Positions 1 to 64,000 of a DNA stretch of 64,000 nt are shown in pieces. Below the pieces are notes generated by a model that worked only from the letters and a program-made list of their open reading frames with translations, did no database searches and was not told where the DNA came from. The position numbers were made by a program, and so were the translations under genes. Origin of the DNA: Mesostigma viride (Eukaryota > Streptophyta > Mesostigmatophyceae > Mesostigmatales > Mesostigmataceae); NCBI GenBank assembly GCA_009746045.1, contig RPFO01000041.1, forward strand, positions 4,408,920-4,472,919. Reading direction: 5' to 3'. The number at the start of each line of letters is the position of its first letter. Within the stretch, counting starts at the first letter, position 1.

Positions 1-126
1 CAGGAACGCAAGCTCCATGGGTGCACAGGGCCAATCCCCGACGAGAACCTGGAGAGGTTCTTTAACAGGGGAGACCACCGCCTCGCTATCCTGTGCAGCT
101 TCTTCCAGCTACCCCTGGACCAAATC

Positions 127-1074
127 AGTTGTACAAGCTGACGCTTATACTTTTTATGCGCAAACCTTTTAGCTAAGGTTAACGCATATTCTTACATCCT
201 GCGCAGGATGTAAGAATATGCGTTAACCTTAGCTAAAAGGTTTGCGCATAAAAAGTATAAGCGTCAGCTTGTACAACTTAAAACCTTTGCGCGTTGGGGC
301 GGAATATTAAGCGGCTCCCTAACTAGGGCTTTACTTCCGCATCGAATTACTAATTCGATATCGAATTACTGATTCGATAATAATCCCGGGAAGGTCCGAT
401 ATCTACCTCGCTAGGCGATTAATTAGGTCCGACCGGTGCCCCGGCGGATCCTCCCAAATAATCCCTACTCGGCACTGTCCCCACGAGGTTTCGAACCCGT
501 GACTTCCGCGCCGCGCCGGTTCTAAGTTGTACAAGCTGACGCTTATACTTTTTATGCGCAAACCTTTTAGCTAAGGTTAACGCATATTCTTACATCCTGC
601 GCAGGATGTAAGAATATGCGTTAACCTTAGCTAAAAGGTTTGCGCATAAAAAGTATAAGCGTCAGCTTGTACAACTTAGAACCGGCGCGGCGCGGAAGTC
701 ACGGGTTCGAAACCTCGTGGGGACAGTGCCGAGTAGGGATTATTTGGGAGGATCCGCCGGGGCACCGGTCGGACCTAATTAATCGCCTAGCGAGGTAGAT
801 ATCGGACCTTCCCGGGATTATTATCGAATCAGTAATTCGATATCGAATTAGTAATTCGATGCGGAAGTAAAGCCCTAGTTAGGGAGCCGCTTAATATTCC
901 GCCCCAACGCGCAAAGGTTTTAAGTTGTACAAGCTGACGCTTATACTTTTTATGCGCAAACCTTTTAGCTAAGGTTAACGCATATTCTTACATCCTGCGC
1001 AGGATGTAAGAATATGCGTTAACCTTAGCTAAAAGGTTTGCGCATAAAAAGTATAAGCGTCAGCTTGTACAACT
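127..1074. mobile_element. Giant hierarchical palindrome element (P-U'-P-U-P), 948 bp
   Basis: By eye the whole segment is a perfect palindrome centred between 600 and 601. It consists of three copies of a 152-bp perfect palindrome P (127-278, 525-676, 923-1074) separated by a 246-bp unit U in inverted copies (279-524 and 677-922). Each half of P also holds a smaller imperfect hairpin (TATGCGCAAACCTT pairing with AAGGTTAACGCATA). Termini are AGTT and AACT. Direct 5-bp copies of AAATC flank it (122-126 and 1075-1079), which indicates transposition. It has no convincing coding frame and must be non-autonomous if mobile. A second family member with the same plan but different sequence lies at 39989-40986. 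Confidence 0.9.
677..922 (+). repeat. U module of the first palindrome, tRNA-like head
   Basis: Reading outward from the central P, the unit begins TTAGAACCGG and reaches GGTTCGAAACC at 704-714, a good RNA polymerase III B box inside a T-arm-like stem (CACG...CGTG). It looks like the distal two thirds of a tRNA followed by an unrelated body, as in tRNA-derived SINEs; the acceptor and D-arm part is missing and replaced by P. The inverted copy is 279-524, with its B box at 487-497 on the minus strand. It shares GATTATTTGGG with the U module of the 39989 element. Confidence 0.55.
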
Positions 1075-2042
1075 AAATCGCCACCAACATCCGCGCCCCA
1101 GCCCAGCCTGCGCAGCCGACAGCCACATCGGCTTCCTCCCTCTGCAAGGATGACATCCGAGCAGTGCTGGAGGAGCACGTGACCTGGCCGTTGGCCGAGA
1201 AGCTGACCTCGCTGAACACGACACTCAACACGGTGGAGGCCCGGGTCTCCAATGTTGAAACCAAGGTCGTCCACAAGCTCCAACCCCAGTTTACGGCGCT
1301 GCACACCGCGGCACAGGCATCTGAGACGCATGCTGCACTTGTCTCTCGCCTCAACCAGGTGGAGGGCAAGTGCGGCGTGCTCATGAAGAAGCTTGAAGCC
1401 ATCACCGCCCACACCGAGGCCCTTGCCTCACAGGTCCCAAAGATAGCGGAGCAGACGGCCACCATCGCATCCCAGCCACCCCGGCTGGATGCTGGTGACC
1501 TCCCGCCGCTCTCCTATGCGGACCTGCTGCGGACCGCGACCGCCTCCACCACCGACGCCATCGCTACGAAGCTCCAGGAGCTGGAAGACCTCCGCCAGGC
1601 TCAACAACAGGAGGCCACCGACCGCGCCCGCCGCGACTGCCGGGTGGTGCTACGTCGCTTCCCCCAGAAGCCAGGTGAGACGTCAACCTCCCTTGCCGAC
1701 GAGCTTAAGGACCAGCTCCTTACCCTCATGGGCCTGGTAGGTGAGGTAGAACTGCGTGGGTGCCACCGCCTTCCCCACTCACGGGACAAGGCGGCTCCCC
1801 CACCAGTCCTGCTCACCTTCCCTTCCCGTGAGGACAAGCAGCGGTTCCTCTCTCGTCGCAAGCGGTTGCACGACCTCACCTGGACGCTGGATGACGACCT
1901 GACCCCCGCTCAGCAGCAGCAGCGACGTGACCTGTGGCCTGAATACCTCCGCCACAAGCAGGACCCCCAGAAGCCCAAGGTGTACTGGAGGGGCGGGGAC
2001 CTGATGATCAACCACAAGATGTGGACGCCCCCAGCCGGCTAG

Positions 2043-2966
2043 AATAGCTTGTAGCCCTCGCTTGACTTCATTGGTAGTCACTGCCGCAATGGCAGCCATG
2101 CTTAGAATGTTTGCCTAGTTGTGCCACCTTACCTAGTCACGTGCACCGCAAACGCACGGTACACAACCAGCCATAGCCCTATAGCTTAGTCCTTGTACAG
2201 CCATGCTACGTCCTGGCTTCGATCAGATTACTTGCCCACGCTCCTTGATATATGATATGCTCACACGGGTCTTATTGCACCCACAGTATGCCGGATCGTT
2301 AGCGTGTCCGTTTAGCTAGCGCGCCCGAATGCAGCTGTGGCATGCCTTTGGCATGAAGGAGACTGGGGGTCTCTGCCCTTTCTCCTGTTGTGCACACACA
2401 GGGATTAAAAGCACTTCGGTGCTCCGTGACTCCCCAACGGGAGCACGTGTTTTAATTAATTAATTAGCGTCTGCACAGGTGGCCAACTGCCAAAATTAAT
2501 AACTGCTACAGCTGAGCTCAGAATGCCACCAAACTTTGACAGTGCCTTCTATGGTCATGAGAAAATTTGACTATTACTTTTTAGGCCTAATTGATGTGTT
2601 ATGAGTGTGTATGTGGACGCCCCGCCTAAAAAAGCGTATTTTTTGCCAAAAAATTAATAACTCAAAGGGATGTGCTGATTTTGTTGATCCAATTAGGTAG
2701 AAACCATGTCCCATGACATTTTTATATGGGTATTACTTTTTTCATGCAACTGGTTCTCCCACTGTTCTGGGCAAGATGTGCCCCGGACAGCGTTTTTTTC
2801 TATTTTTAGCTCATAGCCGGTGTATGGCTGGGGGTAGTACCCCCAACAAGTGGTGGTATGCATGCCCAAACATCATGTTTATGGTCCCCAAACATCATTC
2901 AGTGGTTGTCAGTTGCATTTCTGTAGTTATTAGGGGGGGTCAGTTTTGATACATTTCCATGGGACC
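2043..2966. other. Non-coding repeat-derived interval
   Basis: I see no gene here. The first part is probably the 3' untranslated region of the L1-type element. Bases about 2286-2402 reappear inverted at about 53414-53515 (shared core GGCATGCCTTTGGCATGAAG). Bases about 2790-2900 reappear inverted and diverged at about 54690-54800. Both are dispersed repeats of unknown class. A TTAATTAATTAATT run lies near 2452. Confidence 0.6.
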
Positions 2967-3049
2967 CTCCCAAGGATAGGAATCTAAATTGAAGCAATGA
3001 AGGCAAAAGGAAAAACCTTGAATGTCTTAAGCAAAGAAAACAATTAAAA

Positions 3050-3300
3050 TCAATCCTTTTTAACCACAGTAATGGATAGGGAACCAAACTCTAAGGTGAG
3101 AGGAGTATCTGAACTAGATGAGGATGCAGCCCGTCTAGGGGGAGAAGAAGGAGGGGTAGCAAAGACTAGGGATTCCACGGGAGGACGACCATGAGGAATA
3201 GAGCGTACATGTAGGCCTAAATCTAATTCACTATGGTCTATAAGGAACTGCTGAGCTTCTTCAAAGGTCACAAATTTCTTATACCTAACTACGTTATATA
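3050..3300 (-). pseudogene. Viroplasmin-like leader ORF, broken copy (3' part)
   Basis: The minus strand encodes the end of the leader protein that is also found at 14072-14412: YKKFVTFEEAQQFL followed by a Ser/Pro-rich tail ending VVKKD. The 6.5-kb TIR element (3301-9780) cuts the frame just upstream of this part; 46 bp of the same frame lie at 9781-9826, and the rest lies beyond the 1,050-bp element, right of 10880. The copy therefore cannot be expressed intact. Confidence 0.75.
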
Positions 3301-3510
3301 TTCATTGAGAATGATAGATTACGGAGGTGAGATAGGCATGCAACATAAGGAAAAACCCGATAACTGGGAGAATAACCCTGAAGAAATTAATAGTAATCTG
3401 ACACAGACATCCAAGGATCACGCCAGCGGCACAAGGTACAACTAACTATACATCACAAAACTACACGCAGCAACAGCGCTGCCGGCCCACCATGCAGGCC
3501 TGGAAGGGAT

Positions 3511-6500
3511 CTAGACCGCATGGGTCGCGACAAAGTCGGCCCGGGTGCGGCGGAATAACACATCAGCCACGGTGCGAGTGAGGGCGAGTGACAGACGCTG
3601 CCGCCAATACGAGGACCACGTGCGGGCCGACCACGGGGCGGTCTGACCCTCGAGGTCGAGGCGGTCTTCACGGCGCTGGCAGCACTCGTGGAAAAACTCC
3701 GCTGTCTTGGGGCCCATGGCCCCGAACTCCTCAAGGACAAAGGGGATGACCCGGTGGGGCCCCACATTGCCGTAGGAGGCAAACTTGTCGCGCTCAGCCA
3801 CAGCGGCAGCAGCGCCGGCATCCACAGCCGCCCGGAGGATGTGGCGACCGGAAAGCGGCCGAGCCACGGAGACATCGATGAGCAGGTGGCAACCCTGCCC
3901 GTCGTAGTCAAGCACGGTAATGTCGGGGCGGTGGTTGGGTGAGTAGAGGGCGGCCCCATCCGCGTCCTCGCACTTGATGGTGGAGTGGGGAAAGACCGAC
4001 CGAACCATGGCACACACCACCCGGAGGAGAGCGGTATGGAGATAGAGGAACCAGTTCTGGTTCTGCTGGCCACCCATGCACGCGATGTAGTGCGTCCCAG
4101 TAGTATCCAGAGCAAGCCCGCAGCTGCCGCAGGACGCACCCGCCGTGATGAGAGGTTGCGGGGCAAAGAGCTGGTGGCGGAGAGCGATGGCGTAAAGGGC
4201 CGGAACCAGTGTGAACAAAGGGCTCATGGGGAGGGCGCGCAGGAATGCGGACCCCACGCTCCCCTCAAGGGAAACGGAGTGAAGCCAAGCCTTCCCCTGA
4301 TCGTTCAAGCTCGCATGCAGACCCATCCAGTCGGCACAGTGTAGTATACCCGCGTAGGTCTTTTGTTGTTTTTCATGAACGCAGGCAGGGAAGACACTAG
4401 GACTGACGACAGTGGACACGCCGGGCGTGCCCCGGGGCAGGCGACGGTGGACGGCCTGAGCGGGGCGGACGAGGTCGCAAGCCTGCTGGATCCCGAGGTA
4501 AGAATCCTGCACAGCCTGCACAAAGGGGAAGGGGGATGGGGTGACCAAGTCGGGAATGGCGCTGACGGCGCTGGGGACCAACCGGCGGATCTCCGCCCAG
4601 GCCTGAGCAACAGAGCCAAGGAAGGCGGCGGGGGCGAGGCGGGCGGCGCGGGTGAGCCCACACCCGCCCATGCGGCAGGGGAGGGTGGCCAAGCGCATGG
4701 AGTGAGCTGGCAGGCTAGGGCCGGGGAGGAGCACCTGCAAGGCGGCCTGAATGCGCTCGTCATGGCCTTCCGCGGCAAGCCGCACCAAGTGGGGGGGAGC
4801 GCCACGGAGCCAGTGAACCACCCGCGGGTGGGCGCAAAACCACAGGAGGAGCCCTTTGGTCTGGGGGTCCTTGAGGCGCGCCCAAGTCTCGAGGACATGG
4901 GTGCGCTGTTCCACGGTGGCCCGGAGCTCCTCTTCGACGTAGTCAGGGTCACCCACAGGGACGCCCAGGCACGAGAAACCACGCGCCCGCGCCAATGCCC
5001 CCGGGATAGCCGCGGGGAAGCCAGAGCAGTCCCCCTGGGGCGAAAAGACTGCACACTTGGGGAGGGTGAGCCGAAGGTTGATGGCCGCCATGGCCACTTC
5101 AAGGGCAGCCAGGGCGGCAACCACAGCGTCGGCCGGGCCAAGGGCATGGATATCGTCCATATAGGCGAGGAGCACGACATCCGGGTGCGCAGCGTGGACA
5201 CCTTGGAGAGCCTTGTGCAGCGGGGCAGACAGGTAAAAGGGGCCGAGGGGGTCACCTTGCTGGGTTCCCGTGCGGGAAGCGATGTCGGCGAACGTCCCAT
5301 CCTCCATGAGGAAGGAGAGTTGAGTGGGTTCGCCGTAGCAGGCTGCTGTCCACGCAAGAAGGTCAGGGAACGCCTCGCCGACGGCCTCAAAGATGCTAGC
5401 CTTGGTGACAGCATTGAACGCATTGTGGCAATCCACCTTCAGCGCCACATGGGTCGGATGCGTCTCGAGGTAGGCCTGAACTGTGTGCACGATGATGTCG
5501 CTGCCCCCTTTGGTGGCGACGCCAAGCTGGGCCGCGACGGACTCCTCAGTATCACTCCGGTTGGGGCAGAAGTAGGCGCGAAACTCGGGGGCCTTTTGGC
5601 GACAAATGACCTTACTCACCAGCTTGCGTAGGACCTCGCCGCAAGCAATGGGACGAACGCGGCCAGCAGGCGGGGGGACGTCGTCTTTCAGGAGGGCAAT
5701 GAGGCGTGCCCCAGCCAGCCAAGGGCGCGCCGCGGGGGCCAGGGACCCCGCGGCCAAGTCGGCGGCAGCCTCAAAGAGTGCGGTCGCCCCGCCATGGCCC
5801 GCCATCACGGAGAGGTGCTCGTAGCGCCAGCCTGAGGGGCCGGTGGAGGAGGCGTTCGGCAGATCCTTCAGCACAGCCGTGAAGATGTCCAGGTCCAGGA
5901 CAATAGGCGGGGGCGGGGGGGTGGCCGGGGCGGGCACCGCAAAGGCCGGTTCGTCGGGGTGAAGGTCGCGCAAAGCCTGCAGGGTCGGGGGAGTGGAGGG
6001 AGCCAACGCGGTCAGTTCAAGCTTTTGCATGGCCCGGCTCAATTCACCTACCTTCACCAACCGCATGACGTCAGCTTCCACCCGGGCAAAGGAGGCGGCC
6101 CCCGACACCCGGGTGGAGGCCGGAGGCTGCAGCGCCCACAGCCCTTCCCAATCCCCGAGGAGGAACCGCCGGCAGCGAGCGATGACCGCACCCTGTACGC
6201 CACGCACGCCCCGCTCCAACGGCGCTAAGAGGAGCCGGGGGGTGACGAGAAACAGCTTGTGGCCGAGTTCGTCGAGAGGGTGACTATGCATCCGGGCCAG
6301 GGAAAGCAGGGCGCAGCGCGTAAACAAGCTCCGGGCGCGGTGAGGGACGTCCGGGAGCGTCATGCAAGGGTTGCGCGCACAGGCGGCAAAAGGGAGCGTG
6401 GCCAGGAATGCCCAGCCTGCCGAGAGGTCCCCCGGATCGCTCGTACCCTGCGATGCCGGTGGAGGGGCAGGGGCCGACCGAGGGGCCGCCCCGGACCGGG

Positions 6501-7431
6501 AGGCCGGTGCGGCCGCCGGGCCGCCGGGCAGGCCGTTCTGGGGGGTTTGGCGGCGGCACTGCCGCTCATGCTGGTACCGCCCGTGGATCGAAAAAATCCG
6601 CTGGCAATGGGCTGCCGGGCAGCGGTAGCAGTCCATGGCGCGCATGGCGGCCTCCGTGATGTGGGGGTGGGAAGCCCGAATGTGCACCAGCAACGAATTC
6701 CGGTTGGGCAGGCGCGCGCCACACGGGTCACCAAGGGGACCATCGACTTGGCAATAATGGAAGCCATCTGAGGGGGTGCGCCCACCCGGTTGGGCCGGCC
6801 CGGGTCGAGAGGGGGAGGGGTCGGGAGCACCCTCAGCCAGAGGAACTACAGCTGCAGCGGAACCCAGGGCGGGGCCGGCCGCCGGGCGGTCAGCAGGGCT
6901 CGTGGCAGCCGAGGACAAGACCGGCGCGGGGACGGCCCCCACGGCCGGGAGGGGGGCGCTGGAGGAGGCAGCCAAGCCGGCGCGCGACCCACGACCACGC
7001 ACAGGGGAGGCAGGTGTCGGGGCAGGCGCGTGGGACTGGCGGCGCACGGACACGGGCGAGGGCCCCAGCGGGAGAACGCCAGGAGGCAAGGGGGAAAGGA
7101 CCGCGGCCCGGCAAAGGGGGCAGGTGGCGGAGGTCGCGTGCAAGCTCGTGGCGATGCAAGCTTGATGGAAGACGTGGCCGCAAGCAGGGAGGCGGCAGAG
7201 ACCGTCACCAGGGCGAGGCAGGTCCAAGCAGATGGGGCAGGAGGGGCCGCTGGCAGTGACATCCACCAAGTGGGCCGGCCCGTAGTGGGCGGGCGCCGCG
7301 TCCCACCCCAGCTCCCAGCTCGGCAGTCGGGCGATCTCATCGGCGGAGAGAAGACGGCGGCGCGGACCAGCAGGGTGCCAGACATGGGGGATGCCCGCAA
7401 GCTCGAGCACATCGTGCAAGATGGCGGGCAC
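3511..7431 (-). CDS. LINE ORF2: RING-H2 finger, C2H2, reverse transcriptase, CCHC, restriction-like endonuclease
   Basis: The open frame encodes about 1,306 residues. Residues about 65-107 form a RING-H2 finger (CPIC, CGHVFH, C, CPLC spacing), a type that usually binds E2 ubiquitin-conjugating enzymes. Residues about 226-292 hold C2H2-like fingers. Reverse transcriptase motifs include KVDCHNAFN (Asp about 667), TGTQQGDPLGP (721-731) and AYMDD (756-760). Near the C-terminus, CGSCG...HYIAC is a CCHC knuckle, followed by HRPDI (about 1167), LLIDVSVARP and a Lys/Tyr pair, the PD-(D/E)XK endonuclease signature of R2-type LINEs. This would nick target DNA for target-primed reverse transcription. 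No ATG is present at the N-terminus; the frame extends upstream and overlaps ORF1 across nine G at 7462-7470, suggesting a single ORF or a frameshift. Confidence 0.85.
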   Translation of the reverse strand: MPAILHDVLELAGIPHVWHPAGPRRRLLSADEIARLPSWELGWDAAPAHYGPAHLVDVTASGPSCPICLDLPRPGDGLCRLPACGHVFHQACIATSLHATSATCPLCRAAVLSPLPPGVLPLGPSPVSVRRQSHAPAPTPASPVRGRGSRAGLAASSSAPLPAVGAVPAPVLSSAATSPADRPAAGPALGSAAAVVPLAEGAPDPSPSRPGPAQPGGRTPSDGFHYCQVDGPLGDPCGARLPNRNSLLVHIRASHPHITEAAMRAMDCYRCPAAHCQRIFSIHGRYQHERQCRRQTPQNGLPGGPAAAPASRSGAAPRSAPAPPPASQGTSDPGDLSAGWAFLATLPFAACARNPCMTLPDVPHRARSLFTRCALLSLARMHSHPLDELGHKLFLVTPRLLLAPLERGVRGVQGAVIARCRRFLLGDWEGLWALQPPASTRVSGAASFARVEADVMRLVKVGELSRAMQKLELTALAPSTPPTLQALRDLHPDEPAFAVPAPATPPPPPIVLDLDIFTAVLKDLPNASSTGPSGWRYEHLSVMAGHGGATALFEAAADLAAGSLAPAARPWLAGARLIALLKDDVPPPAGRVRPIACGEVLRKLVSKVICRQKAPEFRAYFCPNRSDTEESVAAQLGVATKGGSDIIVHTVQAYLETHPTHVALKVDCHNAFNAVTKASIFEAVGEAFPDLLAWTAACYGEPTQLSFLMEDGTFADIASRTGTQQGDPLGPFYLSAPLHKALQGVHAAHPDVVLLAYMDDIHALGPADAVVAALAALEVAMAAINLRLTLPKCAVFSPQGDCSGFPAAIPGALARARGFSCLGVPVGDPDYVEEELRATVEQRTHVLETWARLKDPQTKGLLLWFCAHPRVVHWLRGAPPHLVRLAAEGHDERIQAALQVLLPGPSLPAHSMRLATLPCRMGGCGLTRAARLAPAAFLGSVAQAWAEIRRLVPSAVSAIPDLVTPSPFPFVQAVQDSYLGIQQACDLVRPAQAVHRRLPRGTPGVSTVVSPSVFPACVHEKQQKTYAGILHCADWMGLHASLNDQGKAWLHSVSLEGSVGSAFLRALPMSPLFTLVPALYAIALRHQLFAPQPLITAGASCGSCGLALDTTGTHYIACMGGQQNQNWFLYLHTALLRVVCAMVRSVFPHSTIKCEDADGAALYSPNHRPDITVLDYDGQGCHLLIDVSVARPLSGRHILRAAVDAGAAAAVAERDKFASYGNVGPHRVIPFVLEEFGAMGPKTAEFFHECCQRREDRLDLEGQTAPWSARTWSSYWRQRLSLALTRTVADVLFRRTRADFVATHAV

Positions 7432-7445
7432 GGCCGCACCCGCGC

Positions 7446-8717
7446 TCAGCTCAAGAACACGCCCCCCCCCGCATCGTACAGAACCAGGTCGCCGGCGTGC
7501 ACGGTGACAGGAGCCCCGAAGTCAACGCGCAGGCGGGCGGCTTGCGCTGGGGTGACCGCCGTAGTCAAGCGCCCGTGGGCCTGCGCAACAAGGCCGGCCG
7601 AGCCGGGCCCGGCAGAGGCAAGAAACGTGTGCAGCTGAGGGCGATCGAGCAAGGCGTGGTCGGTGGCCCCCCCAGCGAGATATGTCGCACGGGCGGCCTG
7701 CTGGGCCTGCACGGCAAGCCCTGTAGCAAAGAGCACCACCGCCTGCGCCACTTGAGCGTCCAGATTCAGGAGCCATTCTTGGCGCACCGCGGGCAGGTGC
7801 CAAGGCAGGCGGCCGCCGGCATGGTAGTCCTCGAGGACAAACCCCCAAAGCGTGGAGGCAAGGACAGGGGGGGAGGCTGCCTGCAGCATGTGCCGGACAC
7901 GAACCACAAGGGCACTAAATTCAGGGGGCCGTGGGAGCGTAGGAAACGCCGCGTGCAAGCCGACAGCGTCCAACAGCAAGGGGCAATACAGCCAAGAGAA
8001 CGTGGCGTGCCGGAGCGCGCTGACGCCCGCAATGTTGGTGGGGGGCCAAACGGAGAAGTCGTGGGACCCAAGCGCGGCCGACCAGGGGCCCACCACAGGA
8101 GTCGCCGCAGGGTGTCCCACAGCCTCAGGGAGGAGAGCCGCCAGGGACCCCTCAAGCACAGGAGGACGCAGGTCAGTGGCCACCGCCGTGCTGGCCGGAG
8201 GTGGATCCCCAGAGCTAGGCGGGGCAGGGCCAGGGGACCCCGCGGAGGGGCCGGACGTGACGGCGCGGGGAGAGCGGGAGCACGGTGTGGAACCCTCCAC
8301 GAGGTCCGCAAGGCCCAGGAGAGGGTCCAGCGAGGGGCTGCGGGAGGGGGCGCGGGCCGAATGGGATCCCGGGGTCGACACGGCCGCGCGTCGGGAGCCT
8401 AGGGACGGCCGAGGCGGGGCCACGCAATGAGGGCACGCCCAAGGACCCGGGGGAGGCAGCCGGAAGAGGGGCGGGACCAAGCAGCGCGTGTGCCAGCCGC
8501 ATTGGCACGAATCACACACAAGGAGACGGGGGGCATCCTCACCACTGTGGCAGACCTCGCACACAAGCGAGAGTGGCACAGGGGCGCCACGACCGCCGTC
8601 GTCCAGGTCGCCCATCTCCTGCAGGTGCGCCGCGATGCGTAAGGACCGACGCGGCGCAGGGGCGCCACTAGGCAGCGCATCCCGCGCCCGGGAGGTGCGG
8701 CGTCGTGAAGGAGGCAT
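7446..8717 (-). CDS. LINE ORF1 region: PHD-finger protein
   Basis: The frame starts at ATG 8717 (MPPSRRRTS) and ends with TGA at 7446-7448. A C4-H-C3 PHD finger reads CEVC, CDSC, GWHTRC, CPHC in correct order and spacing near the N-terminus, after a basic stretch. PHD fingers commonly read histone H3 tails, which could target the element to chromatin. The rest is Pro/Ala-rich without a motif I recognise. The last few residues (GGGVFLS) follow a nine-G run, and changing frame there would fuse this protein directly to the RING/RT protein. R2-type LINEs normally have one ORF, so the split may be a homopolymer indel, either in the element or in the assembly. Confidence 0.75.
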   Translation of the reverse strand: MPPSRRRTSRARDALPSGAPAPRRSLRIAAHLQEMGDLDDGGRGAPVPLSLVCEVCHSGEDAPRLLVCDSCQCGWHTRCLVPPLFRLPPPGPWACPHCVAPPRPSLGSRRAAVSTPGSHSARAPSRSPSLDPLLGLADLVEGSTPCSRSPRAVTSGPSAGSPGPAPPSSGDPPPASTAVATDLRPPVLEGSLAALLPEAVGHPAATPVVGPWSAALGSHDFSVWPPTNIAGVSALRHATFSWLYCPLLLDAVGLHAAFPTLPRPPEFSALVVRVRHMLQAASPPVLASTLWGFVLEDYHAGGRLPWHLPAVRQEWLLNLDAQVAQAVVLFATGLAVQAQQAARATYLAGGATDHALLDRPQLHTFLASAGPGSAGLVAQAHGRLTTAVTPAQAARLRVDFGAPVTVHAGDLVLYDAGGGVFLS

Positions 8718-8804
8718 GGGGGAGGTGCGTAAAACAACGGAACCGGAAGCGCGGGGGGGAGAGCGAGATGCGGACGGGGGGGGTTTGGGGGGCGTGCCCC
8801 CCAA

Positions 8805-9690
8805 GCGGTGGAGCCACAACTAACGGGAAAGCCGCATTCAAATTCGCCTAGCCCACGGGTCACAATTGGCCGACAGGTAGATGCAGCCAGCCCCGGGCGT
8901 GTCGCAGACAGTAATCACTACCGTAGGCCGCGGTGCCGCACCTCGGCGCAGGTTTTTTCAGCTGTGCATGGAGAAAAAAACGTGTCTCAATCCAGGAACC
9001 CCCGTCGGTTCATCATGTCAGCCTAGAAAACTGGAGCGGTGGAGCCACAACTAACGGGAAAGCCGCATTCAAATTCGCCTAGCCCACGGGTCACAATTGG
9101 CCGACAGGTAGATGCAGCCAGCCCCGGGCGTGTCGCAGACAGTAATCACTACCGTAGGCCGCGGTGCCGCACCTCGGCGCAGGTTTTTTCAGCTGTGCAT
9201 GGAGAAAAAAACGTGTCTCAATCCAGGAACCCCCGTCGGTTCATCATGTCAGCCTAGAAAACTGGAGCGGTGGAGCCACAACTAACGGGAAAGCCGCATT
9301 CAAATTCGCCTAGCCCACGGGTCACAATTGGCCGACAGGTAGATGCAGCCAGCCCCGGGCGTGTCGCAGACAGTAATCACTACCGTAGGCCGCGGTGCCG
9401 CACCTCGGCGCAGGTTTTTTCAGCTGTGCATGGAGAAAAAAACGTGTCTCAATCCAGGAACCCCCGTCGGTTCATCATGTCAGCCTAGAAAACTGGAGCG
9501 GTGGAGCCACAACTAACGGGAAAGCCGCATTCAAATTCGCCTAGCCCACGGGTCACAATTGGCCGACAGGTAGATGCAGCCAGCCCCGGGCGTGTCGCAG
9601 ACAGTAATCACTACCGTAGGCCGCGGTGCCGCACCTCGGCGCAGGTTTTTTCAGCTGTGCATGGAGAAAAAAACGTGTCTCAATCCAGGA
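8805..9690 (-). repeat. 231-bp tandem monomers at the LINE 5' end
   Basis: Four near-identical units begin at about 8805, 9036, 9267 and 9498; the last is cut at 9690. They sit immediately upstream of the PHD frame in element orientation. This is the arrangement of promoter monomers in some mouse L1 families. The apparent 72-residue frames in the units arise only because 231 is a multiple of three. I saw no sequence difference between the full units. Confidence 0.9.
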
Positions 9691-9780
9691 ATCCTACGTT
9701 ATATATACGGTTACAGTTATCGGGTTTTTCCTTATGCCTGCATGCCTATCTCACCTCCGTAATCTATCATTCTCAATGAA
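9691..9780. repeat. Right arm of the 3301-9780 TIR element
   Basis: From 9780 leftwards this arm matches the left arm at 3301. The interior end contains TACGTTATATATACGG, which resembles the target sequence flanking the element, so element and target share this string. It contains no gene. Confidence 0.7.
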
Positions 9781-9826
9781 TATATACGGTTCTGAACTAT
9801 CTTCCTAGCATCGGACCAAGAAAGGA

Positions 9827-10876
9827 TGTCGCGTCCGTGATCTATCACGTCCGCAATTCAGATTTTAGCGTAATTCTGACGTCCGCAGCCTTGTGCGGGT
9901 TGCTATACCGCGGCCCGGTACTGACGCCGCGGATCTCAATTGTACTCACGCGCCAAGTCCGCTGAATTTGCTGACGGAACTTTTGGGCGGACCTGAATTT
10001 CACTGACATTCGTCACAAGGGCAGTTTGCCGAATGCTGGTACGCAGCAAGCCGGCGAGGCACTGAGCAGATGTGCAATTTCAGGATTTCAACGTGGGACA
10101 CCAGACACAAATGCAAGGAAGCCCCAGGCGGTGCCTGGCATAGCCGATAGATTTGCCCTTGTATATTTGTGTTCGCTTGACAGATAAAGCTTGAAGTTTA
10201 GCTTGTCGGAAATTAGACAATGTTATGATTGGCTGATGTCTAAAGTGGCGCTAGTGGCGCCAGCCGCCAGGTTTGAGCTTTGAGCAGTATAGAAGGATGA
10301 GCAACGAACCATGGTGGTCGTTCTTCGTCCGTTTCTCTCCCTCACAACTGGTTTGTTGTCTTCATGGGGTGAAATAGTTCGAGCAGCCCGGAGCAGCCCC
10401 CGTGAGTGGTTGCATGCAGTCAGTTGCCATGAGGATGGACTGACGGATATGACAATGTATTGGTTTTGTTAAGAATGTGTGTAAGACTGAGAACGAGACA
10501 AGGGGCAGGGCCTTCGGGCACCCTGGTCGTCGTTGGCAAGAATGCCAGTAGGAACTAGGTCGGGAACACACGCGCACTGCCGCCACAAGAGGCCTGCAGT
10601 GGCGTCAACCAAGGGACCTCACAGCTGCTCTTATAACTACAACATTACAACTCGACACTCTTTGTAATTCGTCATGTATCTCATTGGAATTGAAATGTCT
10701 TTTGGTTGCTTTAATGATAAAGCATGGTCTCAAGAATCGGCTGGTTGGGCCGGATTGCCTGTCATGAAGGTGGCGGTGCCATAAAGGACCGCACCTTTCA
10801 TTCTCATTATATCAAGTATTATATATCAAGTAGCGGTAATGACCAGTCCAGGATGATATGGCACGCAAACGCGACA
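9827..10876. mobile_element. Non-autonomous TIR element, 1,050 bp
   Basis: The ends are TGTCGCGT... and ...ACGCGACA with imperfect inverted similarity of about 20 bp. Comparison with the uninterrupted sequence at about 14112-14124 shows a clean 4-bp target duplication AGGA (9823-9826 and 10877-10880). I see no transposase and no credible ORF inside. It lies in the leader of the minus-strand Ty3 copy, inside the viroplasmin-like frame. Confidence 0.8.
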
Positions 10877-11495
10877 AGGAAAATGGCGGACCATTGAGGC
10901 GTAATCACTACGTAATATTTGGCTAAGCTATTATCGCTGGAAGAATGGGAAGGAGCAGTAAAAGCACGCCGCTGGCTCATGGTAACGCACCTGGTTGGTC
11001 TTGTGACGTCACGATAGGAGTAGAATTAGTAGGAGGCGACTTAGCTGGGTTATCTGGAGCACCGAAAGTACGAGGGCGGCAATAGTCCAGCGCTCGTCCT
11101 AAAATCAGCGACCCAGTATTTCTGCGGGTGCGGCCGTCTAATAAACAGCAGCACGAAGGAAAAGGTGTAGTCTACCAAGACGCTAATCGTCTCACTATCG
11201 CCGAACCGAACAATTATCCTCTATCTACGACAGTAAGCAACCATTCTCAGGAAAACAAAGCGAGGGAAAGGAGCTATCTATAAAAGGATTTTTCCGCTTC
11301 GAGCAGGTCTAACGTCTAGGCAGAGCGTGTCCCGAACCGGGCAGCACTACCCTCCCAGCTTGAAGGCGACCCGCCCATTACCTGTCAAGTAGGTGTCGTC
11401 TTCGTTTCCCTGGACGCGGAAGGGTTGATGCAAAGGCGTATGTGACAAGGGATCGTCGTCTCGCTCTCTACCTACGAAAGTTCCTCCGGAACCAT

Positions 11496-12048
11496 TGTTA
11501 CGTCCTAAACTTCTACCGCCACCTCTAGCTCTACCTGGCCTAACGCTACCTAAACTAGTCAGGCCACCTCTACTTAATCCCCTAGCGAAAGACGAACGAG
11601 ACGATCCAGATCTCAATGCATTTACTTATGTGCTACTATAATACGCCATAAGCCATTTACACAAACCCGTTTACTCCAGGAATAGAGGAAGGAAACACAA
11701 CTACACTGCCGTGACCCAAGCTAATATGCGTTAATTCATTTAACACACGCCGAGTGCCAACACGAGGGGTAGAACGTGCATAAATGATCACTAACGGTCC
11801 AGCATGCTCGGGCCGACATGGCCCTCGCCTACAGATGCACAGATGCACGCTGGTCCACTACATTCTACCCAAAGGATAAGGACCACTAATAAAGTACGCG
11901 GCGCGACGCCCAAAAGCATCCAATGCACCACAGTACTGTTACGAGGACAACAGTGTCCCAGTACGAACTACACGTAAACCTAGGAACGACCGAGGCAAGA
12001 GACCTAATTTACGTCCGTAACTACAACGAATTGTTACGCGACGTAACA
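11496..12048 (-). repeat. 5' LTR of the minus-strand Ty3 copy (553 bp)
   Basis: On the minus strand it runs TGTTACGTCGCG to GGACGTAACA and matches the LTR at 12950-13502 almost exactly. Its outer edge is followed by CTTTT (12049-12053), one half of a target duplication whose partner is AAAAG at 49405-49409. Confidence 0.92.
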
Positions 12049-12407
12049 CTTTTATCCTCCGTGTGAACCTTGTGGACATGCGTTGGTCCTGTAGGCAAGG
12101 GTCGATGTCTGCCCGAGCATACACGAAGATCGGCGATCATTTATGCGGCAGTTGCCCTTCGTGAATTGCACCCGGCGTGTGTTATGAATTAACACATATT
12201 AGCTAGGGTCATGGCAGTGTAGTAGTGTTTCCTTCGTAGTACCCTGGTTTTATTCGGTGTATGGCGTATTATATAATGAATGCATTGAGAACAGAGTCGA
12301 CGCGTCCCAGGTCTTTCCACAACATAGCTCCTCATCACTAGGTACCCTCACTAGTTTAGGTGAAGTCAGGCTAGGCGTTTGGAATAGAGAGGAGCCAGGG
12401 CGTAACA
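12049..12407 (+). repeat. Older Ty3 LTR, 3' part
   Basis: This segment is a diverged copy of the distal part of the Ty3 LTR and ends CGTAACA at 12407. Its missing 5' part is at 49405-49613 on the opposite strand. The two pieces join through the shared CTTTT to give a string matching TAGTGGTCCTT..ATCC of the younger LTR. Confidence 0.8.
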
Positions 12408-12949
12408 ATGGTATCGGAGGTAGTTTAGGTGGACGCGACGATATTCCCTTGCACTCACCTTATACGCCAGAGACCTTCCGCGGCCAGGGCACGGAAGAAG
12501 ACAACCTCTTGACAGGTAATGGGCGGGTCGCCTGCAAGCTAGGGGGGTAGTGCTGCCCGATTCGGGACACGCCCTGCCTAGAAGTTAGACCTGCTCAAAG
12601 CGGATGAACTCCTCACGTAGCTAGTTTCTTTTCCTTTTCCTTCTGTGTGTGCATTTCCTTGCTGGGTGCTGTTTGACGTTAGCTAGTGGGTTAGCCGGTT
12701 CAGTGGGTTAGCTCCTTTTCTTCCTTTGTATACACGCGTTTCCTTGGAATGTTGTTTGATTACGTTAGCTAGGATGAACGGTTCAATAGGGCTGGATAGT
12801 GGGACGATTAGCGTCTCTTTAGACTACACCTCTCTTCCGTGCATGCTGCTGTGTTTTCTTGTATGCTTCCTCGTGCAGAATCTTGAGCCGGATGTTTATT
12901 TACCAACGGGCGCTGGTTTCAGGCGTCCTCGGCATTTCGGTAACAATAA
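12408..12949 (+). mobile_element. Leader of the older Ty3, with primer-binding site
   Basis: TGGTATCGGAGG at 12409-12420 directly follows the older LTR and is close to the initiator-tRNA-Met primer site TGGTATCAGAGC used by many LTR elements. The leader frame ending LLTGNGRVACKLGG (to 12550) is conserved with the younger copy. The leader stops at 12949 where the younger Ty3 begins. No gag is present. Confidence 0.75.
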
Positions 12950-13502
12950 TGTTACGTCGCGTAACAATTCGTTGTAGTTACGGACGTAAATTAGGTCTCT
13001 TGCCTCGGTCGTTCCTAAGTTTACGTGTAGTTCGTACTGGGGCACTGTTGTCCTCGTAACAGTACTGTGGTGCATTGGATGCTTTTGGGCGTCGCGCCGC
13101 GTACTTTATTAGTGGTCCTTATCCTTTGGGTAGAATGTAGTGGACCAGCGTGCATCTGCGCATCTGTAGGCGAGGGCCATGTCGGCCCGAGCATGCTGGA
13201 CCGTTAGTGATCATTTATGCACGTTCTACCCCTCGTGTTGGCACTCGGCGTGTGTTAAATGAATTAACACATATTAGCTTGGGTCACGGCAGTGTAGTTG
13301 TGTTTCCTTCCTCTATTCCTGGAGTAAACGGGTTTGTGTAAATGGCTTATGGCGTATTATAGTAGCACATAAGTAAATGCATTGAGATCTGGATCGTCTC
13401 GTTCGTCTTTCGCTAGGGGATTAAGTAGAGGTGGCCTGACTAGTTTAGGTAGCGTTAGGCCAGGTAGAGCTAGAGGTGGCGGTAGAAGTTTAGGACGTAA
13501 CA
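12950..13502 (+). repeat. 5' LTR (553 bp)
   Basis: It begins TGTTACGTCG and ends GGACGTAACA, an inverted terminal pair. It is nearly identical to 48848-49404; the main difference seen is a 4-bp GCAT addition in the 3' copy. Confidence 0.95.
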
Positions 13503-13651
13503 ATGGTTCCGGAGGAACTTTCGTAGGTAGAGAGCGAGACGACGATCCCTTGTCACATACGCCTTTGCATCAACCCTTCCGCGTCCAGGGAAACGAAGAC
13601 GACACCTACTTGACAGGTAATGGGCGGGTCGCCTTCAAGCTGGGAGGGTAG
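13382..13651 (+). CDS. Leader ORF crossing the LTR/primer-site boundary, conserved in frame
   Basis: The 89-residue frame starts in the last part of the LTR, crosses the primer site and ends LTGNGRVAFKLGG. The older, diverged element encodes a similar product (12257-12550) with shared blocks LTSLG, GRNNG, GG and LTGNGRVA.KLGG. It also recurs on the minus strand at 11347-11616. Conservation of frame between diverged copies suggests it was translated, perhaps as the start of a polyprotein. I recognise no domain. Confidence 0.4.
   Translation: MRSGSSRSSFARGLSRGGLTSLGSVRPGRARGGGRSLGRNNGSGGTFVGRERDDDPLSHTPLHQPFRVQGNEDDTYLTGNGRVAFKLGG
13504..13515 (+). other. Primer-binding site
   Basis: TGGTTCCGGAGG lies one base after the 5' LTR. 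The older copies at 12409-12420 and 52569-52580 (minus) read TGGTATCGGAGG, nearer to the initiator-Met type, so this one has drifted or uses another tRNA. Confidence 0.65.
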
Positions 13652-14071
13652 TGCTGCCCGGTTCGGGACACGCTCTGCCTAGACGTTAGACCTGCTCGAA
13701 GCGGAAAAATCCTTTTATAGATAGCTCCTTTCCCTCGCTTTGTTTTCCTGAGAATGGTTGCTTACTGTCGTAGATAGAGGATAATTGTTCGGTTCGGCGA
13801 TAGTGAGACGATTAGCGTCTTGGTAGACTACACCTTTTCCTTCGTGCTGCTGTTTATTAGACGGCCGCACCCGCAGAAATACTGGGTCGCTGATTTTAGG
13901 ACGAGCGCTGGACTATTGCCGCCCTTGTACTTTCGGTGCTCCAGATAACCCAGCTAAGTCGCCTCCTACTAATTCTACTCCTATCGTGACGTCACAAGAC
14001 CAACCAGGTGCGTTACCATGAGCCAGCGGCGTGCTTTTACTGCTCCTTCCCATTCTTCCAGCGATAACAGC

Positions 14072-14412
14072 TTAGCCAAATATTACGTAGTGATTATACG
14101 CCTCAATGGTCCGCCATTTTCCTTTCTTGGTCCGATGCTAGGAAGATAGTTCAGAACCGTATATATAACGTAGTTAGGTATAAGAAATTTGTGACCTTTG
14201 AAGAAGCTCAGCAGTTCCTTATAGACCATAGTGAATCAGATTTAGGCCTACATGTACGCTCTATTCCTCATGGTCGTCCTCCCATGGAATCCCTAGTCTT
14301 TGCTACCCCTCCTTCTTCTCCCCCTAGACGGGCTGCATCCTCATCTAGTTCAGATACTCCTCTCACCTTAGAGTTTGGTTCCCTATCCATTAATGTGGTT
14401 AAAAAGGATTGA
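14072..14412 (+). CDS. Leader ORF with viroplasmin / RNase H1 N-terminal-like domain
   Basis: Residues read AKYYVV...RLNGPP, then IFLSWSDARKIV, then RYKKFVTFEEAQQFL, the typical order of the small caulimovirus viroplasmin/RNase H1 hybrid-binding domain (Y.V..G..PGI..SW.....V......YK.F.T.EEA..FL). The first part and the rest are in different frames and join near 14115, so there is a 1-nt shift. A Ser/Pro-rich tail follows and ends VVKKD. Such domains bind RNA or RNA/DNA hybrids. The frame lies between the primer site and gag. The domain call rests on the pattern alone. Confidence 0.55.
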
Positions 14413-14497
14413 TTTTAATTGTTTTCTTTGCTTAAGACATTCAAGGTTTTTCCTTTTGCCTTCATTGCTTCAATTTAGATTCCTATCCTTTTCTTAA

Positions 14498-16221
14498 CCC
14501 TTAAACCGTGCTGACTGATATTTGCAGCGGACAGTACCAACTGTCCGCTACAAATAGCGGACAGTTGGTAGTGAGAATAACGCGAATGCCAGTAGGTATG
14601 TCCGTGATATTTTTTGCCAGGCGTCTTCAGCTAGATGTGTACTGCGTCCCGTACCTAAACATCACTATATTCTGACAAGTACACAGGGACTAATTATTGA
14701 CCCAAGTACAGGGGGTACCCTTTTCAATGGGACGAAAACGTGAATGTAAAATATTGACGTCCGTGCAGATTAGCCGCCATGGCGGTGCAGAAAACTGACT
14801 GGCGCAGGAGCATTCATGCACGGACTCGTTCCAAATTTTGTGGGCACACTTTATACGTCATAAAGATGCTATAGACCTAGTTGCGCAACCTCTAACGAGG
14901 CGCGCAATCATCTCGGGCTGGTTTTTATTGCGTCAACACGCGTTTACTACTACGGGGATGCCGATGAAGCTAGCACTTGGTATTTGCCGTTTTATCATTG
15001 AATATTTCGCAATGATTAACTTTCTTATGATGTATATCGCATAGTTCATCAGCGCTGTGGGCCAGAATAGCCTCGGGGCATCGTTTCTGTCATGAGCTTG
15101 CTACCTGTCAGCCAGCATTTTTTGCTGTAGTTGGACCTGGCGCAGTTTGCAGTCCCTGCCGCTGCCGTGAAGGAGGTAAAGTGGTTTTATCGCTCGGTAA
15201 GTAATCCCGGACTTATTATTAATGTTTCGTGGTGTTCAAGTTCCCTCCTTACTACTTTTATGTAATGGTTTGTCGTGGTGGCTGCGTACAACCATTTCGC
15301 CCAGTTTATCATCCGTTTTGTTCATGGTTAGCTGCGTCTTCATCCTATATACTAGAGTAACGATCGATGTAATGCTTAGATATGTTGTGCATGGTATTGT
15401 GATGGGTTATCTTGCCTACATTCTTTGGAAAGATGGTATCTTGGCCAGGTTTTGGTTAGCTTTTTGGTTTTGTTAGTAGAGGACACCCCATAGCCAGTTA
15501 GCAGCTACTATAATAAAGCCCAGCATACAGGGAGCACTAGCTAGCACTGTCATTGAGCTAGGCCTACTTGCACTTGTTTATTACAGCATCAGCACAAGAA
15601 AAAAGTGAGCATCGTGTTTAGCTTGTGTGGTTTCAAGGGTGTGCCCTTACCATGCTATGATACGTACAAATGTGACTGTGCATAGGCGTGGTTACCTATC
15701 TTTATATGCTATGATGGATGTTCTGCAGCCTGGACAGGATGTAATTAGCATGTTTGATCATCCATGATGTTTTTTGTTGCTACGGGATGAGAATTTAGCT
15801 TTGTAATGCTAGCAGGCGTCACCAACCAAACTGTCCGCTATTTGTAGCGGGCATTTATTTTTAGAGCTTGCAGCTGGGTCCCTGCTCCACCCCATGATGT
15901 CAGTGTTCAGGAGCCCTTTCTAGCTTCCTTTCTCACTGCCTTGTTCAATCCAGGACCAACAAATAAGATTTGACATCCAATATTGCATTATATGTGTCTC
16001 TTGTCTCGCACCCTGCGCACCCCCTGCCAGGGGGTGCTATATTTAGCACCCATAGGACATTGCAATATGACCAATGACATGACCCCCAAGGAGGTCCACA
16101 TATGTGTGTGCTTTGGTCCTAGTATGGGCCATAAATAATTATTAGGTTGGTTTGTGGACATTATCATGGAAAGTGCCAACTGCCCGCTATTTATAGAGGG
16201 CAGTTGGACACGGTTTAAGGG
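14498..16221. mobile_element. piggyBac-like non-autonomous element, 1,724 bp
   Basis: TTAA at 14494-14497 and 16222-16225 flank inverted termini CCCTTAAACCGTG and CACGGTTTAAGGG. The TTAA duplication and CC-starting termini are hallmarks of the piggyBac superfamily. Subterminal inverted motifs GCGGACAGTTGG recur near both ends (about 14525-14570, 15828-15850 and 16165-16205). The internal frames at 14838-15044 and 15222-15476 show no transposase motif I can defend. It sits in the Ty3 leader just before gag. Confidence 0.8.
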
Positions 16222-16263
16222 TTAAGGCAACTTTCATTGTTTTTTCTTTTTAATTAATTAAAC

Positions 16264-17985
16264 ATGGATCCAGTGGGTGGAGATATGTCGCCTATACCTA
16301 CCAATAATACTAATAATACTAATACTACTACTAATAATAACAATACTCGTGGTAACCGACGGGACGCCTTGGAAACGGTGCACCATCTCACTCCTCAAGG
16401 TAACTTGCGTACCTCACCTCCTTCTCCTACTACTGGTGGTCGCCGTCGTCCCACTCTTACCCCACCTACCTTTGAACAACGTGTCAGATTTAGTGATGAC
16501 CCCTCTTTTACCCTGAACCAGGCCCCTGCCCCTCCTGCAACCTTGGTCCAACCCTCAATTAGGTCCTCACTCCCTGACAATGCTTCTAGGCCTCCTCCTC
16601 ACCCTGTGCCTTCCATCCCTGCTCATAACACGGGTCGTACCTCTGCCCCTGTCGGCCCTTCTGGTCGCCCTAGTGCAGTTCCATTTTATCCTCCTGCTTC
16701 TTGGTCCTACCCTGACACGGCCTACGAGGCTGCCCAGGTCCCTACCCGTGTGGCTGAGTTAGAAGTTAATAGTGATTTCAGCACCATGCCTCTAGATGAC
16801 AGAAATTCTGATCATTTTGCCTACTCCTCCCTTCGTGAACAATATACTGTTCCCTTCTCCTATGGGCACCATCCTGAAACGGTGGCCCCTTCTAGACCCC
16901 TATCCAAAACCTTTCCTCTTCCTTCTTTCTATCCCTCGTATGTAGCAGTGGAAGACAGTGGTCCTATGGGTAAATCTGATCCTTCCCATCCTCCTAAGCC
17001 CCCTGCTCTTCCCCTCTTTGCTAACCTTCCCAAGTTGGATGTCAAGTCTACCCCTCAACAGTTTTTCACTTTTATTATGTTGCTTACCCAGAACACAGAG
17101 TCGTGGCAAAATCATAATAGATGGCGTCTCCCTGATGCTGTATTAGTCCCTCACTATCTTACTACTACCTGTATCACCCCTGAGCTTGCTAACCTCATTC
17201 AGTGTGAATCCTTGGCCTCTCATGCCTACCCTAACTCAGTAGCAGAATTGTTTAAGCGATTAGAGAGCCATTTAGTTCCTCCTGATGCAGATTGGCAGGA
17301 TAGATCAGCCTTTGGTACCTTGCAGCCGGGTACTAAACCGTTTAGGGAATATATGAAAGAATTTGATGCACAGATGGTACAAATTAGGGATTTGTCGGGC
17401 GCAGAAGTACGTGCTCGTTTCCTACAAGGCCTCAGTAGACCCTTATTACGTGAGGTAAAGCGCCAGTTCTCTGCCTACCGTTTTACTGATCTACCCCTCA
17501 AGCATGTGCGCCAGCATCTCTTACGCGTAGCGGATTTCTTCACCACCCCTTCTCTTCCTACCCGCTCCCGTATTAATAACATTAGCCTTACCCCTGAGGA
17601 GGAGAACTCCTATGTAGAAGAATTAGACATTTGTGTTACCGACCTTTCGGCTCTTGATGTTTCTCATATCACATGCTATCATTGTAAGGAAGTAGGTCAT
17701 CTTAAACGTGAGTGCCCCAAGTTCCTTTCGGGTGCTCCCCCTCATCCCGATGCTCGCCCTCCTCGTACCCCTCAGCGTGCTCCTATTCGTCCCACTCCAG
17801 GACGCATTCCCTCAGCTACCCCTAGTAGGCTGAATGCTGTGCAAACAGGACCCTCAGGGTTCCCCTATGATAATCAGGCTCCTGCACCCTCTTCGCTCCC
17901 TCGTGACCCTCCAGCAGTGGCTTTTTCGCCAGGGACTTCTTCGGGGTTAGTCCCAATGGATGTGGGGGGGGAGGGGGAACAGTAG
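16264..17985 (+). CDS. gag: Ty3 Gag polyprotein with CCHC zinc knuckle
   Basis: The 573-residue frame starts at ATG 16264, 20-40 bp after an AT-rich stretch. It has an Asn/Thr- and Pro-rich N-terminus, then a capsid-like region (about 250-440) with FFTFIMLLTQNTESW, YPNSVAELFKRLESH and ARFLQGLSRPLL, matching the retrotransposon gag pattern. CYHCKEVGHLKREC near residue 480 is a CCHC nucleic-acid-binding knuckle. It ends with TAG after a G-rich run at about 17965-17975, which could serve for frameshifting into pol. The frame is uninterrupted, unlike pol. Confidence 0.9.
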   Translation: MDPVGGDMSPIPTNNTNNTNTTTNNNNTRGNRRDALETVHHLTPQGNLRTSPPSPTTGGRRRPTLTPPTFEQRVRFSDDPSFTLNQAPAPPATLVQPSIRSSLPDNASRPPPHPVPSIPAHNTGRTSAPVGPSGRPSAVPFYPPASWSYPDTAYEAAQVPTRVAELEVNSDFSTMPLDDRNSDHFAYSSLREQYTVPFSYGHHPETVAPSRPLSKTFPLPSFYPSYVAVEDSGPMGKSDPSHPPKPPALPLFANLPKLDVKSTPQQFFTFIMLLTQNTESWQNHNRWRLPDAVLVPHYLTTTCITPELANLIQCESLASHAYPNSVAELFKRLESHLVPPDADWQDRSAFGTLQPGTKPFREYMKEFDAQMVQIRDLSGAEVRARFLQGLSRPLLREVKRQFSAYRFTDLPLKHVRQHLLRVADFFTTPSLPTRSRINNISLTPEEENSYVEELDICVTDLSALDVSHITCYHCKEVGHLKRECPKFLSGAPPHPDARPPRTPQRAPIRPTPGRIPSATPSRLNAVQTGPSGFPYDNQAPAPSSLPRDPPAVAFSPGTSSGLVPMDVGGEGEQ

Positions 17986-18110
17986 GCCTGTCAGCCGGGG
18001 GTAACCTGGACAGGTCCTTAGATAGTACCCCAGATAATAATTTTTGCCTGCCTGTTTTTATAACTTCTGTAGGAGCTGAATCATCCCTACCACTACGTGT
18101 CCGTCCTCTT

Positions 18111-21100
18111 ATGTTTTTGAATGGTGGCTTAACCGTTCCCCACACTGTTGTAGACCCCTTCTTGCATGCTGATGAACTTTTGAATGTCTCTGTGTTAGTG
18201 GATAGCGGTGCGGCTAGCTCCTTTGTGAGCGAGGCCCTAGTTAGGCGTTTAGGACTAGTCCCTGTCCCTCACACCAAGCCTGTCACTGTCCATTATGCTG
18301 ACGGTCGCACCAGTCATTCCCCGGGTACGGTGTCCCTTCCCCTGGTCATACAAGGACGTACTGTCAACCTGACGGCCACTATAGGCCCTATCACTACCGC
18401 TGATGTATTACTAGGATTAGATTGGCACCAGGATAATAAGATTACTATTAATTATGATACCATGGTCATCTGGTTTCCAGATAGCTCTTACTGGGTACCG
18501 GAACGTCGTTATAGAGTAGAAAATTTATCCTTGGTAGATATTACTCCTCCTACACCTGTTGATCCTCCTGTAAGACCTATACCTGAAGTATTAATGTCCA
18601 ATGATGAATTGCGATCTGAACTAAAGGAATATGGATATTTATTATGTATGTTCCTTCAGTTAGAAGTACAGGAGATACCTGTCCCTAATAATAGCGTGGA
18701 TATAGATGTGAACACAGTGGATACAATAGGGGTGGGATTTACTGAAAACGAAATAGTAAGATACATGGCTGTGATAGATTCCTCCAAAGTTTTTGAAGAA
18801 AAGACTCCTTCTTATCCTCCTCCTCGTTCTGTTTTACACCGTGTAGTTATTAAGGACGGTGCAGTTCCTACGCACTCTCCGATGTATAGAATGGGCCCTA
18901 CCGAGTTAAAGGAACTAAAACAGATTTTAGTGTCACTATTAGAAGCAGGATTGATAGAGCCTAGTAACTCCCCCTACTCAGCTGGTGTCCTGTTAGTCCC
19001 TAAGCCAAATGGCAAGTTTCGTTTAGTTACTGATTATAGGAAGTTAAATGATATCACTGTGAAGTCTAAATACCCTCTACCTCGTATTGATGATATATTT
19101 AATAAGGTTAAAGGTTCTACCTGTTTCACTGTACTGGATTGTGCGGATGGTTTTTGGCAACTGCGTATAGCGCCCGAGGATTGTCATAAAACCGCCTTTG
19201 CTACCCCTTTTGGTCATTATCAGTTTAGAGTAGCGGCTATGGGACTCTGTAATTCTCCTGCCTCTTTTCAAATGTTGATGAATGAAGTGCTTAGACCTGT
19301 TATGGGTAATTCTCACCTTCCCCAAGTGTCCTCTGATTAAAAGGATCCTTCCTTTTCCTCTGTTTCTTTAGCTGAGCACGATCGTTCTTGTGCTCAGGCT
19401 TACTTAGATGACATCCTTATTTACTCCCCTGATTTTGAAACGCACCTACGTGATTTAAAGAAAGTCCTAGAAATAATGTCTGAAAATTCCTTGTGGGCTC
19501 GCCGAGCTAAAGTTCGTTCTGGTAGGAGTGTACCATTTTTAGGACATGTTTTATCAGATGCCGGTGTCGCTACCGACCCGGATAAAACTAAGTCAATTCA
19601 GGATTGGCCTACCCCTACCGACGTTAAAAGTGTACGTAGTTTCTCAGGCATTGCCTCTTACTATAGGCGTTTTATCCCTCGTTTCGCAACTATAGCAGCC
19701 CCTATCAATCATTTATTAAAGAAAGATATCCCCTTTGTCTGGAGTAGTGAGTGCCAGTCTGCTTTTCAGTGTTTAAAATCCCTACTCCTCTCTCCTCCCG
19801 TCCTCATCCTACCCGACACTACCAAACCCTTTGTGGTAGCTACAGACGCTAGTAAGGTAGCTATATAGGGGGAGTCCTTCTCCAGGATCAGGGTCAGGGC
19901 TTACAGCCAATTGAGTATATCTCTAGGACAATGCTCCCCGCGGAGCGTAACTATCCTGTACACCAGCAGGAACTCTTAGCTGTGGTGTATTGTTGCCACG
20001 CGTGGCAGCACTTTCTTAAAGGTGCCCAATTTGATGTTTGTCTGAATGAACCCTGTGAGATAGATCCTTATAGATTAGTTATACAAACGGACCATCGTCC
20101 CCTTACCCATCTGCTCTCCCAACCCAACCTTACCCCTCGTCAAGCGCGCTGGATGGAGTTTTTAGCACAGTTTTCCCCTTTTAAACTTCAGTATGTTAAA
20201 GGTGTAGATAACATAGTACCTTATGCCCTCTCCCGCCGCGCAGATTACTCCTTTTTCGAGGACTTAGTTAGATGTTCTCAATACTACTCTAGTTCCTACC
20301 ACTATTGGTGTAACCCCTTATGGTGAACTACCGGATGATGAATCTTATGCCTACCTCTTTCATACTGCTGTTCGCATGCCTGACCTCCTTTCTCACGTAG
20401 GGCTCTCTCTCCCGTGTGAGGCCCTTCCTGTGGTCTCTGTGGGGGGGGAGGGGAAAAATAAAATTTCTATACCGCTTAGCCATATAGCGACTAGGTCAGG
20501 AAAGTCCTATGATAATATAGTCCCTCTAGGACCTCCCCTTCTCTTTGGCAAGGCGGTATGAGACCTCTTTAAACCTGATATAGATACTTCTGTAGCGATG
20601 CCTACCTCTGATCTTGAACGCCTTATCAGTAGATTTACTGCCACTGAGCCGGAAGCTTTAGCTGCCATTGCCTCCCATCCCCAACAGTTAGGCAAATACC
20701 CCTGTAAATTTGTAGGTGGGTTTTTATATGTGCAGATAACAGATTCTCCCCCTCAATGGCGCCCCTCCTATCTGTGTATGGATATATAGTATGTCCCTCC
20801 TATCTGTCGCTCCTCCTTGCTTTTTGAGTTGCATGATTTAGCTGCTCACCAGGGCGGTAAACGGGTACGGGATTTGGTAACCCGTTCCTACTACTGGCCT
20901 TCCCTCTTAAAGGATGTAGATGAGTATGTTAGGACCTGCCAATCTTGTCAGGAAATGAAACCTAACAACGTAGGGCAGATAGCCGAGCCTAGGACCCTTC
21001 CTGATCCCATCATGCCGTGGGATTCCATTATGATGGATTTTGTAGGACCTTTTAGAAAGAATGATAAGGGTAATGCTCAGATCCTTGTGTTTGTAGATCG

Positions 21101-22150
21101 CTTTACTCGTATGTGCCATCTCGTGCCTTGTCCCTTGGAACTCACCGCACGGATTGTGCCCGCCTATACCTCAATAATGTTTATAGATACCATGGTTTGA
21201 GTAGGCAGTTTATTTCTGATAAAGATAAGTTATTTACTTCTGATTTTTGGCAGCAGTTCTTCGCTGCTATCGGTACCAAGGTTACCTTCGGTACTGCCTA
21301 CCACTCCTCCTCTTCTCATTTAGTAGAACGTTTGAATAGAGTATAGTGGAAGAAGCTCTGCGGCACTATGTGAATGGCTCTGGGAGTGATTGGGAGGATT
21401 ATCTATGTCTGGTAGAGTTTTCCCTTAACAATTGCCCTCAGGCCGCACATGGTTGATACGCCCTTCTTCCTAGATACAGGTAGACAACCCCTTACCCCTA
21501 CCTCTCTCTTAGCCAGTCCTTTAAGGGACAAGGATGATGTGTCCCGGGATACCGTAGAAGGTGTGCAGGCGTTATTAGATAAGATGAAGAATGCCCACGA
21601 CAACGCTGTTGCAGGGTACCATAGGGCGCAGGCCAAGTACCTTGCTAGGTTGCGTGCCCCATTAGACAGAAGAGCACCTGAGATAGAAATAGGAGATTTA
21701 GTCTTAGTAGAAGGCCCTCGTGTTGGCCGATTCGCTCACAAGTTCGAGGCTGAACTTAAAGTGAAACTCAGGCCCGCCTTCTTAGGACCCTTCCGTGTGT
21801 TGTCTAGAGTAGGTAATTTCTTGTATGAGATAGATATCCCTACCTCTTGGCAGACCCATTCGCGCACCTTTCATAGAAGCCAGCTGAAGCTTTACCACCA
21901 AAGCACGTTCGCTGGTAGAGAGTTAGCCCCTGCCCCTTTAGAGCATAATCCTGATACTGGTGAGGTAGAGGACGAGGTAGAGAGTATCGTGGCCCATAGG
22001 GACATTAAAAGAGGCCGTGGTACTCAACGCCAGTATAAGATTAAGTGGATGTATGCTCGTAGCGAGGTAGATAAAGTCTGGTACACGGAGAGTGAGTTAG
22101 ATGGGTGTAGTCGCCTTTTGCAGGACTACAAAACCCTGCACCAGCTCTAG
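18111..22150 (+). pseudogene. pol: Ty3 Pol: protease, reverse transcriptase, RNase H, integrase, chromodomain-like tail
   Basis: Protease: VLVDSGAASSFV near 18198. Reverse transcriptase: LVTDYRKLND, FTVLDCADGFWQLRI, ATPFGHYQF and, after an in-frame TAA at 19338, YLDDILIYS. RNase H: FVVATDAS, then a shift near 19868, and TDHRPL near 20088. Integrase: HDLAAH...CQSCQ zinc domain (20830-20945), MMDFVGPF, FISDKDKLF (near 21210) and the Glu in LVERLNRV (near 21330). The C-terminus has EVESIVAHRDIKRG...YKIKW...WYTESEL, a chromodomain-like block typical of chromoviruses, which directs integration to marked chromatin. At least five stops or frameshifts make this copy unlikely to be functional unless they are assembly indels. 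Confidence 0.9.
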
Positions 22151-22224
22151 CTGTAGACCTTCTCCTCTTATGTTATGCCTGCTGTCGACGGGTGGTTGGT
22201 TGTCCCCTCCCCTCCGCAGCCGTC

Positions 22225-22287
22225 ATGGCAGAACCTACCCCTCCGATGGAGACCTTGCCGCCTACCCCTGATCCAGAGTTCTACTAT
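22225..22287 (+). pseudogene. Extra Ty3 ORF3, 5' fragment (split by the 23-kb transposon)
   Basis: ATG at 22225 begins MAEPTPPMETLPPT and reaches Tyr-Tyr at 22282-22287, where the giant transposon enters. The rest is at 45417-46112. Taking out 22288-45416 restores phase exactly. The product is not recognised. Confidence 0.6.
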
Positions 22288-22365
22288 GGGTGGTCCCACG
22301 CGGAATGGGGTCATTTTTGGCGCATTTTGCAAGAAAAAAACGCTAGTTTCAATCGTCCGATATCT
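22288..22365 (+). repeat. Left TIR of the 23-kb transposon
   Basis: It matches the complement of 45340-45412. The left copy has about 10 extra bases (GGCGCATTTT) after position 24. The shared core continues TTGCAAGAAAAAAACGCTA and TTTCAATCGTCCGA. Just inside, both ends carry related AATTT/CGG-rich subterminal words. Confidence 0.9.
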
Positions 22366-22654
22366 TTTTTTCGCGCGAATTTGGCGTCCGATCGCGTATT
22401 TTCGAGCTAATTTGGTGTCATAATGCTTAATTCATGTCAATTTGAGCGTACATTCCACATCGAGAGGCTTGAAAGTTAGTAATTCATGTAAATTTTACGT
22501 GGAGAGACTCGACATCATCCTAACCTTTGTATTAACCATAGGACGAGCATTGCCAGCGCATGTCCAAGTGCTAACTTTCCCTCACACTTTCGAGGGCCTC
22601 TTCCGTAATTTCGCTTCCGCGATCTGCTGTTCCGTTTTCGAGTTCCTCCTCTTC

Positions 22655-25600
22655 TTATCGATCGATCTCCTTTGCAGGCGCCCAGACTTCCACATCCTTC
22701 CAGCTCTTGCCATCCGTCAGCTTTACCACCTTCATCGCGTAGTCCAGCGGCATCCACCACAACTTGTTCTTCAACTTCCCTCCCTTCTCCCCCTCAGCGA
22801 AAAACTTAAATGCGACGTCCCTCCACTTGGTGTCGTATCCAGACACCTGCCCATAAAGCATGACGTCTTCTAGCTTGGCATACATTGGCGTAGCCGTATC
22901 CTTGTTCCCTGCTTGCATAATGGCTGCAGTCCACCCATCACACCAAAAGGCCTCTGGTGCTCCGAACCCCATTTCCCCGTCCATAAGTCTCATTTCCAAC
23001 GTGGGCTTGTCATCATCCTCATCGCCCGCCTGACTGTCTTCCGCCCCCTTAGGCTCCTCCCGTCCGGAAGTGTCAGCATGTACAGCCGCTGGTCCGAAGC
23101 CCACCGCCACATTAGCCAAGCGAAGTAACTGCTCCACATCCTCATTACCTGCGAGCAAACCGATCATGCCATCAACGCATGACTAAAATCGAGTTAGTAG
23201 AAATCGGACTGCCAACCGTAAAAAATCAAAACACTCTACATACCAGAATTCACTCGCAGATTTTTTCTTACCCTTTTTGGCCTTTTCCTTCGACCTCTGC
23301 TCGCAGGTAGACCCCGTCTGGGGGTGGGGGGCAGGCGCCGGGGCGGGTTTGGCGGGCTCGGCAACCTTGGCAGTCTTCGCGGTCTTGGGTAACTTCTTGG
23401 AAGCAACGCGCTCCTTTCCCCCGTCCTCCTCCTCTCCGCCGCCATCCTCCTCCTCCTTCTCCTCCTCATCGTCCGAATCTGAAAGCACAACTGCTTTTCG
23501 ACGCCGTTTCTGAGGCAGGGCAGGCTTGGGAGGCTTCCCACCTTGGCCGATTTCTTGGAAGCAACGTGCTCCGCAGCCTTCCCACCCTTGGCGGATTTCT
23601 TGGTAGCAACGTGCTGCTCCTCCTCCTCCTCCTCCTCCTCCTCCCCCTCCTCCTCCTCAGCATCGTCGTCCTCCTCCTCCTCCTCCTCCTCAGCATCGTC
23701 GTCCGAATCAGCCACTGCCACAACTGGCTTACGAAGCTGCTTCTTCGGTACCTGAGAAATGGCCAGAGTCGGCGGGGGAACCCGAAGCTGCTTCTTCGGT
23801 ACCTGAGAACTGGGCAGAGGCGCCGGGGTGGGCAGAGTCGCCGGGGGAACCCGAAGCTGCTTCTTCGGAACCTGAAAAACGGGCTGCGACGCGGCAGGCT
23901 TGGAAGGCCCACCTCCATCATCCTCAACAAGTGACACGACTGCCCGTCGAGTCACTTGAGAAGCGGGCTTCTTCGCCGCAGGCGGATCCGAATCACCTTC
24001 AGGCCCCGTATCTGTTCGGCCTGCTGCGTTCTGACCTCGACGGGGGTCTCTCCGCGGTTAGACCCTCCTGCCGGACCTCCATCCCCTCCATCCCCTCCCT
24101 CCAACAACTGTTGGTCATCCCTCTCCACCACGGCGGACAATCCCCCAGCTTCGTGGGAAGCTTTTCGCTTCTTCGCCCTTCCGAGCCTAGGCCCCCCATC
24201 ACCTTCCCCCTGTTCAAGCCGCTCCCACAATTCACTCCCTTTCCCGATCCTTTCCACTATCTCTTGAAACCCCTTAATCTCCGTCTCGGTACCAAACACG
24301 ATCACCATCGGTTCGAACCTGGAGAAAAAGTCGTGGGCGCAAGCCTTCAGCACATGATCGTACATCCCGCCCGGTTGGGGAATGTCCGAAGCTTTCGGGC
24401 AAGGACCGAACGCCCACCACCTGGACTGAAAGTTACTCCACTTATCACCCCAAATGTTCGCCAAGTTCAGCAGGCTCAGGCACGGAAGGGACCTGCCCAA
24501 GGGAAAGGGGCGGGCTGAAGCTGAGGCAACCTCGCCTGCCACCTGCTTGACGAGCGACTTGTCATCATCATCACCGTCTAGTAACTGACAGCAAAACCAG
24601 ACCCGGCGACGGCCCCAGTCCACACTCTGCCACTCATACTTCACGTCCCACTCCTCCTCCTCCTTCTTCGCCTCCGTCTCCTTCCCCTTCCCCTTCCCCT
24701 TCGATCCCTTCTCCAGCCCCTTCACCGGCCCCTTCATCGCCGCCTCCTTCACCCCCCTTCGAGTAATCCAAGTTTTGGAGCGTACTTCCTGAACGCTTCC
24801 GGAGCAAAAAGTGCCAAACCCACCGTCTTGTCCTCGCTCTCTTTTAGCAGAATCTCCTGAAAGTCGATCTTGCCATTACTGATATCCTTTCTCGGAATCC
24901 TCAGATGTGCGGCGTGTTTTTTGGCTTTAAGAAGGTAGGCGATGTTCCTCGTTATGATGACGGCCACATCCCAAAATTCCCGGTATCTGGCCACAATCTC
25001 CTTCCTGCCGACCGGCCGAGCGAGAGGATGGAGATTGAAGACGAGTTCGAAAATATGAGACGCCACAAACTCCTTGCCATTTGCGTCCTTGCATCGCGCT
25101 TCCAGCGTCACATCCTCCTTGAATCTGGCGCAAATGGTCAGCCGCAGGCACTCCAGCACATCCTTGGCGATCTCCACCAACTTGGTGAGCTTTTCCGGTC
25201 CAACCTGGCAGCTCATGATGCAATCGATCACGGCGTCCATCATAGGAAGGCTGGCCAAGTTCCTGAAAGAAGTCCAAGAGACCTTCTGGCCTTTCTTCTC
25301 CCCCTCTGCATTGGCGAATTTGCACCTTTGCATCATCACCTCCTCAGGCGCGGGTTTCGTTGAGGCAGGATCATCAGTCTGCTCCTGTGTCAGACGGAGA
25401 AACGTGTTGGCCAGCGTGCGACTGTAAGCGGAATGCACTGAAGCAATGCTGTGGGCCGGCTTTTTCTTTCCTTCTGCTTCCTCCTCGTGTACATCCACCG
25501 CTGCCGGCTCCACATTCCCTTCCCTTCCCCCCGCTTGCCGCATAGCCGGGAGGATGTACGTGAGCAGATTGGTGTAGTGGCCATCCGCAATATAGTGGCC

Positions 25601-28600
25601 CTTCCCACGCGTGACTTTGCCGTATAGATATAGCTTGTTGTAGTTCCACACGTCAAGCAACGCCTGGCCCAGCGTACGATCCGCCACGGCTAAGTCCTCC
25701 GAATTCGCCCCCTTGGCGATGTCGAACAGCTTCTCCAGCTTGCCGGTCAGCACCGCCTGCGACATCAATTAACATCGAGCGAGCAACGACAAAACTCAGT
25801 CATAAAAGGCGAGGGGTATAGCTGCGGATAGACCCTAACAAAATTCGAAAAAGAAACGGCCGACAATACGCAACGAAAATTCCAACAAAAAAAAGGAGAG
25901 GGTCTAGCTGCAGCGAGACCCTCGCAAAAAACTTGAAGCGCACACAAAAAACAACCACGAAAATTCCGAGGGTCTACCCGCAGCTAGACCCTGCCAAAAT
26001 AGATAGCTTACATCTTCTTTTGCCTTAGGTAGATTTCGCAGCTCACTCCACGACGGGAGCAGGTCGCCACCCTTGAGAAGAATGACGTTCGTACCCATGT
26101 AACCACCACGGAATTTCCGCAACAGGTCCTGGAAGGCGTGCTCCGCCTCCTTAGGAGTATTTGCGAAATTGGACTCCGCCCCACCCTCGCACATCATTGC
26201 CCGAACCTCTCCCCACCCGCCATCCGGCCCCCTGAGAAACGACTTTAACCCCTTAAAGTAGTGGTTCCCATCCACCACCGCGTACCGGAGAACCAGATAC
26301 GGTACCGGTCCCGTTCCTCAAAAAATTTCGGATCGTAGGACTTCATCGCAGTATTGCACAGCAGGTTGAAAACTTGCCGACTGCCCTCGATCTCCTGAGG
26401 CAAAACTGCTTCCACCTCGTCCACCCTGGCGTAGGTACGCCACTCAAGTCCTCTCGCGAGGAAAGAGGTGGTGGACTCCGTGTTAAGCCACACGTCGACT
26501 TCAGTATCCGAAAGGGGCCGGAAGTACCTGGACCCCACATCCTCCGCGTCAATCTTGGCGCCGTGGTGATGCTTCAGCCACTTGACGAAATCCGGCATGC
26601 ACAAGATTTGCTTGTCGAACAGGTCAGGTTGAGATTCGGCAAGCGCCTGGAAAGGGAACTGCCAGACCGGGACAACAACCTTGAAGTGCAAGGCGTTGTC
26701 CCGCGCATTGAGGAGAATGCGGCGTTCTCCTTAATGGTTTCAAGGTTTAAACGCCGCTGCCTCAAAGCCTCTGGCAAAATAAGCGCGTTGACCGTCTGGA
26801 TCCGCATACTGAAACATCCGGTCTGCTGAAAATCGGCCGGCCGAATCCAACGCGTTTCCCTGAGAGATTGGCCTTCCGGATGTTCTGGTCCCTGACCTCC
26901 TTGTTCGAGTCGACCTTTTTCGAAGGCTTCCAGCTTTCAATGATAGGGTCGGTGTCCGGGTTCCCACTGCTCGTGAGCACCCCCTCCTTAAAAAGCTTGT
27001 TGAGTGACCGGAGCAGCTCAAGAAAGGGGGAGAACTCGGGCCAGTTTGGCAGGTCATCGACGTCCGCCATCCGCCTACTCGAGCAGTACTTGAGCATATC
27101 CTTCACCAGCGCGAACACGGCGTCATGACCAGGTAACTTCTTCTCCACCGTGGCGTCTTCGTCCCCCCCGTCATCCTGAAGTAAAAAATCGAAAAGGACC
27201 GCAGGATTTGCTCAAGTCAGTAATCTTTAGGCCGACCACGACATCCTGTTCAGGGACGAACAAAGTTCTGTTGGAATAATACCTTACTGACACTAAACAC
27301 CAAGTCCCGCAGCCAGTCAGCGTCTACCCGCAGCGAGAGGTCTAAATTTTCACAACAATCGTACCTGTCCAGTTTTCTGCTGCTTCTTGGCCTCCTTAGC
27401 CTTCTCCTTCTCCGCCTTCTTCGCCTCCTTCTCCGCCGCCTTCGCCTCCGCGTTCTTCTTACTGTTGGCCTTTGCCACCGCATTCAGCGCCCTTTTTCCC
27501 TCAGCGGCCCGACGACGAAAATCAGCCTTCATGAATTTCTCGATCTTGTCAACCTTTGCCTCTGAGTACTCCTTAGGCTGCCACTTGAAATTCTTGGTGG
27601 CTTTCGACTTCACCAGATTTGCAAATTCATATGCCAATTCACTCTTAAGGGTAGCGTCACCCAACACCTCCGTATCGAAATCGGCATCGACTTCCGCCTC
27701 AAGTCGTGTCAGGTACTTGCGAAACTCGGACCCCGCAGGTCCCTCCGAATCGACGCCATCGGGCGGAGACTTAAGCATGATCAGGCCAACAGCAATAATA
27801 TGATCCTTCGCAACCTTCTTGCGGGAATCCAGCTTTTCCCTTTCATGCTCAGTCAATGGAGGCTTCGCCGCCTTCCCCCCCGCAGTACCCCCAGCGACAG
27901 CCCCCGCCTGCATGACAAAAAAAAACGAACAAGAAGGGACTTGACCTCAGTTCGATTGTTGCACCATCGTCTCTCTGCGGAGATACCCCTCAGCACGAAA
28001 AAAATCACACGAACTCGCGGCGGATGAACGTACCTGCACAGCCACTTCTCCCTCAGCGTCTCCCCCATCCTCATCTCCTCCAGCGTTTTCATCCCCCCCA
28101 TCCTCATCTCCTCCAGCGTTTTCTTCCTCTCCGGCAGCGCCTGCTGAGGCCAAACCCCCCGCCTGTCAACACCGAATACGACAGCTCATTGGAAATCAAA
28201 ATTAGTCGACATTTGTATATTTCGCATAATGCGCTCACTAAAACTTCAGGCGAAATGCAGACATCCGGATATCGTTTAATGCTTACCATTTCCATCTCGA
28301 GTCCAGACCAAATACCAGCACTGTCAACAGCCATCGCCGCAGCCGCCCCCTGAAAAAAGACAACAGATTGGTTGGGGGCACCGTTGAAATTAGCCGAACA
28401 TGTCAGTCTCAATAAAAGGGTGAGGGTCTACCTGCAGCTAGACCCCATGTAAGATGCTCGTGGAAACTCGACGGACAAGCACCCACCTTATCAACCAAGT
28501 CTGACAAATTAGGTAAATCCTCCGATACGTCCCCTGGCATGGAGCCCCCCTGCATGATATGACAGGACAAACCATGAAGGTTGGTCAGCATATAGAGCCC

Positions 28601-31070
28601 TATTCAGGGAATGGAAACAACCCAAATCGATAAACGATATCGGCAAGTTAACGTACCGAAACGTAGAACTTCCACCTCCTCAAAATCTTCCCCAAAGGCC
28701 ATATCGGCACTTGATGGGCTCTCTCCTTTTCCAGTTGCCGCCTCAATTCCGCCTCGAAGAACAACTCGAGGGACTGCCAATGGCCTCCCGCCTCTAAATC
28801 AGACCACTCCGTGTCTGTCTTGGTTCGGATACTCTGGAGACAATCAACCAACGAGATTTGATCCAACCATTCCTGGACGACTTCCCGGTATGGCTTATAT
28901 GTCTGAATAACATGGAAGTCCTCCCGGTGCCGGAAACTTTGGATCACCTGTCCAGCCCAATCCAAAAAGAAAGCGACCGCTTCCCGCGAAAGGCTGGCGT
29001 CCGGGCTGACAAGAAAGTCAGTCCGCCACTTAACAAAAGATTGCAGTAAGTGGTCTCTTGCCATGTCCAAATGCGCGATCACTTCATGTGCGCGCTCCTC
29101 CAATCCTCCTACGTCATTCATTCTTCCCGGCACAATTACGATAAGTCACTGTTGGACGTGTCAACAAATCCTTGCCTGACAATATCAAACACTTCATCTT
29201 CCGACAGTGAAGCCCTCGAATCCGCTCTCATATCTCCAGTCATGAGTTTAAAGAGCTGATGCAACGCAGTGGTTTTCAAGGTTTCCATATAGGAAGCCTC
29301 GATGCATGTGAAGCCAATGTGGACCTCGAACTTTTCAACCTCATCAAAGAGCGTCGACCATATTAAAGCACGACGGGGAAAGTAACGTCCGACATCCTCC
29401 TTCAGATTAAGGATGCACGACTGCGCGATCTTCAAAACCTCATACATGTCGTCACCAACGACCCTCTTCCCATGAATGGCTCGCTGTGTGGCTTCGAACA
29501 ATGCAAGCGGCCCAGCGGTCGTTCTTCCAAATTATGTCTGACTGGACGGTCGACGACACCGGACTTCTCTGCAAACGCTATCTCGGCCGAAAGAAAGCGG
29601 ATCAAGCCTCTCAAGCCCTTTTCGGCTTTACGACTCACCCCAGACTCAGACTCAGCCTGAGCCAGGTACTGTTTCAGAATGGCCAGCGTGTCGGGCTGCA
29701 GACAACAAGAGTAAAAAAAAGGCCACACATCGTCGTCGTCAACAACCTTAACTCCTAGGTCAACGTCTCTCCGCAGCTAGACCCTTACGATCAATGTATG
29801 ACATAAAATCCCACCCTTTCTACGATACACACACGCCGTTCAAGCCATCTGAAAAATGTACGTCTCACATTAATAAACATACCTGATAATCGACTGAAAA
29901 TCCTTCGTGAAGAAGGGGTGGGCTCCCGTTCTCGTCCTTCTCCCCCTCAACTGCCTTCGCAGCCTCCTCCTCCTTCCTCGCAGCCTCCTCCATCTTCCTC
30001 GCGGCCTCTTCCGCCTTCATCCTCTCCTGTCGCATCTGCAAAAAAAGAGCGGCCTCCTCCGCAAGAATTCCTTCGCTGCCGCCTCCGTCTTCTTCTTCGC
30101 CTCCTCCTTCTGCTTCGCCACCAGGATCCTGTGCTCCTTCTCCTGGGCAGCCTTTTTCTCCTTGTACTCCCTCTCCTCCTCCTCCCTCTCCGCCTTCTCC
30201 AGCCTCTCCTTCTCCTCCCTCTCCACCCTCTCCCTCTCCGCCTTCTCGATGGCCTCCCTCTCCGCCTTCTCCTTCTCCTTGTCCTTCTTGTCGAGAGCCG
30301 CGTATTCGTCAGCAAAGCTTGCGGCCATTGCTAACAAATCGGACAACCGCTTCTGACGCGACTCCCGAACCGGCGATTCCGGGTCTTCAGGCCTCCCGTT
30401 AGTCTGATCGCGCTCGTCCTCCTCAACAAGCTCACTGATAGACTTCCTCAGCTTCCTGAGCTCTTTGGTGCGGTCGTCTTCCTCTACCCACTCGGCCGCA
30501 GGCTTACGCTTAGAACTGGAATGCTTGGGGGACGGCGAGCGGGACGCAGAAGCGGGGGACTTGGGTGGCGGCGAGCGGGACTTGGGGGAAGGAGAGCGGG
30601 ACGGCGAGCGGGACGCAGTTGCGGGGTTCTTGGTTGACGGCGAGGGGGACTTGCGAGAAGGAGAGCGGGACGCGGTAGCGGGGGGAACTTTGGGCGGAGA
30701 GGGGGACTTGCGGTTCGGCGAACGGGTCGCAGTTGCGGGGGACTTGGGGGACTTGCGGGGCGGCGAGCGGGACGCAGTAGCTCCGGCCGACTTGGGGGGC
30801 GGCGATGGAGACTTACGGGGCGGAGAGCGGGACGGAGCGCGAGACGCAGCAGCGAGAGGGTTGGGGGGTATAATTCTGTCCAACTCGCTGGGGGGCAAGT
30901 TGGACTTGGAGGGCGAGGGGACTCGGTGGGGGGGACCTCGCAAGAGCATTTACGGGACCGAACTGCAACGGAGGAAACGCCTCCGTTGCCGTTCGGTCCG
31001 GCGAGGTGTTCGACGTCATCTTGGGTGAAACGGGAGTGGCCTTGACAGAATCGGAATAGGAGGACGACAT
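22655..31070 (-). CDS. Large unknown multi-exon gene of the 23-kb transposon
   Basis: Exons inferred on the minus strand, with GT and AG at each edge: 31070-29883, 29695-28657, 28549-28487, 28349-28287, 28162-28034, 27907-27365, 27175-26012, 25756-23244, 23148-22655 (stop). The four small middle exons are 63, 63, 129 and 543 bp, all multiples of three. The product would be about 2,400 residues. It has an Arg/Ser-Pro repeat region and a charged coiled coil (exon 1), acidic repeats (exon 5), a Lys/Ala-rich helix (end of exon 6), QVPKKQLR repeated three times with long acidic runs (exon 8), and non-repetitive globular segments in exons 2, 7, 8 and 9. Exon 7 includes YAVVDGNHYF, a faint ParB-like string. 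Several 1-nt frame changes occur, mostly at homopolymers. I do not recognise the family. Confidence 0.6.
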
Positions 31071-31139
31071 CTGCAGAACAATATCAAAAAAGCAAGTTTC
31101 ACAAATGTCATTCAGAATCTGAATCGCCGGCAGAAAAAC

Positions 31140-31615
31140 GATGGGGAGGGTCTCGCTGCAGCTAGACCCTTTCGTGGATTCTAAAAGGGACATTTAGTTT
31201 AATGCAAAACTTTGGCGTCTCGCTGCAGCGAGACCCTCACTTCAAGCAAAAACAAATCATTTTTAGGGTGAGCGAAAACAAGCAACCTCCCATCATGCAA
31301 ACATAAAAAAGTATACATTCCTTGGGGTCTCGCTGCAGCGAGACCCTAACGTCAAACAAAAACAAATAATTTTTAGGGTGAGCGAAGAAAGCCCCCTCCC
31401 ATCTTGCAAACATTAAAAGTCGACATTCGTAGGGGTCTCGCTGCAGCGAGACCCTAACACCGATACAAAAACAAATCATTTTAAGGGTGAGAAAAGAAAG
31501 ACCCCCCATCATGAAAACATGAAAAATTGACATTCCTTGGGGTCTCGCTGCAGCGAGACCCTTACGTCAATACAAAAACAAAATTCCGAGGGTCTACCCG
31601 CAGCGAGACCCTTAC
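31140..31615. repeat. About 108-bp tandem repeat, each unit with a CTGCAG palindrome
   Basis: Units recur with GGGGTCTCGCTGCAGCGAGA centres at about 31214, 31324, 31431 and 31539, with flanking related copies at 31147 and 31590. Between them are words such as AAAAACAAATCATTTTTAGGG and CTCCCATCATGCAAACAT. The apparent minus-strand frame is a by-product. Confidence 0.8.
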
Positions 31616-32727
31616 GACCACGTATAAATACATGTGGGGGGGGAAGCTACGTATAAATACATGTGGGGGGGGATGCTATGTATAAATGCATGTGGGGGGG
31701 TGCTGGCATTAATAATTAAATGTGGGGGGTGATGGCATGAATAAATAAATGTGGGGGGTGCTGCCATGAATAAAAGAATGTGGGGGTGTGATGGCATGAA
31801 TAAATGAATGTTGGGGGGTGCTGGCATTAATAATTAAATGTGGGGGGGTGATGGCATGAATAAATAAATGTGGGGGGGTGCTGCCATGAATAAAAGAATG
31901 TGGGGGTGTGATGGCATGAATAAATGAATGTTGGGGGGTGCTGGCATTAATAATTAAATGTGGGGGGTGATGGCATGAATAAATAAATGTGGGGGGTGCT
32001 GCCATGAATAAAAGAATGTGGGGGGTGATGGCATGAATAAATAAATGTGGGGGGTGCTGCATGAATAAAAGAATGTGGGGGGGTGCTGCCATGAATAAAA
32101 GAATGTGGGGGTGTGATGGCATGAATAAATGAATGTTGGGGGGTGCTGGCATTAATAATTAAATGTGGGGGGTGATGGCATGAATAAATAAATGTGGGGG
32201 GGTGCTGCCATGAATAAAAGAATGTGGGGGTGTGATGGCATGAATAAATGAATGTTGGGGGGTGCTGGCATTAATAATTAAATGTGGGGGGGTGATGGCA
32301 TGAATAAATAAATGTGGGGGGGTGCTGCCATGAATAAAAGAATGTGGGGGGTGATGGCATGAATAAATAAATGTGGGGGGTGCTGCCATGAATAAAAGAA
32401 TGTGGGGGGTGATGGCATGAATAAATAAATGTGGGGGGTGCTGCCATGAATAAAAGAATGTGGGGGTGTGATGGCATGAATAAATGAATGTGGGGGGTGC
32501 TGGCATTAATAATTAAATGTGGGGGGTGATGGCATGAATAAATAAATGTGGGGGGTGCTGCATGAATAAAAGAATGTGGGGGGTGATGGCATGAATAAAT
32601 AAATGTGGGGGGTGCTGCCATGAATAAAAGAATGTGGGGGTGTGATGGCATGAATAAATGAATGTTGGGGGGTGCTGGCATTAATAATTAAATGTGGGGG
32701 GTGATGGCATGAATAAATAAATGATAC
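31616..32727 (+). repeat. G-rich satellite array A, about 29-31 bp units
   Basis: Units follow ATGTGGGGGGTG, CTGGCATGAATAAAT with variants, and a higher-order pattern of about four units (about 118 bp). Runs of 5-8 G fall on the plus strand. It shares the core ATGTGGGGGGGTGCTG with array B in opposite orientation. Open frames in it are not genes. Confidence 0.92.
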
Positions 32728-34972
32728 GTAGCATCACCCCCCCACATGTATTGATACGTACGTAGCATCACCCCCCACATGTATTGATACGTAGCATCAC
32801 CCCCCCACATGTATTAATACGTAGCATCCCCCCCCACATGTATTGATACGTAGCAGCACCCCCCCACATGTATTGATACGTAGCAGCACCCCCCCACATG
32901 TATTGATACGTAGCAGCACCCCCCCACATGTATTGATACGTAGCAGCACCCCCCCACATGTATTGATACGTAGCAGCACCCCCCCACATGTATTGATACG
33001 TAGCAGCACCCCCCCACATGTATTGATACGTAGCAGCACCCCCCCACATGTATTGATACGTAGCAGCACCCCCCCACATGTATTGATACGTAGCAGCACC
33101 CCCCCACATGTATTGATACGTAGCAGCACCCCCCCACATGTATTGATACGTAGCAGCACCCCCCCACATGTATTGATACGTAGCAGCACCCCCCCACATG
33201 TATTGATACGTAGCAGCACCCCCCCACATGTATTGATACGTAGCACCCCCCCCACATGTATTGATACGTAGCAGCACCCCCCCACATGTATTGATACGTA
33301 GCAGCACCCCCCACATGTATTGATACGTAGCAGCACCCCCCCACATGTATTGATACGTAGCAGCACCCCCCCACATGTATTGATACGTAGCAGCACCCCC
33401 CCACATGTATTGATACGTAGCAGCACCCCCCCACATGTATTGATACGTAGCAGCACCCCCCCACATGTATTGATACGTAGCAGCACCCCCCCACATGTAT
33501 TGATACGTAGCAGCACCCCCCCACATGTATTGATACGTAGCAGCACCCCCCCACATGTATTGATACGTAGCAGCACCCCCCCACATGTATTGATACGTAG
33601 CAGCACCCCCCCACATGTATTGATACGTAGCAGCACCCCCCCACATGTATTGATACGTAGCAGCACCCCCCCACATGTATTGATACGTAGCAGCACCCCC
33701 CCACATGTATTGATACGTAGCACCCCCCCCACATGTATTGATACGTAGCAGCACCCCCCACATGTATTGATACGTAGCAGCACCCCCCACATGTATTGAT
33801 ACGTAGCAGCACCCCCCCACATGTATTGATACGTAGCAGCACCCCCCACATGTATTGATACGTAGCATCCCCCCCCACATGTATTGATACGTAGCAGCAC
33901 CCCCCCACATGTATTGATACGTAGCAGCACCCCCCCACATGTATTGATACGTAGCAGCACCCCCCCACATGTATTGATACGTAGCAGCACCCCCCACATG
34001 TATTGATACGTAGCAGCACCCCCCCACATGTATTGATACGTAGCAGCACCCCCCCACATGTATTGATACGTAGCAGCACCCCCCCACATGTATTGATACG
34101 TAGCAGCACCCCCCCACATGTATTGATACGTAGCAGCACCCCCCCACATGTATTGATACGTAGCAGCACCCCCCACATGTATTGATACGTAGCAGCACCC
34201 CCCCACATGTATTGATACGTAGCAGCACCCCCCCACATGTATTGATACGTAGCAGCACCCCCCCACATGTATTGATACGTAGCACCCCCCCACATGTATT
34301 GATACGTAGCAGCACCCCCCCACATGTATTGATACGTAGCAGCACCCCCCCACATGTATTGATACGTAGCAGCACCCCCCCACATGTATTGATACGTAGC
34401 AGCACCCCCCACATGTATTGATACGTAGCACCCCCCCCACATGTATTGATACGTAGCAGCACCCCCCCACATGTATTGATACGTAGCAGCACCCCCCCAC
34501 ATGTATTGATACGTAGCAGCACCCCCCCACATGTATTGATACGTAGCAGCACCCCCCCACATGTATTGATACGTAGCAGCACCCCCCCACATGTATTGAT
34601 ACGTAGCAGCACCCCCCCACATGTATTGATACGTAGCAGCACCCCCCCACATGTATTGATACGTAGCAGCACCCCCCCACATGTATTGATACGTAGCAGC
34701 ACCCCCCCACATGTATTGATACGTAGCAGCACCCCCCCACATGTATTGATACGTAGCAGCACCCCCCCACATGTATTGATACGTAGCAGCACCCCCCCAC
34801 ATGTATTGATACGTAGCAGCACCCCCCCACATGTATTGATACGTAGCAGCACCCCCCCACATGTATTGATACGTAGCAGCACCCCCCCACATGTATTGAT
34901 ACGTAGCAGCACCCCCCCACATGTATTGATACGTAGCAGCACCCCCCCACATGTATTGATACGTAGCAGCAC
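32728..34972 (-). repeat. C-rich satellite array B, 30-bp unit, about 75 copies
   Basis: The unit is ACCCCCCCACATGTATTGAT plus ACGTAGCAGC, nearly invariant apart from C-run length and occasional loss of CAG. Because 30 is a multiple of three, all frames look open for hundreds of codons; these are artefacts. The orientation switches relative to array A at about 32728. Confidence 0.95.
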
Positions 34973-34977
34973 AATTT

Positions 34978-35696
34978 TAGTCAGCCTACCATCCACGTTG
35001 CGGCAAAAGATCACCTTTTTTTGTGTTTCGGCAAAATGAAGATTTCTTGCAAACTATCGTTATGCAGGCAGGTAGCAACGTCCGATGTTATAATCCGGCA
35101 GGTAGCATGCAAACGTCGAAACGATATGAAGGGGAAAAAAAGCATCAAACAGGAGCACCGATTAGAAACGCAGCAAATGCAGTATGTGCACATCTACACC
35201 TACAACCTAACCAGACCAAAGGCATAGCAAACATGGAAAGGGTGACCCAAGTGAAAGCCTAGCACCACCATGATCGACATGTGCGAGACCAAGAAACGCT
35301 CCATGGCAACTAGACTAAAGGGATGGATGCCAGATGTGGATTAGGATCGGCTTAGCTGACTCTACCGAGATGTCTGCAGGGTTTCGCTAGCAACGAAAAG
35401 AAGGAAGCCAGACATTTTTATCACTCTTGCTGCAACATAGAGTTTCTTGCGATGGCAGCAAGGACATGTCTTCGCCCAGCTGGCTAACTGTGTCGTCGGC
35501 GTGCATGCGCTGTTTAGTTGCCGTTTTTGATAGAACGCAGTTTGTCAGCCTACCATCCACGATGCGGCAAAAGCTCACCTTTTTTCTTTATGCGGGAAAA
35601 TGAAGACCGATTGCCTTAATTGCTTGAAGACCGATTTCCTTTCGTTATGCACAGGTAGCAAAGCGATGTTGTAAAAAAGCAGGTAGCATGCAAACG
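34978..35696 (+). repeat. Spacer with a 160-bp direct duplication
   Basis: GTCAGCCTACCATCCACG...CGGCAAAAG...CACCTTTTTT and GCAGGTAGCATGCAAACG occur at 34978-35115 and again, diverged, at 35536-35696. Between the copies I see no gene. Confidence 0.7.
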
Positions 35697-36291
35697 GTTG
35701 CAGCTGGTTACTATTAGCTATGGGGTCTCTCTGCGGCTGCGCTTCTTTTTCGATGGGCGATGGGACGGTCGCAATTCGCAAACCGGACGCGGCGTCACAG
35801 GGCTGAACGGTATTGAAAAAATTGGAAATGTGCATCCTCGTTCCTCCCCACGGAACTGAAAACTGGAAGCGCGGCGCTGGTGCAAAAGCTCGATCCCATC
35901 TTTTGGAACCAAGCTAGCGGATTGGACGACATCCAATATGCCGTCACCCGTGCTTGTGGCCGCAGGTATAAAAAGAGACGACCTCCAGCCCATTTACCTG
36001 GGAACATTCGGATGTTTGGCTGACATCGTTACCATGCAGAAATGTACAATGAGGTTCTGGGTTCGATTCCTGGTGTGGTCATGGAAATAAATTTTTTTCT
36101 GCACATCTACTGAAATCAGTCATAGCACCAAACGGTCACGCTGCAGCGAGACGCTATAGCCCTGGAGGCCGCTGATAAACCTGACATCCGGTATGTCTTA
36201 CTATCATAGATTGCCGAACTATATAATAATAATAGTCTATACCACTTTTTCTTGTAAATCATTTACTAAATAATGATTCTATATACTTTAA
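35697..36291. other. Non-coding spacer with a tRNA-like T-arm
   Basis: No gene seen. Degenerate CTGCAG-type palindromes lie near 35721 and 36132-36154. At 36055-36080 the sequence CTGGGTTCGATTCCTGG can fold as a T-arm with a B box. No matching acceptor or D-arm is present, so this is a SINE-like remnant and not a tRNA gene. Confidence 0.45.
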
Positions 36292-37980
36292 CCCCTAAAT
36301 GGTCTGAGATCCTGCCGATAAATCGGCTGGATCTTCACAATTTTGCAAACCAGATGCCATCCAACCTACCCATATCCAATGGCTGTCCTTGGGGGCCAAG
36401 CATGTCCATGAGTTGCCCTTCGGGTTGGTATATCACAACCTCACATATATGCAGGGTAGGCCATATATAACTGCCGTCAAAGTCAGGGGGGTCAAGACGC
36501 GCGTTTTCATTTTTGGTAGAATGTGCATTTTGAATTATGTTATAAGACCTAGGCACCTACCACTTCAGGGATGATAAAAAATTAGTTCCTGAAAAGTTTG
36601 AGCCATTGGGGTCATCATTTGGGTGGGTATACCAGCAGTTACACTCAGTACAGCCCATAGGGGTACCGTTGGTAAAAAGCAACCAAGGGGGTAGGGGTGG
36701 GCATACTACCTACTAATATGGCCACCAACCATGCCAAACAATACATTTCCCTTCCACAATGATGGGGAAACATAACTGCATCATCACACTGCCCTTACAT
36801 GGCACCTATGTGCAGGTGCCACCTTGTCCATGCACGTAGGTAACGTGGTACGGATACCCTACGCAAGGCATGCATTCTAGGAGGCAGCCACCAACAAACT
36901 AGTGATGTTGAGCCTATTTCAGCCTGCCCTAGCAAGGATAAACTAGGCCTAAGTTGATATAGCTTGCCAGGTGATGGCCAGCACACCTGGTGGCACATGC
37001 TGTCAATGGGAAGCTTTTACTCACCAGTTACGTGCTTGATGATGCCACAGAGACCAGTCAACTGCCTCACACTCATGCAATATGTGTATGGGAAATGTAT
37101 AACAAACATATATGGAGGTATTTAAACCCATACAGCCTCTAAAACTTATCACCATCACCCTGTGGCAGGTCAACTGACTGAGGGAAGCATCTAAGAAGGG
37201 TGTTTTAGAAAGGGGCCAGGCCAGGGTCAAGAAAGAGCATGAATAATGCAAAAAGAATGTGCTACACAAGCTAGAACGTATATATAAACGTCAAACATCG
37301 ATAGGACAACGATGCTTAAGCTTTGCCAGGCATGGATGGCGTTACCTTGGCCCAGGCGGTGGCCGCAAAATGGCGCATTTCGGCACACCAAAGTTGTGCA
37401 GCATGGTCGCTGGATTCGGCGATTTCTGGCCACCCTTGCACGTTTACGACTACTATGTATCATAAAAAGTACAAAGAAACCAATGTATCCTTTAAAATAC
37501 GCCGGAAAGGTATTGCTGTCAACGTTTCTATCGTCCGGCCTGATCGCAGTTATTTCCAGCAAGAACGCTGCCGACACCTATCAAATGGCATTCCCGCGAA
37601 CCAAAAATTGGCCTGTATGATCTTTAGGACGTATAAAATCAATATCCTAAGTTTGGACAGAAAATTCGAACGCAAACGTCAATGCCATGCGTGGGCGCAA
37701 GCCGCCATGGCCAGGTCGTCGTTTTCCGGAATGCACGTTGTACGTGAAAAAGTACCCTGACCCCTTGTACTTTGACCGGCCAGAACACCTCTATAGCTTT
37801 GTCAAAAGTATGCAAACCCTAGTACCATGCTGTGAAGAATTTTATAAACTTTCGATCTTCTCAGCTAAACTTTTCCTAATTCTCAATAGATTTCGCGGCA
37901 TCTGGTCCCCCGAGAAGGGGCCGATGCATCGGCTGGAACTCGATTTTTGGCGGAAAATCGGCAGCAAGACCATTTAGGGG
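36292..37980. mobile_element. Second piggyBac-like non-autonomous element, 1,689 bp
   Basis: TTAA at 36288-36291 and 37981-37984 flank inverted termini CCCCTAAATGGTCT and AGACCATTTAGGGG. The similarity continues imperfectly (TGCCGAT...CGGC). The internal frames show no transposase motif. It differs in sequence from the 14498-16221 element but uses the same TTAA target, and is nested in the 23-kb transposon. Confidence 0.8.
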
Positions 37981-38086
37981 TTAACATACCATATTATTAA
38001 AGTATGTGGAATTTAACCATGCTATTCACAATATATTATAAAATCTTTTGCAAAATATACTGTAATTAGTATATATATTTTCTGAT

Positions 38087-38629
38087 GTGGTGCTGGACTT
38101 TGAGGGGGGTGGACGGCATCTGCTTATTGACGTTTCGGTGGCGCGGCCCTTGGCTCTTAGCCACGTGGCTGGGGCCTCCCTCACGGCAGGTTACACGGCG
38201 GACCGGGCGGAGCGGGCCAAGCTCCTGGCCTATGGCGACGTCGGGCACCATCGTGTGGTGCCCTTTGTCCTGGAGGAGTTTGGGGCCATGGGGCCCCTGA
38301 CCTCCGCCTTCTTCAAGGAGTGTTGCCGGCTCCGGGAGGACCGGCTGGACCTGGAGGGCCAGCGGGCCCCATGGTCGGCGCGGACCTGGACGTCATATTG
38401 GCGTCAGCGCTTGTCGGTGGCGCTGACTCGGGCCATGGCTGACATCATGCTCCGCCGTACGCGGGCTGATTTTGCGGTGCAGCAGGGCTATTAGGTTCCT
38501 CCCGTTAGGCGTTTCCATTGGTCTTATCGTAGTATAGAGCTTTGACATGGCTCTGTATATAGGTTTATAGCTGGGCGTTTGCTTTGGTTTGAGTGATTTC
38601 ACTCTGTTGTAAGTAATTATATTTTTTAA
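38087..38629 (+). mobile_element. 5'-truncated RLE-type LINE with 16-bp target duplication
   Basis: The frame (38087-38494) covers only the end of the endonuclease domain and C-terminus (LLIDVSVARP, PFVLEEFGAMGP, WSARTWTSYWRQRLS) and is about 70% similar by eye to the full LINE at 3511. It has a roughly 135-bp 3' tail without poly(A), ending GTAAGTAATTATATTTTTTAA. ATATATATTTTCTGAT flanks it on both sides (38071-38086 and 38630-38645). 5' truncation plus a variable-length duplication is the mark of target-primed reverse transcription. Confidence 0.92.
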
Positions 38630-38645
38630 ATATATATTTTCTGAT

Positions 38646-39049
38646 AAACAATTTTATCAATGCTACTGTGTTATTTTTGTTATTCTCGCCATGCAGGTAT
38701 CTGAGTGTTCTGGGAGAACTAATAAGAGAATGAGCCGCGAAGGTGAGGAAAACCTGAAATCTTTTCGTCCTTATTGGGGTCTCTCTGCAGCTAGACCATT
38801 TATTACCACAAGCAATAGCTTAAATTCAAGGGTCTCGCTGCAGCTAGACCCTCTTTATGGTTGCTATAAAATTAATGAATCAGAAGTCTGTGATTTAACA
38901 ATCGCACGCCGCAATGAAGGGTCTAGCTGCAGCGAGACCCCAATCTTGGTCGGGGTATGCTAAGTTCACCACATCAGGTAATCTTTTCGTCTAACGGAAA
39001 AAGCCCCTCTAAGGGTCTAGCTGCAGCTAGACCCCAATCGTGGTAAAAA
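38646..39049. other. Upstream region of the transposase-like gene
   Basis: It contains four CTGCAG palindromes in 260 bp (38777, 38829, 38919, 39012), the last ending about 15 bp before the ATG at 39050. No ORF of note. It could hold the promoter, but I see no clear TATA element. Confidence 0.5.
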
Positions 39050-42000
39050 ATGATACACTTTCGAACTTTGTCTGTAATTGTCGCTTTTCCCAACGATACT
39101 CGATTTGCATGGATTTCGTTGTGCCGGTCGTCATGGCATGCAGCACGCGAACGGGTGGGAGTTTTCGCCCTTGCGTCCGGTCGTCCAGGATTCAGTGCAA
39201 TTAAGTTGAACACCGGGACGAAGCAGTCAACTGGCGCAAAAAGGGTTTTCGGAGATGAGAACCAGAATCCAGCGCAGCCTGAAGCCAAGGAAGTCAAGCG
39301 GCCGGGAGAATACTCGAAATCAAAGAGGGTTATTGGGGAATATTTCGCTGACCAGGCGTTTGAAGCGGCTCAGGCGATGACAAAACCCGAGGGGTGGGGG
39401 CCGGCTTTCGACCAGATGATTGCTGGCTTTAACTCTAGGGCCGCTGAACTAGGTCACGGGAAGTATCATGAGGAGGCGAAAAAGCTTTACAATCAGGAGC
39501 GGATGGCAGAACTGAACAGGTTCTGGGTGGCTCGGATTAACGGCTTTTTTGATGGTCTGACCAAAAGCGACGCAGACAGAGACGTCAGGATGGTGCTGAT
39601 GTCCACGCTTTACTGTGGTGACGACTTGGAGAAGGAGTTTTCGGCCGCGGAGTTGGAGAACCTGACGGGGATGGACGCCAAGAAGATTCGCGGAATTCGC
39701 GCGATACGAAGGCAGCAGAAGTTGGACTACCTCAGACACGCGCAGGCTCGCAAGGGGCGCCCTTTGCCGCAATTCGTGATTGACGCGATAGTGGACGCGT
39801 GGATGCACGATGATGAGTCGCGCGCCTCCTCCCAGATGAAGGATGTCAAGCGCACTTACAGCAGGGAGGGTCATGGCAATCGCGGGGTGCTCGTCGCCGT
39901 TGAGGGAGCGCGCTATTACATGACCTCGAAGGAGGACATGTACAATCACTTTCTCGAAAAGCATGCGTACTGGAACAAAAGGAGTGACAGTTAGGTTAAT
40001 ATTGTGCGGAAACCTTTTTGCCACTTGGGCTTCTCAGGTTCCGCACAATATTACCGGCGATAACCACTCGCCGGACACTCAAGTTCACGACGTCGTGAAC
40101 TTGAGTGTCCGGCGAGTGGTTATCGCCGGTAATATTGTGCGGAACCTGAGAAGCCCAAGTGGCAAAAAGGTTTCCGCACAATATTAACCTAACTAAAACC
40201 TAGCCTCTTGGGGCGAGGACGAATCACTAGGCTCGGAACACCCGTATGCATGAATATGATCGAATATAAGCATCTCGTTGGTGCAAATATGATTAGAGCC
40301 GGGTGCCAAATCGGAACGAATTATTCCCCAAATAATCCGCTTCCGAGTGGATTCGAACCTGCGCCCCGCAAGGATCCAGGTCTTAGTTAGGTTAATATTG
40401 TGCGGAAACCTTTTTGCCACTTGGGCTTCTCAGGTTCCGCACAATATTACCGGCGATAACCACTCGCCGGACACTCAAGTTCACGACGTCGTGAACTTGA
40501 GTGTCCGGCGAGTGGTTATCGCCGGTAATATTGTGCGGAACCTGAGAAGCCCAAGTGGCAAAAAGGTTTCCGCACAATATTAACCTTTCTAAGACCTGGA
40601 TCCTTGCGGGGCGCAGGTTCGAATCCACTCGGAAGCGGATTATTTGGGGAATAATTCGTTCCGATTTGGCACCCGGCTCTAATCATATTTGCACCAACGA
40701 GATGCTTATATTCGATCATATTCATGCATACGGGTGTTCCGAGCCTAGTGATTCGTCCTCGCCCCAAGAGGCTAGGTTTTAGTTAGGTTAATATTGTGCG
40801 GAAACCTTTTTGCCACTTGGGCTTCTCAGGTTCCGCACAATATTACCGGCGATAACCACTCGCCGGACACTCAAGTTCACGACGTCGTGAACTTGAGTGT
40901 CCGGCGAGTGGTTATCGCCGGTAATATTGTGCGGAACCTGAGAAGCCCAAGTGGCAAAAAGGTTTCCGCACAATATTAACCTAACTGTGACCAGTATGAT
41001 AAGGACGTGGGCATTCACGTGGGCTACACGACCTTCTGCAAATACGCGCCCGATTGCATCAAGGGCAAGTGGAAGGAGAGGAACCTGTGCGCGTGTGAGA
41101 AGCACGTCACCATGCAGTCGGCCATGGGGGCGTGGACCAAGCACTGCAATGCGAACCACGGCAAGAACTGCAAGTGTGGCGCGGAGTGTGCGGGATGCTC
41201 CAAGTACAGACAGCCGGACGGTACTTGCGGAATGTGGAAAGCCATTCACTCGACGGACTGGATCAAGCACTTTCACTGCCCGGTGTCCGCCGAGACTGAC
41301 GGCAGGGATAACGGGCTGCGTGAAGGGGGCGGAATGGGCGGGGGGATGGAAGAGGGGGAGGGGGAAGATGAATGGCGGGGACGGGACCTGGAAGACCTCG
41401 ACATTTCTGAGAGGCTGGTGGAGGACGAAGATGGGGTGCCGAGGACGGAGAGGGTTCACCGCATACTGAAGATGGCGTGTGTGGAGGGGTTCTGTCCTGA
41501 GGAATCATGCGGCATCCATAATAACTGGGTGCAGTGTGATCGGGACAAGAATTCCACGGAGATTCTGAATTGGTTCAAGTTCGAGATGGTGGAGCAGACT
41601 GTGACCCGAGGGGTGAGGGTGAGTAGGTTTCGAATTTATTTCTCCGTTAAAATGTTGTTGACTTTTTGTTTTTGTGACCTATAGCTGCAGCGAGACCCTT
41701 TGTGAGTTGCAGTTAAATGATCGAAATGCGATTTTATTGCAAATCGAAACTGTCTGCGGACCTTTGCGAAACAGGGCGAGACCGATGGCAGGGCGGCGAA
41801 GAAGGTGAAGCGGCCCGAGCAAGTCCAAATGAGGTCCACCCCAGCTGAGCTGCGGGACGAGATTCTTAAGAGGTGGGACAAGTTCACCGTGCACTGCTTT
41901 ACGGCCTGGTCGCAGGCGGATACAATCAAGGATCGGGAGAAGAATCTGAGAGAGGGGGACGTGCTCGTGCACGGCGACTGGGCCGAGAACTACGAGAACA

Positions 42001-43705
42001 GCAGCTACGTCCAACTGCAGTCGCAGTACTTCCACAAGCGCAGCCACATCCTGATGCCCATGATCGTGCGTTATCGGCTCAACGGCGAGCTGGAAAAGCG
42101 CGTCTTCTTTTTCCTGGGGGATTCCAGTATCAAGCGGGGCGAGCGCGCACTCGTATACGCTCTTCGCAAGATTCTGGAAACCCTGCGGGTAGAAGTAGGG
42201 GTACAGGTGCGAAACCTGTACATGTGCTCGGACAACTGCGCGGTGCAGTTTAAGTCCAGGTACGTGATTAACCAGATTAACGGTCTGCTCATGGGGGATC
42301 CCGACCTGCAGGCCTTTGAGTTCCACTACATGGGGGAGCAGCATGGGAAGGGGGAGGTGGATGGTCAAGGAGCGAAGTGCAAGTGCGTCTTGAGGGAAAT
42401 GCAGAGGATTCCCGAAAACCAGCACATACTTGAGACCCACCAGCTAGTCGCCTACTTGAACCAGAACTGGCAGGGCGGCAAGACATCAAGCAGGGAGTCG
42501 GCCCGCGCGCGGGCCGAGAACGTCACTCGCCACTTCTTCCTTTTACCCCCGGTACGGAATTGTGTGTTATTTCAGGTTTTAAGACGTCAACTGCCGCTGT
42601 TCTATAAAAATTCAAACCCAATAAAGGTATCTCTGCAGAGAGACCCTATATACTGTCCATGGGTTGCTTTTCTTTTAGGTATGAAATTTCGCTTGTTCTT
42701 TCGGTATGAAGGGGTCTCTCTGCAGCTATACCCTGTGTCGAATTTCGATCACTTGATATCTTGTCGTACGTTGTTATTATGATTCGAATGGGGTCTCTCT
42801 GCAGCTATACCCTGTGTCGAATTTTGATCACTTGATATCTTGTCGTACGTTTTATTTGATTCGAAGGGGTCTCTCTGCAGCTATACCCTGTTTTATTGAT
42901 TTTTGGTCAATTTTGCTAACTTGAACGGTATTCTTTTTGCCCTAACTATTTGATGACAGGACGTCGAGTCCGGCCGACGCGCGGAGGTTGAGGAGGTGCC
43001 TGGCATCAAGAAGGCGCATTGGTGGCGACTGGACAAGTCCGACCCTGGCCTTTTGATGATTAGGCGCTATTCCTGCTACTGTCCGCCCTGTTTGGCTGGG
43101 CGGTTTGAGGGATGTCTAAGCGAGTGGTCGTTTATCATCGAGTTCAATGATGCAGGAAGCTCGATGAAAACTGTCCGTTTGCTGCCACCGAGCCAGCCCA
43201 ACCCTCCGGTTCGCATGGTGACGCGGGGGGAGCAGCTGAAGGACAAGCGGGAGGCGATGGGCCGGCAGATGAGACTCCACGACTATGTGGCAGTTCCATC
43301 GGACAAGGACACGGATCACGATCCCATCCACCCGTTCTGGTTGGCTGAGGTTGTAAGCGAAGCCGGGCCGATCGTGTTAGACGAGAACTTCGAGAGGTGG
43401 GTCGAGGGCCGGAACGGACGGAGAAGGAGCTGTTCCTCGCCGGGAACGGCATTCTTCCCGTTCGGATTTGGAAGCGGGATAAGCATGACCCCCTGCATTT
43501 CACGCTCAACGTTGAGGATTGGCCACCGTCACGCCAGCCCGAGCTTGTGAATTGCTATCTCTGCGTCGCTCCGGCTCTCCGGCTAGAAGCACGCGTCCGC
43601 AGCGACGGAATGTGTGCCGACATCAGGATGAGCAAGGAGCTCGACAAGTGGCTTACTACGCTGGTGATCAAGGATGAAGCCCCGGAGGGGCCGGCACCGA
43701 CTTAA
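39050..43705 (+). CDS. Transposase-like gene of the 23-kb transposon (multi-exon, interrupted)
   Basis: Exon 1 runs 39050-39988 and continues at 40992 to about 41618, split by the giant palindrome; the frame is in phase when that is removed. Exon 2 is about 41777-42552 and exon 3 about 42961-43705, with GT/AG edges. The second part of exon 1 is Cys-rich (CKYAPDC, CACEKH, CKCGAECAGC), probably zinc-binding. Exon 2 has GDWAENY (Asp 41976), SDNCAVQFKSRY (Asp 42231) and HGKGEVDGQG (42342-42371), an RNase H-fold-like spacing of acidic residues expected of a DDE/D transposase. Exon 3 has another Cys cluster (CYCPPCLAGRFEGC) and a 1-nt shift near 43410. Introns contain CTGCAG palindromes. Catalytic residues are inferred. 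Confidence 0.65.
39989..40986. mobile_element. Giant hierarchical palindrome element, second type, 998 bp
   Basis: The centre lies between 40487 and 40488. P copies of 206 bp (39989-40194, 40385-40590, 40781-40986) alternate with inverted 190-bp U copies (40195-40384, 40591-40780). Only a 2-3 base mismatch near 40588 was seen. Each half of P contains an internal hairpin (TAATATTGTGCGGA...TCCGCACAATATTA). Termini are AGTT and AACT, as in the first element. The target duplication GTGAC is at 39984-39988 and 40987-40991. It interrupts the transposase-like gene in frame between Asp and Gln codons. The overlapping small frames are by-products. Confidence 0.92.
40591..40780 (+). repeat. U module of the second palindrome, tRNA-like head
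   Basis: It begins AAGACCTGG and has GGTTCGAATCC at 40616-40626, a B box in a T-arm-like context, followed by GGATTATTTGGGG. The start resembles the distal part of a class II (Leu/Ser-like) tRNA. The inverted copy at 40195-40384 has its B box at 40349-40359. It ends AGGTTTTAG, compared with AGGTTTTAAG in the first element. Confidence 0.5.
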
Positions 43706-43990
43706 ATTAACAAGAAATTGGGGTCTCGCTGCGGGTAGACGACGCCCTAGTTTCGGCTCGTATTATATCTTTAGAGTGGGGCTTCAGTAGGGTGTAAAAA
43801 GGTGGCCGCATATATTGTATATATTTTTCGAGATCTTTCTGTGGTCAAGTTTAAGGGTAGTTGATAATTTTTTGCGGCCTTCAATTAACAGTTATTTTTT
43901 ACTGCAACATAATTTTATGCTGTATATTTAAATAATGATAAGGATTTCGATATTTTTTTGCACAATCTATTCGACATTTGTTTCTGCATG

Positions 43991-44208
43991 TCGAGAATTT
44001 ATTGCTCCACCCCCACAAAAAAAATCGTTCCGGAACTGTTCGAAGCGAATAGCACTGACAGGTTTCGAACCCGGGTCCACATTATGTTCGGAGTGAGGTA
44101 GGCCAGCCATCATGTTCCGCACTCAAATCTGGCTCGGGTCCGATCCCTTCATGCTCTTCGCTTCGAACAGCTCCGGAACAAGTTTTTTGGGGTTGGAGCA
44201 ATAAATAC
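43991..44208. mobile_element. Small foldback element with tRNA-like interior, about 215 bp
   Basis: Arms of about 55 bp are inverted copies: TTTATTGCTCCA, then GTTCCGGA..TGTTCGAAGCGAA. The interior on the minus strand holds TGGCTGGCCTACC and, about 40 bp later, GGGTTCGAAACC, which resemble polymerase III A and B boxes. On the plus strand GGTCCGATCCC is also B-box-like. No target duplication was identified. Confidence 0.6.
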
Positions 44209-44361
44209 TTATTTGCCGGGCGCAGTTGTCATTCCGCCTAGTACAATTGCGTCACTAGTACAATTTTTGTCTGGGTACGGTACGAACCAATAACGCAATA
44301 TTTAGTATCTAATCGCCGCTGCTCTTGCTGAATTTTATCCGGAAGCTGAAACAGGTGTCCG

Positions 44362-44964
44362 GTGAAGCGAATACTAGTGACTGGTGGTCGTGCCCTTCCA
44401 TTACTCCTTATCGACAAATTTTGGGTTCTACCTGCAGTTATAACCCTTGCGCGTCTGGCTGTCGGGGTCACCAATTTCCTGTCGATTGCAATCAGCCAAC
44501 CTTGCCGAAATTTAACACTGTCACAAATGGAGCAGAGCAATATTTTCGGTTCTCAGCATACCTATGTGATGGTCGACAAAAATGAGCACGCTGCAAACAT
44601 CAGAATTGATGTAGAGTTGCTCGGACCTTCTGCACAGTGGGGTGCAGGTGTCATTGCGTTCGGCAATGGCATGATCGATCTGGTGCCACCCGATTCAGAT
44701 TTGAACCCTGCTTACCAATGCGTGCCTGACAATCAGGCGAGAGTGGTGGTGGAGAGCACGGAAATTCCGGGCTCTCCCAATGTATCAATGATGCGCCTGA
44801 GGGCCGAGGCCCAGCAGGAGTTCCTGGCTGCTGCGGAGAACGGCGGGGCCAAGTGGAACACCAAAATGTATACAGGCGAGCCTCCCAACTACAGGGGAGA
44901 CCAGTTCCAGGGAGTGTACTCCTTCGGCGATTTTGACATCGACGGATGGGGCACCTTTTTCTAG
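44362..44964 (+). CDS. Small unknown gene near the right end of the 23-kb transposon
   Basis: The frame is open for 200 codons. A likely start is ATG at about 44527 (MEQSNIFGSQHTYV), giving about 146 residues, because upstream sequence contains a CTGCAG palindrome (44423-44446) typical of introns and spacers here. The product is acidic, with QWGAGVIAFGNGMIDL and a C-terminus FGDFDIDGWGTFF. It has no signal peptide or membrane segment if begun at 44527. I do not recognise it. It lies on the same strand as the transposase-like gene. Confidence 0.5.
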   Translation: MKRILVTGGRALPLLLIDKFWVLPAVITLARLAVGVTNFLSIAISQPCRNLTLSQMEQSNIFGSQHTYVMVDKNEHAANIRIDVELLGPSAQWGAGVIAFGNGMIDLVPPDSDLNPAYQCVPDNQARVVVESTEIPGSPNVSMMRLRAEAQQEFLAAAENGGAKWNTKMYTGEPPNYRGDQFQGVYSFGDFDIDGWGTFF

Positions 44965-45339
44965 GCGCAATGCCTAAGTTGTCAAATACTCCGACAATGT
45001 CAAAATTGCGAATGATAAAATTACGGACATGTGCACATATATGTACTGATTCAATAAAAAATTTCGGCAATTTTGTTCCCGGCATTGATAATCAAAAGCT
45101 GCTAGCAAGCCAAGGACTTCAAAAGTGGCAATAGATCGATGTAGGTCGTCGATAAACTTGTCTAGTCGTCATATTTCGGTCGCAAAATTCGTGCGTGGCC
45201 TGCAGGCATCGGACAAAGTGCACGCAACAGCAGGAGTCGGTTGAGTTCGAAGCACGGCAGACACAAAATTTCGGCGCAAAGTCCGTCGGGCGAAAAATTC
45301 GCTCGGCTGCCAAATTTTCGGCAAGAATTTCGGCGCAAT
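44965..45339. other. Right subterminal region of the 23-kb transposon
   Basis: No gene. From about 45245 it is rich in repeated words (AATTTCGGC, GGCGCAA, CGGGCGAAAAATTCGC) that resemble the left subterminal region. These may be transposase-binding repeats. Confidence 0.5.
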
Positions 45340-45412
45340 GTCCGGTTTTCGGACGATTGAAATTAGCGTTTTTTTCTTGCAAAAATCTACCCCATTCCGC
45401 GTGGGACCACCC
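45340..45412 (-). repeat. Right TIR of the 23-kb transposon
   Basis: Inverted partner of 22288-22365; followed directly by CTAT (45413-45416). Confidence 0.9.
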
Positions 45413-45416
45413 CTAT

Positions 45417-46112
45417 GAGGTCCTTCCGGGCCGGTGGGTCTCTCGATCCAGCTACCCGGGTGGCCCAGTCCATCCTGCCCTTCAGGCTAGTCATGCTGCC
45501 TTGGTCCGTGCCGCCCTCTTCGGGGTCTCCTGGTTCGGGCCAGACCCCAATGAACCGCAGCAGTTGGTTGTTCATGGTTTTGACGACGCTGGGCACTGTC
45601 TTCTGGAGTGTGGGTCCCGCTGCCCTGCCTTGGGGCAAATAGACGCCATTCTTCAGTGCCCTAGGATTTTCTCATACCTGTCTACCCCTGTGGGCCGCTC
45701 CTGCCTCCGGGAAGTTTTCCCTTGGCTTCCGGCCGAGGGCGAAGCCGAGACAGATGAACACCCCTGTGACCTCCTGCGGGCGGTTGAATTTATGGAGATT
45801 GCGGATCAGTCGGCGGGGATGTTAGCACATGGCGATCCTTCCCCTGTGGATGCACCGGTAGAGACGCAGTACACGCCGGAGTATTCGGCCTCAGTCGCAG
45901 CGTCCTCCTCCTCCGTGTCGGCGCCTTCTCCTGTCCCGTCTTCACCACGGTCGACCCAGTGCGTGTCGGTGGAGCCGACGCCTACCCCTCCGGGCGCATT
46001 ACAATTCGTTCAAGTGGCCCGCCGGAGCGGCTGTACAATTTTTCCCAGTGAGCGCGCTGCCAAGTGTACTTGTGGGCAAATTTTTAGGTGCTCCGTCACT
46101 TCGAGGTACTAA
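45417..46112 (+). pseudogene. Extra Ty3 ORF3, 3' fragment
   Basis: It continues the frame broken at 22287: EVLPGRWVSRSS, LLECGSRCPALGQIDAIL, then a Ser/Pro-rich tail. The frame runs into the 773-bp TIR element at about 46005 and ends there at 46112. The position after pol is that of env-like or accessory genes in some Ty3 elements, but I see no signal peptide or membrane segment and recognise no family. Confidence 0.5.
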
Positions 46113-46777
46113 AAATTAGGCTACGGTACGAATTCAGCGAATGTCAGTGAATTTTCAGTCGAACCAAAGGAAGTGACGCCAACTACCAAAAAGTTTCCGT
46201 TACGAATTTTCAGCCCAACACTCGCGCAAAATAAAGTGACGGCAACTACCAAAATGTTTCCGTTACGAATTTTCACTCCCACACGTTTGCACAAGAGGAA
46301 GTGACGGCAACTACCAAAACGTTTCCGTTACGAATTTTCAGTCCCACACTTCGCGCAAATTTTAGTAGGGCTGCACGCAAGCTACCTTTCAAAATTTTGC
46401 GCTAGTAGTATGGAACGCATTTCATTCGTCTGGAGGAACGCTGCCCGCCAACTACCCCCGTTCAGAAAGTTCCGCCGAAATTTACTTGAGATTTGGAAAT
46501 CTGAACGTCCGCGCAAATTTTAGTAGGGCTGCACGCAAGCTACCTTTCAAAATTTTGCGCAAGTATGGAACGCAATTCATTCGTCCGGAGGAATGCTGCT
46601 CGTCAACTGCCCCCGTTCAGAAAGTTGCGCCGAACTTTACTTGAGATTTGGAAATCTGAACGTGCGGTTGGAGTTTCGCGGGGAAACCCAAGTTCCCCAA
46701 GTAATTCACCAATGACGCGCTTCGAACACTTGCCCGCTAAAACCTAAGCAGCCGCTCCGGCTGGCCACTTAAACGAA
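46005..46777. mobile_element. Non-autonomous TIR element, about 773 bp, with internal tandem repeats
   Basis: TTCGTTCAAGTGGCCCGCCG...GGCTG on the left matches the complement of the right end (CAGCCGCTCCGGCTGGCCAC...AACGAA) with two or three mismatches. Inside, a roughly 60-bp unit with GTGACGGCAACTACCAAAA and TTTCCGTTACGAATTTTCA occurs three times (46160-46345), and a 50-bp unit with TTTTAGTAGGGCTGCACGC occurs twice. No target duplication is evident. Confidence 0.7.
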
Positions 46778-46782
46778 ACTTG

Positions 46783-48351
46783 ATGGTGGATCGCGAGCCT
46801 GACCACCTTGCGGCTACTGTGTCTGCAATGCAGGCCCAGATCCAGTCCTTGGCCTCGGCATTCGGGGCCTTCATGGCGTCCCAGTCGCCTGCTTCAGTCG
46901 CGCCAGGTGTGGCGTCTGTTGCTGCTGTGCCACCTACCCCTCCTGTTGCCTCGGCGACTAGGGCTTCGCCTGCGCCCCAGTGCGAGCCCGCGGTCGCTGT
47001 GGTTTCGTCGGCTGTTGCGGCTCCTACGCCTCCTGCTGCCTCCGCGCCTGTGACCGCCGTACCTGCGCCTTCGCGCGAGTCTTCTGCCCCTGCGGTCGCG
47101 CCCGCCGTCGCTGCTTCCGAGCCTCCACAAGCTCCGTCGCAGCCATCGCGGGGCTTCTTTGGCGATACGAGTGGGCTTCCCAGGCTCTGGGAGGGTGGTC
47201 CCCCGCAGCGGGTTCCAGTGCCAGACTGGAGCCTGGATGGTAGCCAGTTTTATGGCAAGGTGCCTGTCCCCACGGGCCCCATTTTCAACATGTGGCCTGA
47301 GGGTGCGCCTCCACCTGAGACCGGGGTGCCAGCCGCGGTGGCGGGTTCGTCGCGGTCTCCTTCGGCAGCGGGTCCGTCGCGGCCTCCCGTGGCGCCGGCG
47401 CCCTCTGCGCCTGTGCAGGATCCTACCCCTGTTTCGGTTCCGGCCCCTTCAGCTCCGCGCTCTTTGGCTGCGGTTGTTAGGGCCAGCGGCATTGATCATC
47501 GCGCCCTCCGCGCTACCGACTCCTTAAGGGAGTTGTCCCAGGGCGACCGGGATCGGGCCCCCTCTGTGGTGCATGCTACACCGGAGTCGCGGGATTCGCC
47601 AGTTCCTGGGTACGGTATGTCTGCGATCGCCTGCCGACAGTGTGACCTGCCGCGCGTCGCTGCCGAGCTGGCTATTTCGCCCATGTCCTATGGGTTCTCC
47701 CAGGTGTGTCGGGCGCCGCGTGACCGTAGCCTACCCGTTGATACCGATCGGCCTCCGTGCGACATGGTTGTTTTAGCAGATCCTGTGTTCCAGGGTGAGA
47801 TCCTGGTTCGGCGAGTCCTGTATCGTTGGGCGCGGCGTCACAACGACTTGGACACCTACGGTGGTTACCAGTGGGCTTACCCTCCGCCTCTGGGCATTAT
47901 GGCCTCAGATGCCCTTACGGTCGAGTATCCTGCGGTGCCTGGTGCTACGTATGGCGCGGTTCTCTTGCAGCCCCTCCTGGAGTGGGATGCCCGCCGTCCA
48001 GCACCCCTCCCGGGCCAGGGCCTGGACTCCCGTGGCCATCCTCCCCCTCGGGCTAGCGACTATCTAGAGACGTTCGGGTCGCGACAGTGCGCTCGTCGGT
48101 GGCGCTCACGTGAGGTTCGGCACATCAGGTTGTGGCCGGCTAATGTGGAGCCTCTGCTAGATCTGTTCTTCCCGACGGGCTTGCGTCATCGGATCCGGTA
48201 CCATCGCCTACTCCTGCGGGCTCTCTGTTTGATCGCGGTAGAGCCTTTCCTACGCCTCTTTGCCTGTGGCTTCCTGGACTGGGCCCGTGGCCAGGTGGTC
48301 CTTACGCAGCATAGGTATTACATACTGGGCCTTTCTGGGCCTTTTTCCTGA
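46783..48351 (+). CDS. Extra Ty3 ORF4, unknown Pro/Ala-rich protein
   Basis: ATG at 46783 (MVDREPDHLAATVSAMQAQ) opens about 522 codons. A short coiled coil (about 5-35) is followed by about 200 Pro/Ala/Val-rich residues and a folded-looking C-terminal half with DYLETFGSRQCARRWRSREV and LDLFFPTGLRHRI. A 1-nt shift near 48320 would continue it to a stop at 48478 (HYHAYLEVLLASRGTY). The frame lies between pol and the 3' LTR and could be a second structural protein. Function unknown. Confidence 0.55.
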   Translation: MVDREPDHLAATVSAMQAQIQSLASAFGAFMASQSPASVAPGVASVAAVPPTPPVASATRASPAPQCEPAVAVVSSAVAAPTPPAASAPVTAVPAPSRESSAPAVAPAVAASEPPQAPSQPSRGFFGDTSGLPRLWEGGPPQRVPVPDWSLDGSQFYGKVPVPTGPIFNMWPEGAPPPETGVPAAVAGSSRSPSAAGPSRPPVAPAPSAPVQDPTPVSVPAPSAPRSLAAVVRASGIDHRALRATDSLRELSQGDRDRAPSVVHATPESRDSPVPGYGMSAIACRQCDLPRVAAELAISPMSYGFSQVCRAPRDRSLPVDTDRPPCDMVVLADPVFQGEILVRRVLYRWARRHNDLDTYGGYQWAYPPPLGIMASDALTVEYPAVPGATYGAVLLQPLLEWDARRPAPLPGQGLDSRGHPPPRASDYLETFGSRQCARRWRSREVRHIRLWPANVEPLLDLFFPTGLRHRIRYHRLLLRALCLIAVEPFLRLFACGFLDWARGQVVLTQHRYYILGLSGPFS

Positions 48352-48478
48352 TGGCGTGTGGGCCGATGTTTTCCTCACTGTAGATAGGCATGATAATGCG
48401 GACGACGTGGCCCACTACCATGCGTATCTGGAGGTTCTGCTGGCCTCGCGTGGCACTTACCAGACGGATGGCAACTAG

Positions 48479-48832
48479 ATAGAGGGCCTTAGGCCCGACC
48501 TGAGGGTGTTGTCCCTCCGGTATATAGATTCGCCCTCATATTCTGGCCAGTTGATTGGTCGTTCTTGGTCCTTGGTGCTGACTTTGTTCACTCTGTGTGT
48601 CCTGCCCAGTGCCGTCCCTCCCGGCAAGGCCTCTGTGCCAGGCAGTTAGGGGATCCTCCCACCAGGCTTGGTGCTGGTTAACCCTACACCACTCGGGGTG
48701 GAACCGAGTTGACTTGTTGGTGCTTTGTATCTTGGATGGCCTGTCGATTGTGTTGGTGTGTGCTGGGTGCATTAGGTTCTTACTACCCCTTGGTTTCCTC
48801 CCTGTGCGTTGGGAGAGGGCTCCCTAGTACCT
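48479..48832 (+). other. Ty3 3' untranslated region
   Basis: No gene. It leads to the polypurine tract before the 3' LTR. Confidence 0.6.
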
Positions 48833-48833
48833 T

Positions 48834-48847
48834 TGTGGGGGGGGAGG
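48834..48847 (+). other. Polypurine tract
   Basis: GTGGGGGGGGAGG directly precedes the 3' LTR, the expected site for plus-strand DNA priming. Confidence 0.8.
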
Positions 48848-49404
48848 TGTTACGTCGCGTAACAATTCGTTGTAGTTACGGACGTAAATTAGGTCTCTTG
48901 CCTCGGTCGTTCCTAGGTTTACGTGTAGTTCGTACTGGGACACTGTTGTCCTCGTAACAGTACTGTGGTGCATTGCATGGATGCTTTTGGGCGTCGCGCC
49001 GCGTACTTTATTAGTGGTCCTTATCCTTTGGGTAGAATGTAGTGGACCAGCGTGCATCTGTGCATCTGTAGGCGAGGGCCATGTCGGCCCGAGCATGCTG
49101 GACCGTTAGTGATCATTTATGCACGTTCTACCCCTCGTGTTGGCACTCGGCGTGTGTTAAATGAATTAACACATATTAGCTTGGGTCACGGCAGTGTAGT
49201 TGTGTTTCCTTCCTCTATTCCTGGAGTAAACGGGTTTGTGTAAATGGCTTATGGCGTATTATAGTAGCACATACATAAATGCATTGAGATCTGGATCGTC
49301 TCGTGCGTCTTTCGCTAGGTGATTAACTAGAGGTGGCCTGACTAGTTTAGGTAGCGTTAGGCCAGGTAGAGCTAGAGGTGGCGGTAGAAGTTTAGGACGT
49401 AACA
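48848..49404 (+). repeat. 3' LTR (557 bp)
   Basis: It runs TGTTACGTCG to GGACGTAACA and is followed by AAAAG (49405-49409), the complement of CTTTT found beside the LTR at 12048. Confidence 0.95.
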
Positions 49405-49613
49405 AAAAGGACCACTACTAAAGTACGCAGCGCGGCGCGACTGCACCGAGCCACCATACTGTACGATTGCCACGTCACAAGGCCCGGTACCGACCGGCCA
49501 AAAGGTCCTAACTACACGTAAGCCTGGGAAAGTCAGCAAACTGTTCCGGAATGGCTGAGGCAACAAAGGACCTAATTTACGTCCGTAACAACAACAAAAG
49601 TTACGCGACGTAA
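49405..49613 (-). repeat. Older Ty3 LTR, 5' part
   Basis: On the minus strand it begins TGTTACGTCGCGTAAC at 49613 and proceeds to TAGTGGTCCTTTT at 49405, matching the first 200 bp of the younger LTR with many differences. Its continuation is 12049-12407. Confidence 0.85.
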
Positions 49614-52581
49614 CACCATGAGTTTGATGACATGAGTGATTGGCCCTTCAGGGGGGTACTGTGGCATCTTGTCTTCAAAGATAGAAGCAAACCTGTCCAA
49701 AAGGGCGTCATGTAGCCTCTGCTCCTCCTCCGTGACAGCTGGTACAGGGTTCACTGCATTCACCGTGTGTCCAGGGGTCTCATCAGTGGGTGAGTTGGGA
49801 ATCAGGTGCAAGAAGAAGATGTGGTCCACTGGGTAGGTAGCCAAATAAGACAGGGTGTACTTGGCAGACCACACATGCTGCACGCTTCTCCTCCATTGTA
49901 GGCACCTTGACGCCCTCATGAGCACCTGCAACCCCTCTCCCATCATTGACAGCCTCATTGGTGGAACAGCACTCTGTGGCTGGTCTTTCTCCCCCCTTTC
50001 TTTACCACCGTAGTTGCATCCCACACTGACCCATCCTGGAACTGCACCACCTTCTCAGACCACAAGATAGCAGGATTAGCAGACTCCAACCATGGCATCC
50101 CCAGAATCACATCAGCAGCAGTGAGTGGAATGCGTCTGCTGTGACTGACAAGGTTTGAAGTGGACACACCTGGAACATCAGGTGCACGTAGCCAGGTGAG
50201 TTACTCTGCCGTGTGCCATCAGATCGCATATTGGACCCGAAAAGGTGTTGGGTGAGGAAGAACTGGCAAGTGCAGCTCCTGCACCAGGGAAGTAGAGATG
50301 TAGTTACTCCCTGCACCAGAGTCAATCATGAAGAGACAGAGGCTGAGCCAAAGGGACTGGCACTCATTTAACAGCCTATAGCTTGAAACTTCAACAGCTG
50401 ACTGGGAACAGGAGGGCCCAAAGAGGTGACAGAATCAGAGGCAGACAGGTTGTTCACATGACGAACATGCACAGCAGGCAAACCAGTCAACTCCACAGCT
50501 GGACCGGTAGTCCTGGGGGGTCCACTAGTTTTTTGGCAACTCAGGGGGGTGGTCTGAAGACGAGCCCCCAACTGGAAGCTGCACCTGCTGCTCATCTGGA
50601 TCGTCCTCCTCCCCATCACCACCATCCTCCTCAGCCAGGAGATGCCAAAGCGCCTTGACCATCCCGTTCGTCTGTCTTGTCTGCTAGCTGAAGGCTTTCG
50701 GTTGGAATGGTCCCCTGCTAGACGACTGAAAGTTGGGCTTGAACCCAGGCTGCATCCTGTGGTCGCTCTGGCTCACTCCTGGAGGTACACTGTAGGCTGG
50801 ATGGCCTTGTGAAAGGAAGCCGCACACCATGTGGACCCTTGTTGGTGTCGACAGGAAACTGGTCTCGCTTGGGGCAATCCCGTGCAAAGTGCCCTGGCTG
50901 GCCACAGGTGAAGCAGGCCCCCTTAGACTGCTCCAAGGCATTGAGCTCCTCCATGCAGCACAGAGTTCAGCTGGTTCAGGGGCTTCTTGACAGAGGATGC
51001 TTGGGTACCTGCAGTGGGCTCCCACCACTTGAGGGAAATTAAAGTCGGGTACACGACACAGCGTGAGTCTGAGAGGCGTGAGAGCATACGACAACACTGT
51101 ATCCCATTTCCACTCGACATAATAGTCGTGGGGGGAGAAGTGCTTGTCGATATCAACCCTGACTTAAGGGGAAAGCCCGTGAAGAAACCTCAGGTGCAGA
51201 GCCTCAGCGTCAGAGCACTGGGGGATTTTCGCCCGCAGGTTGGTAAACGTCTCCACGTATTGTGGTAACGTCAGCCCCGCCTGTGTACAGTGGCTAATAA
51301 AGCGTCCCTGTCCAGACGAAGCTGGTCCTGGGGAAGCAAGAAGCGTCGGAAAGACAGCATGAGGGAGGGTAAATCCTTGCAAGTGTTACCTGCTGGGCAG
51401 AACGTAAGAACTCGTCGAACCTGTCTGCTGCGCTGTCGCTCATTCGCTGACGGACCATTTTTTTCTGCATGGATATCCAGGGAAAGTCGTTCTTCCGCTC
51501 TCTTGCCGTAATTGGCGAAACGGATAGCGAACACATCCTGGAATCGAGTATAGAGAAGTGGTCAAAACTGCGGTGAGTAAGATTAGTAAGCGATAGCTTG
51601 TCTACAGATTCAATTTTTGGAAAAGGTGGAGCTGAACCTTGATGTGGCGGCGCAGTGTGACGGTCACGGGGACGTCGCTTGCGGGCGTGGTGATTAGGTG
51701 ACCGAGGTCGTCTGCGAGGGTTCCTGTCTCTCACTATCCTGCGTCGCATTCCCTGTAGCAACTGTGGCATGATAAGGTAGAACCCCTCTGTCACCCAACC
51801 TAGACTCTCCCCACTTCAGTAACCATCTCACGCATGGCCGCGCCTCCTCATCCGCAATCCTCTGACGAAGTCTTCCCACATCCTGTTCCACCTCCTCCAC
51901 CATCTTTCTATACATCGCTGCGTGTTGTTCATCTTGTTGTAGCCTGATCTTTGCTGCTGAGAGACGATCCGCTGCTAATCGGGCCCCGTCTCGTCCTGGC
52001 GTGGTGTGAACAGGAAAAAGAAAAGATGACGATGCACTAGGCACCGGAGTTTGCTCGCCCGGAATCCTGGGCGACAGCGACCCTCCTCCTCGACCCACGC
52101 CGGTTGGTAGAGATGGCTCGCCTGCATGGTTGGATGCCAGACGCAATGACAGAAAACTTTGGCCCGACGGACAGCGAGGCCCGCCTCCCTTCACTGACAT
52201 AGAAGTACGATTGAAATCAAGTTGACGCCGTGGAGTACGGATAGCTCGCTCAGCACCTTCCCTAGTGATAGGTGGAAGAGATGAAGATGGATCTCCTGCA
52301 CCTGGATCTGTAGGGGGTAAAGGTGATTGTGTCTTTGAACTACTCATACCACCACATGGGGTCGCGATCGTCTACCTAGTAGAAACAACGGTTACAGCTG
52401 ACTTCTAGTAGTGAGAAAGAGCAAGACAGTCACATCAGGATGTGTCTCTCTCTTTATCACCCGAAGTTTTCCGCAACTCCATGATTCTTTCCGGATGGTA
52501 GACATCTTTTCAACATTGTACTACCCGGAAGGTTACGACTGAGTCAAGAGAAACACCGAAGTAGAGATCCTCCGATACCAA
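49614..52581 (-). pseudogene. Degenerate Ty3 element, Gag and start of Pol
   Basis: The minus strand has a gag frame from ATG 52347 (MSSSKTQSPLPPTD) with a coiled-coil part near 51860, several frame breaks, and the CCHC knuckle CFTCGQPGHFARDC near 50890. Protease-type sequence follows (ADVILGMPWLESANP near 50110), and the start of reverse transcriptase (FASIFEDKMPQYPPEGPITH) ends at about 49620, where the older LTR cuts it. The primer site TGGTATCGGAGG is at 52569-52580. It is a dead copy of a Ty3 family different from the one at 12950. Confidence 0.8.
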
Positions 52582-53273
52582 TGTAACGACTAAAAATGAT
52601 CATCAGCATCATTCCCTAGTCCAAATATGAAAGATCTTTTACCTGGGTTGCCTTCCTGAGTCACAGCAGATGATTCTTCAAGTATCCACGGGCAACGTTG
52701 AGATGGAGATTCCACAGCACGTGATTTAGGGAACCACACCCCTTGTAGACACAAAGACAAGCTTGTGCCCTAGACGTCTTCTGTGGAACTGAAAGCAGTC
52801 TAGTATCAAAGGGCTCTTATGAATGGACAACAAAGACAAGCTTCATTTTACCATGATGGATCAAAACCAACGTGTCAACAATGGTGACCCTACGTCCTTG
52901 ATATCGACGTGCTTGTCAAGCATGCCTCAACCTTATAGCCTGAAGAGAACCAATCAAAATCATGGAATTCTAAACGAGATCTTCGTATCCATCCTAGTCA
53001 CACGAAACAGAACAACACCACACACAGCCTGACAGAATCCAGACATGAGATCCTGAATCTGTAGTAAGCATTAAAGTCCCAAAGGAGCCTGGTAGTACCG
53101 ACCAGCAAACTAACCCCACGTGGATCAGGCCACGACCAATAAGGGCTTCTAACAGTCGGTTGACAGAGTAGAAGTTTCAAGTATCGCCTTCTTGGAAACC
53201 TCAAAACTTTCTCAATACTGATCCAAAAGTCCTCGAATAAAAGCCAAACGTTCACAAAACAAAGGATGTAACA
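52582..53273 (-). repeat. 5' LTR of the degenerate Ty3 (692 bp)
   Basis: On the minus strand it starts TGTTACATCC (53273) and ends GTCGTTACA (52582), one base before the primer site. The partner 3' LTR is not in the window. Confidence 0.75.
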
Positions 53274-53499
53274 ACAAATCATTTTTGCTTGTTATACACC
53301 CCCACACATCCCATTTACATGCCAAAATCATCTCTTGGGTCCCCCTAGGCCAGCCCTGCATGTTATTCCATACGATGGTTTTAGGGGGTCTGGCATGGGA
53401 CCCTCCGGCCCATGTCTGTGTGTGCACAACAGGAAGATAGGGCAGAGACCCCCTTTCTCCTTCATGCCAAAGGCATGCCACAGCTGCAATCCGACACAG
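53274..53499. other. Dispersed repeat, no gene
   Basis: About 53414-53515 is the inverse of about 2286-2402. Confidence 0.6.
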
Positions 53500-53993
53500 T
53501 AAACGATCCGGCAAGACGCGGAACGAGCTCGACAAGCGCAGCCTTCACGTCATAGTCAAGCACTTCGACCAGCTGCAGGACGAGACCTCCGAGACCCTTG
53601 CCATGGCGTTTGAGAACAAAATCCTTGTCCCCATGGCTCTCACTGGTAAGGGCAAGCTGCGGGGGGTGACCCGCCTTCCCCGCTCGCGGGGTAAGGCTGG
53701 CCCCTTCCCATTGCTCCTCACCTTTGACACCATGCATGGCGGATAAGATGGAGTTCCTCAAGCGTCGCAAGCGGCTTGGGGGGACCTCCTACACGCTGGA
53801 TGACGACTTGACCTTGACGCAGCAACAACGGCGACAGGAGCTAGTGGCCGACCTACCTTCAGCTCCGGCAGACGGCAGCCGGCAGAAACCGGTCTACTGG
53901 AGGCGGGGGGCGGACATCTACGTCGCCCACAAGCCCTGGCAGGCGACCCCTGCCGCCCCAGCCACCCCAGCCACCCCAGCCACCCCAGCCTAG
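53500..53993 (+). pseudogene. L1-type ORF1 pseudogene, C-terminal part
   Basis: In frame from about 53528 it reads ELDKRSLHVIVKHF, RGVTRLPRSRGKAG and LLLTFD, aligning with the RRM-like part of the ORF1 at 1164-2042. A TAA at about 53745 is followed by a shifted frame KMEFLKRRKRL, YTLDDDLT, PVYWRRGADIYVAHKPW. It ends in ATPATPATPA. It is a broken relative of the first ORF in the window. Confidence 0.75.
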
Positions 53994-54205
53994 GGGAATA
54001 TATAGCAGTACAATAGTGTAGACTAGAAAAGCTTAGCGACGTGGCCATGTATTATGCCTACATGGTGGGCCCCCACCCGCCCATGCAATAGCTGTAGCGA
54101 TTTTGAGTCATGCTTTGCCCATGCAGAGAGAGAGTTACTCTCTGCTGAGATGCCATGCATCAGCTATAGCCTAGCCATATACATCTTCCACCCCATATAT
54201 ATGTC

Positions 54206-54485
54206 CCTGGAGGGCCAGCGGGCCCCATGGTCGGCGCGGACCTGGACGTCATATTGGCGTCAGCGCTTGTCGGTGGCGCTGACTCGGGCCATGGCTGACA
54301 TCATGCTCCGCCGTACGCGGGCTGATTTTGCGGTGCAGCAGGGCTATTAGGTTCCTCCCGTTAGGCGTTTCCATTGGTCTTATCGTAGTATAGAGCTTTG
54401 ACATGGCTCTGTATATAGGTTTATAGCTGGGCGTTTGCTTTGGTTTGAGTGATTTCACTCTGCTGTAAGTAATTATATTTTTAAA
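54206..54485 (+). mobile_element. Strongly 5'-truncated RLE-type LINE with 11-bp target duplication
   Basis: It starts inside LEGQRAPWSARTW and is nearly identical to the last 280 bp of the 38087 insertion, including the tail GTAAGTAATTATATTTTTAA. ATATATATGTC flanks it at 54195-54205 and 54486-54496. Confidence 0.9.
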
Positions 54486-54496
54486 ATATATATGTC

Positions 54497-55161
54497 ATGC
54501 AGGCCTTCTAGGCCATCTCCCCAAGCCGCCCCGTGCGAGCATGATCGGGATGCATGATCCATCATGGTGGTGCAGGTGCACATTGTGCACCCAGAGCAGG
54601 TGACAGTTTACATCCTCCACCTGCAGGTTGTAGCCCAGACTGCAGGGGACACCCCTAAAGGGCACTTTTCTGGAAACCATACCTATTCGTGTGCTAAAAA
54701 TCCAATGATGATTGGGGACCATAAATATGAAAAAAAAAGTTCCAGCCACTTGGGGGGGGTACTAGCCCCCACCATACACCGGTAATGCGCCAAAAATAGA
54801 AAAAGACGCTAGTTTAGTCACATTTTCCCTAGGGAAGTGGGCAAACATATTGGGACCAAATCACATATTCCCATATTAGTTCCCTGAAGTTTTGAGAAAT
54901 GCTACCTAGTTTTGAGCACAGAATAATCATGTTTAGACACATTGATGGATATTTTCCCGCAAAATGAGTACTTTTTTCCACCCCCCCCCAAAAAATCAAA
55001 TCATAAACACAAGGAATAGTGCCAAATCATATATTCCCAAATATTAAAGGTTAGGGGACATGCAGCCCCAAATTTTCAGGTCATTCTGACAAGCGCAGCC
55101 CTATTTGATGGATATTCCAAGATCGCCACCTGCGATGACGCTGACGGAGGTTTTAGCTAAT
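54497..55161. other. Non-coding interval with dispersed repeats
   Basis: No gene. About 54690-54800 is a diverged inverse copy of about 2790-2900 (shared GTACTAGCCCCCACCATACA-type core). The words TTCTGACAAG.GC.GCCC near 55085 recur at about 63970. Confidence 0.6.
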
Positions 55162-55166
55162 ATAGC

Positions 55167-55865
55167 AGTTAAAGCTCAATGTGTAGGGATAGATAGATTC
55201 CAATGCGCGCGGATAGATTCATCATGAGAATGGTTGGAATGGAGCTTGGTTAAAAATATAGGCTTACAGCACTCGTGCACGTGAGTGCTTAGGCACTAGT
55301 TTGCCAAGTCAAGGCAACACACGTGAGGCGGGCTCGCAAGAGATCTAACCAGTTGGCACTGGCCTATTCTTTATATACTTGTGCACTGTGCTTTGCTAGG
55401 CCTGAGCAGCCTCGTAGGCCTGCTCAGTATTAACACCCCCGGTACAGTATTAACAACCTGTACAGCGTCCAGATCCTATACAGTAGGTCTGCCATACAGG
55501 CACAGTGACCACAGAGTACAGTCCACAGTGATTATTGCGTCTGCACCCAATAGTCCAGGACTAAGCCTGCGGTACCAACAGACCACAGGTTAAGGTTCCT
55601 ATTTCCTGCGTACGACGTATTAATCCAATACCGTCGTAGGTTCAGCACCTAATTCCTGTCAGCCCAGGAATTACTGTCGACCCCATATGCCGTCGGCACA
55701 TATTCACGCGCGACTTAGAAGAACAGCCGGCTCGCGCTCGCGCGCGACCGGGAAGTCGGAACGCCATAACTTTCTTGATACTTGTCGGAATGACCTCGTT
55801 CCGGTGCCGCTGGAATCGCAGAGATATGCCGAATCAGGATCACGCCAATGCGCTTGGCGTTAACT
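55167..55865 (-). repeat. LTR, left copy (3' LTR in element orientation)
   Basis: 699 bp, AGTTAAAGCTC to GCGTTAACT on the plus strand. Confidence 0.93.
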
Positions 55866-55884
55866 CCAATCCTTTCTTTTCTTG
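55866..55884 (-). other. Polypurine tract of the minus-strand LTR element
   Basis: On the minus strand AAGAAAAGAAAGGATTGG abuts the LTR, as expected for plus-strand priming, and sets the element's orientation. Confidence 0.6.
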
Positions 55885-55933
55885 AGCTGTAGCAGCTCAC
55901 ACAAGTCTACATACAAACACACACAATGGGTAC

Positions 55934-56053
55934 TGGACATCCTCCCCGACTACAAGTCACAACCCACTGGGCATGACAGTCAGCTTGGATTCCTGGACAT
56001 CCTCCCCGACTACAAGTCACAACCCACTGGGCATGACAGTCAGCTTGGATTCC
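55934..56053 (+). repeat. 60-bp tandem duplication
   Basis: Two identical units beginning TGGACATCCTCCCCGACTAC at 55934 and 55994. Confidence 0.95.
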
Positions 56054-56459
56054 TTATTATATGTACATAGCACCCATACTGGTTCAGGAGCACAAACAAA
56101 TTACAATGAGTCCCTATCCCTTCCTGGGAGGCTCGTTGTGTTACCCATGTACAAGAGGTTGGCCAACTGTGGCAGCCCATAGGTGTTCAGTGAAGAACTT
56201 GAGAAGTATGTACAACCTTCAGGACCTTAGGCGAAACCCCACAGATCACCCACAACAGCTCATCAGAAAACATTGCTGACCCCCAGACAGGAGTCGGCGC
56301 TGGTAAGCTGCCCCTTATCGAACCAGATACAACATCTACGCGAAGCACATGCAAAACCACAAGCTCCTATATACTCATTCCAACCGTGGAAAATCAGGGG
56401 ACCTGTCGCCACCTCACCAGCATGGTGGATGGGTCAGCCAGTCCGTGAAACTCCGCCGT

Positions 56460-56485
56460 AAACACTATCGTATACGATAGTGTTT
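56460..56485. repeat. 26-bp perfect palindrome
   Basis: AAACACTATCGTA and its complement meet at 56472/56473. It is followed by a GC-rich hairpin-forming stretch (GGCGCGGCGCC...GGCGCCGCGC type, 56496-56526). Role unknown. Confidence 0.8.
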
Positions 56486-57779
56486 GGGTTCCCGCCAGAA
56501 ACGGCGCGGCGCCTGTAGCGCCGCGCCACTTCTAACGGAGGACACGTGTCCGGTGGGTCCGGAGACACTTAGGGACGAAGGTGGTGCATAGGTTTGGGGG
56601 GTATATTCGCCATAGCCTGGTTATTACAACGTGAATTGAGAATGTATCACGTGACTTTGGCGGGAAATTTTCACTCGCGCGCGCGCGTATCGAGATATGG
56701 CTGCCAACGTGCCGTTATCACGGAAATTTTTGCGTCTCGCGGCCTGAGACGGTTCAGAATGTCGCTCAGAATGATGATGCGTGTTTTTCGTAGGTCAGGC
56801 ATGGCCAGATTGGTAGGACTGGGAAAATACAGGTAGGAAAATACTGCCTTCTTGGTCTTCAGTGCCATATGAGTTATAGCTTACCATTTTTCGATTTTCT
56901 CTGTATGGCCGAGCAGTCTGCGCCAGCCCGAGCATCCAGGTTTGGTACGGGACATCTGCTGCAAGGTTTGCTGGGATTGCGGACGCGTTTGTAGGTCATC
57001 TTTGCACGGAATATCAACGTAGTAGCCATAGCGGATGCATGCATGATGCGGATATGGCGGCCTATGCCTGTAGCGCACTAGTATGTGTGAGATATGAGGG
57101 TCCCGGCCAGCAGAATCCGGGCGGGACGTGAATGAGCCAGGTACGGCAACGTGTTTGCATGTTGTTTGCCGCGGAATACGCCTGCCATGCATTATAGTTG
57201 ACGAGTTTATTGGTGCAGCATTTAGCAAGCTTCCATGGCGGCTGTAAAGAGTGGTATCAGCCCTGTGAGTGCGCAGTTTATGGCATTTCCTTAGAGTATA
57301 CCACCCCGTTAGTTCAGGTAGGCAACCCGTTTGCATTCCAGCACTTTTGCCAGTCTTTTGTAGCTTGTTATAATGCATGGCTGTGTTGCATGTCATAGAT
57401 GGCTGTCTACGCGCGCGTAACCCACACACGTATATGAGCGTGGTGCCATGTGCAAAACTCAATTCTGAGTGGCCCCCCCTGGTATGGGGATGCCTGAACT
57501 ACCTAATAAAATTATCCAACCTTGACATTGGTGTTTACAGCCCTCCCCTGAAAAAAAGGGGGGGGTTCCATGGTGTGATGCATGAAAATGTTCGTCTTTT
57601 GTCCAACTTTGACTGAGAATATCATGCAACCCACTTACGGGACTCAAGATATTATTGCATATTCTGAAAGCCCTTGAAGTGTAGATATTCCTGGCATCTT
57701 GGTTGAGGGTATTTGGAGTAGCGGTCTGGGAGTTATGATTTTTTTCATTTTAGGGGGTATGAAAGTGCCAAAAATGGCT

Positions 57780-57830
57780 CTACGGACTCACCAGGGAATC
57801 GACGGCACCAGGGAATCGAACCCCGCCCAC
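57780..57830 (-). other. tRNA-like B-box segment
   Basis: On the minus strand GGGGTTCGATTCC lies at 57812-57824. CACCAGGGAATCGA occurs twice in 32 bp on the plus strand. No full tRNA fold is present. It could be a SINE remnant captured by the LTR element. Confidence 0.4.
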
Positions 57831-58014
57831 AAACCACAGATCTGGGGAAACCTCAGACTGAGATGAAAACCCCAGATAGACATCTCTCCATCAGAGACAA
57901 TGTCAGACATTCCCACACCAGAGACATGTCTCACCCCTCAAGGTGTGCTCAGGATTATGTACAATCAAGCTCCCAGCCTGATATCCAGAGACTTAAGCAC
58001 CCAGCTCTCAGCTT

Positions 58015-58564
58015 TTAGACAGATAGACCGACTTGACAGTCAGCATTCATGAGCTTCCTCAGTACATTGTACTGGGCTGGGGCCTTGTGTGGCAGCTTGG
58101 TCAATGCATCAGCAGGGTTCTCCTCGCCAGGGATATGCTTCAAGTCAACCAAACTGGCCAACTCCTTCAGCAACAAATAATCCAGGTCCCGGCTTCTGGC
58201 CAGCTGCTTGTGAACAAACTGGACCATACCCATGCTGTCTGTTAGCAACAACGTCTCCATCTGCAAGGACCAAGGGGTAACTGAAGCCAGCTGAGTCCAG
58301 CTTTATGTACAAACTGGACTGGATCCCCTCACATATGGCCCTGCATTCTGCCACATCTGAACTGATACAGACCCTCTTCTGCAGTCTGCTGTACCAGCTG
58401 AACAAACTTGCCCTGCTCTGATAGAAAGCAAACAGAGCAGCAGATCTCCCCCTGACCTTAGTGACCTGGCGAGCATCCATGGAACTGTCAACAAAGATCT
58501 CCAAGGTGTTAGGCTGGGCAAAGTCAATCCCAGACAAAATCAGATCAGGGGTACTCTCCACCAA
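58015..58564 (-). pseudogene. copia-type RNase H remnant
   Basis: The minus strand reads LEIFVDSSMDAR, SLFSWYSRLQKRVCISSDVAECRAI, then after a shift near 58250 LLLTDSMGMVQFV, LLLKELASLVDLKHIPGEENPADALTKL. FVD...SS.AE...L..D......HI....N.AD.LTK is the Ty1/copia RNase H pattern. Upstream reverse transcriptase motifs are not evident, so the host element may be a deletion derivative. Confidence 0.75.
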
Positions 58565-59110
58565 CTGGGCTATGACGATCGAGGCTTCTCATCCTTAGCA
58601 CCTCATCAGGCATTCTGCTGTGCATCATCAATGATAGGGCCCACAGGTGGCAGCTAACAAACCACGCCCACATGCCTCTCAACTTGGGACATGTCGTGAT
58701 AAGCACTAACATCTCTAGTGGCAAGGACCAAGGGATACATATCTGAAGCAAATCCAGCAAACAACGTAATGTTATTCTTAGGCTAGATTGTCCAGATCCC
58801 CTCTCGTAGGTCCTTCAGCCTGCCACATATGCCCTTATCCAGAGCACAGATCAACCCTCACATACAAACTGTACATGTCAGGCTGAAACTCATTCAGGAA
58901 CAACCATACTGATAACCATGAAGCAACCATCATTGCAGGGTACACATAAGCATCAGATGATAGAGGCACTGAGAAGAAAACCCCACCCAGGCTGAATAAG
59001 GCACCACACCGTGGAGCCAACCTTGGGCTACCTCGTGCACAGATCCATATCACATCTGACAGTGTAACACCCCGAGGTCAAACATCAGTAAGGTTTTTCA
59101 GTCCCTGAAA
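58565..59110 (-). other. Possible degraded coding sequence upstream of RNase H
   Basis: Short minus-strand frames (58545-58760 and 58835-59053) contain no domain I can name. In element orientation they precede RNase H, where reverse transcriptase would lie. I see no YVDD-type motif. Confidence 0.35.
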
Positions 59111-59111
59111 C

Positions 59112-59365
59112 ATGTCCTCAGACCAGCCAACTCCCATATCACCCTGGGAGAAACCAAATCCATGGTTTTACAGCAAAACAGTCGTGGACAGAGTAAATCA
59201 TCCCAAGACCAGCCAACTCCATAATGAGGAGACAACCAAACTATATGGTTTCACAGCATCACATCTGGGATCAATCATAACTTCCAGGCCAGCCAACTCC
59301 AAACTAGGAGGAAACCAAATCCTATGGTTTTACAGCAACACACCTGGGAACCATCACAACTTCCA
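59112..59365 (+). repeat. About 85-bp tandem repeat, three diverged copies
   Basis: CCAGCCAACTCC recurs at about 59124, 59210 and 59290, each followed by AACCAAA..TATGGTTT.ACAGCA. The copies are diverged, unlike the LTRs. Confidence 0.8.
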
Positions 59366-62300
59366 TATGCTGATTGTCATACAGCAATCAATCTGAACAT
59401 GCACAGGCCAGGGACAGGGTCAACTGGAATCACACATCCATCATCAGCAACTCACGTATGCAGATGCTGATCTGTATATACCCTCCACAGTCGGCCTTCA
59501 GCATTCAGCAGGTTTCAGATTGCTCTTGAAGCATCCTCTGCAGGCTCCATAGTCCCGGACCTTGTAGACTGGAAATTTTCTTCAGGAAGCTTGTGCCAAC
59601 CCTTCAAACATAATCTGGTTTCTTCTCCATCTGGTAGCCAACTTTAAACATGCTGCACTGTTCCAACATTTTCTTTCTTTTTGAGGACATAATAATTCCC
59701 CAAAGCAGCATGGTTGCTACAAGAAACCATATATGTAAGCAACTGCCAAAACGGGAGACAAATATAAATCTGGCACTCAGCCATGTATGTATCCCCTGGC
59801 AACACTCAGGTAGTACCTCCTGCCACTCTGACAGCCTGAACTCAACAGGAAAATCTGGATCCACTTGACAATATTATTAGCCCCCTCAGGACACTGGTCT
59901 GCATCTCTGGAAACTGGAATCTCTGGAACTCTGGAACTCTTGAATTCTGGAAATCTGGATTTCTGGATTTCTGGTTCATCACCTTCAAGCTCGACAGGTA
60001 TCAGGCAGCTGAAGCTGACAGCATCTCAGGTTCACTTGCAGACACAGAACTCTGGACCCAGCAACACTCCAACGTACCACATTGGAGAATCCAGGATTAG
60101 GAACCCCCTTGCAACAGACCCTGCAGGTCTTGTACATAGTATGGGGGAACACTATTATGGATAAACTGTAAATACAGGAGTGATATTGCAGAATATACCA
60201 TGAACACTGCTTGGATGAGGAGCAATGCTGCCAACGGTTATATTTTCTGGCAACCTGCCAGTGCATATCGGGTATCATCAGTTTTCCATTAACACTGGAA
60301 AGTTAGGGTTTATTAACCAACTGTTAATTTTCCCCTAAGGCATGTTGAGGCCCTTTCCACGTGTGTCCCAACACAAAGCTAGACACCCAGGGGCAACTTG
60401 GCTCACCGACCAGCAGTTCTCCTGTATGCTGACCAAGATCCCATGTCAGAGACCTGAGCATTGGTATCCACTTTAATGTTAGCAGCCTCAGGACGTAGCA
60501 CCTGGATGAGCATGCTAGCCATCTTGGCACCGTCTTGTGCTTTGCCTAGCCAAGACCACAACATCTCTCTGGGAATCCTCCCAACGCAGTTATAGGCGCA
60601 CACCCGATCAGGCCTGGTGTTTGGCCGATCAATCCAGGGGTGCAGCCTGCCTGTCTGCTTGCCCAACCACCGTATATGAAGGTACCCCAGGGGCCTGGCC
60701 AGGGTCACCCTGGGGCCTCGATACAGCTGTAGCAAACTGATCCTCTGCATTACACCTGCAGCTGGCAAAGCTCAGGTACCCAGGTATAACTGACTCCCAT
60801 CAGCTTACCTGTCCTTGAATGGCTGATCACAGAACAGGCATATTATTGCTAAGGTGATGTTTCCAAAACCACTCAAAGCATTTATGGCCAACTGGTTTCC
60901 ACCTGGCTCACCACGCCAAGCCCAGCTGCCTAAACCTTGAAAATCAGATGCAAATGCTTGACTTCAGATTGTTGGCACAAATCAAAACATCAAACCGAAC
61001 ACTTGTTAGACCCTTCCCACACTTCAATCCAGAAGAGGTACTTCCTGGGTCTCGATCACTAATTACACACCAGCACATGGTGGTAACGGCCAACCGCGAG
61101 GCCCTTATCCACACCCTTATACAACTGTAATAAGGGTGCCCTTCCCTGTCATGCACTAGACCAGGGGCATTCTGCACAATGCTGTGAGTTGCCCACCCTC
61201 ACACATCAATACAGAGATCACATGGGAGCTCAACCTGACCCTGTGCAAACAGGCCAGTCACCAACAACCGTCAAATTATTGCAGTAATTTTGGAAACACA
61301 TTCAGCATCTGATCCCCCAGTGTGTTCATGCTTCAAGGAATAGCAACACCATGCTAGACCGAGCCTGGGGCTGTCCCTCACATATCCCTTAACAGGAATG
61401 ATGTACTCAACACCCGCTCGGGGACACACTCAACATACAAGCGGTGGAGAAAACGGCATGTTACTTGGCCCTCAAGCCCCTTCACACGCAGAACAGCACA
61501 ACTGTGCTTCGGCTACTGCATACATGACCCAGAAACAGCACGTCTTCAGCGAGACCTCCGGCTATGGGAACCCTTCAGCTCTCGCCTTATACGTTATCTG
61601 GCTACCCCCGACCAACAAAACCATCCCTGCCTGCCAGTCGCTGACTCAGGAAATGCTGACCTTGTAGGAGCTGCCTGCCAGTCACGTACACGCGCGCCAA
61701 CTAATAATGGACGCACCATCCATTAATTCCTTGCAAACTCCACGAGTTCTGCAATCACGGCCTCAATGCCATGATTCTCATAGCGCCATACCACATATAG
61801 CAGTGGAATGCTGAGAGCAAATATGCAATTAACTGCAACCTGCAGCCATCATTTGCCATCGCTCTACATACTCTAGATCTGCCGCCTGCGACATACCCGG
61901 TCGCTCGCGACATACCCAGTCGCCTGCGGCACACCCAGTCACTCGCGACATACCCAGTCGCCTGCGACTCGCGCCAGCATACTCGCGTCTCGCCAGGTCG
62001 CCTGTGACATTCTAGTCGCCCCGCGATACTTCGCCTGGCCATCCGCTCTTCTTGCTGCCATCTCTCGCCGCAGTCGATGCCCGACGTCCTCGCGTCGCAG
62101 CAATGCAATCATCACGTCGCGCAGCACTGCCATTACCTTGCCGCTTGTCGACATTGTCACCCGCGACTCGGAAAATTAACCAGGAACAACTTCTTCTCGC
62201 TGCTCCCCAGATGCCGACGCTCTCTCGTCGCAGTCTACACAACTTCACCCTCTAGCTGCCGACACGCCCACACCAGCGCCGTTCACAATCGCTCATCAAG

Positions 62301-63159
62301 CGGTATAAAGAGAACTCGACAGCAATCTGCAGCTTTGCAATATAAATCTGGAAAGATTGACGATGGATAACTCCACACCGCACAAACTGCAACCTTGGAG
62401 ATGACGCCTCGCGTAGCTCCTCGAGCTCGCGACCAGCACAGCTCGCAGCTATGTCGACTACATGCATGCGCGAAAACTCGCGGCCAGCATACTCGACAGT
62501 CAACACCAGCCGAGCTTGTCGTAGCCAACACTGCAGCAACATGCTTGACCGCCACCCATGGCAGCGAAACGCCTTCGCTTGACGAAAAATCTCGAACGCT
62601 TGAAACTCGTAGCTTCACTCAGCTGCAAAGCATAGCCATGCCGCAAACCGGAACGCAACCAATGATCTCGACTCGATCCATATGCATGCCGAACCGCATG
62701 CGCAGTTGACTCTTGATAGATCTGGATAACTCGATCCATTAAAACCCAGCAACCCACAAGGATCACTAAAAGCCGATTCCGCAACATCTTGTCATCAGGA
62801 AATGCGAAACAGCCAGGAGCGCTCGTCAACACGTAGCAGGCCAGCAACGAAACTCATTCGTCGCCAATAACGTGCCCGCAATCTGGATAGCTCAGGAAAC
62901 CTTCACGCAGCCAATCCAGCTAGTCCTGGCGTACAAACGCCCACCAACAACCTCCAAGATAAACTTAGCCTCGGCCGTCGTTGGGAACTCAACCATTCCC
63001 GGAACGCATCATAAACCGATAATCTAGTGCTACGCCCTTCTAGCTATCCGCTAGTCTCGATTCCGCGAGTATCCGCAGCAGTCCAGCGCAGGATTAAACT
63101 CGACGATGAAGCCCAGGCAGTAAACCGCCTTAATAGAACCGGAACATCGTTGTAATTTG
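59366..63159. other. Non-coding interior of the LTR element
   Basis: No recognisable gene. It contains a TCTGGA(A/T) microsatellite-like run (59905-59975) and a short repeat of CGACATACCCAGTCGCCTGC type (61885-61985). Small frames on both strands have no motif and look incidental. The primer site expected inside the right LTR (minus reading from 63159) has no TGG and is not identified. Confidence 0.6.
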
Positions 63160-63858
63160 AGTTAAAGCTCAATGTGTAGGGATAGATAGATTCCAATGCG
63201 CGCGGATAGATTCATCATGAGAATGGTTGGAATGGAGCTTGGTTAAAAATATAGGCTTACAGCACTCGTGCACGTGAGTGCTTAGGCACTAGTTTGCCAA
63301 GTCAAGGCAACACACGTGAGGCGGGCTCGCAAGAGATCTAACCAGTTGGCACTGGCCTATTCTTTATATACTTGTGCACTGTGCTTTGCTAGGCCTGAGC
63401 AGCCTCGTAGGCCTGCTCAGTATTAACACCCCCGGTACAGTATTAACAACCTGTACAGCGTCCAGATCCTATACAGTAGGTCTGCCATACAGGCACAGTG
63501 ACCACAGAGTACAGTCCACAGTGATTATTGCGTCTGCACCCAATAGTCCAGGACTAAGCCTGCGGTACCAACAGACCACAGGTTAAGGTTCCTATTTCCT
63601 GCGTACGACGTATTAATCCAATACCGTCGTAGGTTCAGCACCTAATTCCTGTCAGCCCAGGAATTACTGTCGACCCCATATGCCGTCGGCACATATTCAC
63701 GCGCGACTTAGAAGAACAGCCGGCTCGCGCTCGCGCGCGACCGGGAAGTCGGAACGCCATAACTTTCTTGATACTTGTCGGAATGACCTCGTTCCGGTGC
63801 CGCTGGAATCGCAGAGATATGCCAAATCAGGATCACGCCAATGCGCTTGGCGTTAACT
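63160..63858 (-). repeat. LTR, right copy (5' LTR in element orientation)
   Basis: 699 bp; it matches 55167-55865 with a G-to-A difference noted near 63824. Confidence 0.93.
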
Positions 63859-63863
63859 ATAGC

Positions 63864-64000
63864 CACACAAACACCCCTTTATACATCTAAGTCACGTGAA
63901 AACCAGCCAAACCACATACTACCGTCCTCTGCACATATGGTAACTCCTATGTTCAAGGTTTGACGTCGTTCTGACAAGAGCTGCCCAAGTTACAACCATT
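63864..64000. other. Flank of the LTR element, no gene
   Basis: Short unique-looking sequence; TTCTGACAAGAGCTGCCCA near 63972 resembles the string near 55085 left of the element. Confidence 0.4.

Follow-up and report, generated by a model that had tools for sequence, protein, structure and literature searches.

A 23,125-bp DNA transposon with identical 24-bp inverted ends was found at 22288-45412 of the window, i.e., the 64,000-nucleotide stretch of the Mesostigma viride genome analyzed here. It is very probably one copy of a recently active giant DDE transposon family, in which intact copies would mobilize others in trans. The window copy is itself defective: an insertion interrupts its transposase, and the last transposase exon is frameshifted. 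Inverted ends at many loci, a duplication of fixed length, an empty site, and a predicted RNase H-like core were all found, as in TIR DNA transposons. The initial annotation, which proposed a large DNA transposon with inverted ends and a 4-bp duplication, is supported by ends, duplications, and empty sites. Features are listed in Table 1.

Transposon ends and insertion site

The transposon has GGGTGG ends, and the alignment of its two ends spans ~71 bp with a score of 85, against 52 for the best of 400 random window pairs. The inverted 24-bp ends with CTAT on both sides, as read earlier, were confirmed. The host of the insertion is a Ty3-like element, to which the transposon ends do not belong. 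In a genome search with the left flank, 40 of 887 candidate places were scored, one being the window itself, and eight of the other 39 were fetched. All eight related host copies were continuous across the insertion point and lacked the transposon, so the empty site reconstructed in the initial annotation stands. The best host copy was 99.8% identical over 446 bp with 0 gaps, and the remaining copies reached 91.1-98.2% with 2-4 gap positions, some with small changes near the insertion point.

Table 1. Features of the transposon and its insertion site, by position in the window.
Feature	Position	Strand	Remarks
Target-site duplication CTAT, left copy	22284..22287	.	
Whole transposon	22288..45412	.	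Inverted 24-bp ends, CTAT duplication, empty host copies
Left terminal inverted repeat GGGTGGTCCCACGCGGAATGGGGT	22288..22311	+	Exact matches in genome: 363; reversed controls: 0
Partner last exon region exE	22658..23182	-	198 aa open in C85, C382, C446, C557
Partner large exon exC	23239..25768	-	Split over two frames in window copy
Ten CTGCAG-centred 22-bp palindromes	25814..31611	.	Between and upstream of minus-strand exons
Partner exon exB (part)	26248..26730	-	Sister-family relative 62%, dN/dS 0.14-0.16
Partner exon exA	27353..27946	-	Sister-family relative 47%
Exon exU, partner or second minus-strand gene	28651..29145	-	34% sister-family relative, same place and strand
Low-complexity S/P/R- and E/K-rich 5' coding stretch, minus-strand gene(s)	30017..31083	-	ORFs; frames uncertain
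Minisatellite array 1, ~29-bp G-rich unit, 37 copies	31624..32723	.	
Minisatellite array 2, 30-bp unit, 75 copies	32722..34972	.	Array-1 core inverted, C-rich on window strand
One palindrome, 3 mismatches	36133		
Nested ~1.7-kb element, CCCCTAAATGG ends at TTAA	36286..37984	.	Related insertion elsewhere in C557
Four palindromes	38777..39034	.	Just upstream of large transposase exon
Transposase large coding exon, Cys/His-rich part	39050..41618	+	ORF across insertion site in 6/6 others; P0001 match
Private 998-bp insertion, palindromic repeats, GTGAC duplication	39989..40986	.	Absent from 6/6 other copies
Transposase exon, RNase H-like catalytic core (predicted)	41775..42551	+	Four-sequence alignment and model
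Three palindromes, 2 mismatches each	42712..42888	.	Last transposase intron
Transposase last exon, frameshifted in window	42960..43704	+	196 aa vs 248 in 6/6 others
Small third gene, 204-aa ORF	44350..44964	+	Open in 7/7 copies
Right terminal inverted repeat	45389..45412	-	Left 24-mer inverted
Target-site duplication CTAT, right copy	45413..45416	.	

Copies and size classes

A search of the genome with the terminal repeats returned 363 exact end sequences, while reversed controls returned none. A second copy and an empty site, whose absence had been named beforehand as grounds for giving up the transposon reading, were thus both found. Over 38 insertions read, the target-site duplication measured 4 bp in 33 and 5 bp in one, and four had none, in agreement with the 4-bp duplications anticipated at further copies. 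By insertion set, 4-bp duplications occurred in 5 of 8, in 19 of 20 (the other one being 5 bp), and in 9 of 10 MITEs.

The ends were identical or nearly so in three size classes: full-size copies, 10.3-kb elements, and MITEs of ~586 bp. Seven full-size copies of 21.0-23.5 kb were read whole, that of the window and six others (C85, C100, C310, C382, C446, and C557). Over stretches outside the satellites, full-size copies were ~94-99.8% identical. The 10.3-kb class had no transposase and carried the partner gene only as a fragment. MITEs lacked both genes and the G-rich minisatellite, and their interiors were otherwise unrelated.

Transposase

The transposase is about 1,030 residues long, with a Cys/His-rich part N-terminal to the core. 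The multi-exon structure initially annotated stood in part; the supposed 1-kb intron at 39989-40986 turned out to be a private insertion. As this insertion occurred in none of the six other full-size copies, all of which had a continuous large-exon ORF over the site, the transposase of the window copy is broken there. The last exon differed from that of C85 by one gap. All three large exons were open in five of the six other copies, and the core exon was open in the window and five others but broken in C446. The start of the large exon is uncertain, similarity to the predicted protein P0001 beginning near 39143, and 38697-38798 matched weakly as a possible 5' exon. The 3' end of the large exon was set by P0001, with some exon comparisons taking a donor two codons earlier.

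The core exon contains the motifs HGDWAENYE, CSDNC, and HGKGEVDGQGA. In an alignment of three predicted proteins and the window exon, D68, D153, E194, and D196 were invariant in all four sequences. A modest model placed the core elements in the order b1-b2-b3-a1-b4-a2-b5 and matched the folds of RNase HI and PIWI, with retroviral integrases at lower Z. The core is thereby modelled as RNase H-like, its three conserved acidic positions following the expected order. Searched against Pfam up to E 10, P0001-P0004 and the core exon gave no significant family, and P0003, P0004, and the core exon matched no family at all.

Partner gene and small third gene

Genes were confirmed on both strands, with partner exons on the minus strand and the transposase and small gene on the plus strand. 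The partner of ~2,400 residues held up in part: its minus-strand exons are real and conserved, and may form one gene or two. Open lengths of exC were 859 aa in C85, 844 in C557, 339 in the window, C382, and C446, and 323 and 125 in C310 and C100, respectively, and the partner gene was broken in several copies. The exE region measured 175 aa in the window, its marker was not found in C100 and C310, and it had a relative (59%) in a 10.3-kb element. For exA, 150 of 302 candidate genome places were scored, and full-length stop-free rows ranged from 100 to 81% identity. In the minus-strand pieces scanned against Pfam, neither a methyltransferase nor a ParB domain was detected.

Palindromes, minisatellites, and nested insertion

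In the window, 18 CTGCAG-centred palindromes occurred inside the transposon and none outside, nor did any occur in 20 shuffles, confirming the element-specific palindromes and, together with the arrays, the inverted satellites described before. Eight large elements carried 18-21 palindromes each and all ten MITEs carried two, so that palindromes were present in all three size classes. The head-to-head order of the arrays recurred in five of the six other full-size copies, and the units of C310 had the same polarity. The G-rich minisatellite was found in the large elements read and was absent from MITEs, and is thus not needed for mobilizing MITEs; it may have a role in gene regulation or chromatin structure. 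The nested element at 36286-37984 is presumably piggyBac-like.

Sister giant family

A sister family in the same genome, known by its predicted protein P0002 and its GGCCGGGCCCACTTCGAATGTTCC ends, had a transposase 63% identical to that of the window family and 4-bp duplications at 10 of 11 end pairs. Its interior, known from one copy, followed the same plan, with opposite-strand partner exons, a small downstream gene, CTGCAG-centred palindromes, and a ~30-bp G-rich minisatellite. It differed in its ends, in its satellite unit, for which a single array and no inverted one was seen, and in its palindromes, which were fewer and different. Partner exons were 34-62% identical between the families (57% over 136 positions for exC), with dN/dS of 0.14-0.30. 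The small gene shared 74 of 110 residues, with dN of 0.24, dS of 0.91, and dN/dS of 0.26, and dN was thus below dS in the accessory genes.

Superfamily placement

KDZ elements make 8-bp duplications and have a KDZ domain in Pfam, and EnSpm/CACTA elements have CACTA ends and 2-3-bp duplications. Both were rejected, KDZ by the 4-bp duplication and the absence of a KDZ domain in P0001-P0004 and the core exon up to E 10, and EnSpm/CACTA by the GGGTGG ends and the 4-bp duplication.

It is possible, if doubtful, that the transposon belongs to a broad DDE family of animal genomes, with or without a Repbase name, whose motifs we take to be D-x-A-E-N-Y, SD-x-C/G-x-x-Q-F/Y-K, and HGKGxxDGxGG. Such motifs occurred in the three predicted proteins and the window exon, P0004 being nearest to the assumed pattern (HGKGEVDGAGGTVK), and a faint P0002 match to DUF7869 (E 0.12) covered the same region. 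However, that match reached 12.3 bits against a cut-off of 26, and DUF7869 was not matched by P0001, P0003, P0004, or the window exon. Protein searches, which need shared exact words, returned only Mesostigma proteins and one partial relative (32%) from outside the alga.

Sola elements make 4-bp duplications, which are common to other superfamilies too. The same length in the window and sister families would fit a member of Sola1, 2, or 3, as a green-algal counterpart of the Ectocarpus giant Sola1-1; the initial annotation had suggested either Sola or an undescribed superfamily. In the available text of its account, Sola1-1_Ec32 is likewise an algal DNA transposon, ~21.5 kb long, and encodes an accessory protein of 1,104 residues on the opposite strand (PMC12477816). 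This likeness is by description only; that gene combines ParB and a DNA methyltransferase, neither of which was detected in the scanned minus-strand pieces of the Mesostigma transposon, and the available text makes no mention of palindromes or minisatellites (PMC12477816). With the duplication shared by other superfamilies, membership in Sola appears somewhat improbable.

An unnamed DDE superfamily, in whose giants the transposase, opposite-strand partner, and small protein would have co-evolved, is possible but rather unlikely. The CTGCAG palindromes would then serve for recognition or control, in MITEs as well, and the G-rich minisatellite in the centre, whose arrays stand head-to-head in most of the full-size copies read, would have a chromatin or regulatory role in autonomous elements.

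Discussion

The transposase would bind the ends, cut the transposon out, and join the excised element to the target, the filling-in of a 4-bp stagger giving the duplication. Broken copies such as that of the window, the 10.3-kb elements, which lack a transposase, and the MITEs would all be served in trans by intact copies. More speculatively, the palindromes are putative binding sites of a protein encoded by the element, either the opposite-strand partner or the transposase through its N-terminal part, which would regulate or assist mobility. CACTA Spm, with TnpA and TnpD, likewise encodes a second protein besides the transposase and carries repeated internal motifs. The likeness is again one of description; in Spm, the motifs lie in subterminal positions, and they are not palindromes centred on CTGCAG.

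Alternatively, the ends would suffice for mobility, with the partner genes, palindromes, and minisatellite carried along as passengers, as the 10.3-kb class with its partner fragment, the gene-free MITEs without minisatellite, and the broken partners of several copies would allow. The between-family dN/dS of the partner exons (0.14-0.30) and small gene (0.26), the plan common to two families with 63% identical transposases, and the palindromes found even in MITEs speak against this, and we consider it unlikely. An integrated virus or Maverick-type element, suggested by 21-23.5 kb with several genes, is highly improbable given the MITE and 10.3-kb derivatives, the transposon-like 4-bp duplications, viral-contig scans without a relative, and Pfam scans without a viral gene in the coding pieces scanned on either side of 31-38.6 kb.

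For the giant DDE transposon family, the unusual size initially claimed is weakened by comparable giants in Ectocarpus, where the available text gives maximum lengths of 15.2 to 30.3 kb for KDZ, EnSpm, and Sola-1 elements, one with an opposite-strand accessory gene (PMC12477816). Elements of this kind are therefore known; the present lineage, and palindromes common even to MITEs, look new. According to the same text, the Ectocarpus giants frequently contain nested insertions and have broken transposases, like the window copy, and the KDZ and EnSpm (CACTA) giants also resemble it in size, accessory genes, and a presumed mobilization of broken copies in trans (PMC12477816). They differ from the Mesostigma transposon, which has no significant Pfam transposase match.

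It is rare to see giant cut-and-paste elements side by side with all their derivatives. The genome studied here combines open-exon, broken, 10.3-kb, and ~586-bp copies with a second family of the same plan, which makes the roles of the partner, small gene, palindromes, and minisatellite accessible to comparison and experiment. As Mesostigma is an early-branching streptophyte, these elements are also relevant to mobile DNA in the lineage from which land plants arose.

Element ends and insertion site

The two ends of the 23,125-bp transposon at 22288-45412 are one 24-mer in inverted orientation, and CTAT flanks the element on each side. Imperfect inverted similarity of the ends reaches about 71 bp, scoring 85, where 400 random pairs reached 52 at most. 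The initial annotation had reconstructed an empty site and named ends belonging to the Ty3 family as one of the refuting cases. A genome search with the left flank gave 887 candidate places, 40 of which were scored, the window itself being one, and eight of the other 39 were fetched. All eight host copies were empty, with sequence continuous through the insertion point, which confirms the empty site; the ends are therefore not part of the Ty3-like host. The closest of these copies lies about 38 kb away in opposite orientation (99.8% over 446 bp, 0 gaps), and the remaining ones show 91.1-98.2% identity with 2-4 gap positions.

Copy number and target-site duplications

Further copies, as anticipated, were found with the end 24-mer, which occurs exactly 363 times (187 + 176) in 439.9 Mb and 2,243 contigs (reversed control, 0); some sites are seen twice, indicating duplicate contigs in the assembly, so genome counts are not equal to insertion counts. 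Pairs were formed among 100 listed places wherever a - end came within ~60 kb after a + end, yielding 27 pairs in addition to the window. Among the first eight elements (seven pairs and the window), five had a 4-bp duplication and C100, C382, and C310 (C numbers denote contigs) had none; for C446, 7 bp is an alternative reading. The other twenty pairs had duplications of 4 bp in 19 cases and 5 bp in one. The C323 element is the C224:2489380 site in reverse, leaving 27 of 28 elements distinct. Ten short elements (MITEs) were among 30 loci given with the end search, 585-588 bp long except for one of 1,340 bp; their second end has one mismatch, and nine have a 4-bp duplication. Duplication sequences were variable, with a weak bias towards G at the second place (18/32). 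Pooled over all 38 insertions, the predicted 4-bp duplication was found in 33, while one had 5 bp and four had none.

The insertion at G000:C224:2489380-2505487 and on C323 differs in element length (16.1 vs 19.5 kb), and the C526 and C113:3140314 copies of one insertion are likewise unlike in length. These pairs reflect either duplicate or allelic contigs or a change in satellite length. C557 also has a pair of left ends of the giant family, at G000:C557:401953 and 402553, about 600 bp apart and pointing away from each other.

Size classes, minisatellites, and palindromes

The full-size copies read whole (window and six others) measured 21.0-23.5 kb, the six being ~94-99.8% identical to the window outside satellites and nested insertions. 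Pairs located by their ends span ~10.3 to 58 kb. C280, the member of the 10.3-kb class read whole, has ends in common with the giants and just a fragment of the partner gene, and tblastn found no transposase in it. C36, another copy, matches C280 exactly over 1.5 kb at each end. MITEs have 131 and 65 terminal bp in common with the giants (blastn).

Both internal features of the initial annotation, inverted satellites and element-specific palindromes, were upheld. Two adjoining arrays of variable length, a G-rich core followed by a C-rich one, occurred in the window and in five of the six other full-size copies. In C310 both units have one polarity; the first (element positions 12093-14498) runs opposite to its counterpart in the remaining full-size copies read, as though this array had been inverted. 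The unit in C280 is a different one, also of 30 bp, and its two inverted arrays stand apart from each other; tandem repeats in MITEs are only short and weak. With up to 3 changes allowed, palindromes of the pattern GGGTCTnGCTGCAGCnAGACCC numbered 18 in the window, all within the element, and 0 in 20 shuffles; seven other large elements had 18-21 each. Within the giants, they occupy the gaps separating exons and the regions upstream of genes, on either strand. Every one of the ten MITEs has two when up to 4 changes are allowed; these MITEs go back to a single ancestor, and the two may derive from one palindrome that was duplicated.

Accessory genes and a sister giant family

A Pfam scan of the minus-strand partner exons exE, exC, exB, exA, and exU gave no match beyond low complexity and chance. 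Among 150 scored of 302 candidate places for exA, full-length matches without stops ranged from 100 to 81% identity, and lower ones mostly contained stops. Partner frames are disrupted in several copies; the small gene (44350-44964, +) is open in 7/7. Transposase proteins matched by search carry jgi/Mesvir1 names.

One of these, P0002, is the predicted transposase of a sister family; its search scored 45 of 1,622 candidates. The element at C1424 measures 21.8 kb between GGCCGGGCCCACTTCGAATGTTCC ends, which by eye resemble those of the window family and occur exactly 130 times (controls, 0). Of 11 pairs chosen from those listed, ten had a 4-bp duplication and C1:2457890 had none; C526 and C113 being one site, this is 9/10 distinct. 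The sister-family interior is known from C1424, minus its leftmost 2.9 kb. It carries the small gene, and its partner exons keep the order and strand of the window family at 34-62% identity. Over 14 kb, 6 of its 16 CTGCAG sites are centres of palindromes. Its G-rich minisatellite has 85 copies of a ~30-bp unit, and no inverted pair of it was seen in the part read. For the small gene, dN/dS between families was ~0.26; four partner-exon comparisons (exB counted twice) gave 0.14-0.30. These values are rough because dS is high.

Nested insertions and other window features

The ~1.7-kb element, which we take to be piggyBac-like, entered two giant copies separately. The composite insertion has 504-bp arms, 99% complementary; its palindromes enclose a stretch that is tRNA-like by eye, GGATTCGAACC, and an Rfam search of the insertion gave no match. 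The long ORF is a LINE-like element.

Features nested in giant copies and elsewhere in the window
Feature	Position	Strand	Characteristics
Nested ~1.7-kb element (window)	36286-37984		CCCCTAAATGG ends at TTAA
Nested ~1.7-kb element (C557)	5362-7066 (element positions)		CCCCTAAATGG ends at TTAA
Composite of ~200-bp palindromes	39989-40986		AGGTTAATATTGTGCGG ends, GTGAC duplication
Long ORF	3511-7521	-	RING finger and reverse transcriptase (RVT_1, E 1.4e-12)
Tandem array	8804-9691		231-bp unit, 3.8 copies, 100% matches

Overall reading

Literature searches did not show the window's giant element among the papers listed, and absence from print is not claimed. Mesostigma viride genome papers, including PMC6947507, name LTR and TIR classes and no giant DNA transposon in the portions consulted; giant transposons of the same kind are already known from Ectocarpus, according to the portion consulted of PMC12477816. 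It is safe to describe the family as giant TIR transposons that are abundant and recent, with derivatives presumably mobilised in trans. What looks new here is a plan recurring in two families, and a palindrome common to three size classes.
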